Assembly (NCBI GenBank): GCA_961205875.1
Contig: OY540815.1
Coordinates: 2,294,001 to 2,358,000 of the forward strand
DNA: 64,000 nt
Source of the DNA: Sialis fuliginosa
Taxonomy: Eukaryota; Arthropoda; Insecta; Megaloptera; Sialidae
Direction of reading: 5' to 3'
Below the pieces are notes generated by a model that was not told where the DNA came from, ran no database searches, and was given only the letters and a program-made list of their open reading frames with translations. Positions 1-64,000 of the stretch are shown in pieces (within the stretch, counting starts at the first letter, position 1; every line of letters begins with the position of its first letter). Made by a program: the position numbers and the translations under genes.

Positions 1-1118
1 TTATGTTTATGTTTATGTTTATGTTTATGTTTATGTTTATGTTTATGTTTATGTTTAAGTTTATGTTTACGTTTATGTTTATGATTAAGTTTATGTTTAA
101 GTTTATGTTTAAGTTTATGTTTAAGTTTATGTTTAAGTTTATGTTTAAGTTTATGTTTAAGTTTATGTTTAAGTTTATGTTTAAGTTTATGTTTATGTTT
201 ATGTTTATGTTTATGTTTATGTTTATGTTTATGTTTATGTTTAAGTTTATGTTTAAGTTTATGTTTAAGTTAATGTTTAAGTTTATGTTTAAGTTTATGT
301 TTATGTTTAAGTTTATGTTTAAGTTTATGTTTAAGTTTATGTTTACGTTTATGTTTATGATTAAGTTTATGTTTAAGTTTATGTTTAAGTTTATGTTTAT
401 GTTTATGTTTATGTTTCTGTTTATGTTTTAATTTATGTTTAAGTTTATGATTATGTTTATGTTTATGTTTATGTTTATGTTTATGTTTATGTTTATGTTT
501 ATGTTTATGTTTATGTTTATGTTTATATTTATGTTTATGTTTATGTTTAAGTTTATGTTTACGTTTATGTTTATGATTAAGTTTATGTTTAAGTTTATGT
601 TTAAGTTTATGTTTAAGTTTATGTTTAAGTTTATGTTTAAGTTTATGTTTAAGTTTATGTTTATCTTTATGTTTATGTTTATGTTTATGTTTAAGTTTAT
701 GTTTAAGTTTATGTTTAAGTTATTGTTTAAGTTTATGTTTAAGTTTATGTTTATGTTTAAGTTTATGTTTAAGTTTATGTTTAAGTTTATGTTTATGTTT
801 ATGTTTATGTTTATGTTTATGTTTATGTTTATGTTTATGTTTATGTTTATGTTTATGTTTATGTTTATGTTTATGTTTAAGTTTATGTTTAAGTTTATGT
901 TTATGTTTACGTTTTAATTTATGTTTAAGTTTATGTTTATCTTTATGTTTATGTTTATACTTATGTTTATGTTTATGTTTATGTGTACGTTTTAATTTAG
1001 GTTTAAGTTTATGTTTATGTTTATGTTTAAGTTTATGTTTAAATTTATATTTAAGTTTAAGTTTATGTTTATGCTAATGTTCAAATTTATGTTTAAATTT
1101 ATGTTTAAGTTTATGTTT
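1..1118 (+). repeat. G arm of module M0 (left-truncated by window)
   Basis: TTTATG/TTTAAG array. It holds one TTTTAA box at 426-455 (TTTTAA-TTTATG-TTTAAG, then TTTATG-ATTATG). From about 938 it passes into an apex-proximal block found in almost every module: TTTATC, then TATACTTATG, then TGTACG (984-989), then CTAATGTTCAAA. After TGTACG the sequence reads TTTAGG, which marks the M0/M6/M7/M14/M15/M16 class; other modules have TTTATG there. Confidence 0.95.
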
Positions 1119-1140
1119 AAGTTTATATAAATATAAACTT
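1119..1140. repeat. Apex palindrome M0, type A
   Basis: Perfect inverted repeat: 9-bp arms AAGTTTATA / TATAAACTT around TAAA. Orientation switches from TTTATG to CATAAA units here. A HindIII site (AAGCTT, 1174-1179) follows; each C arm has one near its start. Confidence 0.95.
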
Positions 1141-2750
1141 AACATATTATTATTTAAACATAAACTTAATCATAAGCTTAAACATAAACTTAAACATAAA
1201 CTTAATCATAAACTTAATCATAAACTTAATCATAAACTTAAACATAAAATTAAACATAAATTAAAACATAAACTTAATCATTAACTTAAACATAAACTTA
1301 ATCATAAACTTAATCATAAACTTAGTCATAAACTTAAACATAAACTTAATCATAAACTTAATCATAAACTTAATCATAAACTTAAACATAAATTAAAACA
1401 TAAACATAAACATAAACTTAAACATAAACTTAATCATAAACTTAATCATAAACTTAATCATAAACTTAATCATAAACTTAAACATAAAATTAAACATAAA
1501 TTAAAACATAAACTTAATCATTAACTTAAACATAAACTTAATCTTAAACTTAATCATAAACTTAATCATAAACTTAAACATAAACTTAATCATAAACTTA
1601 ATCATAAACTTAATCATAAACTTATATTTAATCTTAAACATAAACTTAAACATGAACTTAATCATAAACTTAATCATATACTTAATCATAAACTTAATCA
1701 TAAACTTAATCATAAACTTGATCATAAACTTAATCATAAACTTAAACACAAACAAAACATAAACTTAATCATAAACTTAATCATAAACTTAATCATAAAC
1801 TTAATCATAAACTTAAACATAAACTTAATCATAAACTTAATCATAAACTTAATTATAATCTTAAACATAAACTTAAACATGAACTTAATCATAAACTCAA
1901 TCATAAACTTAAACATAAATTAAAACATAAACATAATAATAAACTTAAACATAAACCTAAACATAAATTTAAACATAAATTTAAAAAAAACTTAAATATA
2001 AACATAATCATAAACTTAATCATAAACTTAAACATAAACTTAAAATCATAAACTTAATCATAAACTTAATCATAAACTTAATCATAAACTTAAACATAAA
2101 CATAAACATAAACTTATTCATAAACTTAATCATAAACTTAAACATAAACTAAATCATAAACTTAATCATAAACTTAAACATAAACTTAAATATAAACCTA
2201 ATCATAAACTTAATCATAAACTTAATCATAAACTTCATCATAAACTTAAACATAAACTGAAATATATACTTAATCATAAATTTAATCATAAAGTTAGTCA
2301 TTAACTTAAACATAAATTAAAACATAAACTAAAACATAAAATTTAACATAAACTTAATCATAAACTCAATCATAAACTTAATCATAAACTTAATCATAAA
2401 CTTAATCATAAACTTAAACATAAACTTAAACATAAACTTAATCATAAACTTAATCATAAACTTAAACATAAACTTAAACATATACTTAATCATAAATTTA
2501 ATCATAAAGTTAATCATAAACTTAAACATAAATTAAAACATAAACTTAAACATAAAATTAAACATAAACTTAATTATAAACTTAATCATAAACTTAATCA
2601 TAAACTTAAACTTAAACTTAATTATAAACTTAATCATAAACTTAATCATTAACTTAATCATAAACTCAATCATAAACTTAAACATAAATTAAAACATAAA
2701 CATAAACATAAACATAAACATAAACATAAACATAAACATAAACATAAACA
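1141..2750 (-). repeat. C arm of module M0 (1610 bp)
   Basis: Array dominated by the 12-mer CATAAACTTAAT. In order it contains: an ATATTATTATT leader; two copies, 240 bp apart, of a block with AAAATTAAACATAAATT; an ACACAAACAAAA motif near 1750; an A8 tract at 1983-1990 just after two CATAAATTT units; and a 168-bp terminal block (2527-2694). A pure CATAAA run then leads into S1. This serves as the reference form for S-terminated C arms. Confidence 0.95.
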
Positions 2751-3013
2751 ACACATTTCGTCTCAATTCGATTTTGAATAAAAAAATAATTATATTAAAT
2801 TTTCCTCAAGACAGATTAGATACAAATCGACTCGATTTGTATTAATTCGTTGTATTTTGTATTCATTCGTTAATAGTTGTCTTGATTCGCTTCAAACAGT
2901 CAATTGGAACTAGTTTTTTAAATCAATTCGAAAAGTTTCAGCGCTAATCGGAAGTTTAGAGTCAAAATGTCTAGATTTGACTTAATTTGATGTTATTTGA
3001 GTGATATGATGCA
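2751..3013 (+). repeat. S1, 263-bp non-hexameric element (consensus copy)
   Basis: The only kind of sequence in the window not built of hexamers. GC is 28% (74 of 263). It has 10 CpG dinucleotides, six of them in TTCG. A hairpin at 2820-2842 has 10-bp arms ATACAAATCG / CGATTTGTAT and loop ACT. Single SpeI (ACTAGT), MfeI (CAATTG), AGCGCT and XbaI (TCTAGA) sites lie in its right half. No coding frame of note and no target-site duplication is visible. The family is unknown to me. Confidence 0.96.
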
Positions 3014-4481
3014 AGTTTATGTTTAAGTTTATGTTTAAGTTTATGTTTAAGTTTATGTTTAAGTTTATGTTTATGTTTATGTTTATGTTTATGTTTATGT
3101 TTATGTTTATGTTTATGTTTATGTTTATGTTTATGTTTATGTTTATGTTTATGTTTATGTTTATGTTTATGTTTATGTTTATGTTTATGTTTGTGTTTGT
3201 GTTTGTGTTTATGTTTATGTTTATGTTTATGTTTATGTTTATGTTTATGTTTATGTTTATGTTTATGTTTATGTTTATGTTTATGTTTAGGTTTATGTTT
3301 ATGTTTATGTTTATGTTTATGTTTATGTTTATGTTTATGTTTATGTTTATGTTTATGTTTATGTTTATGTTTATGTTTATGTTTATGTTTATGTTTAAGT
3401 TTATGTTTAAGTTTATGTTTAAGTTTATGTTTAGTTTATGTTTATGTTTATGTTTATATTTATGTTTATGTTTATGTTTATGTTTATGTTTATGTTTATG
3501 TTTATGTTTATATTTATGTTTATGTTTATGTTTAAGTTTATGTTTACGTTTATGTTTATGATTAAGTTTATGTTTAAGTTTATGTTTAAGTTTATGTTTA
3601 AGTTTATGTTTAAGTTTATGTTTAAGTTTATGTTTAAGTTTATGTTTAAGTTTATGTTTATGTTTATGTTTATGTTTATGTTTATGTTTATGTTTATGTT
3701 TATGTTTATGTTTATGTTTATGTTTATGTTTAAGTTTATGTTTAAGTTTATGTTTAAGTTAATGTTTAAGTTTATGTTTAAGTTTATGTTTATGTTTATG
3801 TTTATGTTTATGTTTATGTTTTAATTTATGTTTAAGTTTATGATTATGTTTATGTTTATGTTTATGTTTATGTTTATGTTTATGTTTATGTTTATGTTTA
3901 AGTTTATGTTTAAGTTTATGTTTAAGTTAATGTTTAAGTTTATGTTTAAGTTTATGTTTATGTTTAAGTTTATGTTTAAGTTTATGTTTATGTTTATGTT
4001 TATGTTTATGTTTATGTTTTAATTTATGTTTAAGTTTATGATTATGTTTATGTTTATGTTTATGTTTATGTTTATGTTTATGTTTATGTTTATGTTTATG
4101 TTTATGTTTATGTTTATGTTTATGTTTATGTTTATGTTTATGTTTATGTTTATATTTATGTTTATGTTTATGTTTAAGTTTATGTTTACGTTTATGTTTA
4201 TGATTAAGTTTATGTTTAAGTTTATGTTTAAGTTTATGTTTAAGTTTATGTTTAAGTTTATGTTTAAGTTTATGTTTAAGTTTATGTTTAAGTTTATGTT
4301 TATCTTTATGTTTATGTTTATACTTATGTTTATGTTTATGTTTATGTGTACGTTTTAATTTATGTTTAAGTTTATGTTTATGTTTATGTTTAAGTTTATG
4401 TTTAAATTTATATTTAAGTTTAAGTTTATGTTTATGCTAATGTTCAAATTTATGTTTAAATTTATGTTTAAGTTTATGTTT
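3014..4481 (+). repeat. G arm of module M1 (1468 bp)
   Basis: Opens with four TTTATG-TTTAAG dimers, as after every S. A pure TTTATG run follows, then a TTTGTG triplet at 3190-3207. A 5-mer TTTAG near 3430 shifts the register by one base. TTTTAA boxes at 3819 and 4017 lie only 198 bp apart. Confidence 0.95.
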
Positions 4482-4503
4482 AAGTTTATTTAAATATAAA
4501 CTT
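4482..4503. repeat. Apex palindrome M1, type B
   Basis: The centre reads TTTATTTAAATATAAA. Outer arms AAGTTTAT / ATAAACTT (8 bp) pair around a 6-nt centre. It differs from type A by a T for A next to the centre. Confidence 0.93.
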
Positions 4504-5417
4504 AACATATTATTATTTAAACATAAACTTAATCATAAGCTTAAACATAAACTTAAACATAAACTTAATCATAAACTTAATCATAAACTTAATCATAAAC
4601 TTAAACATAAAATTAAACATAAATTAAAACATAAACTTAATCATTAACTTAAACATAAACTTAATCATAAACTTAATCATAAACTTAGTCATAAACTTAA
4701 ACATAAACTTAATCATAAACTTAATCATAAACTTAATCATAAACTTAATCATAAACTTAAACATAAAATTAAACATAAATTAAAACATAAACTTAATCAT
4801 TAACTTAAACATAAACTTAATCATAAACTTAATCATAAACTTAGTCATAAACTTAATCATAAACTTAAACATAAATTAAAACATAAACATAAACATAAAC
4901 TTAAACATAAACTTAATCATAAACTTAATCATAAACTTAATCATAAACTTAATCATATACTTAAACATAAAATTAAACATAAATTAAAACATAAACTTAA
5001 TCATTAACTTAAACATAAACTTAATCTTAATCTTAATCATTAACCTAATCATAAACTTAAACATAAACTTAATCATAAACTTAATCATAAACTTAATCAT
5101 AAACTTATATTTAATCTTAAACATAAACTTAAACATGAACTTAATCATAAACTTAATCATATACTTAATCATAAACTTAATCATAAACTTAATCATAAAC
5201 TTGATCATAAACTTAATCATAAACTTAAACACAAACTTAATCATAAACTTAATCATAAACTTAATCATAAACTCAATCATAAACTTAAACATAAATTAAA
5301 ACATAAACATAAACATAAACATAAACATAAACATAAACATAAACATAAACATAAACATAAACATAAACATAAACATAAACATAAACATAAACATAAACAT
5401 AAACATAAACATAAACA
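4504..5417 (-). repeat. C arm of module M1 (914 bp, short form)
   Basis: Contains three rather than two copies of the AAAATTAAACATAAATT block. It lacks the A8 tract and the 168-bp terminal block of longer arms. It ends in an unusually long pure CATAAA run (about 5297-5415, roughly 19-20 units) before S2. The M17 C arm (61297-62078) has the same short form and long run. Confidence 0.93.
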
Positions 5418-5680
5418 ACACATTTCGTCTCAATTCGATTTTGAATAAAAAAATAATTATATTAAATTTTCCTCAAGACAGATTAGATACAAATCGACTC
5501 GATTTGTATTAATTCGTTGTATTTTGTATTCATTCGTTAATAGTTGTCTTGATTCGCTTCAAACAGTCAATTGGAACTAGTTTTTTAAATCAATTCGAAA
5601 AGTTTCAGCGCTAATCGGAAGTTAAGAGTCAAAATGTCTAGATTTGACTTAATTTGATGTTATTTGAGTGATATGATGCA
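5418..5680 (+). repeat. S2, 263-bp element with T-to-A at 5624
   Basis: Identical to S1 except GGAAGTTAAGAG instead of GGAAGTTTAGAG. Only S12 shares this change. Confidence 0.96.
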
Positions 5681-7317
5681 AGTTTATGTTTAAGTTTATG
5701 TTTAAGTTTATGTTTAAGTTTATGTTAAAGTTTATGTTTATGTTTATGTTTATGTTTATGTTTATGTTTATGTTTATGTTTATGTTTATGTTTATGTTTA
5801 TGTTTATGTTTATGTTTATGTTTATGTTTATGTTTATGTTTATGTTTGTGTTTGTGTTTATGTTTATGTTTATGTTTATGTTTATGTTTATGTTTATATT
5901 TAAGTTTATGTTTATGTTTATGTTTATGTTAATGTTTATGTTTATGTTTATGTTTATGTTTATGTTTATGTTTATGTTTATGTTTATATTTATGTTTATG
6001 TTTATGTTTATGTTTAAGTTTATGTTTAAGTTTATGTTTATGTTTACGTTTATGTTTATGATTAAGTTTATGTTTAAGTTTATGTTTAAGTTTATGTTTA
6101 AGTTTATGTTTATGTTTATGTTTATGTTTATGTTTATGTTTATGTTTATGTTTATGTTTATGTTTATGTTTAAGTTTATGTTTAAGTTTATGTTTACGTT
6201 TATGTTTATGATTAAGTTTATGTTTAAGTTTATGTTTAAGTTTATGTTTAAGTTTATGTTTAAGTTTCTGTTTAAGTTTATGTTTAAGTTTATGTTTAAG
6301 TTTATGTTTATGTTTATGTTTATGTTTATGTTTATGTTTATGTTTATGTTTTAATTTATGTTTAAGTTTATGATTATGTTTATGTTTATGTTTATGTTTA
6401 TGTTTATGTTTATGTTTATGTTTATGTTTATGTTTATGTTTATGTTTATGTTTATGTTTATGTTTATGTTTATGTTTATATTTATGTTTATGTTTATGTT
6501 TAAGTTTATGTTTACGTTTATGTTTATGATTAAGTTTATGTTTAAGTTTATGTTTAAGTTTATGTTTAAGTTTATGTTTAAGTTTATGTTTAAGTTTCAG
6601 TTTAAGTTTATGTTTAAGTTTATGTTTAAGTTTATGTTTATGTTTATGTTTATGTTTATGTTTATGTTTATGTTTATGTTTATGTTTAAGTTTATGTTTA
6701 AGTTTATGTTTAAGTTAATGTTTAAGTTTATGTTTAAGTTTATGTTTATGTTTAAGTTTATGTTTAAGTTTATGTTTACGTTTATGTTTATGATTAAGTT
6801 TATGTTTAAGTTTATGTTTAAGTTTATGTTTATGTTTATATTTATGTTTATGTTTATGTTTTAATTTATGTTTAAGTTTATGATTATGTTTATGTTTATG
6901 TTTATGTTTATGTTTATGTTTATGTTTATGTTTATGTTTATGTTTATGTTTATTTTTATGTTTATGTTTATGTTTATGTTTATGTTTATGTTTATATTTA
7001 TGTTTATGTTTATGTTTATGTTTAAGTTTATGTTTACGTTTATGTTTATGATTAAGTTTATGTTTAAGTTTATGTTTAAGTTTATGTTTAAGTTTATGTT
7101 TAAGTTTATGTTTAAGTTTATGTTTAAGTTTATGTTTATCTTTATGTTTATGTTTATACTTATGTTTATGTTTATGTTTATGTGTACGTTTTAATTTATG
7201 TTTAAGTTTATGTTTATGTTTATGTTTAAGTTTATGTTTAAATTTATATTTAAGTTTAAGTTTATGTTTATGCTAATGTTCAAATTTATGTTTAAATTTA
7301 TGTTTAAGTTTATGTTT
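5681..7317 (+). repeat. G arm of module M2 (1637 bp)
   Basis: The fourth S-proximal dimer reads TTTATGTTAAAG, a variant also present after S12. A TTTGTG pair lies near 5846. TTTTAA boxes are at 6349 and 6859. One TTTCAG unit (about 6596) and one TTTTTATG (about 6953) are private variants. Confidence 0.95.
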
Positions 7318-7339
7318 AAGTTTATTTAAATATAAACTT
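7318..7339. repeat. Apex palindrome M2, type B
   Basis: Type B centre with the usual AACATATTATTATT leader of the C arm immediately after. Confidence 0.93.
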
Positions 7340-9147
7340 AACATATTATTATTTAAACATAAACTTAATCATAAGCTTAAACATAAACTTAAACATAAAC
7401 TTAATCATAAACTTAATCATAAACTTAATCATAAACTTAAACATAAAATTAAACATAAATTAAAACATAAACTTAATCATTAACTTACACATAAACTTAA
7501 TCATAAACTTAATCATAAACTTAGTCATAAACTTAAACATAAACTTAATCATAAACTTAATCATAAACTTAATCATAAACTTAAACATAAATTAAAACAT
7601 AAACATAAACATAAACTTAAACATAAACTTAATCATAAACTTAATCATAAACTTAATCATAAACTTAATCATAAACTTAAACATAAAATTAAACATAAAT
7701 TAAAACATAAACTTAATCATTAACTTAAACATAAACTTAATCTTAAACTTAATCATTAACCTAAACATAAACTTAAACATAAACTTAATCATAAACTTAA
7801 TCATAAACTTAATCATAAACTTATATTTAATCTTAAACATAAACTTAAACATGAACTTAATCATAAACTTAATCATATACTTAATCATAAACTTAATCAT
7901 AAACTTAATCATAAACTTGATCATAAACTTAATCATAAACTTAAACACAAACTTAATCATAAACTTAATCATAAACTTAATCATAAACTTAATCATAAAC
8001 TTAAACATAAACATAAACATATACTTAATCATAAATTTAATCATAAAGTTAATCATAAACTTTAACATAAATTAAAACATAAACTTAAACATAAAATTAA
8101 ACATAAACATAATCACAAACTTAATCATAAACTTAAACACAAACAAAACATAAACTTAATCATAAACTTAATCATAAACTTAATCATAAACTTAATCATA
8201 AACTTAATTATAATCTTAAACATAAACTTAAACATGAACTTAATCATAAACTCAATCATAAACTTAAACATAAATTAAAACATAAACATAAACATAAACT
8301 TAAACATAAACTTAATCATAAACTTAATCATAAACTTAATAATAAACTTAAACATAAACTTAAACATAAATTTAAACATAAATTTAAAAAAAACTTAAAT
8401 ATAAACATAATCATAAACTTAATCATAAACTTAAACATAAACTTAAAATCATAAACTTAATCATAAACTTAATCATAAACTTAATCATAAACTTAAACAT
8501 AAACATAAACATAAACTTATTCATAAACTTAATCATAAACTTAAACATAAACTAAATCATAAACTTAATCATAAACTTAAACATAAACTTAAATATAAAC
8601 CTAATCATAAACTTAATCATAAACTTAATCATAAACTTCATCATAAACTTAAACATAAACTGAAATATATACTTAATCATAAATTTAATCATAAAGTTAG
8701 TCATTAACTTAAACATAAATTAAAACATAAACTAAAACATAAAATTTAACATAAACTTAATCATAAACTCAATCATAAACTTAATCATAAACTTAATCAT
8801 AAACTTAATCATAAACTTAAACATAAACTTAAACATAAACTTAATCATAAACTTAATCATAAACTTAAACATAAACTTAAACATATACTTAATCATAAAT
8901 TTAATCATAAAGTTAATCATAAACTTAAACATAAATTAAAACATAAACTTAAACATAAAATTAAACATAAACTTAATTATAAACTTAATCATAAACTTAA
9001 TCATAAACTTAAACTTAAACTTAATTATAAACTTAATCATAAACTTAATCATTAACTTAATCATAAACTCAATCATAAACTTAAACATAAATTAAAACAT
9101 AAACATAAACATAAACATAAACATAAACATAAACATAAACATAAACA
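7340..9147 (-). repeat. C arm of module M2 (1808 bp)
   Basis: Full-length S-terminated form with an ATTAACCTAAAC variant near 7755, which types it with M5, M10 and M13 rather than with M0, M6 and M7. A8 tract near 8387. The terminal block before S3 matches that of M0. Confidence 0.95.
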
Positions 9148-9410
9148 ACACATTTCGTCTCAATTCGATTTTGAATAAAAAAATAATTATATTAAATTTT
9201 CCTCAAGACAGATTAGATACAAATCGACTCGATTTGTATTAATTCGTTGTATTTTGTATTCATTCGTTAATAGTTGTCTTGATTCGCTTCAAACAGTCAA
9301 TTGGAACTAGTTTTTTAAATCAATTCGAAAAGTTTCAGCGCTAATCGGAAGTTTAGAGTCAAAATGTCTAGATTTGACTTAATTTGATGTTATTTGAGTG
9401 ATATGATGCA
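9148..9410 (+). repeat. S3, 263-bp element (consensus)
   Basis: No difference from S1 found by eye. Starts the first three-module block. Confidence 0.96.
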
Positions 9411-10740
9411 AGTTTATGTTTAAGTTTATGTTTAAGTTTATGTTTAAGTTTATGTTTAAGTTTATGTTTATGTTTATGTTTATGTTTATGTTTATGTTTA
9501 TGTTTATGTTTATGTTTATGTTTATGTTTATGTTTATGTTTATGTTTATGTTTATGTTTATGTTTATGTTTATGTTTATGTTTATGTTTGTGTTTGTGTT
9601 TGTGTTTATGTTTATGTTTATGTTTATGTTTATGTTTATGTTTATGTTTATGTTTATGTTTATGTTTATGTTTATGTTTATGTTTATGTTTATGTTTATG
9701 TTTATGTTTATGTTTATGTTTATGTTTATGTTTATGTTTATGTTTATGTTTATGTTTATGTTTATGTTTATGTTTATGTTTATGTTTATGTTTATGTTTA
9801 TGTTTAAGTTTATGTTTAAGTTTATGTTTAAGTTTATGTTTAGTTTATGTTTATGTTTATGTTTATATTTATGTTTATGTTTATGTTTATGTTTATGTTT
9901 ATGTTTATGTTTATGTTTATATTTATGTTTATGTTTATGTTTAAGTTTATGTTTACGTTTATGTTTATGATTAAGTTTATGTTTAAGTTTATGTTTAAGT
10001 TTATGTTTAAGTTTATGTTTAAGTTTATGTTTAAGTTTATGTTTATGTTTATGTTTATGTTTATGTTTATGTTTATGTTTATGTTTATGTTTATGTTTAT
10101 GTTTATGTTTATGTTTATGTTTAAGTTTATGTTTAAGTTTATGTTTAAGTTAATGTTTAAGTTTATGTTTAAGTTTATGTTTATGTTTAAGTTTATGTTA
10201 AAGTTTATGTTTACGTTTATGTTTATGATTAAGTTTATGTTTAAGTTTATGTTTAAGTTTATGTTTATGTTTATGTTTATGTTTATGTTTATGTTTTAAT
10301 TTATGTTTAAGTTTATGATTATGTTTATGTTTATGTTTATGTTTATGTTTATGTTTATGTTCATGTTTATGTTTATGTTTATGTTTATGTTTATGTTTAT
10401 GTTTATGTTTATGTTTATGTTTATATTTATGTTTATGTTTATGTTTAAGTTTATGTTTACGTTTATGTTTATGATTAAGTTTATGTTTAAGTTTATGTTT
10501 AAGTTTATGTTTAAGTTTATGTTTAAGTTTATGTTTAAGTTTATGTTTAAGTTTATGTTTATCTTTATGTTTATGTTTATACTTATGTTTATGTTTATGT
10601 TTATGTGTACGTTTTAATTTATGTTTAAGTTTATGTTTATGTTTATGTTTAAGTTTATGTTTAAATTTATATTTAAGTTTAAGTTTATGTTTATGCTAAT
10701 GTTCAAATTTATGTTTAAATTTATGTTTAAGTTTATGTTT
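9411..10740 (+). repeat. G arm of module M3 (1330 bp)
   Basis: TTTGTG triplet at 9587-9604. Register-shifting TTTAG near 9839. One TTTTAA box at 10294. A private TTCATG unit near 10361. Same length class as M8 (1331) and M11 (1342). Confidence 0.95.
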
Positions 10741-10762
10741 AAGTTTATTTAAATATAAACTT
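10741..10762. repeat. Apex palindrome M3, type B
   Basis: Same 22 bp as M1. Confidence 0.93.
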
Positions 10763-12209
10763 AACATATTATTATTTAAACATAAACTTAATCATAAGCT
10801 TAAACATAAACTTAAACATAAACTTAATCATAAACTTAATCATAAACTTAATCATAAACTTAAACATAAAATTAAACATAAATTAAAACATAAACTTAAT
10901 CATTAACTTAAACATAAACTTAATCATAAACTTAATCATAAACTTAGTCATAAACTTAAACATAAACTTAATCATAAACTTAATCATAAACTTAATCATA
11001 AACTTAAACATAAATTAAAACATAAACATAAACATAAACTTAAACATAAACTTAATCATAAACTTAATCATAAACTTAATCATAAACTTAATCATAAACT
11101 TAAACATAAAATTAAACATAAATTAAAACATAAACTTAATCATTAACTTAAACATAAACTTAATCTTAAACTTAATCATTAACCTAAACATAAACTTAAA
11201 CATAAACTTAATCATAAACTTAATCATAAACTTAATCATAAACTTATATTTAATCTTAAACATAAACTTAAACATGAACTTAATCATAAACTTAATCATA
11301 TACTTAATCATAAACTTAATCATAAACTTAATCATAAACTTGATCATAAACTTAATCATAAACTTAAACACAAACTTACTCATAAACTTAATCATAAACT
11401 TAATCATAAACTTAATCATAAACTTAAACATAAACATAAACATATACTTAATCATAAATTTAATCATAAAGTTAATCATAAACTTTAACATAAATTAAAA
11501 CATAAACTTAAACATAAAATTAAACATAAACTTAATCATAAACTTAATCATAAACTTAGTCATAAACTTAAACATAAACTTAATCATAAACTTAATCATA
11601 AACTTAATCATAAACTTAAACATAAATTAAAACATAAACATAAACATAAACTTAAACATAAACTTAATCATAAACTTAATCATAAACTTAATCATAAACT
11701 TAATCATAAACTTAAACATAAAATTAAACATAAATTAAAACATAAACTTAATCATTAACTTAAACATAAACTTAATCTTAAACTTAATCATTAACCTAAA
11801 CATAAACTTAAACATAAACTTAATCATAAACTTAATCATAAACTTAATCATAAACTTATATTTAATCTTAAACATAAACTTAAACATGAACTTAATCATA
11901 AACTTAATCATATACTTAATCATAAACTTAATCATAAACTTAATCATAAACTTGATCATAAACTTAATCATAAACTTAAACACAAACTTACTCATAAACT
12001 TAATCATAAACTTAATCATAAACTTAATCATAAACTTAAACATAAACATAAACATATACTTAATCATAAATTTAATCATAAAGTTAATCATAAACTTTAA
12101 CATAAATTAAAACATAAACTTAAACATAAAATTAAACATAAACTTAATCATAAACTTAATCATAAACTTAAACACAAACAAAACATAAACTTAATCATAA
12201 ACTTAATCA
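10763..12209 (-). repeat. C arm of module M3 with internal duplication (1447 bp)
   Basis: Its length equals the 835 bp of the M11 C arm plus 612 bp, the size of the internal tandem duplication. Carries the CTTACTC variant that marks three-module-block C arms. Ends at J1 without A8 tract, terminal block or S. Confidence 0.94.
10917..12140 (-). repeat. 612-bp tandem duplication inside the M3 C arm
   Basis: Landmarks repeat at exactly 612 bp: CTTAGTC at 10943 and 11555, and the two matching 369-bp segments ending at 11491 and 12103. Exact edges are ambiguous within the hexamers; the given ends are two units of 612 bp. M8 and M11 lack it. Confidence 0.93.
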
Positions 12210-12219
12210 TTTTGTTTGT
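12174..12219. repeat. J1 junction, copy 1 (M3 to M4, C to G without S)
   Basis: 10-bp arms ACAAACAAAA (12174-12183) and TTTTGTTTGT (12210-12219) around a 26-nt loop. Identical geometry at 28543 and 36734. Confidence 0.92.
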
Positions 12220-14147
12220 TTATGTTTATGTTTATGTTTATGTTTATGTTTATGTTTGTGTTTGTGTTTATGTTTATGTTTATGTTTATGTTTATGTTTA
12301 TGTTTATGTTTATGTTTATGTTTATGTTTATGTTTATGTTTATGTTTATGTTTATGTTTATGTTTATGTTTATGTTTATGTTTATGTTTATGTTTATGTT
12401 TATGTTTATGTTTATGTTTAAGTTTATGTTTAAGTTTATGTTTAAGTTTATGTTTAAGTTTATGTTTATGTTTATGTTTATATTTATGTTTATGTTTATG
12501 TTTATGTTTATGTTTATGTTTATGTTTATGTTTATGTTTATGTTTATGTTTAAGTTTATGTTTAAGTTTATGTTTAAGTTAATGTTTAAGTTTATGTTTA
12601 AGTTTATGTTTATGTTTATGTTTATGTTTATGTTTATGTTTATGTTTATGTTTATGTTTAAGTTTATGTTTATGTTTATGTTTATGTTTATGTTTATGTT
12701 TATGTTTATGTTTAAGTTTATGTTTAAGTTTAAGTTTATGTTTATGTTTATGTTTATATTAATGTTTATGTTTATGTTTATGTTTATGTTTATGTTTAAG
12801 TTTATGTTTAAGTTTATGTTTAAGTTTATGTTTAAGTTTATGTTTATGTTTATGTTTATGTTTATGTTTATGTTTAAGTTTATGTTTAAGTTTATGTTTA
12901 AGTTAATGTTTAAGTTTATGTTTAAGTTTATGTTTATATTTAAGTTTATGTTTAAGTTTATGTTTAAGTTTATGTTTAAGTTTATGTTTACGTTTATGTT
13001 TATGATTAAGTTTATGTTTAAGTTTATGTTTATGTTTATGTTTATGTTTGTGTTTGTGTTTATGTTTATGTTTATGTTTATGTTTATGTTTATGTTTATG
13101 TTTATGTTTATGTTTATGTTTATGTTTATGTTTATGTTTATGTTTATGTTTATGTTTATGTTTATGTTTATGTTTATGTTTATGTTTATGTTTATGTTTA
13201 TGTATAAGTTTATGTTTAAGTTTATGTTTAAGTTTATGTTTAAGTTTATGTTTATGTTTATGTTTATATTTATGTTTATGTTTATGTTTATGTTTATGTT
13301 TATGTTTATGTTTATGTTTATGTTTATATTTATGTTTATGTTTATGTTTAAGTTTATGTTTACGTTTATGTTTATGATTAAGTTTATGTTTAAGTTTATG
13401 TTTAAGTTTATGTTTAAGTTTATGTTTAAGTTTATGTTTAAGTTTATGTTTAAGTTTATGTTTAAGTTTATGTTTATGTTTATGTTTATGTTTATGTTTA
13501 TGTTTATGTTTATGTTTATGTTTATGTTTATGTTTAAGTTTATGTTTAAGTTTATGTTTAAGTTAATGTTTAAGTTTATGTTTAAGTTTATGTTTATGTT
13601 TAAGTTTATGTTTAAGTTTATGTTTACGTTTATGTTTATGATTAAGTTTATGTTTAAGTTTATGTTTAAGTTTATGTTTATGTTTATGTTTATGTTTATG
13701 TTTTAATTTATGTTTAAGTTTATAATTATGTTTATGTTTATGTTTATGTTTATGTTTATGTTTATGTTTATGTTTATGTTTATGTTTATGTTTATGTTTA
13801 TGTTTATGTTTATGTTTATGTTTATGTTTATGTTTATGTTTATGTTTATGTTTAAGTTTATGTTTACGTTTATGTTTATGATTAAGTTTATGTTTAAGTT
13901 TATGTTTAAGTTTATGTTTAAGTTTATGTTTAAGTTTATGTTTAAGTTTATGTTTAAGTTTATGTTTATCTTTATGTTTATGTTTATACTTATGTTTATG
14001 TTTATGTTTATGTGTACGTTTTAATTTATGTTTAAGTTTATGTTTATGTTTATGTTTAAGTTTATGTTTAAATTTATATTTAAGTTTAAGTTTATGTTTA
14101 TGCTAATGTTCAAATTTATGTTTAAATTTATGTTTAAGTTTATGTTT
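12210..14147 (+). repeat. G arm of module M4 (about 1938 bp)
   Basis: Starts TTTTGTTTG, then TTTATG units. TTTGTG pairs at 12255 and 13047 show an internal repeat of the S-proximal pattern without an S. The TTTTAA box at 13701 has TTTATAATTATG, a variant shared only with M9 and M12. Confidence 0.95.
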
Positions 14148-14169
14148 AAGTTTATTTAAATATAAACCT
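14148..14169. repeat. Apex palindrome M4, type B with CCT end
   Basis: Ends TATAAACCT rather than TATAAACTT, so the penultimate pair of the stem is broken. The same change occurs in M9 and M12. Confidence 0.92.
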
Positions 14170-15200
14170 AACATATTATTATTTAAACATAAACTTAATC
14201 ATAAGCTTAAACATAAACTTAAACATAAACTTAATCATAAACTAAATCATAAACTTAATCATAAACTTAAACATAAAATTAAACATAAATTAAAACATAA
14301 ACTTAATCATTAACTTAAACATAAACTTAATCATAAACTTAATCATAAACTTAGTCATAAACTTAAACATAAACTTAATCATAAACTTAATCATAAACTT
14401 AATCATAAACTTAAACATAAATTAAAACATAAACATAAACATAAACTTAAACATAAACTTAATCATAAACTTAATCATAAACTTAATCATAAACTTAATC
14501 ATAAACTTAAACATAAAATTAAACATAAATTAAAACATAAACTTAATCATTAACTTAAACATAAACTTAATCTTAAACTTAATCATTAACCTAAACATAA
14601 ACTTAAACATAAACTTAATCATAAACTTAATCATAAACTTAATCATAAACTTATATTTAATCTTAAACATAAACTTAAACATGAACTTAATCATAAACTT
14701 AATCATATACTTAATCATAAACTTAATCATAAACTTAATCATAAACTTGATCATAAACTTAATCATAAACTTAAACACAAACTTACTCATAAACTTAATC
14801 ATAAACTTAATCATAAACTTAATCATAAACTTAAACATAAACATAAACATATACTTAATCATAAATTTAATCATAAAGTTAATCATAAACTTTAACATAA
14901 ATTAAAACATAAACTTAAACATAAAATTAAACATAAACTTAATCATAAACTTAATCATAAACTTAAACACAAACAAAACATAAACTTAATCATAAACTTA
15001 ATCATAAACTTAATCATAAACTTAATCATAAACTTAATTATAATCTTAAACATAAACTTAAACATGAACTTAATCATAAACTCAATCATAAACTTAAACA
15101 TAAATTAAAACATAAACATAAACATAAACTTAAACATAAACTTAATCATAAACTTAATCATAAACTTAATAATAAACTTAAACATAAACTTAAACATAAA
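14170..15200 (-). repeat. C arm of module M4 (1031 bp, ends in J2)
   Basis: Carries both the CTTACTC and the ACACAAACAAAA segments and stops at the first CATAAATTT, immediately before where other arms have the A8 tract. M9 and M12 arms are also 1031 bp. Confidence 0.95.
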
Positions 15201-15210
15201 TTTATGTTTA
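15191..15210. repeat. J2 junction, copy 1 (M4 to M5, zero-spacer palindrome)
   Basis: Perfect 20-bp palindrome TAAACATAAATTTATGTTTA centred at 15200/15201, where CATAAA units meet TTTATG units head to head with no S. Confidence 0.94.
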
Positions 15211-15839
15211 TGTTTATGTTTAAGTTTATGTTTAAGTTTATGTTTAAGTTAATGTTTAAGTTTATGTTTAAGTTTATGTTTATGTTTAAGTTTATGTTTA
15301 AGTTTAGTTTACGTTTATGTTTATGATTAAGTTTAAGTTTAAGTTTATGTTTAAGTTTATGTTTATGTTTATGTTTATGTTTATGTTTATGTTTTAATTT
15401 ATGTTTAAGTTTATGATTATGTTTATGTTTATGTTTATGTTTATGTTTATGTTTATGTTTATGTTTATGTTTATGTTTATGTTTATGTTTATGTTTATGT
15501 TTATGTTTATGTTTATATTTATGTTTATGTTTATGTTTAAGTTTATGTTTACGTTTATGTTTATGATTAAGTTTATGTTTAAGTTTATGTTTAAGTTTAT
15601 GTTTAAGTTTATGTTTAAGTTTATGTTTAAGTTTATGTTTAAGTTTATGTTTAAGTTTTTGTTTATCTTTATGTTTATGTTTATACTTATGTTTATGTTT
15701 ATGTTTATGTGTACGTTTTAATTTATGTTTAAGTTTATGTTTATGTTTATGTTTAAGTTTATGTTTAAATTTATATTTAAGTTTAAGTTTATGTTTATGC
15801 TAATGTTCAAATTTAAATTTATGTTTAAAGTTTATGTTT
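15201..15839 (+). repeat. G arm of module M5 (639 bp, short)
   Basis: Starts in mid-array with no TTTGTG cluster. A TTTAGTTTACG register shift near 15303 is shared with M10 and M13. TTTTAA box at 15392. A TTTTTG unit near 15656 is shared with M10 and M13. Confidence 0.94.
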
Positions 15840-15866
15840 AAGTTTTTAAGTTTTAAATATAAACTT
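15840..15866. repeat. Decayed apex M5
   Basis: About 27 bp reading AAGTTTTTAAGTTTTAAATA and then TAAACTT. The symmetric stem is largely lost. The preceding block also has small insertions or deletions (TTTAAAG). M10 and M13 keep the normal apex, so the damage is private to this copy. Confidence 0.85.
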
Positions 15867-17672
15867 AACATATTATTATTTAAACATAAACTTAATCATA
15901 AGCTTAAACATAAACTTAAACATAAACTTAATCATAAACTTAATCATAAACTTAATCATAAACTTAAACATAAAATTAAACATAAATTAAAACATAAACT
16001 TAATCATTAACTTAAACATAAACTTAATCATAAACTTAATCATAAACTTAGTCATAAACTTAAACATAAACTTAATCATAAACTTAATCATAAACTTAAT
16101 CATAAACTTAAACATAAATTAAAACATAAACATAAACATAAACTTAAACATAAACTTAATCATAAACTTAATCATAAACTTAATCATAAACTTAATCATA
16201 AACTTAAACATAAAATTAAACATAAATTAAAACATAAACTTAATCATTAACTTAAACATAAACTTAATCTTAAACTTAATCATTAACCTAAACATAAACT
16301 TAAACATAAACTTAATCATAAACTTAATCATAAACTTAATCATAAACTTATATTTAATCTTAAACATAAACTTAAACATGAACTTAATCATAAACTTAAT
16401 CATATACTTAATCATAAACTTAATCATAAACTTAATCATAAACTTGATCATAAACTTAATCATAAACTAAAACACAAACTTACTCATAAACTTAATCATA
16501 AACTTAATCATAAACTTAATCATAAACTTAAACATAAACATAAACATATACTTAATCATAAATTTAATCATAAAGTTAATCATAAACTTTAACATAAATT
16601 AAAACATAAACTTAAACATAAAATTAAACATAAACTTAATCATAAACTTAATCATAAACTTAAACACAAACAAAACATAAACTTAATCATAAACTTAATC
16701 ATAAACTTAATCATAAACTTAATCATAAACTTAATTATAATCTTAAACATAAACTTAAACATGAACTTAATCATAAACTCAATCATAAACTTAAACATAA
16801 ATTAAAACATAAACATAAACATAAACTTAAACATAAACTTAATCATAAACTTAATCATAAACTTAATAATAAACTTAAACATAAACTTAAACATAAATTT
16901 AAACATAAATTTAAAAAAAACTTAAATATAAACATAATCATAAACTTAATCATAAACTTAAACATAAACTTAAAATCATAAACTTAATCATAAACTTAAT
17001 CATAAACTTAATCATAAACTTAAACATAAACATAAACATAAACTTATTCATAAACTTAATCATAAACTTAAACATAAACTAAATCATAAACTTAATCATA
17101 AACTTAAACATAAACTTAAATATAAACCTAATCATAAACTTAATCATAAACTTAATCATAAACTTAATCATAAACTTAAACATAAACTGAAATATATACT
17201 TAATCATAAATTTAATCATAAAGTTAGTCATTAACTTAAACATAAATTAAAACATAAACTAAAACATAAAATTAACATAAACTTAATCATAAACTCAATC
17301 ATAAACTTAATCATAAACTTAATCATAAACTTAATCATAAACTTAAACATAAACTTAAACATAAACTTAATCATAAACTTAATCATAAACTTAAACATAA
17401 ACTTAAACATATACTTAATCATAAATTTAATCATAAAGTTAATCATAAACTTAAACATAAATTAAAACATAAACTTAAACATAAAATTAAACATAAACTT
17501 AATTATAAACTTAATCATAAACTTAATCATAAACTTAAACTTAAACTTAATTATAAACTTAATCATAAACTTAATCATTAACTTAATCATAAACTCAATC
17601 ATAAACTTAAACATAAATTAAAACATAAACATAAACATAAACATAAACATAACATAAACATAAACATAAACA
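15867..17672 (-). repeat. C arm of module M5 (1806 bp)
   Basis: Full S-terminated form with A8 tract near 16913. Private changes: CTAAAACACAAAC near 16467, a one-base loss in AAAATTAACAT near 17270, and a 5-mer in the terminal CATAAA run near 17650. Confidence 0.94.
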
Positions 17673-17934
17673 ACACATTTCGTCTCAATTCGATTTTGAA
17701 TAAAAAAATAATTATATTAAATTTTCCTCAAGACAGATTAGATACAAATCGACTCGATTTGTATTAATTCGTTGTATTTTGTATTCATTCGTTAATAGTT
17801 GTCTTGATTCGCTTCAAACAGTCAATTGGAACTAGTTTTTAAATCAATTCGAAAAGTTTCAGCGCTAATCGGAAGTTTAGAGTCAAAATGTCTAGATTTG
17901 ACTTAATTTGATGTTATTTGAGTGATATGATGCA
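17673..17934 (+). repeat. S4, 262-bp element (one T lost)
   Basis: Consensus except that the T6 run after ACTAG is T5 (17836-17840). Confidence 0.96.
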
Positions 17935-20718
17935 AGTTTATGTTTAAGTTTATGTTTAAGTTTATGTTTAAGTTTATGTTTAAGTTTATGTTTATGTTTA
18001 TGTTTATGTTTATGTTTATGTTTATGTTTATGTTTATGTTTATGTTTATGTTTATGTTTATGTTTATGTTTATGTTTATGTTTATGTTTATGTTTATGTT
18101 TATGTTTATGTTTATGTTTATGTTTGTGTTTGTGTTTATGTTTATGTTTATGTTTATGTTTATGTTTATGTTTATGTTTATGTTTATGTTTATGTTTATG
18201 TTTATGTTTATGTTTATGTTTATGTTTATGTTTATGTTTATGTTTATGTTATGTTTATGTTTATGTTTATGTTTATGTTTATGTTTATGTTTATGTTTAT
18301 GTTATGTTTATGTTTATGTTTATGTTTATGTTTAAGTTTATGTTTAAGTTTATGTTTAAGTTTATGTTTAAGTTTATGTTTATGTTTATGTTTATATTAT
18401 TTATGTTTATGTTTATGTTTATGTTTATGTTTATGTTTATGTTTATGTTTATGTTTATGTTTATGTTTAAGTTTATGTTTAAGTTTATGTTTAAGTTAAT
18501 GTTTAAGTTTATGTTTAAGTTTATGTTTATGTTTATGTTTATGTTTATGTTTATGTTTAAGTTTATGTTTACGTTTATGTTTATGATTAAGTTTATGTTT
18601 AAGTTTATGTTTAAGTTTATGTTTAAGTTTATGTTTAAGTTTATGTTTAAGTTTATGTTTAAGTTTATGTTTAAGTTTATGTTTAAGTTTATGTTTATGT
18701 TTATGTTTATGTTTATGTTTATGTTTATGTTTAAGTTTATGTTTAAGTTTATGTTTAAGTTAATGTTTAAGTTTATGTTTAAGTTTATGTTTATGTTTAA
18801 GTTTATGTTTAAGTTTATGTTTAAGTTTATGTTTACGTTTATGTTTATGATTAAGTTTATGTTTAAGTTTATGTTTAAGTTTATGTTTATGTTTATGTTT
18901 ATGTTTCTGTTTATGTTTTAATTTATGTTTAAGTTTATGATTATGTTTATGTTTATGTTTATGTTTATGTTTATGTTTATGTTTATGTTTATGTTTATGT
19001 TTATGTTTATGTTTATGTTTATATTTATGTTTATGTTTATGTTTAAGTTTATGTTTACGTTTATGTTTATGATTAAGTTTATGTTTAAGTTTATGTTTAA
19101 GTTTATGTTTAAGTTTATGTTTAAGTTTATGTTTAAGTTTATGTTTAAGTTTATGTTTATCTTTATGTTTATGTTTATGTTTATGTTTATGTTTAAGTTT
19201 ATGTTTAAGTTTATGTTTAAGTTTATGTTTAAGTTTATGATTAAGTTTATGTTTATGTTTATGTTTATGTTTATGTTTATGTTTATGTTTATGTTTAAGT
19301 TTATGTTTACGTTTATGTTTATCTTTATGTTTATGTTTATGTTTATGTTTATGTTTATGTTTATGTTTATGTTTATGTTTATGTTTAAGTTTATGTTTAA
19401 GTTTATGATTAAGTTTATGTTTATGTTTATGTTTATGTTTATGTTTATGTTTATGTTTATGTTTATGTTTATGTTTAAGTTTATGTTTACGTTTATGTTT
19501 ATGATTAAGTTTATGTTTAAGTTTATGTTTAAGTTTATGTTTAAGTTTATGTTTAAGTTTATGTTTAAGTTTATGTTTAAGTTTATGTTTAAGTTTATGT
19601 TTAAGTTTATGTTTAAGTTTATGTTTATGTTTATGTTTATGTTTATGTTTATGTTTATGTTTATGTTTAAGTTTATGTTTACGTTTATGTTTATGATTAA
19701 GTTTATGTTTAAGTTTATGTTTAAGTTTATGTTTAAGTTTATGTTTAAGTTTATGTTTAAGTTTATGTTTAAGTTTATGTTTAAGTTTATGTTTAAGTTT
19801 ATGTTTATGTTTATGTTTATGTTTATGTTTATGTTTAAGTTTATGTTTAAGTTTATGTTTAAGTTAATGTTTAAGTTTATGTTTAAGTTTATGTTTATGT
19901 TTAAGTTTATGTTTAAGTTTATGTTTAAGTTTATGTTTACGTTTATGTTTATGATTAAGTTTATGTTTAAGTTTATGTTTAAGTTTATGTTTATGTTTAT
20001 GTTTATGTTTCTGTTTATGTTTTAATTTATGTTTAAGTTTATGATTATGTTTATGTTTATGTTTATGTTTATGTTTATGTTTATGTTTATGTTTATGTTT
20101 ATGTTTATGTTTATGTTTATATTTATGTTTATGTTTATGTTTAAGTTTATGTTTACGTTTATGTTTATGATTAAGTTTATGTTTAAGTTTATGTTTAAGT
20201 TTATGTTTAAGTTTATGTTTAAGTTTATGTTTAAGTTTATGTTTAAGTTTATGTTTATCTTTATGTTTATGTTTATGTTTATGTTTAAGTTTATGTTTAA
20301 GTTTATGTTTAAGTTATTGTTTAAGTTTATGTTTAAGTTTATGTTTATGTTTAAGTTTATGTTTAAGTTTATGTTTAAGTTTATGTTTATGTTTATGTTT
20401 ATGTTTATGTTTATGTTTATGTTTATGTTTATGTTTATGTTTATGTTTATGTTTATGTTTATGTTTATGTTTATGTTTAAGTTTATGTTTAAGTTTATGT
20501 TTATGTTTACGTTTTAATTTATGTTTAAGTTTATGTTTATCTTTATGTTTATGTTTATACTTATGTTTATGTTTATGTTTATGTGTACGTTTTAATTTAG
20601 GTTTAAGTTTATGTTTATGTTTATGTTTAAGTTTATGTTTAAATTTATATTTAAGTTTAAGTTTATGTTTATGCTAATGTTCAAATTTATGTTTAAATTT
20701 ATGTTTAAGTTTATGTTT
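17935..20718 (+). repeat. G arm of module M6 (2784 bp, long form)
   Basis: TTTGTG pair at 18123. Three register slips cluster here (TTATG near 18249 and 18302, TTTATATTATTTATG near 18391). TTTTAA boxes at 18916 and 20020. Between them lie two TTTATC units (about 19159 and 19321) and repeated ATTAAG landmarks. The M14 G arm repeats this order. Confidence 0.95.
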
Positions 20719-20740
20719 AAGTTTATATAAATATAAACTT
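20719..20740. repeat. Apex palindrome M6, type A
   Basis: Perfect 9-bp arms around TAAA, preceded by the TTTAGG form of the apex block. Confidence 0.94.
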
Positions 20741-22344
20741 AACATATTATTATTTAAACATAAACTTAATCATAAGCTTAAACATAAACTTAAACATAAA
20801 CTTAATCATAAACTTAATCATAAACTTAATCATAAACTTAAACATAAAATTAAACATAAATTAAAACATAAACTTAATCATTAACTTAAACATAAACTTA
20901 ATCATAAACTTAATCATAAACTTAGTCATAAACTTAAACATAAACTTAATCATAAACTTAATCATAAACTTAATCATAAACTTAAACATAAATTAAAACA
21001 TAAACATAAACATAAACTTAAACATAAACTTAATCATAAACTTAATCATAAACTTAATCATAAACTTAATCATAAACTTAAACATAAAATTAAACATAAA
21101 TTAAAACATAAACTTAATCATTAACTTAAACATAAACTTAATCTTAAACTTAATCATAAACTTAATCATAAACTTAAACATAAACTTAATCATAAACTTA
21201 ATCATAAACTTAATCATAAACTTATATTTAATCTTAAACATAAACTTAAACATGAACTTAATCATAAACTTAATCATATACTTAATCATAAACTTAATCA
21301 TAAACTTAATCATAAACTTGATCATAAACTTAATCATAAACTTAAACACAAACAAAACATAAACTTAATCATAAACTTAATCATAAACTTAATCATAAAC
21401 TTAATCATAAACTTAAACATAAACTTAATCATAAACTTAATCATAAACTTAATTATAATCTTAAACATAAACTTAAACATGAACTTAATCATAAACTCAA
21501 TCATAAACTTAAACATAAATTAAAACATAAACATAATAATAAACTTAAACATAAACCTAAACATAAATTTAAACATAAATTTAAAAAAAACTTAAATATA
21601 AACATAATCATAAACTTAATCATAAACTTAAACATAAACTTAAAATCATAAACTTAATCATAAACTTAATCATAAACTTAATCATAAACTTAAACATAAA
21701 CATAAACATAAACTTATTCATAAACTTAATCATAAACTTAAACATAAACTAAATCATAAACTTAATCATAAACTTAAACATAAACTTAAATATAAACCTA
21801 ATCATAAACTTAATCATAAACTTAATCATAAACTTCATCATAAACTTAAACATAAACTGAAATATATACTTAATCATAAATTTAATCATAAAGTTAGTCA
21901 TTAACTTAAACATAAATTAAAACATAAACTAAAACATAAAATTTAACATAAACTTAATCATAAACTCAATCATAAACTTAATCATAAACTTAATCATAAA
22001 CTTAATCATAAACTTAAACATAAACTTAAACATAAACTTAATCATAAACTTAATCATAAACTTAAACATAAACTTAAACATATACTTAATCATAAATTTA
22101 ATCATAAAGTTAATCATAAACTTAAACATAAATTAAAACATAAACTTAAACATAAAATTAAACATAAACTTAATTATAAACTTAATCATAAACTTAATCA
22201 TAAACTTAAACTTAAACTTAATTATAAACTTAATCATAAACTTAATCATTAACTTAATCATAAACTCAATCATAAACTTAAACATAAATTAAAACATAAA
22301 CATAAACATAAACATAAACATAAACATAAACATAAACATAAACA
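20741..22344 (-). repeat. C arm of module M6 (1604 bp)
   Basis: Same landmark order as M0 at an offset near 19600 and exactly the same length as the M7 C arm. It is 6 bp shorter than M0, located in the CATAAA run before S5. Confidence 0.95.
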
Positions 22345-22607
22345 ACACATTTCGTCTCAATTCGATTTTGAATAAAAAAATAATTATATTAAATTTTCCT
22401 CAAGACAGATTAGATACAAATCGACTCGATTTGTATTAATTCGTTGTATTTTGTATTCATTCGTTAATAGTTGTCTTGATTCGCTTCAAACAGTCAATTG
22501 GAACTAGTTTTTTAAATCAATTCGAAAAGTTTCAGCGCTAATCGGAAGTTTAGAGTCAAAATGTCTAGATTTGACTTAATTTGATGTTATTTGAGTGATA
22601 TGATGCA
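22345..22607 (+). repeat. S5, 263-bp element (consensus)
   Basis: No difference from S1 found. Confidence 0.96.
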
Positions 22608-24549
22608 AGTTTATGTTTAAGTTTATGTTTAAGTTTATGTTTAAGTTTATGTTTAAGTTTATGTTTATGTTTATGTTTATGTTTATGTTTATGTTTATGT
22701 TTATGTTTATGTTTATGTTTATGTTTATATTTATGTTTATGTTTATGTTTATGTTTATGTTTATGTTTATGTTTATGTTTATGTTTGTGTTTGTGTTTGT
22801 GTTTATGTTTATGTTTATGTTTATGTTTATGTTTATGTTTATGTTTATGTTTATGTTTATGTTTATGTTTATGTTTATGTTTATGTTTATGTTTATGTTT
22901 ATGTTTATGTTTATGTTTATGTTTATGTTTATGTTTATGTTTATGTTTATGTTTATGTTTATGTTTATGTTTATGTTTATGTTTATGTTTATGTTTATGT
23001 TTATGTTTATGTTTATGTTTAAGTTTATGTTTAAGTTTATGTTTAAGTTTATGTTTAGTTTATGTTTATGTTTATGTTTATATTTATGTTTATGTTTATG
23101 TTTATGTTTATGTTTATGTTTATGTTTATGTTTATATTTATGTTTATGTTTATGTTTAAGTTTATGTTTACGTTTATGTTTATGATTAAGTTTATGTTTA
23201 AGTTTATGTTTAAGTTTATGTTTAAGTTTATGTTTAAGTTTATGTTTAAGTTTATGTTTAAGTTTATGTTTAAGTTTATGTTTATGTTTATGTTTATGTT
23301 TATGTTTATGTTTATGTTTATGTTTATGTTTATGTTTATGTTTATGTTTATGTTTAAGTTTATGTTTAAGTTTATGTTTAAGTTAATGTTTAAGTTTATG
23401 TTTAAGTTTATGTTTATGTTTAAGTTTATGTTTAAGTTTATGTTTACGTTTATGTTTATGATTAAGTTTATGTTTAAGTTTATGTTTAAGTTTATGTTTA
23501 TGTTTATGTTTATGTTTATGTTTATGTTTTAATTTATGTTTAAGTTTATGATTATGTTTATGTTTATGTTTATGTTTATGTTTATGTTTATGTTTATGTT
23601 TATGTTTATGTTTATGTTTATGTTTATGTTTATGTTTATGTTTATGTTTATGTTTATGTTTATGTTTATGTTTAAGTTTATGTTTAAGTTTATGTTTAAG
23701 TTAATGTTTAAGTTTATGTTTAAGTTTATGTTTATGTTTAAGTTTATGTTTAAGTTTATGTTTAAGTTTATGTTTACGTTTATGTTTATGATTAAGTTTA
23801 TGTTTAAGTTTATGTTTAAGTTTATGTTTATGTTTATGTTTATGTTTCTGTTTATGTTTTAATTTATGTTTAAGTTTATGATTATGTTTATGTTTATGTT
23901 TATGTTTATGTTTATGTTTATGTTTATGTTTATGTTTATGTTTATGTTTATGTTTATATTTATGTTTATGTTTATGTTTAAGTTTATGTTTACGTTTATG
24001 TTTATGATTAAGTTTATGTTTAAGTTTATGTTTAAGTTTATGTTTAAGTTTATGTTTAAGTTTATGTTTAAGTTTATGTTTAAGTTTATGTTTATCTTTA
24101 TGTTTATGTTTATGTTTATGTTTAAGTTTATGTTTAAGTTTATGTTTAAGTTATTGTTTAAGTTTATGTTTAAGTTTATGTTTATGTTTAAGTTTATGTT
24201 TAAGTTTATGTTTAAGTTTATGTTTATGTTTATGTTTATGTTTATGTTTATGTTTATGTTTATGTTTATGTTTATGTTTATGTTTATGTTTATGTTTATG
24301 TTTATGTTTAAGTTTATGTTTAAGTTTATGTTTATGTTTACGTTTTAATTTATGTTTAAGTTTATGTTTATCTTTATGTTTATGTTTATACTTATGTTTA
24401 TGTTTATGTTTATGTGTACGTTTTAATTTAGGTTTAAGTTTATGTTTATGTTTATGTTTAAGTTTATGTTTAAATTTATATTTAAGTTTAAGTTTATGTT
24501 TATGCTAATGTTCAAATTTATGTTTAAATTTATGTTTAAGTTTATGTTT
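22608..24549 (+). repeat. G arm of module M7 (1942 bp, mosaic)
   Basis: The S-proximal part (TTTGTG triplet at 22784, TTTAG slip near 23056, box at 23527) looks like M1, M3, M8 and M11. From the box at 23857 onward it looks like M0 and M6. This suggests a recombinant between two module types. A TTTATA near 22726 is shared only with M8. Confidence 0.9.
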
Positions 24550-24571
24550 AAGTTTATATAAATATAAACTT
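24550..24571. repeat. Apex palindrome M7, type A
   Basis: Identical to M0 and M6. Confidence 0.94.
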
Positions 24572-26175
24572 AACATATTATTATTTAAACATAAACTTAA
24601 TCATAAGCTTAAACATAAACTTAAACATAAACTTAATCATAAACTTAATCATAAACTTAATCATAAACTTAAACATAAAATTAAACATAAATTAAAACAT
24701 AAACTTAATCATTAACTTAAACATAAACTTAATCATAAACTTAATCATAAACTTAGTCATAAACTTAAACATAAACTTAATCATAAACTTAATCATAAAC
24801 TTAATCATAAACTTAAACATAAATTAAAACATAAACATAAACATAAACTTAAACATAAACTTAATCATAAACTTAATCATAAACTTAATCATAAACTTAA
24901 TCATAAACTTAAACATAAAATTAAACATAAATTAAAACATAAACTTAATCATTAACTTAAACATAAACTTAATCTTAAACTTAATCATAAACTTAATCAT
25001 AAACTTAAACATAAACTTAATCATAAACTTAATCATAAACTTAATCATAAACTTATATTTAATCTTAAACATAAACTTAAACATGAACTTAATCATAAAC
25101 TTAATCATATACTTAATCATAAACTTAATCATAAACTTAATCATAAACTTGATCATAAACTTAATCATAAACTTAAACACAAACAAAACATAAACTTAAT
25201 CATAAACTTAATCATAAACTTAATCATAAACTTAATCATAAACTTAAACATAAACTTAATCATAAACTTAATCATAAACTTAATTATAATCTTAAACATA
25301 AACTTAAACATGAACTTAATCATTAACTCAATCATAAACTTAAACATAAATTAAAACATAAACATAATAATAAACTTAAACATAAACCTAAACATAAATT
25401 TAAACATAAATTTAAAAAAAACTTAAATATAAACATAATCATAAACTTAATCATAAACTTAAACATAAACTTAAAATCATAAACTTAATCATAAACTTAA
25501 TCATAAACTTAATCATAAACTTAAACATAAACATAAACATAAACTTATTCATAAACTTAATCATAAACTTAAACATAAACTAAATCATAAACTTAATCAT
25601 AAACTTAAACATAAACTTAAATATAAACCTAATCATAAACTTAATCATAAACTTAATCATAAACTTCATCATAAACTTAAACATAAACTGAAATATATAC
25701 TTAATCATAAATTTAATCATAAAGTTAGTCATTAACTTAAACATAAATTAAAACATAAACTAAAACATAAAATTTAACATAAACTTAATCATAAACTCAA
25801 TCATAAACTTAATCATAAACTTAATCATAAACTTAATCATAAACTTAAACATAAACTTAAACATAAACTTAATCATAAACTTAATCATAAACTTAAACAT
25901 AAACTTAAACATATACTTAATCATAAATTTAATCATAAAGTTAATCATAAACTTAAACATAAATTAAAACATAAACTTAAACATAAAATTAAACATAAAC
26001 TTAATTATAAACTTAATCATAAACTTAATCATAAACTTAAACTTAAACTTAATTATAAACTTAATCATAAACTTAATCATTAACTTAATCATAAACTCAA
26101 TCATAAACTTAAACATAAATTAAAACATAAACATAAACATAAACATAAACATAAACATAAACATAAACATAAACA
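24572..26175 (-). repeat. C arm of module M7 (1604 bp)
   Basis: Aligns with M0 at a constant offset of 23431 bp over the G-arm end and C arm. A private CATTAACTCAATC lies near 25321. Terminal block at 25958-26125. Confidence 0.95.
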
Positions 26176-26438
26176 ACACATTTCGTCTCAATTCGATTTT
26201 GAATAAAAAAATAATTATATTAAATTTTCCTCAAGACAGATTAGATACAAATCGACTCGATTTGTATTAATTCGTTGTATTTTGTATTCATTCGTTAATA
26301 GTTGTCTTGATTCGCTTCAAACAGTCAATTGGAACTAGTTTTTTAAATCAATTCGAAAAGTTTCAGCGCTAATCGGAAGTTTAGAGTCAAAATGTCTAGA
26401 TTTGACTTAATTTGATGTTATTTGAGTGATATGATGCA
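26176..26438 (+). repeat. S6, 263-bp element (consensus)
   Basis: No difference from S1 found. Starts the second three-module block. Confidence 0.96.
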
Positions 26439-27769
26439 AGTTTATGTTTAAGTTTATGTTTAAGTTTATGTTTAAGTTTATGTTTAAGTTTATGTTTATG
26501 TTTATGTTTATGTTTATGTTTATGTTTATGTTTATGTTTATGTTTATGTTTATGTTTATGTTTATATTTATGTTTATGTTTATGTTTATGTTTATGTTTA
26601 TGTTTATGTTTATGTTTATGTTTGTGTTTGTGTTTGTGTTTATGTTTATGTTTATGTTTATGTTTATGTTTATGTTTATGTTTATGTTTATGTTTATGTT
26701 TATGTTTATGTTTATGTTTATGTTTATGTTTATGTTTATGTTTATGTTTATGTTTATGTTTATGTTTATGTTTATGTTTATGTTTATGTTTATGTTTATG
26801 TTTATGTTTATGTTTAAGTTTATGTTTAAGTTTATGTTTAAGTTTATGTTTAGTTTATGTTTATGTTTATGTTTATATTTATGTTTATGTTTATGTTTAT
26901 GTTTATGTTTATGTTTATGTTTATGTTTATATTTATGTTTATGTTTATGTTTAAGTTTATGTTTACGTTTATGTTTATGATTAAGTTTATGTTTAAGTTT
27001 ATGTTTAAGTTTATGTTTAAGTTTATGTTTAAGTTTATGTTTAAGTTTATGTTTAAGTTTATGTTTAAGTTTATGTTTATGTTTATGTTTATGTTTATGT
27101 TTATGTTTATGTTTATGTTTATGTTTATGTTTATGTTTATGTTTAAGTTTATGTTTAAGTTTATGTTTAAGTTAATGTTTAAGTTTATGTTTAAGTTTAT
27201 GTTTATGTTTAAGTTTATGTTTAAGTTTATGTTTACGTTTATGTTTATGATTAAGTTTATGTTTAAGTTTATGTTTAAGTTTATGTTTATGTTTATGTTT
27301 ATGTTTATGTTTATGTTTTAATTTATGTTTAAGTTTATGATTATGTTTATGTTTATGTTTATGTTTATGTTTATGTTTATGTTTATGTTTATGTTTATGT
27401 TTATGTTTATGTTTATGTTTATGTTTATGTTTATGTTTATATTTATGTTTATGTTTATGTTTAAGTTTATGTTTACGTTTATGTTTATGATTAAGTTTAT
27501 GTTTTTAGTTTATGTTTAAGTTTATGTTTAAGTTTATGTTTAAGTTTATGTTTAAGTTTATGTTTAAGTTTATGTTTAAGTTTATGTTTATCTTTATGTT
27601 TATGTTTATACTTATGTTTATGTTTATGTTTATGTGTACGTTTTAATTTATGTTTAAGTTTATGTTTATGTTTATGTTTAAGTTTATGTTTAAATTTATA
27701 TTTAAGTTTAAGTTTATGTTTATGCTAATGTTCAAATTTATGTTTAAATTTATGTTTAAGTTTATGTTT
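26439..27769 (+). repeat. G arm of module M8 (1331 bp)
   Basis: TTTATA near 26563 as in M7. TTTGTG triplet at 26621. TTTAG slip near 26849. Box at 27316. A private TTTTTAG register change near 27501. Confidence 0.95.
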
Positions 27770-27791
27770 AAGTTTATTTAAATATAAACTT
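27770..27791. repeat. Apex palindrome M8, type B
   Basis: Same 22 bp as M1. Confidence 0.93.
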
Positions 27792-28578
27792 AACATATTA
27801 TTATTTAAACATAAACTTAATCATAAGCTTAAACATAAACTTAAACATAAACTTAATCATAAACTTAATCATAAACTTAATCATAAACTTAAACATAAAA
27901 TTAAACATAAATTAAAACATAAACTTAATCATTAACTTAAACATAAACTTAATCATAAACTTAATCATAAACTTAGTCATAAACTTAAACATAAACTTAA
28001 TCATAAACTTAATCATAAACTTAATCATAAACTTAAACATAAATTAAAACATAAACATAAACATAAACTTAAACATAAACTTAATCATAAACTTAATCAT
28101 AAACTTAATCATAAACTTAATCATAAACTTAAACATAAAATTAAACATAAATTAAAACATAAACTTAATCATTAACTTAAACATAAACTTAATCTTAAAC
28201 TTAATCATTAACCTAAACATAAACTTAAACATAAACTTAATCATAAACTTAATCATAAACTTAATCATAAACTTATATTTAATCTTAAACATAAACTTAA
28301 ACATGAACTTAATCATAAACTTAATCATATACTTAATCATAAACTTAATCATAAACTTAATCATAAACTTGATCATAAACTTAATCATAAACTTAAACAC
28401 AAACTTACTCATAAACATAAACATATACTTAATCATAAATTTAATCATAAAGTTAATCATAAACTTTAACATAAATTAAAACATAAACTTAAACATAAAA
28501 TTAAACATAAACTTAATCATAAACTTAATCATAAACTTAAACACAAACAAAACATAAACTTAATCATAAACTTAATCA
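27792..28578 (-). repeat. C arm of module M8 (787 bp, 48-bp loss)
   Basis: 48 bp shorter than the M11 C arm (835 bp). The missing units lie just after CTTACTC near 28408, where the sequence goes straight to CATAAACATATAC. Ends at J1. Confidence 0.93.
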
Positions 28579-28588
28579 TTTTGTTTGT
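28543..28588. repeat. J1 junction, copy 2 (M8 to M9)
   Basis: Arms ACAAACAAAA (28543-28552) and TTTTGTTTGT (28579-28588), loop 26 nt. Confidence 0.92.
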
Positions 28589-30786
28589 TTATGTTTATGT
28601 TTATGTTTATGTTTATGTTTATGTTTGTGTTTGTGTTTATGTTTATGTTTATGTTTATGTTTATGTTTATGTTTATGTTTATGTTTATGTTTATGTTTAT
28701 GTTTATGTTTATGTTTATGTTTATGTTTATGTTTATGTTTATGTTTATGTTTATGTTTATGTTTATGTTTATGTTTATGTTTATGTTTATGTTTATGTTT
28801 AAGTTTATGTTTAAGTTTATGTTTAAGTTTATGTTTAAGTTTATGTTTATGTTTATGTTTATATTTATGTTTATGTTTATGTTTATGTTTATGTTTATGT
28901 TTATGTTTATGTTTATGTTTATGTTTAAGTTTATGTTTAAGTATATGTTTAAGTTAATGTTTAAGTTTATGTTTAAGTTTATGTTTATGTTTATGTTTAT
29001 GTTTATGTTTATGTTTTAATTTATGGTTAAGTTTATGATTGAGTTTATGATTAAGTTAATGATTAAGTTTATGATTAAGTTTATAATTAAGTTTAAGTTT
29101 AAGTTTATGATTAAGTTTATGATTAAGTTTATGATTAAGTTTATGTTTAAGTTTATGTTTATATTTATGTTTTAATTTATGTTTAAGTTAATGTTTAAGT
29201 TTATGTTTAAGTTTATGTTTATGTTTATGTTTATGTTTATGTTTATGTTTATGTTTATGTTTATGTTTAAGTTTATGTTTATGTTTATGTTTATGTTTAT
29301 GTTTATGTTTATGTTTATGTTTATGTTTAAGTTTATGTTTAAGTTTAAGTTTATGTTTATGTTTATGTTTATATTAATGTTTATGTTTATGTTTATGTTT
29401 ATGTTTATGTTTAAGTTTATGTTTAAGTTTATGTTTAAGTTTATGTTTAAGTTTATGTTTATGTTTATGTTTATGTTTATGTTTATGTTTAAGTTTATGT
29501 TTAAGTTTATGTTTAAGTTAATGTTTAAGTTTATGTTTAAGTTTATGTTTATGTTTAAGTTTATGTTTAAGTTTATGTTTAAGTTTATGTTTACGTTTAT
29601 GTTTATGATTAAGTTTATGTTTAAGTTTATGTTTATGTTTATGTTTATGTTTGTGTTTGTGTTTATGTTTATGTTTATGTTTATGTTTATGTTTATGTTT
29701 ATGTTTATGTTTATGTTTATGTTTATGTTTATGTTTATGTTTATGTTTATGTTTATGTTTATGTTTATGTTTATGTTTATGTTTATGTTTATGTTTATGT
29801 TTATGTTTATGTTTATGTTTATGTTTAAGTTTATGTTTAAGTTTATGTTTAAGTTTATGTTTAAGTTTATGTTTATGTTTATGTTTATATTTATGTTTAT
29901 GTTTATGTTTATGTTTATGTTTATGTTTATGTTTATGTTTATGTTTATGTTTATGTTTATATTTATGTTTATGTTTATGTTTAAGTTTATGTTTACGTTT
30001 ATGTTTATGATTAAGTTTATGTTTAAGTTTATGTTTAAGTTTATGTTTAAGTTTATGTTTAAATTTATGTTTAAGTTTATGTTTAAGTTTATGTTTAAGT
30101 TTATGTTTATGTTTATGTTTATGTTTATGTTTATGTTTATGTTTATGTTTATGTTTATGTTTATGTTTATGTTTAAGTTTATGTTTAAGTTTATGTTTAA
30201 GTTAATGTTTAAGTTTATGTTTAAGTTTATGTTTATGTTTAAGTTTATGTTTAAGTTTATGTTTACGTTTATGTTTATGATTAAGTTTATGTTTAAGTTT
30301 ATGTTTAAGTTTATGTTTATGTTTATGTTTATGTTTATGTTTATGTTTTAATTTATGTTTAAGTTTATAATTATGTTTATGTTTATGTTTATGTTTATGT
30401 TTATGTTTATGTTTATGTTTATGTTTATGTTTATGTTTATGTTTATGTTTATGTTTATGTTTATGTTTATATTTATGTTTATGTTTATGTTTAAGTTTAT
30501 GTTTACGTTTATGTTTATGATTAAGTTTATGTTTAAGTTTATGTTTAAGTTTATGTTTAAGTTTATGTTTAAGTTTATGTTTAAGTTTATGTTTAAGTTT
30601 ATGTTTATCTTTATGTTTATGTTTATACTTATGTTTATGTTTATGTTTATGTGTACGTTTTAATTTATGTTTAAGTTTATGTTTATGTTTATGTTTAAGT
30701 TTATGTTTAAATTTATATTTAAGTTTAAGTTTATGTTTATGCTAATGTTCAAATTTATGTTTAAATTTATGTTTAAGTTTATGTTT
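28579..30786 (+). repeat. G arm of module M9 (about 2208 bp)
   Basis: Like M4 and M12 but about 270 bp longer, of which 168 bp is the inverted C-arm piece at 29014-29181. TTTGTG pairs at 28624 and 29650. Variant box at 30346 (TTTATAATTATG). Confidence 0.94.
29014..29181 (-). repeat. 168-bp inverted copy of the C-arm terminal block inside the M9 G arm
   Basis: This stretch is rich in ATTAAG, the complement of CTTAAT, which is rare in G arms. Read on the minus strand it gives 28 hexamers that match, unit for unit, the block at 2527-2694 that precedes S1. 24 of 28 units are identical, including the rare CTTAAA-CTTAAA, TATAAA, CATTAA and CTCAAT units in the same order; by eye 5 bases differ. The insert is exactly in hexamer register. 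M4 and M12 lack it. Confidence 0.92.
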
Positions 30787-30808
30787 AAGTTTATTTAAAT
30801 ATAAACCT
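30787..30808. repeat. Apex palindrome M9, type B with CCT end
   Basis: Shares the TATAAACCT change with M4 and M12. Confidence 0.92.
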
Positions 30809-31839
30809 AACATATTATTATTTAAACATAAACTTAATCATAAGCTTAAACATAAACTTAAACATAAACTTAATCATAAACTTAATCATAAACTTAATCA
30901 TAAACTTAAACATAAAATTAAACATAAATTAAAACATAAACTTAATCATTAACTTAAACATAAACTTAATCATAAACTTAATCATAAACTTAGTCATAAA
31001 CTTAAACATAAACTTAATCATAAACTTAATCATAAACTTAATCATAAACTTAAACATAAATTAAAACATAAACATAAACATAAACTTAAACATAAACTTA
31101 ATCATAAACTTAATCATAAACTTAATCATAAACTTAATCATAAACTTAAACATAAAATTAAACATAAATTAAAACATAAACTTAATCATTAACTTAAACA
31201 TAAACTTAATCTTAAACTTAATCATTAACCTAAACATAAACTTAAACATAAACTTAATCATAAACTTAATCATAAACTTAATCATAAACTTATATTTAAT
31301 CTTAAACATAAACTTAAACATGAACTTAATCATAAACTTAATCATATACTTAATCATAAACTTAATCATAAACTTAATCATAAACTTGATCATAAACTTA
31401 ATCATAAACTTAAACACAAACTTACTCATAAACTTAATCATAAACTTAATCATAAACTTAATCATAAACTTAAACATAAACATAAACATATACTTAATCA
31501 TAAATTTAATCATAAAGTTAATCATAAACTTTAACATAAATTAAAACATAAACTTAAACATAAAATTAAACATAAACTTAATCATAAACTTAATCATAAA
31601 CTTAAACACAAACAAAACATAAACTTAATCATAAACTTAATCATAAACTTAATCATAAACTTAATCATAAACTTAATTATAATCTTAAACATAAACTTAA
31701 ACATGAACTTAATCATAAACTCAATCATAAACTTAAACATAAATTAAAACATAAACATAAACATAAACTTAAACATAAACTTAATCATAAACTTAATCAT
31801 AAACTTAATAATAAACTTAAACATAAACTTAAACATAAA
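30809..31839 (-). repeat. C arm of module M9 (1031 bp, ends in J2)
   Basis: Same length and landmarks as the M4 and M12 C arms. Confidence 0.95.
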
Positions 31840-31849
31840 TTTATGTTTA
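31830..31849. repeat. J2 junction, copy 2 (M9 to M10)
   Basis: Same perfect 20-bp palindrome as at 15191, centred at 31839/31840. Confidence 0.94.
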
Positions 31850-32471
31850 TGTTTATGTTTAAGTTTATGTTTAAGTTTATGTTTAAGTTAATGTTTAAGT
31901 TTATGTTTAAGTTTATGTTTATGTTTAAGTTTATGTTTAAGTTTAGTTTACGTTTATGTTTATGATTAAGTTTAAGTTTAAGTTTATGTTTAAGTTTATG
32001 TTTATGTTTATGTTTATGTTTATGTTTATGTTTTAATTTATGTTTAAGTTTATGATTATGTTTATGTTTATGTTTATGTTTATGTTTATGTTTATGTTTA
32101 TGTTTATGTTTATGTTTATGTTTATGTTTATGTTTATGTTTATGTTTATGTTTATATTTATGTTTATGTTTATGTTTAAGTTTATGTTTACGTTTATGTT
32201 TATGATTAAGTTTATGTTTAAGTTTATGTTTAAGTTTATGTTTAAGTTTATGTTTAAGTTTATGTTTAAGTTTATGTTTAAGTTTTTGTTTATCTTTATG
32301 TTTATGTTTATACTTATGTTTATGTTTATGTTTATGTGTACGTTTTAATTTATGTTTAAGTTTATGTTTATGTTTATGTTTAAGTTTATGTTTAAATTTA
32401 TATTTAAGTTTAAGTTTATGTTTATGCTAATGTTCAAATTTATGTTTAAATTTATGTTTAAGTTTATGTTT
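31840..32471 (+). repeat. G arm of module M10 (632 bp)
   Basis: Short form with the TTTAGTTTACG slip near 31943, box at 32031 and TTTTTG near 32283. Confidence 0.94.
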
Positions 32472-32493
32472 AAGTTTATTTAAATATAAACTT
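32472..32493. repeat. Apex palindrome M10, type B
   Basis: Intact, unlike the equivalent apex of M5. Confidence 0.93.
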
Positions 32494-34307
32494 AACATAT
32501 TATTATTTAAACATAAACTTAATCATAAGCTTAAACATAAACTTAAACATAAACTTAATCATAAACTTAATCATAAACTTAATCATAAACTTAAACATAA
32601 AATTAAACATAAATTAAAACATAAACTTAATCATTAACTTGAACATAAACTTAATCATAAACTTAATCATAAACTTAGTCATAAACTTAAACATAAACTT
32701 AATCATAAACTTAATCATAAACTTAATCATAAACTTAAACATAAATTAAAACATAAACATAAACATAAACTTAAACATAAACTTAATCATAAACTTAATC
32801 ATAAACTTAATCATAAACTTAATCATAAACTTAAACATAAAATTAAACATAAATTAAAACATAAACTTAATCATTAACTTAAACATAAACTTAATCTTAA
32901 ACTTAATCATTAACCTAAACATAAACTTAAACATAAACTTAATCATAAACTTAATCATAAACTTAATCATAAACTTATATTTAATCTTAAACATAAACTT
33001 AAACATGAACTTAATCATAAACTTAATCATATACTTAATCATAAACTTAATCATAAACTTAATCATAAACTTGATCATAAACTTAATCATAAACTTAAAC
33101 ACAAACTTACTCATAAACTTAATCATAAACTTAATCATAAACTTAATCATAAACTTAAACATAAACATAAACATATACTTAATCATAAATTTAATCATAA
33201 AGTTAATCATAAACTTTAACATAAATTAAAACATAAACTTAAACATAAAATTAAACATAAACTTAATCATAAACTTAATCATAAACTTAAACACAAACAA
33301 AACATAAACTTAATCATAAACTTAATCATAAACTTAATCATAAACTTAATCATAAACTTAATTATAATCTTAAACATAAACTTAAACATGAACTTAATCA
33401 TAAACTCAATCATAAACTTAAACATAAATTAAAACATAAACATAAACATAAACTTAAACATAAACTTAATCATAAACTTAATCATAAACTTAATAATAAA
33501 CTTAAACATAAACTTAAACATAAATTTAAACATAAATTTAAAAAAAACTTAAATATAAACATAATCATAAACTTAATCATAAACTTAAACATAAACTTAA
33601 AATCATAAACTTAATCATAAACTTAATCATAAACTTAATCATAAACTTAAACATAAACATAAACATAAACTTATTCATAAACTTAATCATAAACTTAAAC
33701 ATAAACTAAATCATAAACTTAATCATAAATTTAAACATAAACTTAAATATAAACCTAATCATAAACTTAATCATAAACTTAATCATAAACTTAATCATAA
33801 ACTTAAACATAAACTGAAATATATACTTAATCATAAATTTAATCATAAAGTTAGTCATTAACTTAAACATAAATTAAAACATAAACTAAAACATAAAATT
33901 TAACATAAACTTAATCATAAACTCAATCATAAACTTAATCATAAACTTAATCATAAACTTAATCATAAACTTAAACATAAACTTAAACATAAACTTAATC
34001 ATAAACTTAATCATAAACTTAAACATAAACTTAAACATATACTTAATCATAAATTTAATCATAAAGTTAATCATAAACTTAAACATAAATTAAAACATAA
34101 ACTTAAACATAAAATTAAACATAAACTTAATTATAAACTTAATCATAAACTTAATCATAAACTTAAACTTAAACTTAATTATAAACTTAATCATAAACTT
34201 AATCATTAACTTAATCATAAACTCAATCATAAACTTAAACATAAATTAAAACATAAACATAAACATAAACATAAACATAAACATAAACATAAACATAAAC
34301 ATAAACA
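32494..34307 (-). repeat. C arm of module M10 (1814 bp)
   Basis: Full S-terminated form with A8 tract near 33540. A private TTAACTTGAACAT lies near 32634. Slightly longer than M5 and M13 through extra CATAAA units before S7. Confidence 0.95.
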
Positions 34308-34570
34308 ACACATTTCGTCTCAATTCGATTTTGAATAAAAAAATAATTATATTAAATTTTCCTCAAGACAGATTAGATACAAATCGACTCGATTTGTATT
34401 AATTCGTTGTATTTTGTATTCATTCGTTAATAGTTGTCTTGATTCGCTTCAAACAGTCAATTGGAACTAGTTTTTTAAATCAATTCGAAAAGTTTCAGCG
34501 CTAATCGGAAGTTTAGAGTCAAAATGTCTAGATTTGACTTAATTTGATGTTATTTGAGTGATATGATGCA
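34308..34570 (+). repeat. S7, 263-bp element (consensus)
   Basis: No difference from S1 found. Joins three-module copies 2 and 3. Confidence 0.96.
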
Positions 34571-35912
34571 AGTTTATGTTTAAGTTTATGTTTAAGTTTA
34601 TGTTTAAGTTTATGTTTAAGTTTATGTTTATGTTTATGTTTATGTTTATGTTTATGTTTATGTTTATGTTTATGTTTATGTTTATGTTTATGTTTATGTT
34701 TATGTTTATGTTTATGTTTATGTTTATGTTTATGTTTATGTTTATGTTTATGTTTGTGTTTGTGTTTGTGTTTGTGTTTGTGTTTATGTTTATGTTTATG
34801 TTTATGTTTATGTTTATGTTTATGTTTATGTTTATGTTTATGTTTATGTTTATGTTTATGTTTATGTTTATGTTTATGTTTATGTTTATGTTTATGTTTA
34901 TGTTTATGTTTATGTTTATGTTTATGTTTATGTTTATGTTTATGTTTATGTTTATGTTTAAGTTTATGTTTAAGTTTATGTTTAAGTTTATGTTTAGTTT
35001 ATGTTTATGTTTATGTTTATATTTATGTTTATGTTTATGTTTATGTTTATGTTTATGTTTATGTTTATGTTTATATTTATGTTTATGTTTATGTTTAAGT
35101 TTATGTTTACGTTTATGTTTATGATTAAGTTTATGTTTAAGTTTATGTTTAAGTTTATGTTTAAGTTTATGTTTAAGTTTATGTTTAAGTTTATGTTTAA
35201 GTTTATGTTTAAGTTTATGTTTATGTTTATGTTTATGTTTATGTTTATGTTTATGTTTATGTTTATGTTTATGTTTATGTTTATGTTTAAGTTTATGTTT
35301 AAGTTTATGTTTAAGTTAATGTTTAAGTTTATGTTTAAGTTTATGTTTATGTTTAAGTTTATGTTTAAGTTTATGTTTACGTTTATGTTTATGATTAAGT
35401 TTATGTTTAAGTTTATGTTTAAGTTTATGTTTATGTTTATGTTTATGTTTATGTTTATGTTTTAATTTATGTTTAAGTTTATGATTATGTTTATGTTTAT
35501 GTTTATGTTTATGTTTATGTTTATGTTTATGTTTATGTTTATGTTTATGTTTATGTTTATGTTTATGTTTATGTTTATGTTTATATTTATGTTTATGTTT
35601 ATGTTTAAGTTTATGTTTACGTTTATGTTTATGATTAAGTTTATGTTTAAGTTTATGTTTAAGTTTATGTTTAAGTTTATGTTTAAGTTTATGTTTAAGT
35701 TTATGTTTAAGTTTATGTTTAAGTTTATGTTTATCTTTATGTTTATGTTTATACTTATGTTTATGTTTATGTTTATGTGTACGTTTTAATTTATGTTTAA
35801 GTTTATGTTTATGTTTATGTTTAAGTTTATGTTTAAATTTATATTTAAGTTTAAGTTTATGTTTATGCTAATGTTCAAATTTATGTTTAAATTTATGTTT
35901 AAGTTTATGTTT
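34571..35912 (+). repeat. G arm of module M11 (1342 bp)
   Basis: TTTGTG is expanded to five consecutive units (34753-34782), against two or three elsewhere. TTTAG slip near 34993. Box at 35460. Confidence 0.95.
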
Positions 35913-35934
35913 AAGTTTATTTAAATATAAACTT
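35913..35934. repeat. Apex palindrome M11, type B
   Basis: Same 22 bp as M1. Confidence 0.93.
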
Positions 35935-36769
35935 AACATATTATTATTTAAACATAAACTTAATCATAAGCTTAAACATAAACTTAAACATAAACTTAAT
36001 CATAAACTTAATCATAAACTTAATCATAAACTTAAACATAAAATTAAACATAAATTAAAACATAAACTTAATCATTAACTTAAACATAAACTTAATCATA
36101 AACTTAATCATAAACTTAGTCATAAACTTAAACATAAACTTAATCATAAACTTAATCATAAACTTAATCATAAACTTAAACATAAATTAAAACATAAACA
36201 TAAACATAAACTTAAACATAAACTTAATCATAAACTTAATCATAAACTTAATCATAAACTTAATCATAAACTTAAACATAAAATTAAACATAAATTAAAA
36301 CATAAACTTAATCATTAACTTAAACATAAACTTAATCTTAAACTTAATCATTAACCTAAACATAAACTTAAACATAAACTTAATCATAAACTTAATCATA
36401 AACTTAATCATAAACTTATATTTAATCTTAAACATAAACTTAAACATGAACTTAATCATAAACTTAATCATATACTTAATCATAAACTTAATCATAAACT
36501 TAATCATAAACTTGATCATAAACTTAATCATAAACTTAAACACAAACTTACTCATAAACTTAATCATAAACTTAATCATAAACTTAATCATAAACTTAAA
36601 CATAAACATAAACATATACTTAATCATAAATTTAATCATAAAGTTAATCATAAACTTTAACATAAATTAAAACATAAACTTAAACATAAAATTAAACATA
36701 AACTTAATCATAAACTTAATCATAAACTTAAACACAAACAAAACATAAACTTAATCATAAACTTAATCA
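35935..36769 (-). repeat. C arm of module M11 (835 bp, ends in J1)
   Basis: Reference form of the J1-terminated arm, without the duplication of M3 or the loss of M8. Confidence 0.95.
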
Positions 36770-36779
36770 TTTTGTTTGT
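36734..36779. repeat. J1 junction, copy 3 (M11 to M12)
   Basis: Arms at 36734-36743 and 36770-36779, loop 26 nt. Confidence 0.92.
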
Positions 36780-38695
36780 TTATGTTTATGTTTATGTTTA
36801 TGTTTATGTTTATGTTTGTGTTTGTGTTTATGTTTATGTTTATGTTTATGTTTATGTTTATGTTTATGTTTATGTTTATGTTTATGTTTATGTTTATGTT
36901 TATGTTTATGTTTATGTTTATGTTTATGTTTATGTTTATGTTTATGTTTATGTTTATGTTTATGTTTAAGTTTATGTTTAAGTTTATGTTTAAGTTTATG
37001 TTTAAGTTTATGTTTATGTTTATGTTTATATTAATGTTTATGTTTATGTTTATGTTTATGTTTATGTTTATGTTTATGTTTATGTTTAAGTTTATGTTTA
37101 AGTTTATGTTTAAGTTAATGTTTAAGTTTATGTTTAAGTTTATGTTTATGTTTATGTTTATGTTTATGTTTATGTTTATGTTTATGTTTATGTTTAAGTT
37201 TATGTTTATGTTTATGTTTATGTATATGTTTATGTTTATGTTTATGTTTATGTTTAAGGTTATGTTTAAGTTTAAGTTTATGTTTATGTTTATGTTTATA
37301 TTAATGTTTATGTTTATGTTTATGTTTATGTTTATGTTTAAGTTTATGTTTAAGTTTATGTTTAAGTTTATGTTTAAGTTTATGTTTATGTTTATGTTTA
37401 TGTTTATGTTTATGTTTAAGTTTATGTTTAAGTTTATGTTTAAGTTAATGTTTAAGTTTATGTTTAAGTTTATGTTTATGTTTAAGTTTATGTTTAAGTT
37501 TATGTTTAAGTTTATGTTTACGTTTATGTTTATGATTAAGTTTATGTTTAAGTTTATGTTTATGTTTATGTTTATGTTTGTGTTTGTGTTTATGTTTATG
37601 TTTATGTTTATGTTTATGTTTATGTTTATGTTTATGTTTATGTTTATGTTTATGTTTATGTTTATGTTTATGTTTATGTTTATGTTTATGTTTATGTTTA
37701 TGTTTATGTTTATGTTTATGTTTATGTTTATGTTTATGTTTATGTTTAAGTTTATGTTTAAGTTTATGTTTAAGTTTATGTTTAAGTTTATGTTTATGTT
37801 TATGTTTATATTTATGTTTATGTTTATGTTTATGTTTATGTTTATGTTTATGTTTATGTTTATGTTTATATTTATGTTTATGTTTATGTTTAAGTTTATG
37901 TTTACGTTTATGTTTATGATTAAGTTTATGTTTAAGTTTATGTTTAAGTTTATGTTTAAGTTTATGTTTAAATTTATGTTTAAGTTTATGTTTAAGTTTA
38001 TGTTTAAGTTTATGTTTATGTTTATGTTTATGTTTATGTTTATGTTTATGTTTATGTTTATGTTTATGTTTATGTTTAAGTTTATGTTTAAGTTTATGTT
38101 TAAGTTAATGTTTAAGTTTATGTTTAAGTTTATGTTTATGTTTAAGTTTATGTTTAAGTTTATGTTTACGTTTATGTTTATGATTAAGTTTATGTTTAAG
38201 TTTATGTTTAAGTTTATGTTTATGTTTATGTTTATGTTTATGTTTATGTTTTAATTTATGTTTAAGTTTATAATTATGTTTATGTTTATGTTTATGTTTA
38301 TGTTTATGTTTATGTTTATGTTTATGTTTATGTTTATGTTTATGTTTATGTTTATGTTTATGTTTATGTTTATGTTTATATTTATGTTTATGTTTATGTT
38401 TAAGTTTATGTTTACGTTTATGTTTATGATTAAGTTTATGTTTAAGTTTATGTTTAAGTTTATGTTTAAGTTTATGTTTAAGTTTATGTTTAAGTTTATG
38501 TTTAAGTTTATGTTTATCTTTATGTTTATGTTTATACTTATGTTTATGTTTATGTTTATGTGTACGTTTTAATTTATGTTTAAGTTTATGTTTATGTTTA
38601 TGTTTAAGTTTATGTTTAAATTTATATTTAAGTTTAAGTTTATGTTTATGCTAATGTTCAAATTTATGTTTAAATTTATGTTTAAGTTTATGTTT
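36770..38695 (+). repeat. G arm of module M12 (about 1926 bp)
   Basis: Matches M4 at about 24560 bp offset. TTTGTG pairs at 36815 and 37577. Variant box at 38249. Private units TGTATATG near 37222 and TTTAAGGTTATG near 37255. Confidence 0.95.
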
Positions 38696-38717
38696 AAGTT
38701 TATTTAAATATAAACCT
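38696..38717. repeat. Apex palindrome M12, type B with CCT end
   Basis: Third and last copy of the TATAAACCT apex. Confidence 0.92.
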
Positions 38718-39748
38718 AACATATTATTATTTAAACATAAACTTAATCATAAGCTTAAACATAAACTTAAACATAAACTTAATCATAAACTTAATCATAA
38801 ACTTAATCATAAACTTAAACATAAAATTAAACATAAATTAAAACATAAACTTAATCATTAACTTAAACATAAACTTAATCATAAACTTAATCATAAACTT
38901 AGTCATAAACTTAAACATAAACTTAATCATAAACTTAATCATAAACTTAATCATAAACTTAAACATAAATTAAAACATAAACATAAACATAAACTTAAAC
39001 ATAAACTTAATCATAAACTTAATCATAAACTTAATCATAAACTTAATCATAAACTTAAACATAAAATTAAACATAAATTAAAACATAAACTTAATCATTA
39101 ACTTAAACATAAACTTAATCTTAAACTTAATCATTAACCTAAACATAAACTTAAACATAAACTTAATCATAAACTTAATCATAAACTTAATCATAAACTT
39201 ATATTTAATCTTAAACATAAACTTAAACATGAACTTAATCATAAACTTAATCATATACTTAATCATAAACTTAATCATAAACTTAATCATAAACTTGATC
39301 ATAAACTTAATCATAAACTTAAACACAAACTTACTCATAAACTTAATCATAAACTTAATCATAAACTTAATCATAAACTTAAACATAAACATAAACATAT
39401 ACTTAATCATAAATTTAATCATAAAGTTAATCATAAACTTTAACATAAATTAAAACATAAACTTAAACATAAAATTAAACATAAACTTAATCATAAACTT
39501 AATCATAAACTTAAACACAAACAAAACATAAACTTAATCATAAACTTAATCATAAACTTAATCATAAACTTAATCATAAACTTAATTATAATCTTAAACA
39601 TAAACTTAAACATGAACTTAATCATAAACTCAATCATAAACTTAAACATAAATTAAAACATAAACATAAACATAAACTTAAACATAAACTTAATCATAAA
39701 CTTAATCATAAACTTAATAATAAACTTAAACATAAACTTAAACATAAA
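38718..39748 (-). repeat. C arm of module M12 (1031 bp, ends in J2)
   Basis: Same length as the M4 and M9 arms. Confidence 0.95.
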
Positions 39749-39758
39749 TTTATGTTTA
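39739..39758. repeat. J2 junction, copy 3 (M12 to M13)
   Basis: Perfect 20-bp palindrome centred at 39748/39749. Confidence 0.94.
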
Positions 39759-40404
39759 TGTTTATGTTTAAGTTTATGTTTAAGTTTATGTTTAAGTTAA
39801 TGTTTAAGTTTATGTTTAAGTTTATGTTTATGTTTAAGTTTATGTTTAAGTTTAGTTTACGTTTATGTTTATGATTAAGTTTAAGTTTAAGTTTATGTTT
39901 AAGTTTATGTTTATGTTTATGTTTATGTTTATGTTTATGTTTTAATTTATGTTTAAGTTTATGATTATGTTTATGTTTATGTTTATGTTTATGTTTATGT
40001 TTATGTTTATGTTTATGTTTATGTTTATGTTTATGTTTATGTTTATGTTTATGTTTATGTTTATATTTATGTTTATGTTTATGTTTAAGTTTATGTTTAC
40101 GTTTATGTTTATGATTAAGTTTATGTTTAAGTTTATGTTTAAGTTTATGTTTAAGTTTATGTTTAAGTTTATGTTTAAGTTTATGTTTAAGTTTATGTTT
40201 AAGTTTATGTTTAAGTTTTTGTTTATCTTTATGTTTATGTTTATACTTATGTTTATGTTTATGTTTATGTGTACGTTTTAATTTATGTTTAAGTTTATGT
40301 TTATGTTTATGTTTAAGTTTATGTTTAAATTTATATTTAAGTTTAAGTTTATGTTTATGCTAATGTTCAAATTTATGTTTAAATTTATGTTTAAGTTTAT
40401 GTTT
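39749..40404 (+). repeat. G arm of module M13 (656 bp)
   Basis: TTTAGTTTACG slip near 39853, box at 39940, TTTTTG near 40216. A few more TTTATG-TTTAAG units than M5 and M10. Confidence 0.94.
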
Positions 40405-40426
40405 AAGTTTATTTAAATATAAACTT
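40405..40426. repeat. Apex palindrome M13, type B
   Basis: Intact. The leader after it has a private TAAATATAAAC near 40442. Confidence 0.93.
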
Positions 40427-42233
40427 AACATATTATTATTTAAATATAAACTTAATCATAAGCTTAAACATAAACTTAAACATAAACTTAATCATAAACT
40501 TAATCATAAACTTAATCATAAACTTAAACATAAAATTAAACATAAATTAAAACATAAACTTAATCATTAACTTAAACATAAACTTAATCATAAACTTAAT
40601 CATAAACTTAGTCATAAACTTAAACATAAACTTAATCATAAACTTAATCATAAACTTAATCATAAACTTAAACATAAATTAAAACATAAACATAAACATA
40701 AACTTAAACATAAACTTAATCATAAACTTAATCATAAACTTAATCATAAACTTAATCATAAACTTAAACATAAAATTAAACATAAATTAAAACATAAACT
40801 TAATCATTAACTTAAACATAAACTTAATCTTAAACTTAATCATTAACCTAAACATAAACTTAAACATAAACTTAATCATAAACTTAATCATAAACTTAAT
40901 CATAAACTTATATTTAATCTTAAACATAAACTTAAACATGAACTTAATCATAAACTTAATCATATACTTAATTATAAACTTAATCATAAACTTAATCATA
41001 AACTTGATCATAAACTTAATCATAAACTTAAACACAAACTTACTCATAAACTTAATCATAAACTTAATCATAAACTTAATCATAAACTTAAACATAAACA
41101 TAAACATATACTTAATCATAAATTTAATCATAAAGTTAATCATAAACTTTAACATAAATTAAAACATAAACTTAAACATAAAATTAAACATAAACTTAAT
41201 CATAAACTTAATCATAAACTTAAACACAAACAAAACATAAACTTAATCATAAACTTAATCATAAACTTAATCATAAACTTAATCATAAACTTAATTATAA
41301 TCTTAAACATAAACTTAAACATGAACTTAATCATAAACTCAATCATAAACTTAAACATAAATTAAAACATAAACATAAACATAAACTTAAACATAAACTT
41401 AATCATAAACTTAATCATAAACTTAATAATAAACTTAAACATAAACTTAAACATAAATTTAAACATAAATTTAAAAAAAACTTAAATATAAACATAATCA
41501 TAAACTTAATCATAAACTTAAACATAAACTTAAAATCATAAACTTAATCATAAACTTAATCATAAACTTAATCATAAACTTAAACATAAACATAAACATA
41601 AACTTATTCATAAACTTAATCATAAACTTAAACATAAACTAAATCATAAACTTAATCATAAACTTAAACATAAACTTAAATATAAACCTAATCATAAATT
41701 AATCATAAACTTAATCATAAACTTAATCATAAACTTAAACATAAACTGAAATATATACTTAATCATAAATTTAATCATAAAGTTAGTCATTAACTTAAAC
41801 ATAAATTAAAACATAAACTAAAACATAAAATTTAACATAAACTTAATCATAAACTCAATCATAAACTTAATCATAAACTTAATCATAAACTTAATCATAA
41901 ACTTAAACATAAACTTAAACATAAACTTAATCATAAACTTAATCATAAACTTAAACATAAACTTAAACATATACTTAATCATAAATTTAATCATAAAGTT
42001 AATCATAAACTTAAACATAAATTAAAACATAAACTTAAACATAAAATTAAACATAAACTTAATTATAAACTTAATCATAAACTTAATCATAAACTTAAAC
42101 TTAAACTTAATTATAAACTTAATCATAAACTTAATCATTAACTTAATCATAAACTCAATCATAAACTTAAACATAAATTAAAACATAAACATAAACATAA
42201 ACATAAACATAAACATAAACATAAACATAAACA
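40427..42233 (-). repeat. C arm of module M13 (1807 bp)
   Basis: Full S-terminated form, A8 tract near 41473. A private one-base loss (CATAAATTAATC) lies near 41697. Confidence 0.95.
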
Positions 42234-42496
42234 ACACATTTCGTCTCAATTCGATTTTGAATAAAAAAATAATTATATTAAATTTTCCTCAAGACAGATT
42301 AGATACAAATCGACTCGATTTGTATTAATTCGTTGTATTTTGTATTCATTCGTTAATAGTTGTCTTGATTCGCTTCAAACAGTCAATTGGAACTAGTTTT
42401 TTAAATCAATTCGAAAAGTTTCAGCGCTAATCGGAAGTTTAGAGTCAAAATGTCTAGATTTGACTTAATTTGATGTTATTTGAGTGATATGATGCA
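42234..42496 (+). repeat. S8, 263-bp element (consensus)
   Basis: 24561 bp downstream of S4, but has the full T6 run. Confidence 0.96.
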
Positions 42497-45237
42497 AGTT
42501 TATGTTTAAGTTTATGTTTAAGTTTATGTTTAAGTTTATGTTTAAGTTTATGTTTATGTTTATGTTTATGTTTATGTTTATGTTTATGTTTATGTTTATG
42601 TTTATGTTTATGTTTATGTTTATGTTTATGTTTATGTTTATGTTTATGTTTATGTTTATGTTTATGTTTATGTTTATGTTTATGTTTGTGTTTGTGTTTG
42701 TGTTTATGTTTATGTTTATGTTTATGTTTATGTTTATGTTTATGTTTATGTTTATGTTTATGTTTATGTTTATGTTTATGTTTATGTTTATGTTTATGTT
42801 TATGTTTATGTTTATGTTTATGTTTATGTTTATGTTTATGTTTATGTTTATGTTTATGTTTATGTTTATGTTTAAGTTTATGTTTAAGTTTATGTTTAAG
42901 TTTATGTTTAAGTTTATGTTTATGTTTATGTATATATTTATGTTTATGTTTATGTTTATGTTTATGTTTATGTTTATGTTTATGTTTATGTTTATGTTTA
43001 TGTTTAAGTTTATGTTTAAGTTTATGTTTAAGTTAATGTTTAAGTTTATGTTTAAGTTTATGTTTATGTTTATGTTTATGTTTATGTTTATGTTTAAGTT
43101 TATGTTTACGTTTATGTTTATGATTAAGTTTATGTTTAAGTTTATGTTTAAGTTTATGTTTAAGTTTATGTTTAAGTTTATGTTTAAGTTTATGTTTAAG
43201 TTTATGTTTAAGTTTATGTTTAAGTTTATGTTTATGTTTATGTTTATGTTTATGTTTATGTTTATGTTTAAGTTTATGTTTAAGTTTATGTTTAAGTTAA
43301 TGTTTAAGTTTATGTTTAAGTTTATGTTTATGTTTAAGTTTATGTTTAAGTTTATGTTTAAGTTTATGTTTACGTTTATGTTTATGATTAAGTTTATGTT
43401 TAAGTTTATGTTTAAGTTTATGTTTATGTTTATGTTTATGTTTCTGTTTATGTTTTAATTTATGTTTAAGTTTATGATTATGTTTATGTTTATGTTTATG
43501 TTTATGTTTATGTTTATGTTTATGTTTATGTTTATGTTTATGTTTATGTTTATGTTTATATTTATGTTTATGTTTATGTTTAAGTTTATGTTTACGTTTA
43601 TGTTTATGATTAAGTTTATGTTTAAGTTTATGTTTAAGTTTATGTTTAAGTTTATGTTTAAGTTTATGTTTAAGTTTATGTTTAAGTTTATGTTTATCTT
43701 TATGTTTATGTTTATGTTTATGTTTATGTTTAAGTTTATGTTTAAGTTTATGTTTAAGTTTATGTTTAAGTTTATGATTAAGTTTATGTTTATGTTTATG
43801 TTTATGTTTATGTTTATGTTTATGTTTATGTTTAAGTTTATGTTTACGTTTATGTTTATCTTTATGTTTATGTTTATGTTTATGTTTATGTTTATGTTTA
43901 TGTTTATGTTTAAGTTTATGTTTAAGTTTATGATTAAGTTTATGTTTATGTTTATGTTTATGTTTATGTTTATGTTTATGTTTATGTTTATGTTTAAGTT
44001 TATGTTTACGTTTATGTTTATGATTAAGTTTATGTTTAAGTTTATGTTTAAGTTTATGTTTAAGTTTATGTTTAAGTTTATGTTTAAGTTTATGTTTAAG
44101 TTTATGTTTAAGTTTATGTTTAAGTTTATGTTTAAGTTTATGTTTATGTTTATGTTTATGTTTATGTTTATGTTTATGTTTATGTTTAAGTTTATGTTTA
44201 CGTTTATGTTTATGATTAAGTTTATGTTTAAGTTTATGTTTAAGTTTATGTTTAAGTTTATGTTTAAGTTTATGTTTAAGTTTATGTTTAAGTTTATGTT
44301 TAAGTTTATGTTTAAGTTTATGTTTATGTTTAAGTTTATGTTTATGTTTATGTTTAAGTTTATGTTTAAGTTTATGTTTAAGTTAATGTTTAAGTTTATG
44401 TTTAAGTTTATGTTTATGTTTAAGTTTATGTTTAAGTTTATGTTTAAGTTTATGTTTACGTTTATGTTTATGATTAAGTTTATGTTTAAGTTTATGTTTA
44501 AGTTTATGTTTATCTTTATGTTTATGTTTCTGTTTATGTTTTAATTTATGTTTAAGTTTATGATTATGTTTATGTTTATGTTTATGTTTATGTTTATGTT
44601 TATGTTTATGTTTATGTTTATGTTTATGTTTATGTTTATATTTATGTTTATGTTTATGTTTAAGTTTATGTTTACGTTTATGTTTATGATTAAGTTTATG
44701 TTTAAGTTTATGTTTAAGTTTATGTTTAAGTTTATGTTTAAGTTTATGTTTAAGTTTATGTTTAAGTTTATGTTTATCTTTATGTTTATGTTTATGTTTA
44801 TGTTTAAGTTTATGTTTAAGTTTATGTTTAAGTTAATGTTTAAGTTTATGTTTAAGTTTATGTTTATGTTTAAGTTTATGTTTAAGTTTATGTTTAAGTT
44901 TATGTTTATGTTTATGTTTATGTTTATGTTTATGTTTATGTTTATGTTTATGTTTATGTTTATGTTTATGTTTATGTTTATGTTTATGTTTATGTTTAAG
45001 TTTATGTTTAAGTTTATGTTTATGTTTACGTTTTAATTTATGTTTAAGTTTATGTTTATCTTTATGTTTATGTTTATACTTATGTTTATGTTTATGTTTA
45101 TGTGTACGTTTTAATTTAGGTTTAAGTTTATGTTTATGTTTATGTTTAAGTTTATGTTTAAATTTATATTTAAGTTTAAGTTTATGTTTATGCTAATGTT
45201 CAAATTTATGTTTAAATTTATGTTTAAGTTTATGTTT
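42497..45237 (+). repeat. G arm of module M14 (2741 bp, long form)
   Basis: Same landmark order as M6 but about 43 bp shorter. TTTGTG triplet at 42685 (M6 has a pair). It lacks the register slips of M6. Boxes at 43453 and 44539. Confidence 0.95.
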
Positions 45238-45259
45238 AAGTTTATATAAATATAAACTT
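45238..45259. repeat. Apex palindrome M14, type A
   Basis: Fourth and last type A apex in the window. Confidence 0.94.
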
Positions 45260-46947
45260 AACATATTATTATTTAAACATAAACTTAATCATAAGCTTAA
45301 ACATAAACTTAAACTTAAACTTAATCATAAACTTAATCATAAACTTAATCATAAACTTAAACATAAAATTAAACATAAATTAAAACATAAACTTAATCAT
45401 TAACTTAAACATAAACTTAATCATAAACTTAATCATAAACTTAGTCATAAACTTAAACATAAACTTAATCATAAACTTAATCATAAACTTAATCATAAAC
45501 TTAAACATAAATTAAAACATAAACATAAACATAAACTTAAACATAAACTTAATCATAAACTTAATCATAAACTTAATCATAAACTTAATCATAAACTTAA
45601 ACATAAAATTAAACATAAATTAAAACATAAACTTAATCATTAACTTAAACATAAACTTAATCTTAAACTTAATCATAAACTTAATCATAAACTTAAACAT
45701 AAACTTAATCATAAACTTAATCATAAACTTAATCATAAACTTATATTTAATCTTAAACATAAACTTAAACATGAACTTAATCATAAACTTAATCATATAC
45801 TTAATCATAAACTTAATCATAAACTTAATCATAAACTTGATCATAAACTTAATCATAAACTTAAACACAAACAAAACATAAACTTAATCATAAACTTAAT
45901 CATAAACTTAATCATAAACTTAATCATAAACTTAAACATAAACTTAATCATAAACTTAATCATAAACTTAATTATAATCTTAAACATAAACTTAAACATG
46001 AACTTAATCATAAACTCAATCATAAACTTAAACATAAATTAAAACATAAACATAATAATAAACTTAAACATAAACTTAAACATAAATTTAAACATAAATT
46101 TAAAAAAAACTTAAATATAAACATAATCATAAACTTAATCATAAACTTAAACATAAACTTAAAATCATAAACTTAATCATAAACTTAATCATAAACTTAA
46201 TCATAAACTTAAACATAAACATAAACATAAACTTATTCATAAACTTAATCATAAACTTAAACATAAACTAAATCATAAACTTAATCATAAACTTAAACAT
46301 AAACTTAAATATAAACCTAATCATAAACTTAATCATAAACTTAATCATAAACTTAATCATAAACTTAAACATAAACTGAAATATATACTTAATCATAAAT
46401 TTAATCATAAAGTTAGTCATTAACTTAAACATAAATTAAAACATAAACTAAAACATAAAATTTAACATAAACTTAATCATAAACTTAATTATAAACTTAA
46501 TCATAAACTTTAACATTAACTTAATCATAAACTTAATCATAAACTTAATCATAATTTTAATCATAAACTCAATCATAAACTTAATCATAAACTTAATCAT
46601 AAACTTAATCATAAACTTAAACATAAACTTAAACATAAACTTAATCATAAACTTAATCATAAACTTAAACATAAACTTAAACATATACTTAATCATAAAT
46701 TTAATCATAAAGTTAATCATAAACTTAAACATAAATTAAAACATAAACTTAAACATAAAATTAAACATAAACTTAATTATAAACTTAATCATAAACTTAA
46801 TCATAAACTTAAACTTAAACTTAATTATAAACTTAATCATAAACTTAATCATTAACTTAATCATAAACTCAATCATAAACTTAAACATAAATTAAAACAT
46901 AAACATAAACATAAACATAAACATAAACATAAACATAAACATAAACA
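45260..46947 (-). repeat. C arm of module M14 (1688 bp)
   Basis: Like the M6 C arm plus an 84-bp gain (about 46482-46565), recognisable by CTTTAACATTAAC and TCATAATTTTAATC. Shared with M15. Confidence 0.94.
46482..46565 (-). repeat. 84-bp insertion in the M14 C arm
   Basis: Fourteen hexamers in register between ATTTAACATAAAC and the CTCAATC landmark, absent from M0, M2, M5, M6, M7, M10 and M13. The equivalent in M15 is near 50575-50660. Confidence 0.85.
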
Positions 46948-47210
46948 ACACATTTCGTCTCAATTCGATTTTGAATAAAAAAATAATTATATTAAATTTT
47001 CCTCAAGACAGATTAGATACAAATCGACTCGATTTGTATTAATTCGTTGTATTTTGTATTCATTCGTTAATAGTTGTCTTGATTCGCTTCAAACAGTCAA
47101 TTGGAACTAGTTTTTTAAATCAATTCGAAAAGTTTCAGCGCTAATCGGAAGTTTAGAGTCAAAATGTCTAGATTTGACTTAATTTGATGTTATTTGAGTG
47201 ATATGATGCA
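46948..47210 (+). repeat. S9, 263-bp element (consensus)
   Basis: No difference from S1 found. Confidence 0.96.
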
Positions 47211-49331
47211 AGTTTATGTTTAAGTTTATGTTTAAGTTTATGTTTAAGTTTATGTTTAAGTTTATGTTTATGTTTATGTTTATGTTTATGTTTATGTTTA
47301 TGTTTATGTTTATGTTTATGTTTACGTTTATGTTTATGTTTATGTTTATGTTTATGTTTGTGTTTGTGTTTATGTTTATGTTTATGTTTATGTTTATGTT
47401 TATGTTTATGTTTATGTCTATGTTTGTGTTTGTGTTTATGTTTATGTTTATGTTTATGTTTATGTTTATGTTTATGTTTATGTTTATGTTTATGTTTATG
47501 TTTATGTTTAAGTTTATGATTATGTTTATGTTTATGTTTATGTTTATGTTTATGTTTATGTTTATGTTTATGTTTATGTTTATGTTTAAGTTTATGTTTA
47601 AGTTTATGTTTATGTTTACGTTTATGTTTATGATTAAGTTTATGTTTAAGTTTATGTTTAAGTTTATGTTTAAGTTTATGTTTATGTTTATGTTTATGTT
47701 TATGTTTATGTTTATGTTTATGTTTATGTTTATGTTTATGTTTATGTTTTAATTTATGTTTAAGTTTATGATTATGTTTATGTTTATGTTTATGTTTATG
47801 TTTATGTTTATGTTTATGTTTATGTTTATGTTTATATTTATGTTTATGTTTATGTTTATGTTTAAGTTTATGTTTACGTTTATGTTTATGATTAAGTTTA
47901 TGTTTAAGTTTATGTTTAAGTTTATGTTTAAGTTTATGTTTAAGTTTATGTTTAAGTTTATGTTTAAGTTTATGTTTAAGTTTATGTTTAAGTTTATGTT
48001 TAAGTTTATGTTTATGTTTATGTTTATGTTTATGTTTATGTTTATGTTTAAGTTTATGTTTAAGTTTATGTTTAAGTTAATGTTTAAATTTATGTTTAAG
48101 TTTATGTTTATGTTTAAGTTTATGTTTAAGTTTATGTTTAAGTTTATGTTTACGTTTATGTTTATGATTAAGTTTATGTTTAAGTTTATGTTTAAGTTTA
48201 TGTTTATGTTTATGTTTATGTTTATGTTTATGTTTATGTTTTAATTCATGTTTAAGTTTATGATTATGTTTATGTTTATGTTTATGTTTATGTTTATGTT
48301 TATGTTTATGTTTATGTTTATGTTTATGTTTATGTTTATGTTTATGTTTATGTTTATGTTTATGTTTATATTTATGTTTATGTTTATGTTTAAGTTTATG
48401 TTTACGTTTATGTTTATGATTAAGTTTATGTTTAAGTTTATGTTTAAGTTTATGTTTAAGTTTATGTTTAAGTTTATGTTTAAGTTTATGTTTAAGTTTA
48501 TGTTTATCTTTATGTTTATGTTTATGTTTATGTTTAAGTTTATGTTTAAGTTTATGTTTAAGTTAATGTTTAAGTTTATGTTTAAGTTTATGTTTATGTT
48601 TAAGTTTATGTTTAAGTTTATGTTTAAGTTTATGTTTATGTTTATGTTTATGTTTATGTTTATGTTTATGTTTATGTTTATGTTTATGTTTAAGTTTATG
48701 TTTATGTTTATGTTTATGTTTATGTTTATGTTTAAGTTTATGTTTATGTTTACGTTTTAATTTATGTTTAAGTTTATGTTTATGTTTATGATTAAGTTTA
48801 TGTTTAAGTTTATGTTTAAGTTTATGTTTAAGTTTATGTTTAAGTTTATGTTTATGTTTAAGTTTATGTTTAAGTTTATGTTTAAGTTTATGTTTATGTT
48901 TATGTTTATGTTTATGTTTATGTTTATGTTTATGTTTATGTTTATGTTTATGTTTATGTTTATGTTTATGTTTATGTTTAAGTTTATGTTTAAGTTTATG
49001 TTTATGTTTACGTTTTAATTTATGTTTAAGTTTATGTTTATGTTTATGTTTAAGTTTATGTTTTAATTTATGTTTAAGTGTATGTTTATGTTTATGTTTA
49101 AATTTATGTTTAAGTTTGTTTTAGTTTATGTTTAAGTTTATGTTTATCTTTATGTTTATGTTTATACTTTTGTTTATGTTTATGTTTATGTTTATGTGTA
49201 CGTTTTAATTTAGGTTTAAGTTTATGTTTATGTTTATGTTTAAGTTTATGTTTAAATTTATATTTAAGTTTAAGTTTATGTTTATGCTAATGTTCAAATT
49301 TATGTTTAAATTTATGTTTAAGTTTATGTTT
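47211..49331 (+). repeat. G arm of module M15 (2121 bp)
   Basis: First of the modules with two TTTGTG pairs (about 47357 and 47421) and a TCTATG unit before the second. Boxes at 47747 and 48239 (the latter has TTCATG). Near 49060-49135 is a disordered stretch with AAGTGTATG and GTTTGTTTTAG, shared only with M16. Confidence 0.95.
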
Positions 49332-49353
49332 AAGTTTATTTAAATATAAACTT
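49332..49353. repeat. Apex palindrome M15, type B after a TTTAGG block
   Basis: Combines the type A apex-proximal block (TTTAGG) with a type B centre, so it looks like a hybrid of the two apex classes. Confidence 0.92.
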
Positions 49354-51040
49354 AACATATTATTATTTAAACATAAACTTAATCATAAGCTTAAACATAA
49401 ACTTAAACATTAACTTAATCATAAACTTAATCATAAACTTAATCATAAACTTAAACATAAAATTAAACATAAATTAAAACATAAACTTAATCATTAACTT
49501 AAACATAAACTTAATCATAAACTTAATCATAAACTTAGTCATAAACTTAAACATAAACTTAATCATAAACTTAATCATAAACTTAATCATAAACATAAAC
49601 ATAAATTAAAACATAAACATAAACATAAACTTAAACATAAACTTAATCATAAACTTAATCATAAACTTAATCATAAACTTAATCATAAACTTAAACATAA
49701 AATTAAACATAAATTAAAACATAAACTTAATCATTAACTTAAACATAAACTTAATCTTAAACTTAATCATAAACTTAATCATAAACTTAAACATAAACTT
49801 AATCATAAACTTAATCATAAACTTAATCATAAACTTATATTTAATCTTAAACATAAACTTAAACATGAACTTAATCATAAACTTAATCATATACTTAATC
49901 ATAAACTTTATCATAAACTTAATCATAAACTTGATCATAAACTTAATCATAAACTTAAACACAAACAAAACATAAACTTAATCATAAACTTAATCATAAA
50001 CTTAATCATAAACTTAATCATAAACTTAAACATAAACTTAATCATAAACTTAATCATAAACTTAATTATAATCTTAAACATAAACTTAAACATGAACTTA
50101 ATCATAAACTCAATCATAAACTTAAACATAAATTAAAACATAAACATAATAATAAACTTAAACATAAACTTAAACATAAATTTAAACATAAATTTAAAAA
50201 AAACTTAAATATAAACATAATCATAAACTTAATCATAAACTTAAACATAAACTTAAAATCATAAACTTAATCATAAACTTAATCATAAACTTAATCATAA
50301 ACTTAAACATAAACATAAACATAAACTTATTCATAAACTTAATCATAAACTTAAACATAAACTAAATCATAAACTTAATCATAAACTTAAACATAAACTT
50401 AAATATAAACCTAATCATAAACTTAATCATAAACTTAATCATAAACTTAATCATAAACTTAAACATAAACTGAAATATATACTTAATCATAAATTTAATC
50501 ATAAAGTTAGTCATTAACTTAAACATAAATTAAAACATAAACTAAAACATAAAATTTAACATAAACTTAATCATAAACTTAATTATAAACTTAATCATAA
50601 ACTTTAACATTAACTTAATCATAAACTTAATCATAAACTTAATCATAAACTTAATCATAAACTCAATCATAAACTTAATCATAAACTTAATCATAAACTT
50701 AATCATAAACTAAAACATAAACTTAAACATAAACTTAATCATAAACTTAATCATAAACTTAAACATAAACTTAACATATACTTAATCATAAATTTAATCA
50801 TAAAGTTAATCATAAACTTAAACATAAATTAAAACATAAACTTAAACATAAAATTAAACATAAACTTAATTATAAACTTAATCATAAACTTAATCATAAA
50901 CTTAAACTTAAACTTAATTATAAACTTAATCATAAACTTAATCATTAACTTAATCATAAACTCAATCATAAACTTAAACATAAATTAAAACATAAACATA
51001 AACATAAACATAAACATAAACATAAACATAAACATAAACA
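49354..51040 (-). repeat. C arm of module M15 (1687 bp)
   Basis: Shares the 84-bp gain with M14. Has ACTTTATC near 49907 and CATAAACATAAATT near 49593 in common with M16. A private one-base loss (CTTAACATATAC) lies near 50770. Confidence 0.94.
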
Positions 51041-51303
51041 ACACATTTCGTCTCAATTCGATTTTAAATAAAAAAATAATTATATTAAATTTTCCTCAAG
51101 ACAGATTAGATACTAATCGACTCGATTTGTATTAATTCGTTGTATTTTGTATTCATTCGTTAATAGTTGTCTTGATTCGCTTCAAACAGTCAATTGGAAC
51201 TAGTTTTTTAAATCAATTCGAAAAGTTTCAGCGCTAATCGGAAGTTTAGAGTCAAAATGTCTAGATTTGACTTAATTTGATGTTATTTGAGTGATATGAT
51301 GCA
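51041..51303 (+). repeat. S10, 263-bp element with G-to-A at 51066 and A-to-T at 51114
   Basis: Shares both changes with S11 only. The second falls inside the hairpin arm (ATACT instead of ATACA) and breaks one stem pair. Confidence 0.96.
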
Positions 51304-52980
51304 AGTTTATGTTTAAGTTTATGTTTAAGTTTATGTTTAAGTTTATGTTTAAGTTTATGTTTATGTTTATGTTTATGTTTATGTTTATGTTTATGTTTAT
51401 GTTTATGTTTATGTTTATGTTTATGTTTATGTTTATGTTTATGTTTATGTTTATGTTTATGTTTATGTTTATGTTTATGTTTGTGTTTGTGTTTATGTTT
51501 ATGTTTATGTTTATGTTTATGTTTATGTTTATGTCTATGTTTGTGTTTGTGTTTATGTTTATGTTTATGTTTATGTTTATGTTTATGTTTATGTTTATGT
51601 TTATGTTTATGTTTATGTTTATGTTTATGTTTATGTTTATGTTTATGTTTATGTTTATGTTTATGTTTATGTTTATGTTTATGTTTATGTTTAAGTTTAT
51701 GTTTAAGTTTATGTTTAAGTTTATGTTTAAGTTTATGTTTATGTTTATGTTTATATTTATGTTTATGTTTATGTTTATGTTTATGTTTATGTTTATGTTT
51801 ATGTTTAAGTTAATGTTTAAGTTTATGTTTAAGTTTATGTTTAAGTTAATGTTTAAGTTTATGTTTAAGTTTATGTTTATGTTTAAGTTTATGTTTAAGT
51901 TTATGTTTAAGTTTATGTTTATGTTTATGTTTATGTTTATGTTTATGTTTATGTTTATGTTTATGTTTAAGTTTATGTTTAAGTTTAAGTTTATGTTTAT
52001 GTTTATGTTTATATTTATGTTTATGTTTATGTTTATGTTTATGTTTATGTTTATGTTTATGTTTATGTTTATGTTTATGTTTATGTTTATGTTTATGTTT
52101 ATGTTTATGTTTATATTTATGTTTATGTTTATGTTTAAGTTTATGTTTAAGTTTATGTTTATGTTAACGTTTATGTTTATGATTAAGTTTATGTTTAAGT
52201 TTATGTTTATGTTTATGTTTATGTTTATGTTTATGTTTATGTTTATGTTTATGTTTATGTTTATGTTTATGTTTATGTTTATATTTATGTTTATGTTTAT
52301 GTTTAAGTTTATGTTTACGTTTATGTTTATGATTAAGTTTATGTTTAAGTTTATGTTTAAGTTTATGTTTAAGTTTATGTTTAAGTTTATGTTTAAGTTT
52401 ATGTTTAAGTTTATGTTTATCTTTATGTTTATGTTTATGTTTATGTTTAAGTTTATGTTTAAGTTTATGTTTAAGTTAATGTTTAAGTTTATGATTAAGT
52501 TTATGTTTAAGTTTATGTTTAAGTTTATGTTTAAGTTTATGTTTAAGTTTATGTTTATGTTTAAGTTTATGTTTAAGTTTATGTTTAAGTTTATGTTTAT
52601 GTTTATGTTTATGTTTATGTTTATGTTTAAGTTTATGTTTAAGTTTATGTTTATGTTTACGTTTTAATTTATGTTTAAGTTTATGTTTATGTTTATGTTT
52701 AAGTTTATGTTTTAATTTATGTTTAAGTGTATGTTTATGTTTATGTTTAAATTTATGTTTAAGTTTGTTTTAGTTTATGTTTAAGTTTATGTTTATCTTT
52801 ATGTTTATGTTTATACTTTTGTTTATGTTTATGTTTATGTTTATGTGTACGTTTTAATTTAGGTTTAAGTTTATGTTTATGTTTATGTTTAAGTTTATGT
52901 TTAAATTTATATTTAAGTTTAAGTTTATGTTTATGCTAATGTTCAAATTTATGTTTAAATTTATGTTTAAGTTTATGTTT
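51304..52980 (+). repeat. G arm of module M16 (1677 bp)
   Basis: Two TTTGTG pairs (51480 and about 51540) with TCTATG between. No TTTTAA-ATTATG box. The distal part from about 52660 copies the M15 end, including AAGTGTATG and GTTTGTTTTAG, at 3649 bp offset. Confidence 0.95.
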
Positions 52981-53002
52981 AAGTTTATTTAAATATAAAC
53001 TT
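52981..53002. repeat. Apex palindrome M16, type B after a TTTAGG block
   Basis: Same hybrid configuration as M15, 3649 bp downstream of it. Confidence 0.92.
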
Positions 53003-54184
53003 AACATATTATTATTTAAACATAAACTTAATCATAAGCTTAAACATAAACTTAAACATTAACTTAATCATAAACTTAATCATAAACTTAATCATAAACT
53101 TAAACATAAAATTAAACATAAATTAAAACATAAACTTAATCATTAACTTAAACATAAACTTAATCATAAACTTAATCATAAACTTAGTCATAAACTTAAA
53201 CATAAACTTAATCATAAACTTAATCATAAACTTAATCATAAACATAAACATAAATTAAAACATAAACATAAACATAAACTTAAACATAAACTTAATCATA
53301 AACTTAATCATAAACTTAATCATAAACTTAATCATAAACTTAAACATAAAATTAAACATAAATTAAAACATAAACTTAATCATTAACTTAAACATAAACT
53401 TAATCTTAAACTTAATCATAAACTTAATCATAAACTTAAACATAAACTTAATCATAAACTTAATCATAAACTTAATCATAAACTTATATTTAATCTTAAA
53501 CATAAACTTAAACATGAACTTAATCATAAACTTAATCATATACTTAATCATAAACTTTATCATAAACTTAATCATAAACTTGATCATAAACTTAATCATA
53601 AACTTAAACACAAACAAAACATAAACTTAATCATAAACTTAATCATAAACTTAATCATAAACTTAATCATAAACTTAAACATAAACTTAATCATAAACTT
53701 AATCATAAACTTAATTATAATCTTAAACATAAACTTAAACATGAACTTAATCATAAACTCAATCATAAACTTAAACATAAATTAAAACATAAACATAATA
53801 ATAAACTTAAACATAAACTTAAACATAAATTTAAACATAAATTTAAAAAAAACTTAAATATAAACATAATCATAAACTTAATCATAAACTTAATCATAAA
53901 CTTAAACATAAACATAAACATAAACTTATTCATAAACTTAATCATAAACTTAAACATAAACTAAATCATAAACTTAATCATAAACTTAAACATAAACTTA
54001 AATATAAACCTAATCATAAACTTAATCATAAACTTAATCATAAACTTAATCATAAACTTAAACATAAACTGAAATATATACTTAATCATAAATTTAATCA
54101 TAAAGTTAGTCATTAACTTAAACATAAATTAAAACATAAACATAAACATAAACATAAACATAAACATAAACATAAACATAAACA
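53003..54184 (-). repeat. C arm of module M16 (1182 bp, two deletions)
   Basis: 505 bp shorter than M15, accounted for by two losses: 50 bp near 53882 (the CTTAAAATC segment is gone) and 455 bp near 54123-54140. The larger loss lies between two copies of CTTAAACATAAATTAAAAC. Confidence 0.92.
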
Positions 54185-54447
54185 ACACATTTCGTCTCAA
54201 TTCGATTTTAAATAAAAAAATAATTATATTAAATTTTCCTCAAGACAGATTAGATACTAATCGACTCGATTTGTATTAATTCGTTGTATTTTGTATTCAT
54301 TCGTTAATAGTTGTCTTGATTCGCTTCAAACAGTCAATTGGAACTAGTTTTTTAAATCAATTCGAAAAGTTTCAGCGCTAATCGGAAGTTTAGAGTCAAA
54401 ATGTCTAGATTTGACTTAATTTGATGTTATTTGAGTGATATGATGCA
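54185..54447 (+). repeat. S11, 263-bp element with the S10 changes
   Basis: Same two substitutions as S10 (the second at 54258), 3144 bp downstream. Confidence 0.96.
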
Positions 54448-57400
54448 AGTTTATGTTTAAGTTTATGTTTAAGTTTATGTTTAAGTTTATGTTTAAGTTT
54501 ATGTTTATGTTTATGTTTATGTTTATGTTTATGTTTATGTTTATGTTTATGTTTATGTTTATGTTTATGTTTATGTTTATGTTTATGTTTATGTTTATGT
54601 TTATGTTTATGTTTATGTTTGTGTTTGTGTTTATGTTTATGTTTATGTTTATGTTTATGTTTATGTCTATGTTTGTGTTTGTGTTTATGTTTATGTTTAT
54701 GTTTATGTTTATGTTTATGTTTATGTTTATGTTTATGTTTATGTTTATGTTTATGTTTATGTTTATGTTTATGTTTATGTTTATGTTTATGTTTATGTTT
54801 ATGTTTATGTTTATGTTTATGTTTATGTTTATGTTTATGTTTATGTTTATGTTTATGTTTATGTTTATGTTTAAGTTTATGTTTAAGTTTATGTTTAAGT
54901 TTATGTTTAAGTTTATGTTTATGTTTATGTTTATATTTATGTTTATGTTTATGTTTATGTTTATGTTTATGTTTATGTTTATGTTTAAGTTAATGTTTAA
55001 GTTTATGTTTAAGTTTATGTTTAAGTTAATGTTTAAGTTTATGTTTAAGTTTATGTTTATGTTTAAGTTTATGTTTAAGTTTATGTTTAAGTTTATGTTT
55101 ATGTTTATGTTTATGTTTATGTTTATGTTTATGTTTATGTTTATGTTTAAGTTTATGTTTAAGTTTAAGTTTATGTTTATGTTTATGTTTATATTTATGT
55201 TTATGTTTATGTTTATGTTTATGTTTATGTTTATGTTTATGTTTATGTTTATGTTTATGTTTATGTTTATGTTTATGTTTATGTTTATATTTATGTTTAT
55301 GTTTATGTTTAAGTTTATGTTTAAGTTTATGTTTATGTTAACGTTTATGTTTATGATTAAGTTTATGTTTAAGTTTATGTTTAAGTTTATGTTTAAGTTT
55401 ATGTTTATGTTTATGTTTATGTTTTTGTTTATGTTTATGTTTATGTTTATGTTTATGTTTATGTTTATGTTTATGTTTATGTTTATGTTTATGTTTATGT
55501 TTATGTTTTAATTTATGTTTAAGTTTATGATTATGTTTATGTTTATGTTTATGTTTATGTTTATGTTTATGTTTATGTTTATGTTTATGTTTATGTTTAT
55601 GTTTATGTTTATGTTTATGTTTATGTTTATGTTTATATTTATGTTTATGTTTATGTTTAAGTTTATGTTTACGTTTATGTTTATGATTAAGTTTATGTTT
55701 AAGTTTATGTTTAAGTTTATGTTTAAGTTTATGTTTAAGTTTATGTTTAAGTTTATGTTTAAGTTTATGTTTAAGTTTATGTTTAAGTTTATGTTTATGT
55801 TTATGTTTATGTTTATGTTTATGTTTAAGTTTATGTTTAAGTTTATGTTTAAGTTAATGTTTAAGTTTATGTTTAAGTTTATGTTTATGTTTAAGTTTAT
55901 GTTTAAGTTTATGTTTAAGTTTATGTTTACGTTTATGTTTATGATTAAGTTTATGTTTAAGTTTATGTTTAAGTTTATGTTTATGTTTATGTTTATGTTT
56001 ATGTTTATGTTTATGTTTTAATTTATGTTTAAGTTTATGATTATGTTTATGTTTATGTTTATGTTTATGTTTATGTTTATGTTTATGTTTATGTTTATGT
56101 TTATGTTTATGTTTATGTTTAAGTTTATGTTTAAGTTTATGTTTAAGTTTATGTTTAAGTTTATGTTTATGTTTATGTTTATATTTATGTTTATGTTTAA
56201 GTTTATGTTTATGTTTATGTTTATGTTTATGTTTATGTTTAAGTTTATGTTTAAGTTTATGTTTAAGTTAATGTTTAAGTTTATGTTTAAGTTTATGTTT
56301 ATGTTTAAGTTTATGTTTAAGTTTATGTTTAAGTTTATGTTTATGTTTAAGTTTATGTTTAAGTTTATGTTTACGTTTATGTATATGATTAAGTTTATGT
56401 TTAAGTTAATGTTTTAGTTTATGTTTAAGTTTATGTTTATGTTTATGTTTATGTTTATGTTTATGTTTATGTTTATGTTTATGTTTATGTTTATGTTTAT
56501 GTTTATGTTTATGTTTATGTTTATGTTTATGTTTATGTTTATGTTTATGTTTATGTTTATATTTATGTTTATGTTTATGTTTAAGTTTATGTTTAAGTTT
56601 ATGTTTATGTTTACGTTTATGTTTATGTTTAAGTTTATGTTTAAGTTTATGTTTATGTTTATGTTTATGTTTATGTTTATGTTTATGTTTATGTTTATGT
56701 TTATGTTTATGTTTATGTTTATGTTTATGTTTATGTTTTAATTTATGTTTAAGTTTATGATTATGTTTAAGTTTATGATTATGTTTATGTTTATGTTTAT
56801 GTTTATGTTTATGTTTATGTTTATGTTTATGTTTATGTTTATGTTTATGTTTATGTTTATGTTTATGTTTATGTTTTAATTTATGTTTATGTTTATGATT
56901 ATGTTTATGTTTATGTTTATGTTTATGTTTATGTTTATGTTTATGTTTATGTTTATGTTTATGTTTATGTTTATGTTTATGTTTATGTTTATGTTTATGT
57001 TTATGTTTATGTTTATGTTTATGTTTATGTTTATGTTTATGTTTATGTTTATGTTTATGTTTATGTTTATGTTTAAGTTTATGTTTAAGTTTATGTTTAA
57101 GTTAATGTTTAAGTTTATGTTAAAGTTTATGTTTATGTTTAAGTTTATGTTTAAGTTTATGTTTAAATTTATGTTTATGTTTATGTTTATGTTTATGTTT
57201 ATGTTTATGTTTATGTTAATGTTTATGTTTAAGTTTATGTTTAAGTTTAAGTTTATGTTTATGTTTATGTTTATATTTATGTTTATGTTTATGTTTATGT
57301 TTATGTTTATGTTTATGTTTATGTTTATGTTTATGTTTATGTTTATGTTTATGTTTATGTTTATGTTTATGTTTATGTTTATGTTTATGTTTATGTTTAT

Positions 57401-60400
57401 GTTTTAATTTATGTTTAAGTTTATGATTATGTTTATGTTTATGTTTATGTTTATGTTTATGTTTATGTTTATGTTTATGTTTATGTTTATGTTTATGTTT
57501 ATATTTATGTTTATGTTTATGTTTAAGTTTATGTTTACGTTTATGTTTATGATTAAGTTTATGTTTAAGTTTATGTTTAAGTTTATGTTTAAGTTTATGT
57601 TTAAGTTTATGTTTAAGTTTATGTTTAAGTTAATGTTTAAGTTTATGTTTATGTTTATGTTTATATTTATGTTTATGTTTATGTTTATGTTTATGTTTAT
57701 GTTTATGTTTATGTTTATGTTTATGTTTATGTTTATGTCTATGTTTGTGTTTGTGTTTATGTTTATGTTTATGTTTATGTTTATGTTTATGTTTATGTTT
57801 ATGTTTATGTTTATGTTTATGTTTATGTTTATGTTTATGTTTATGTTTATGTTTATGTTTATGTTTATGTTTATGTTTATGTTTATGTTTATGTTTATGT
57901 TTATGTTTATGTTTATGTTTATGTTTATGTTTATGTTTATGTTTAAGTTTATGTTTAAGTTTATGTTTAAGTTTATGTTTAAGTTTATGTTTATGTTTAT
58001 GTTTATATTTATGTTTATGTTTATGTTTATGTTTATGTTTATGTTTATGTTTATGTTTAAGTTAATGTTTAAGTTTATGTTTAAGTTTATGTTTAAGTTA
58101 ATGTTTAAGTTTATGTTTAAGTTTATGTTTATGTTTAAGTTTATGTTTAAGTTTATGTTTAAGTTTATGTTTATGTTTATGTTTATGTTTATGTTTATGT
58201 TTATGTTTATGTTTATGTTTAAGTTTATGTTTAAGTTTAAGTTTATGTTTATGTTTATGTTTATATTTATGTTTATGTTTATGTTTATGTTTATGTTTAT
58301 GTTTATGTTTATGTTTATGTTTATGTTTATGTTTATGTTTATGTTTATGTTTATGTTTATGTTTATATTTATGTTTATGTTTATGTTTAAGTTTATGTTT
58401 AAGTTTATGTTTATGTTAACGTTTATGTTTATGATTAAGTTTATGTTTAAGTTTATGTTTAAGTTTATGTTTAAGTTTATGTTTATGTTTATGTTTATGT
58501 TTTTGTTTATGTTTATGTTTATGTTTATGTTTATGTTTATGTTTATGTTTATGTTTATGTTTATGTTTATGTTTATGTTTATGTTTATGTTTATGTTTAT
58601 GTTTTAATTTATGTTTAAGTTTATGATTATGTTTATGTTTATGTTTATGTTTATGTTTATGTTTATGTTTATGTTTATGTTTATGTTTATGTTTATGTTT
58701 ATGTTTATGTTTATGTTTATGTTTATATTTATGTTTATGTTTATGTTTAAGTTTATGTTTACGTTTATGTTTATGATTAAGTTTATGTTTAAGTTTATGT
58801 TTAAGTTTATGTTTAAGTTTATGTTTAAGTTTATGTTTAAGTTTATGTTTAAGTTTATGTTTAAGTTTATGTTTAAGTTTATGTTTATGTTTATGTTTAT
58901 GTTTATGTTTATGTTTAAGTTTATGTTTAAGTTTATGTTTAAGTTAATGTTTAAGTTTATGTTTAAGTTTATGTTTATGTTTAAGTTTATGTTTAAGTTT
59001 ATGTTTAAGTTTATGTTTACGTTTATGTTTATGATTAAGTTTATGTTTAAGTTTATGTTTAAGTTTATGTTTATGTTTATGTTTATGTTTATGTTTATGT
59101 TTTAATTTATGTTTAAGTTTATGATTATGTTTATGTTTATGTTTATGTTTATGTTTATGTTTATGTTTATGTTTATGTTTATGTTTATGTTTATGTTTAA
59201 GTTTATGTTTAAGTTTATGTTTAAGTTTATGTTTAAGTTTATGTTTATGTTTATGTTTATATTTATGTTTATGTTTATGTTTATGTTTATGTTTATGTTT
59301 ATGTTTATGTTTATGTTTAAGTTTATGTTTAAGTTTATGTTTAAGTTAATGTTTAAGTTTATGTTTAAGTTTATGTTTATGTTTAAGTTTATGTTTAAGT
59401 TTATGTTTAAGTTTATGTTTATGTTTAAGTTTATGTTTAAGTTTATGTTTACGTTTATGTATATGATTAAGTTTATGTTTAAGTTAATGTTTTAGTTTAT
59501 GTTTAAGTTTATGTTTATGTTTATGTTTATGTTTATGTTTATGTTTATGTTTATGTTTATGTTTATGTTTATGTTTATGTTTATGTTTATGTTTATGTTT
59601 ATGTTTATGTTTATGTTTATATTTATGTTTATGTTTATGTTTAAGTTTATGTTTAAGTTTATGTTTATGTTTACGTTTATGTTTATGTTTAAGTTTATGT
59701 TTAAGTTTATGTTTATGTTTATGTTTATGTTTATGTTTATGTTTATGTTTATGTTTATGTTTATGTTTATGTTTATGTTTATGTTTTAATTTATGTTTAA
59801 GTTTATGATTATGTTTAAGTTTATGATTATGTTTATGTTTATGTTTATGTTTATGTTTATGTTTATGTTTATGTTTATGTTTATGTTTATGTTTATGTTT
59901 ATGTTTATGTTTATGTTTATGTTTATGTTTTAATTTATGTTTAAGTTTATGATTATGTTTATGTTTATGTTTATGTTTATGTTTATGTTTATGTTTATGT
60001 TTATGTTTATGTTTATGTTTATGTTTATGTTTATGTTTATGTTTATGTTTATGTTTATGTTTATGTTTATGTTTATGTTTATGTTTATGTTTATGTTTAT
60101 GTTTAAGTTTATGTTTAAGTTTATGTTTAAGTTAATGTTTAAGTTTATGTTAAAGTTTATGTTTATGTTTAAGTTTATGTTTAAGTTTATGTTTAAATTT
60201 ATGTTTATGTTTATGTTTATGTTTATGTTTATGTTTATGTTTATGTTAATGTTTATGTTTAAGTTTATGTTTAAGTTTAAGTTTATGTTTATGTTTATGT
60301 TTATATTTATGTTTATGTTTATGTTTATGTTTATGTTTATGTTTATGTTTATGTTTATGTTTATGTTTATGTTTATGTTTATGTTTATGTTTATGTTTAT

Positions 60401-61274
60401 GTTTATGTTTATATTTATGTTTATGTTTATGTTTAAGTTTATGTTTAAGTTTATGTTTATGTTTACGTTTATGTTTATGATTAAGTTTATGTTTAAGTTT
60501 ATGTTTTAGTTTATGTTTAAGTTTATGTTTATGTTTATGTTTATGTTTATGTTTATGTTTATGTTTATGTTTATGTTTATGTTTATGTTTATGTTTATGT
60601 TTTAATTTATGTTTAAGTTTATGATTATGTTTATGTTTATGTTTATGTTTATGTTTATGTTTATGTTTATGTTTATGTTTAAGTTAATGTTTAAGTTTAT
60701 GTTTAAGTTTATGTTTATGTTTAAGTTTATGTTTAAGTTTATGTTTACGTTTATGTTTATGATTAAGTTTATGTTTAAGTTTATGTTTAAGTTTATGTTT
60801 ATGTTTATGTTTATGTTTATGTTTATGTTTTAATTTATGTTTAAGTTTATGATTATGTTTATGTTTATGTTTATGTTTATGTTTATGTTTATGTTTATGT
60901 TTATGTTTATGTTTATGTTTATGTTTATGTTTATGTTTATGTTTATATTTATGTTTATGTTTATGTTTAAGTTTATGTTTACGTTTATGTTTATGATTAA
61001 GTTTATGTTTAAGTTTATGTTTAAGTTTATGTTTAAGTTTATGTTTAAGTTTATGTTTAAGTTTATGTTTAAGTTTATGTTTAAGTTTATGTTTATCTTT
61101 ATGTTTATGTTTATACTTATAATTATGTTTATGTTTATGTGTACGTTTTAATTTATGTTTAAGTTTATGTTTATGTTTATGTTTAAGTTTATGTTTAAAT
61201 TTATATTTAAGTTTAAGTTTATGTTTATGCTAATGTTCAAATTTATGTTTAAATTTATGTTTAAGTTTATGTTT
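54448..61274 (+). repeat. G arm of module M17 (6827 bp, longest)
   Basis: More than twice any other G arm. TTTGTG at 54618, about 54673 and 57744. Eleven TTTTAA boxes (55506, 56016, 56736, 56874, 57402, 58602, 59100, 59784, 59928, 60600, 60828). Most of the excess is an internal tandem duplication. No C arm, apex or S interrupts it. Confidence 0.95.
54665..60510 (+). repeat. About 3.08-kb tandem duplication inside the M17 G arm
   Basis: Landmarks in 54.67-57.4 kb recur in order in 57.74-60.5 kb: TCTATG (54665 and 57738); boxes 55506 and 58602, 56016 and 59100, 56874 and 59928; GTATATGATT (about 56380 and 59460); TTTTAG (about 56413 and 59491). Offsets range from 3054 to 3096 bp in steps of hexamers. 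Confidence 0.9.
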
Positions 61275-61296
61275 AAGTTTATTTAAATATAAACTT
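61275..61296. repeat. Apex palindrome M17, type B
   Basis: Same 22 bp as M1. The apex block upstream has a private TATAATTATG near 61119. Confidence 0.93.
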
Positions 61297-62078
61297 AACA
61301 TATTATTATTTAAACATAAACTTAATCATAAGCTTAAACATAAACTTAAACATAAACTTAATCATAAACTTAATCATAAACTTAATCATAAACTTAAACA
61401 TAAAATTAAACATAAATTAAAACATAAACTTAATCATTAACTTAAACATAAACTTAATCATAAACTTAATCATAAACTTAGTCATAAACTTAAACATAAA
61501 CTTAATCATAAACTTAATCATAAACTTAATCATAAACTTAAACATAAATTAAAACATAAACATAAACATAAACTTAAACATAAACTTAATCATAAACTTA
61601 ATCATAAACTTAATCATAAACTTAATCATATACTTAAACATAAAATTAAACATAAATTAAAACATAAACTTAATCATTAACTTAAACATAAACTTAATCT
61701 TAAACTTAATCATTAACCTAATCATAAACTTAAACATAAACTTAATCATAAACTTAATCATAAACTTATATTTAATCTTAAACATAAACTTAAACATGAA
61801 CTTAATCATAAACTTAATCATATACTTAATCATAAACTTAATCATAAACTTAATCATAAACTTGATCATAAACTTAATCATAAACTTAAACACAAACTTA
61901 ATCATAAACTTAATCATAAACTTAATCATAAACTCAATCATAAACTTAAACATAAATTAAAACATAAACATAAACATAAACATAAACATAAACATAAACA
62001 TAAACATAAACATAAACATAAACATAAACATAAACATAAACATAAACATAAACATAAACATAAACATAAACATAAACA
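61297..62078 (-). repeat. C arm of module M17 (782 bp, short form)
   Basis: Resembles the M1 C arm, with CATTAACCTAATC and CACAAACTTAATC, and ends in a long pure CATAAA run of about 19 units before S12. No A8 tract or 168-bp terminal block. Confidence 0.93.
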
Positions 62079-62341
62079 ACACATTTCGTCTCAATTCGAT
62101 TTTGAATAAAAAAATAATTATATTAAATTTTCCTCAAGACAGATTAGATACAAATCGACTCGATTTGTATTAATTCGTTGTATTTTGTATTCATTCGTTA
62201 ATAGTTGTCTTGATTCGCTTCAAACAGTCAATTGGAACTAGTTTTTTAAATCAATTCGAAAAGTTTCAGCGCTAATCGGAAGTTAAGAGTCAAAATGTCT
62301 AGATTTGACTTAATTTGATGTTATTTGAGTGATATGATGCA
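62079..62341 (+). repeat. S12, 263-bp element with the S2 change
   Basis: T-to-A at 62285, the equivalent of 5624 in S2. Confidence 0.96.
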
Positions 62342-63390
62342 AGTTTATGTTTAAGTTTATGTTTAAGTTTATGTTTAAGTTTATGTTAAAGTTTATGTTT
62401 ATGTTTATGTTTATGTTTATGTTTATGTTTATGTTTATGTTTATGTTTATGTTTATGTTTATGTTTATGTTTATGTTTATGTTTATGTTTATGTTTGTGT
62501 TTGTGGTTATGTTTATGTTTATGTTTATGTTTATGTTTATGTTTATATTTAAGTTTATGTTTATGTTTATGTTTATGTTAATGTTTATGTTTATGTTTAT
62601 GTTTATGTTTATGTTTATGTTTATGTTTATGTTTATGTTTATGTTTATGTTTATGTTTATGTTTATGTTTATGTTTATGTTTATGTTTATGTTTATGTTT
62701 ATGTTTATGTTTATGTTTATGTTTATGTTTATGTTTATGTTTATGTTTAAGTTTATGTTTAAGTTTATGTTTAAGTTAATGTTTAAGTTTATGTTAAAGT
62801 TTATGTTTATGTTTAAGTTTATGTTTAAGTTTATGTTTAAATTTATGTTTATGTTTATGTTTATGTTTATGTTTATGTTTATGTTTATGTTAATGTTTAT
62901 GTTTAAGTTTATGTTTAAGTTTAAGTTTATGTTTATGTTTATGTTTATATTTATGTTTATGTTTATGTTTATGTTTATGTTTATGTTTATGTTTATGTTT
63001 ATGTTTATGTTTATGTTTATGTTTATGTTTATGTTTATGTTTATGTTTATGTTTATGTTTATATTTATGTTTATGTTTATGTTTAAGTTTATGTTTACGT
63101 TTATGTTACTGATTAAGTTTATGTTTAAGTTTATGTTTAAGTTTATGTTTAAGTTTATGTTTAAGTTTATGTTTAAGTTTATGTTTAAGTTTATGTTTAA
63201 GTTTATGTTTATCTTTATGTTTATGTTTATACTTATGTTTATGTTTATGTTTATGTGTACGTTTTAATTTATGTTTAAGTTTATGTTTATGTTTATGTTT
63301 AAGTTTATGTTTAAATTTATATTTAAGTTTAAGTTTATGTTTATGCTAATGTTCAAATTTATGTTTAAATTTATGTTTAAGTTTATGTTT
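62342..63390 (+). repeat. G arm of module M18 (1049 bp)
   Basis: The S-proximal part copies M2 (TTAAAG in the fourth dimer, TTTGTG pair near 62494, then TTTATATTTAAG). The middle copies M17 (TTAATG, TTAAAG, TTTAAATTTATG near 62780-62850). No TTTTAA-ATTATG box. Looks like a mosaic. Confidence 0.93.
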
Positions 63391-63412
63391 AAGTTTATTT
63401 AAATATAAACTT
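63391..63412. repeat. Apex palindrome M18, type B
   Basis: Same 22 bp as M1. Confidence 0.93.
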
Positions 63413-64000
63413 AACATATTATTATTTAAACATAAACTTAATCATAAGCTTAAACATAAACTTAAACATAAACTTAATCATAAACTTAATCATAAACTTA
63501 ATCATAAACTTAAACATAAAATTAAACATAAATTAAAACATAAACTTAATCATTAACTTAAACATAAACTTAATCATAAACTTAATCATAAACTTAGTCA
63601 TAAACTTAAACATAAACTTAATCATAAACTTAATCATAAACTTAATCATAAACTTAAACATAAATTAAAACATAAACATAAACATAAACTTAAACATAAA
63701 CTTAATCATAAACTTAATCATAAACTTAATCATAAACTTAATCATATACTAAAACATAAAATTAAACATAAATTAAAACATAAACTTAATCATTAACTTA
63801 AACATAAACTTAATCTTAAACTTAATCATTAACCTAATCATAAACTTAAACATAAACTTAATCATAAACTTAATCATAAACTTAATCATAAACTTATATT
63901 TAATCTTAAACATAAACTTAATCATAAACTTAATCATAAACTTGATCATAAACTTAATCATAAACTTAAACACAAACTTAATCATAAACTTAATCATAAA
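63413..64000 (-). repeat. C arm of module M18 (right-truncated by window)
   Basis: First 588 bp of a C arm of the M1/M17 class. A shortened interval near 63913 goes from ATCTTAAAC to CTTGATC sooner than in M17. The rest lies outside the window. Confidence 0.93.

What the first reader, a model, noticed from the sequence alone, without database searches (positions are those of the whole stretch)
1..64000. Tandem array whose monomer is itself a giant inverted repeat
The window shows 19 G-to-C switches and 18 C-to-G switches in strict alternation. S elements all point the same way, so S-G-apex-C is a head-to-tail tandem unit of 2.7-8.5 kb, while each unit folds on itself. Ordinary simple satellites run in one orientation for long distances. 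Regular alternation with a dedicated spacer at only one of the two switch types is unusual and may be undescribed.
Basis: seen in the sequence. Interest (0 to 1): 0.8.

Follow-up and report, generated by a model that had tools for sequence, protein, structure and literature searches.

The report
Hexamer satellite array with alternating orientation
A 64-kb block of very AT-rich six-base repeats changes strand every one to two kilobases, apparently because one two-armed unit with a conserved turning point and a conserved spacer was copied again and again; the layout resembles one recently described in flour beetles and is probably a chromosome-structural satellite, not a gene.

Summary
The counts hold: 19 G-to-C and 18 C-to-G switches, 12 same-way S elements (264 bp, 99.2-100% identical), one XbaI site per S, one HindIII site per C arm. 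Corrections: (1) Alternation is automatic with two orientations; informative is that the 37 switches fall into four sequence types. All 19 apexes are one type, all 12 S junctions one; six S-less C-to-G switches are two types, three copies each, mapping as deletions of S plus arm ends. (2) S-G-apex-C is the unit in 8 of 11 S-to-S intervals; 3 hold three G/C pairs. (3) The arms are not mirror images but two diverged subfamilies of a TTTATG-type hexamer in opposite orientation, about 82% alike, near the monomer-shuffled control (81%). Folding across an apex is still strongly predicted.

Best explanation: a eukaryotic heterochromatic satellite; a two-armed cassette, probably formed once, spread as a direct repeat while its arms changed length mostly in 6-bp steps. 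Closest known: macro-dyad symmetry of Tribolium satellites (PMC13081366). Differences: hexamer monomer, spacer not made of the satellite. Source species and position unknown. New variant of a known kind.

The parts
2750..3013 (+). S element 1 (264-bp spacer, XbaI site, imperfect 33-bp dyad)
5417..5680 (+). S element 2 (1 substitution)
9147..9410 (+). S element 3
17672..17934 (+). S element 4 (1-bp deletion)
22344..22607 (+). S element 5
26175..26438 (+). S element 6
34307..34570 (+). S element 7
42233..42496 (+). S element 8
46947..47210 (+). S element 9
51040..51303 (+). S element 10 (2 substitutions, shared with S 11)
54184..54447 (+). S element 11 (2 substitutions, shared with S 10)
62078..62341 (+). 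S element 12 (1 substitution, shared with S 2)
1059..1203 (+). apex 1: G-to-C junction after 1128, HindIII at 1174. The other 18 are of the same sequence type, with junctions after 4491, 7327, 10750, 14157, 15854 (this copy is rearranged on its G side), 20728, 24559, 27779, 30796, 32481, 35922, 38705, 40414, 45247, 49341, 52990, 61284, 63400
12110..12309 (+). S-less C-to-G junction type X, copy 1 (after 12209)
28479..28678 (+). S-less junction type X, copy 2 (after 28578)
36670..36869 (+). S-less junction type X, copy 3 (after 36769)
15101..15300 (+). S-less junction type Y, copy 1 (after 15200), head-to-head with no spacer
31740..31939 (+). S-less junction type Y, copy 2 (after 31839)
39649..39848 (+). 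S-less junction type Y, copy 3 (after 39748)
9147..17671 (+). three-pair supermodule, copy 1 (8525 bp)
   Evidence: 99.8% to copies 2 and 3 over aligned bases
26175..34306 (+). three-pair supermodule, copy 2 (8132 bp)
34307..42232 (+). three-pair supermodule, copy 3 (7926 bp)
29011..29170 (-). patch of C-arm sequence in inverted orientation inside a G arm (96.9% to the S-proximal end of nine C arms); inside a 198-bp insertion against one homologous arm, mostly inside 216- and 24-bp insertions against another
54448..61284 (+). longest single-orientation run, a 6837-bp G arm

Best explanation
This is a block of eukaryotic heterochromatic satellite built from a TTTATG-type hexamer. Its higher-order unit is a two-armed cassette: S (264 bp, not made of the hexamer) - G arm - apex - C arm. 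Shown: the four junction types and their repetition; the divergence of the arms into two subfamilies; the near-identity of many modules; length change mostly in multiples of 6; one inverted patch. Inferred: the turn-around at the apex arose once, by fold-back or template switching or by ectopic inversion between hexamer tracts; the cassette then multiplied as a direct repeat by unequal exchange, amplification or conversion, which is why every apex and every S is of one type and all S point one way. Arm lengths drift by slippage and by loss of internal blocks. Two deletions removed S with flanking arm ends, and the product is present three times. Most likely function: packaging of (peri)centromeric or other constitutive heterochromatin. 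Self-pairing of opposite arms, as DNA hairpin or as double-stranded RNA, is possible, but nothing here shows that it is selected.
For: Copying: 19 of 19 apex junctions are one sequence type, with mean majority-base agreement of 0.93-1.00 in every 20-bp bin from -240 to +199; 12 of 12 S are 99.2-100% identical and same-way; S variants are shared in pairs (51040 with 54184; 5417 with 62078). Three supermodules are 99.80-99.89% identical over the aligned bases, which cover 96-99% of the shorter one. S-less junctions: all six C ends map inside S-terminated C arms (970-978 bp short of S for X, 774-782 for Y), and all six G starts map inside S-started G arms (150-222 bp from S for X, 685-727 for Y; best three matches each). 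The six are three copies each of two events, not six events. Arms as subfamilies: ATTAAG is 1.5% of 5723 G-arm tokens and 22.9% of 3904 reverse-complemented C-arm tokens; 96-98% of 30-mers recur in other arms of the same type, 35-43% in the opposite type. Slippage: 67 of 90 indels between seven similar module pairs, of 55 possible pairs, are multiples of 6 (pairs share modules, so not independent; no shuffle control). Inverted exchange: patch 29011-29170. No Rfam match at the gathering threshold and no tRNA.
Against: The source genome is not held, so eukaryotic origin, heterochromatin and position are inferred from composition and repeat type only. No CENH3, methylation, small-RNA or FISH data. 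Whether the cassette occurs elsewhere in the genome is unknown. A single origin of the apex cannot be told from very efficient conversion of several origins. 23 of 90 indels are not multiples of 6. Real apexes fold better than monomer-shuffled arms (4 of 4 apexes tested, of 19; each better than all 5 of its shuffles), and several centres show a mild excess of inverted register, so selection on, or a fold-back history of, symmetry is not excluded.
Confidence: 0.7

Rival explanations
1. Selected macro-dyad: opposite arms are kept because the array must fold into kilobase hairpins or cruciforms, or be transcribed into self-complementary RNA that feeds RNAi heterochromatin, with apex and S as loops or protein sites.
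For: Strong predicted folding across an apex and not within one arm; real apexes fold better than monomer-shuffled ones in 4 of 4 tested; apex and S are conserved; the published Tribolium analogue comes with the same kind of proposal.
Against: Arm identity is near the monomer-shuffled control; arm lengths are not correlated (Spearman -0.30, p 0.24, 17 complete units); one arm of 6.8 kb stands opposite 0.8 kb; the apex is no more conserved than the 200 bp on either side; S is missing at 6 of 18 switches and the S-less form is present in three copies.
Confidence: 0.2
2. [quoted passage not shown]
For: Inverted internally repetitive arms flank the core at 12 of 12 S. [quoted passage not shown]
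Against: Arms around S are little better mirrored than shuffles (2, 0, 0 and 5 of 12 above all 20 shuffles at 60, 120, 240 and 480 bp); target-site duplications and solitary copies cannot be looked for in this window; all apexes are of one sequence type, which independent insertions would not give.
Confidence: 0.08
3. Many independent inversions of an ordinary one-way satellite.
For: Inversions within HSATI arrays and direction switches in mouse satellites are reported (passages).
Against: The 37 switches fall into four sequence types; G and C arms differ in monomer make-up, which recent inversions would not give.
Confidence: 0.03
4. Assembly or fold-back read artefact.
For: Satellite arrays are prone to misassembly (general knowledge), and no reads are at hand.
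Against: Fold-back chimeras should give near-perfectly complementary arms (general knowledge); here the arms are about 82% alike. The near-identical supermodules still differ by 9-16 substitutions and 13-21 gaps. Junction types recur 19 and 12 times.
Confidence: 0.05
5. AT-rich non-coding part of an organelle or kinetoplast genome rather than nuclear satellite.
For: 15-24% GC per 500-bp window; no tRNA or Rfam match.
Against: 64 kb without a recognised gene, and two-level modular satellite structure, are typical of nuclear arrays (general knowledge).
Confidence: 0.05

Closest known systems
Tribolium madens TmSat1/TmSat2 macro-dyad symmetries (Veseljak et al. 2026, PMC13081366; abstract, Results section on TmSat1/TmSat2, first part of the Discussion, and passages read)
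   Same: Satellite arrays change orientation within kilobases, mostly as two opposite subarrays; inversion sites are highly conserved (98.2-98.9% within 2044, 3486 and 6428 copies); TmSat2 sits in 'cassettes' with an inversion point and two bordering transition zones, within which repeat number varies.
   Different: TmSat repeats are 225 and 704 bp, here a hexamer; the Tribolium transition zones contain no extrinsic elements, whereas S is 264 bp not made of the hexamer; Tribolium arrays tend towards symmetry at genome level, which is not evident in this one locus; Tribolium covers multi-megabase regions, only 64 kb is seen here.
Tribolium brevicornis 1061-bp satellite with ~470-bp inverted segments (Mravinac et al. 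2005; known to me here only through PMC13081366 and reference lists)
   Same: A satellite whose monomer holds long inverted halves.
   Different: Fixed 1-kb monomer; here 2.7-8.5 kb units of variable length whose arms are themselves hexamer arrays.
Short AT-rich pericentromeric satellite (TTAAAA)n of Chnootriba argus (PMC6780895; passages read)
   Same: Very AT-rich hexamer; there it is about 20% of the genome and fills pericentromeric heterochromatin.
   Different: Different hexamer; no higher-order repeats seen in the clones analysed; the words 'orientation' and 'inverted' do not occur in the held text.
Inversions in human HSATI and direction switches in mouse satellites (PMC10880262; passages read)
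   Same: Orientation changes inside satellite arrays.
   Different: Presented as structural rearrangements, 1.7% and 1.9% for the two mouse satellites; no regular cassette in the passages seen.

Membership tests
Satellite DNA (eukaryotic tandem repeat) | long head-to-tail array of a short monomer | tested here: met
Satellite DNA (eukaryotic tandem repeat) | higher-order repeat with near-identical units | tested here: met
   several modules 99.5-99.9% over aligned bases; the last module (54184-62077) only 85-91% with 8 of 10 others
Satellite DNA (eukaryotic tandem repeat) | location in heterochromatin of a eukaryotic chromosome | not testable with these tools
   no genome held
Macro-dyad satellite organisation (Tribolium type) | kilobase subarrays in opposite orientation | tested here: met
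Macro-dyad satellite organisation (Tribolium type) | conserved inversion sites | tested here: met
   19 of 19 apexes one type
Macro-dyad satellite organisation (Tribolium type) | tendency of direct and inverted subarrays to equal length (a genome-level statement in the paper) | tested here: inconclusive
   one locus: 17 complete units, Spearman -0.30, p 0.24; total G 35.6 kb, C 25.3 kb
Macro-dyad satellite organisation (Tribolium type) | transition zones derived from the satellites themselves, without extrinsic elements | tested here: not met
   S is 264 bp of 28% GC without the hexamer
Macro-dyad satellite organisation (Tribolium type) | genome-wide, (peri)centromeric | not testable with these tools
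   only this window
Exact inverted repeat or palindrome | arms that are reverse-complement copies of each other in register | tested here: not met
   81.9% against 80.7% monomer-shuffled; mild excess at some centres
Foldback-type transposon | solitary copies with target-site duplications | not testable with these tools
   no genome
CENP-B-bound centromeric satellite | CENP-B box | tested here: inconclusive
   S holds one site with 7 of 9 fixed positions, TTCGCTTCAAACAGT; the 12 matches are 12 copies of one sequence, so the whole-window shuffle control (mean 0.96) does not make it significant (consensus recalled)

The most novel reading that the evidence does not exclude
Alternating-orientation cassettes with conserved turning points are a convergent architecture of heterochromatin that does not depend on monomer type: here it is built from a bare hexamer with an added non-satellite hinge, probably outside Tribolium, where the authors of PMC13081366 say it has so far been documented exclusively. 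If it recurs genome-wide, orientation alternation rather than sequence would be the conserved property.
Probability: 0.35. Interest if true: 0.65.

Novelty: new variant of a known kind. Interest (0 to 1): 0.45.

Why it matters
If macro-dyad organisation turns up in an unrelated six-base satellite, the idea that centromeric DNA is chosen for its fold rather than its letters gains an independent test case. The array also keeps a readable record of how such structures change: one type of turning point repeated many times, S apparently lost by deletion around it, and a rare transfer between opposite arms.

Tried and rejected
Source organism: no genome held. Exact patterns gave 0 hits in genome contigs (one from S; one from the C arms) and in viral contigs (two from S; one from the apex; two from the arms). 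S by blastn gave no match in phages or plasmids. These collections hold prokaryotes, phages, plasmids and viral contigs, so the misses say little about a eukaryote. Literature by sequence strings showed no satellite with this monomer in the listings seen (20 of 51 and 9 of 9 papers).

Rejected or not supported: mirror-image arms; independent inversions. Coding content: one search lists 77 frames of 100 aa or more; by their coordinates they lie in the arms, where a stop-free frame of the hexamer is expected; I did not translate them and ran no protein-family search. RNA families at the gathering threshold and tRNAs: none. S as a strong hairpin: DNA fold z -1.12, 25 of 200 shuffles as good. Arm-length correlation: not found. 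CENP-B box: only a weak lead.

Limits of my own tests: the S-less ends were compared with 9 of 12 S-terminated C arms and 10 of 12 S-started G arms (left out: C arms 4492-5416, 52991-54183, 61285-62077; G arms 54448-61284, 62342-63400), and only the best three of each are printed. The seven module pairs for the indel count were picked by me as similar, of 55. One search aligns modules of unequal length globally with cheap gap extension, which flatters identity; the last module aligns at 85-91% with 8 of the 10 others. One search folded 4 of 19 apexes; one stretch each. The blastn list is cut at 30 rows.

Papers: PMC13081366 abstract, its section 7 in full, first part of the Discussion, and passages; PMC12692304, PMC13427858 (only cites the former), PMC9859433, PMC10880262, PMC11062924 and PMC6780895 passages only; all others search listings. 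That macro-dyads are documented only in Tribolium is that paper's own statement.
Full report
What is there. The window has 15-24% GC per 500-bp window and is, apart from 12 S elements, made of a hexamer satellite. In G arms the commonest tokens are TTTATG 67.5% and TTTAAG 19.0%. In C arms, read on the other strand, they are TTTATG 40.0%, ATTAAG 22.9% and TTTAAG 13.2%. Orientation switches 37 times: 19 G-to-C and 18 C-to-G. That these alternate is automatic. The informative part is the junctions.

Four junction types. All 19 G-to-C apexes are of one sequence type, with a short dyad at the turn and a HindIII site 46 bp on; the copy at 15854 is rearranged on its G side. Of 18 C-to-G switches, 12 carry S, a 264-bp element of 28% GC, all in one direction and 99.2-100% identical. 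The other six are of two types, X and Y, three copies each. Their C ends and G starts map into the interior of complete arms: 970-978 and 150-222 bp from S for X, 774-782 and 685-727 bp for Y, with the first 7 bases of the G side of X not aligned. I read them as deletions of S plus flanking arm ends, so that S at every C-to-G switch is the likely ancestral state. For Y the loss is nearly symmetric about S, which would suit removal of the centre of an inverted repeat (inference); for X it is not.

Modules. The S-to-S intervals range from 2667 to 8525 bp. Eight of 11 hold one G/C pair and three hold three pairs. The three large ones are 99.80-99.89% identical over aligned bases and differ by 9-16 substitutions and 13-21 gaps. 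S variants shared between distant copies (5417 and 62078) and between adjacent copies (51040 and 54184) also point to block copying. Of 90 indels between seven similar module pairs, 67 are multiples of 6 and 23 are not; slippage or in-register exchange would give this.

Do the units fold on themselves? In register, hardly. Own arms are 81.9% alike over 600 bp, monomer-shuffled arms 80.7%, and a pure hexamer array does as well, 82.6% (19 units); one base-shuffled arm gave 63.4%. Counted as units that beat all 20 monomer shuffles at 60, 120, 240 and 480 bp, the apex gives 6, 0, 8 and 4 of 19, the flanks of S 2, 0, 0 and 5 of 12, and the S-less centres 1, 3, 5 and 5 of 6, so there is some register at some centres. 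Thermodynamically, folding is strongly predicted: 1 kb across one apex gives -391.1 kcal/mol as RNA against a shuffle mean of -154.6, while 1 kb inside a G arm gives -76.5. Most of this follows from opposite orientation alone: at four apexes (800 nt), monomer-shuffled arms reach -266 to -312, a C stretch 400 bp further on -276 to -298, the real arms -299 to -320, each real one better than its own five shuffles, and two G arms in tandem only -71 to -78. Arm lengths are not correlated (Spearman -0.30, p 0.24, 17 units).

A footprint of exchange between opposite arms. In the G arm 28579-30796, 160 bp (29011-29170) are 96.9% identical, in reverse complement, to the S-proximal part of nine C arms. 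The patch lies inside a 198-bp insertion relative to the homologous arm 12210-14157, and mostly inside 216- and 24-bp insertions relative to 36770-38705. Template switching or inverted conversion between arms is the simplest reading.

How it most likely works. One inverted cassette, S - G arm - apex - C arm, arose once (inferred) and then behaved as an ordinary direct repeat, multiplied by unequal exchange or conversion. Within it the arms evolved as separate subfamilies. Bulk heterochromatin is the likely role (inferred). A structural or RNA role for the dyad is possible but not shown; the apex is no more conserved than its flanks.

Comparison with what is known. The Tribolium madens paper describes opposite subarrays several kilobases long, inversion sites 98.2-98.9% conserved, and cassettes with fixed key points and variable repeat number. 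The authors write that such macro-dyad symmetries had been documented exclusively within Tribolium (passage). The present array works like that. It departs in its hexamer monomer and its extrinsic spacer; equal arm length could not be judged from one locus. I therefore call it a variant and do not file it as a member. Passages on inversions in human HSATI arrays, direction switches in mouse satellites and polymorphic inversions in macaque centromeres mean that orientation change alone is not new, although a review says that human alpha-satellite orientation is typically maintained.

What limits this. No source genome, reads, chromatin or position data are at hand. The sequence collections searched are prokaryotic, phage, plasmid and viral, so absence there is uninformative for a eukaryote.

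Noticed in passing
29011-29170: C-arm sequence in reverse orientation inside a G arm, in an insertion relative to two homologous arms: a footprint of exchange between opposite arms.
   Followed up: yes
2886-2900 and the same place in all 12 S: A CENP-B-box-like site with 7 of 9 fixed positions; one sequence in 12 copies, may be chance.
   Followed up: partly
2750-3013: S has 10 CpG against 5.2 expected from its base counts, which suggests little CpG decay; a weak hint at an insect-like source.
   Followed up: no
54448-61284: One G arm is 6.8 kb, over twice the next longest, opposite a C arm of 0.8 kb; local one-way expansion.
   Followed up: no
12174-12219: At junction X a 10-bp inverted repeat (ACAAACAAAA / TTTTGTTTGT, 26 bases between) spans the switch; the first 7 bases of the G side do not align to the other G arms compared.
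   Followed up: partly
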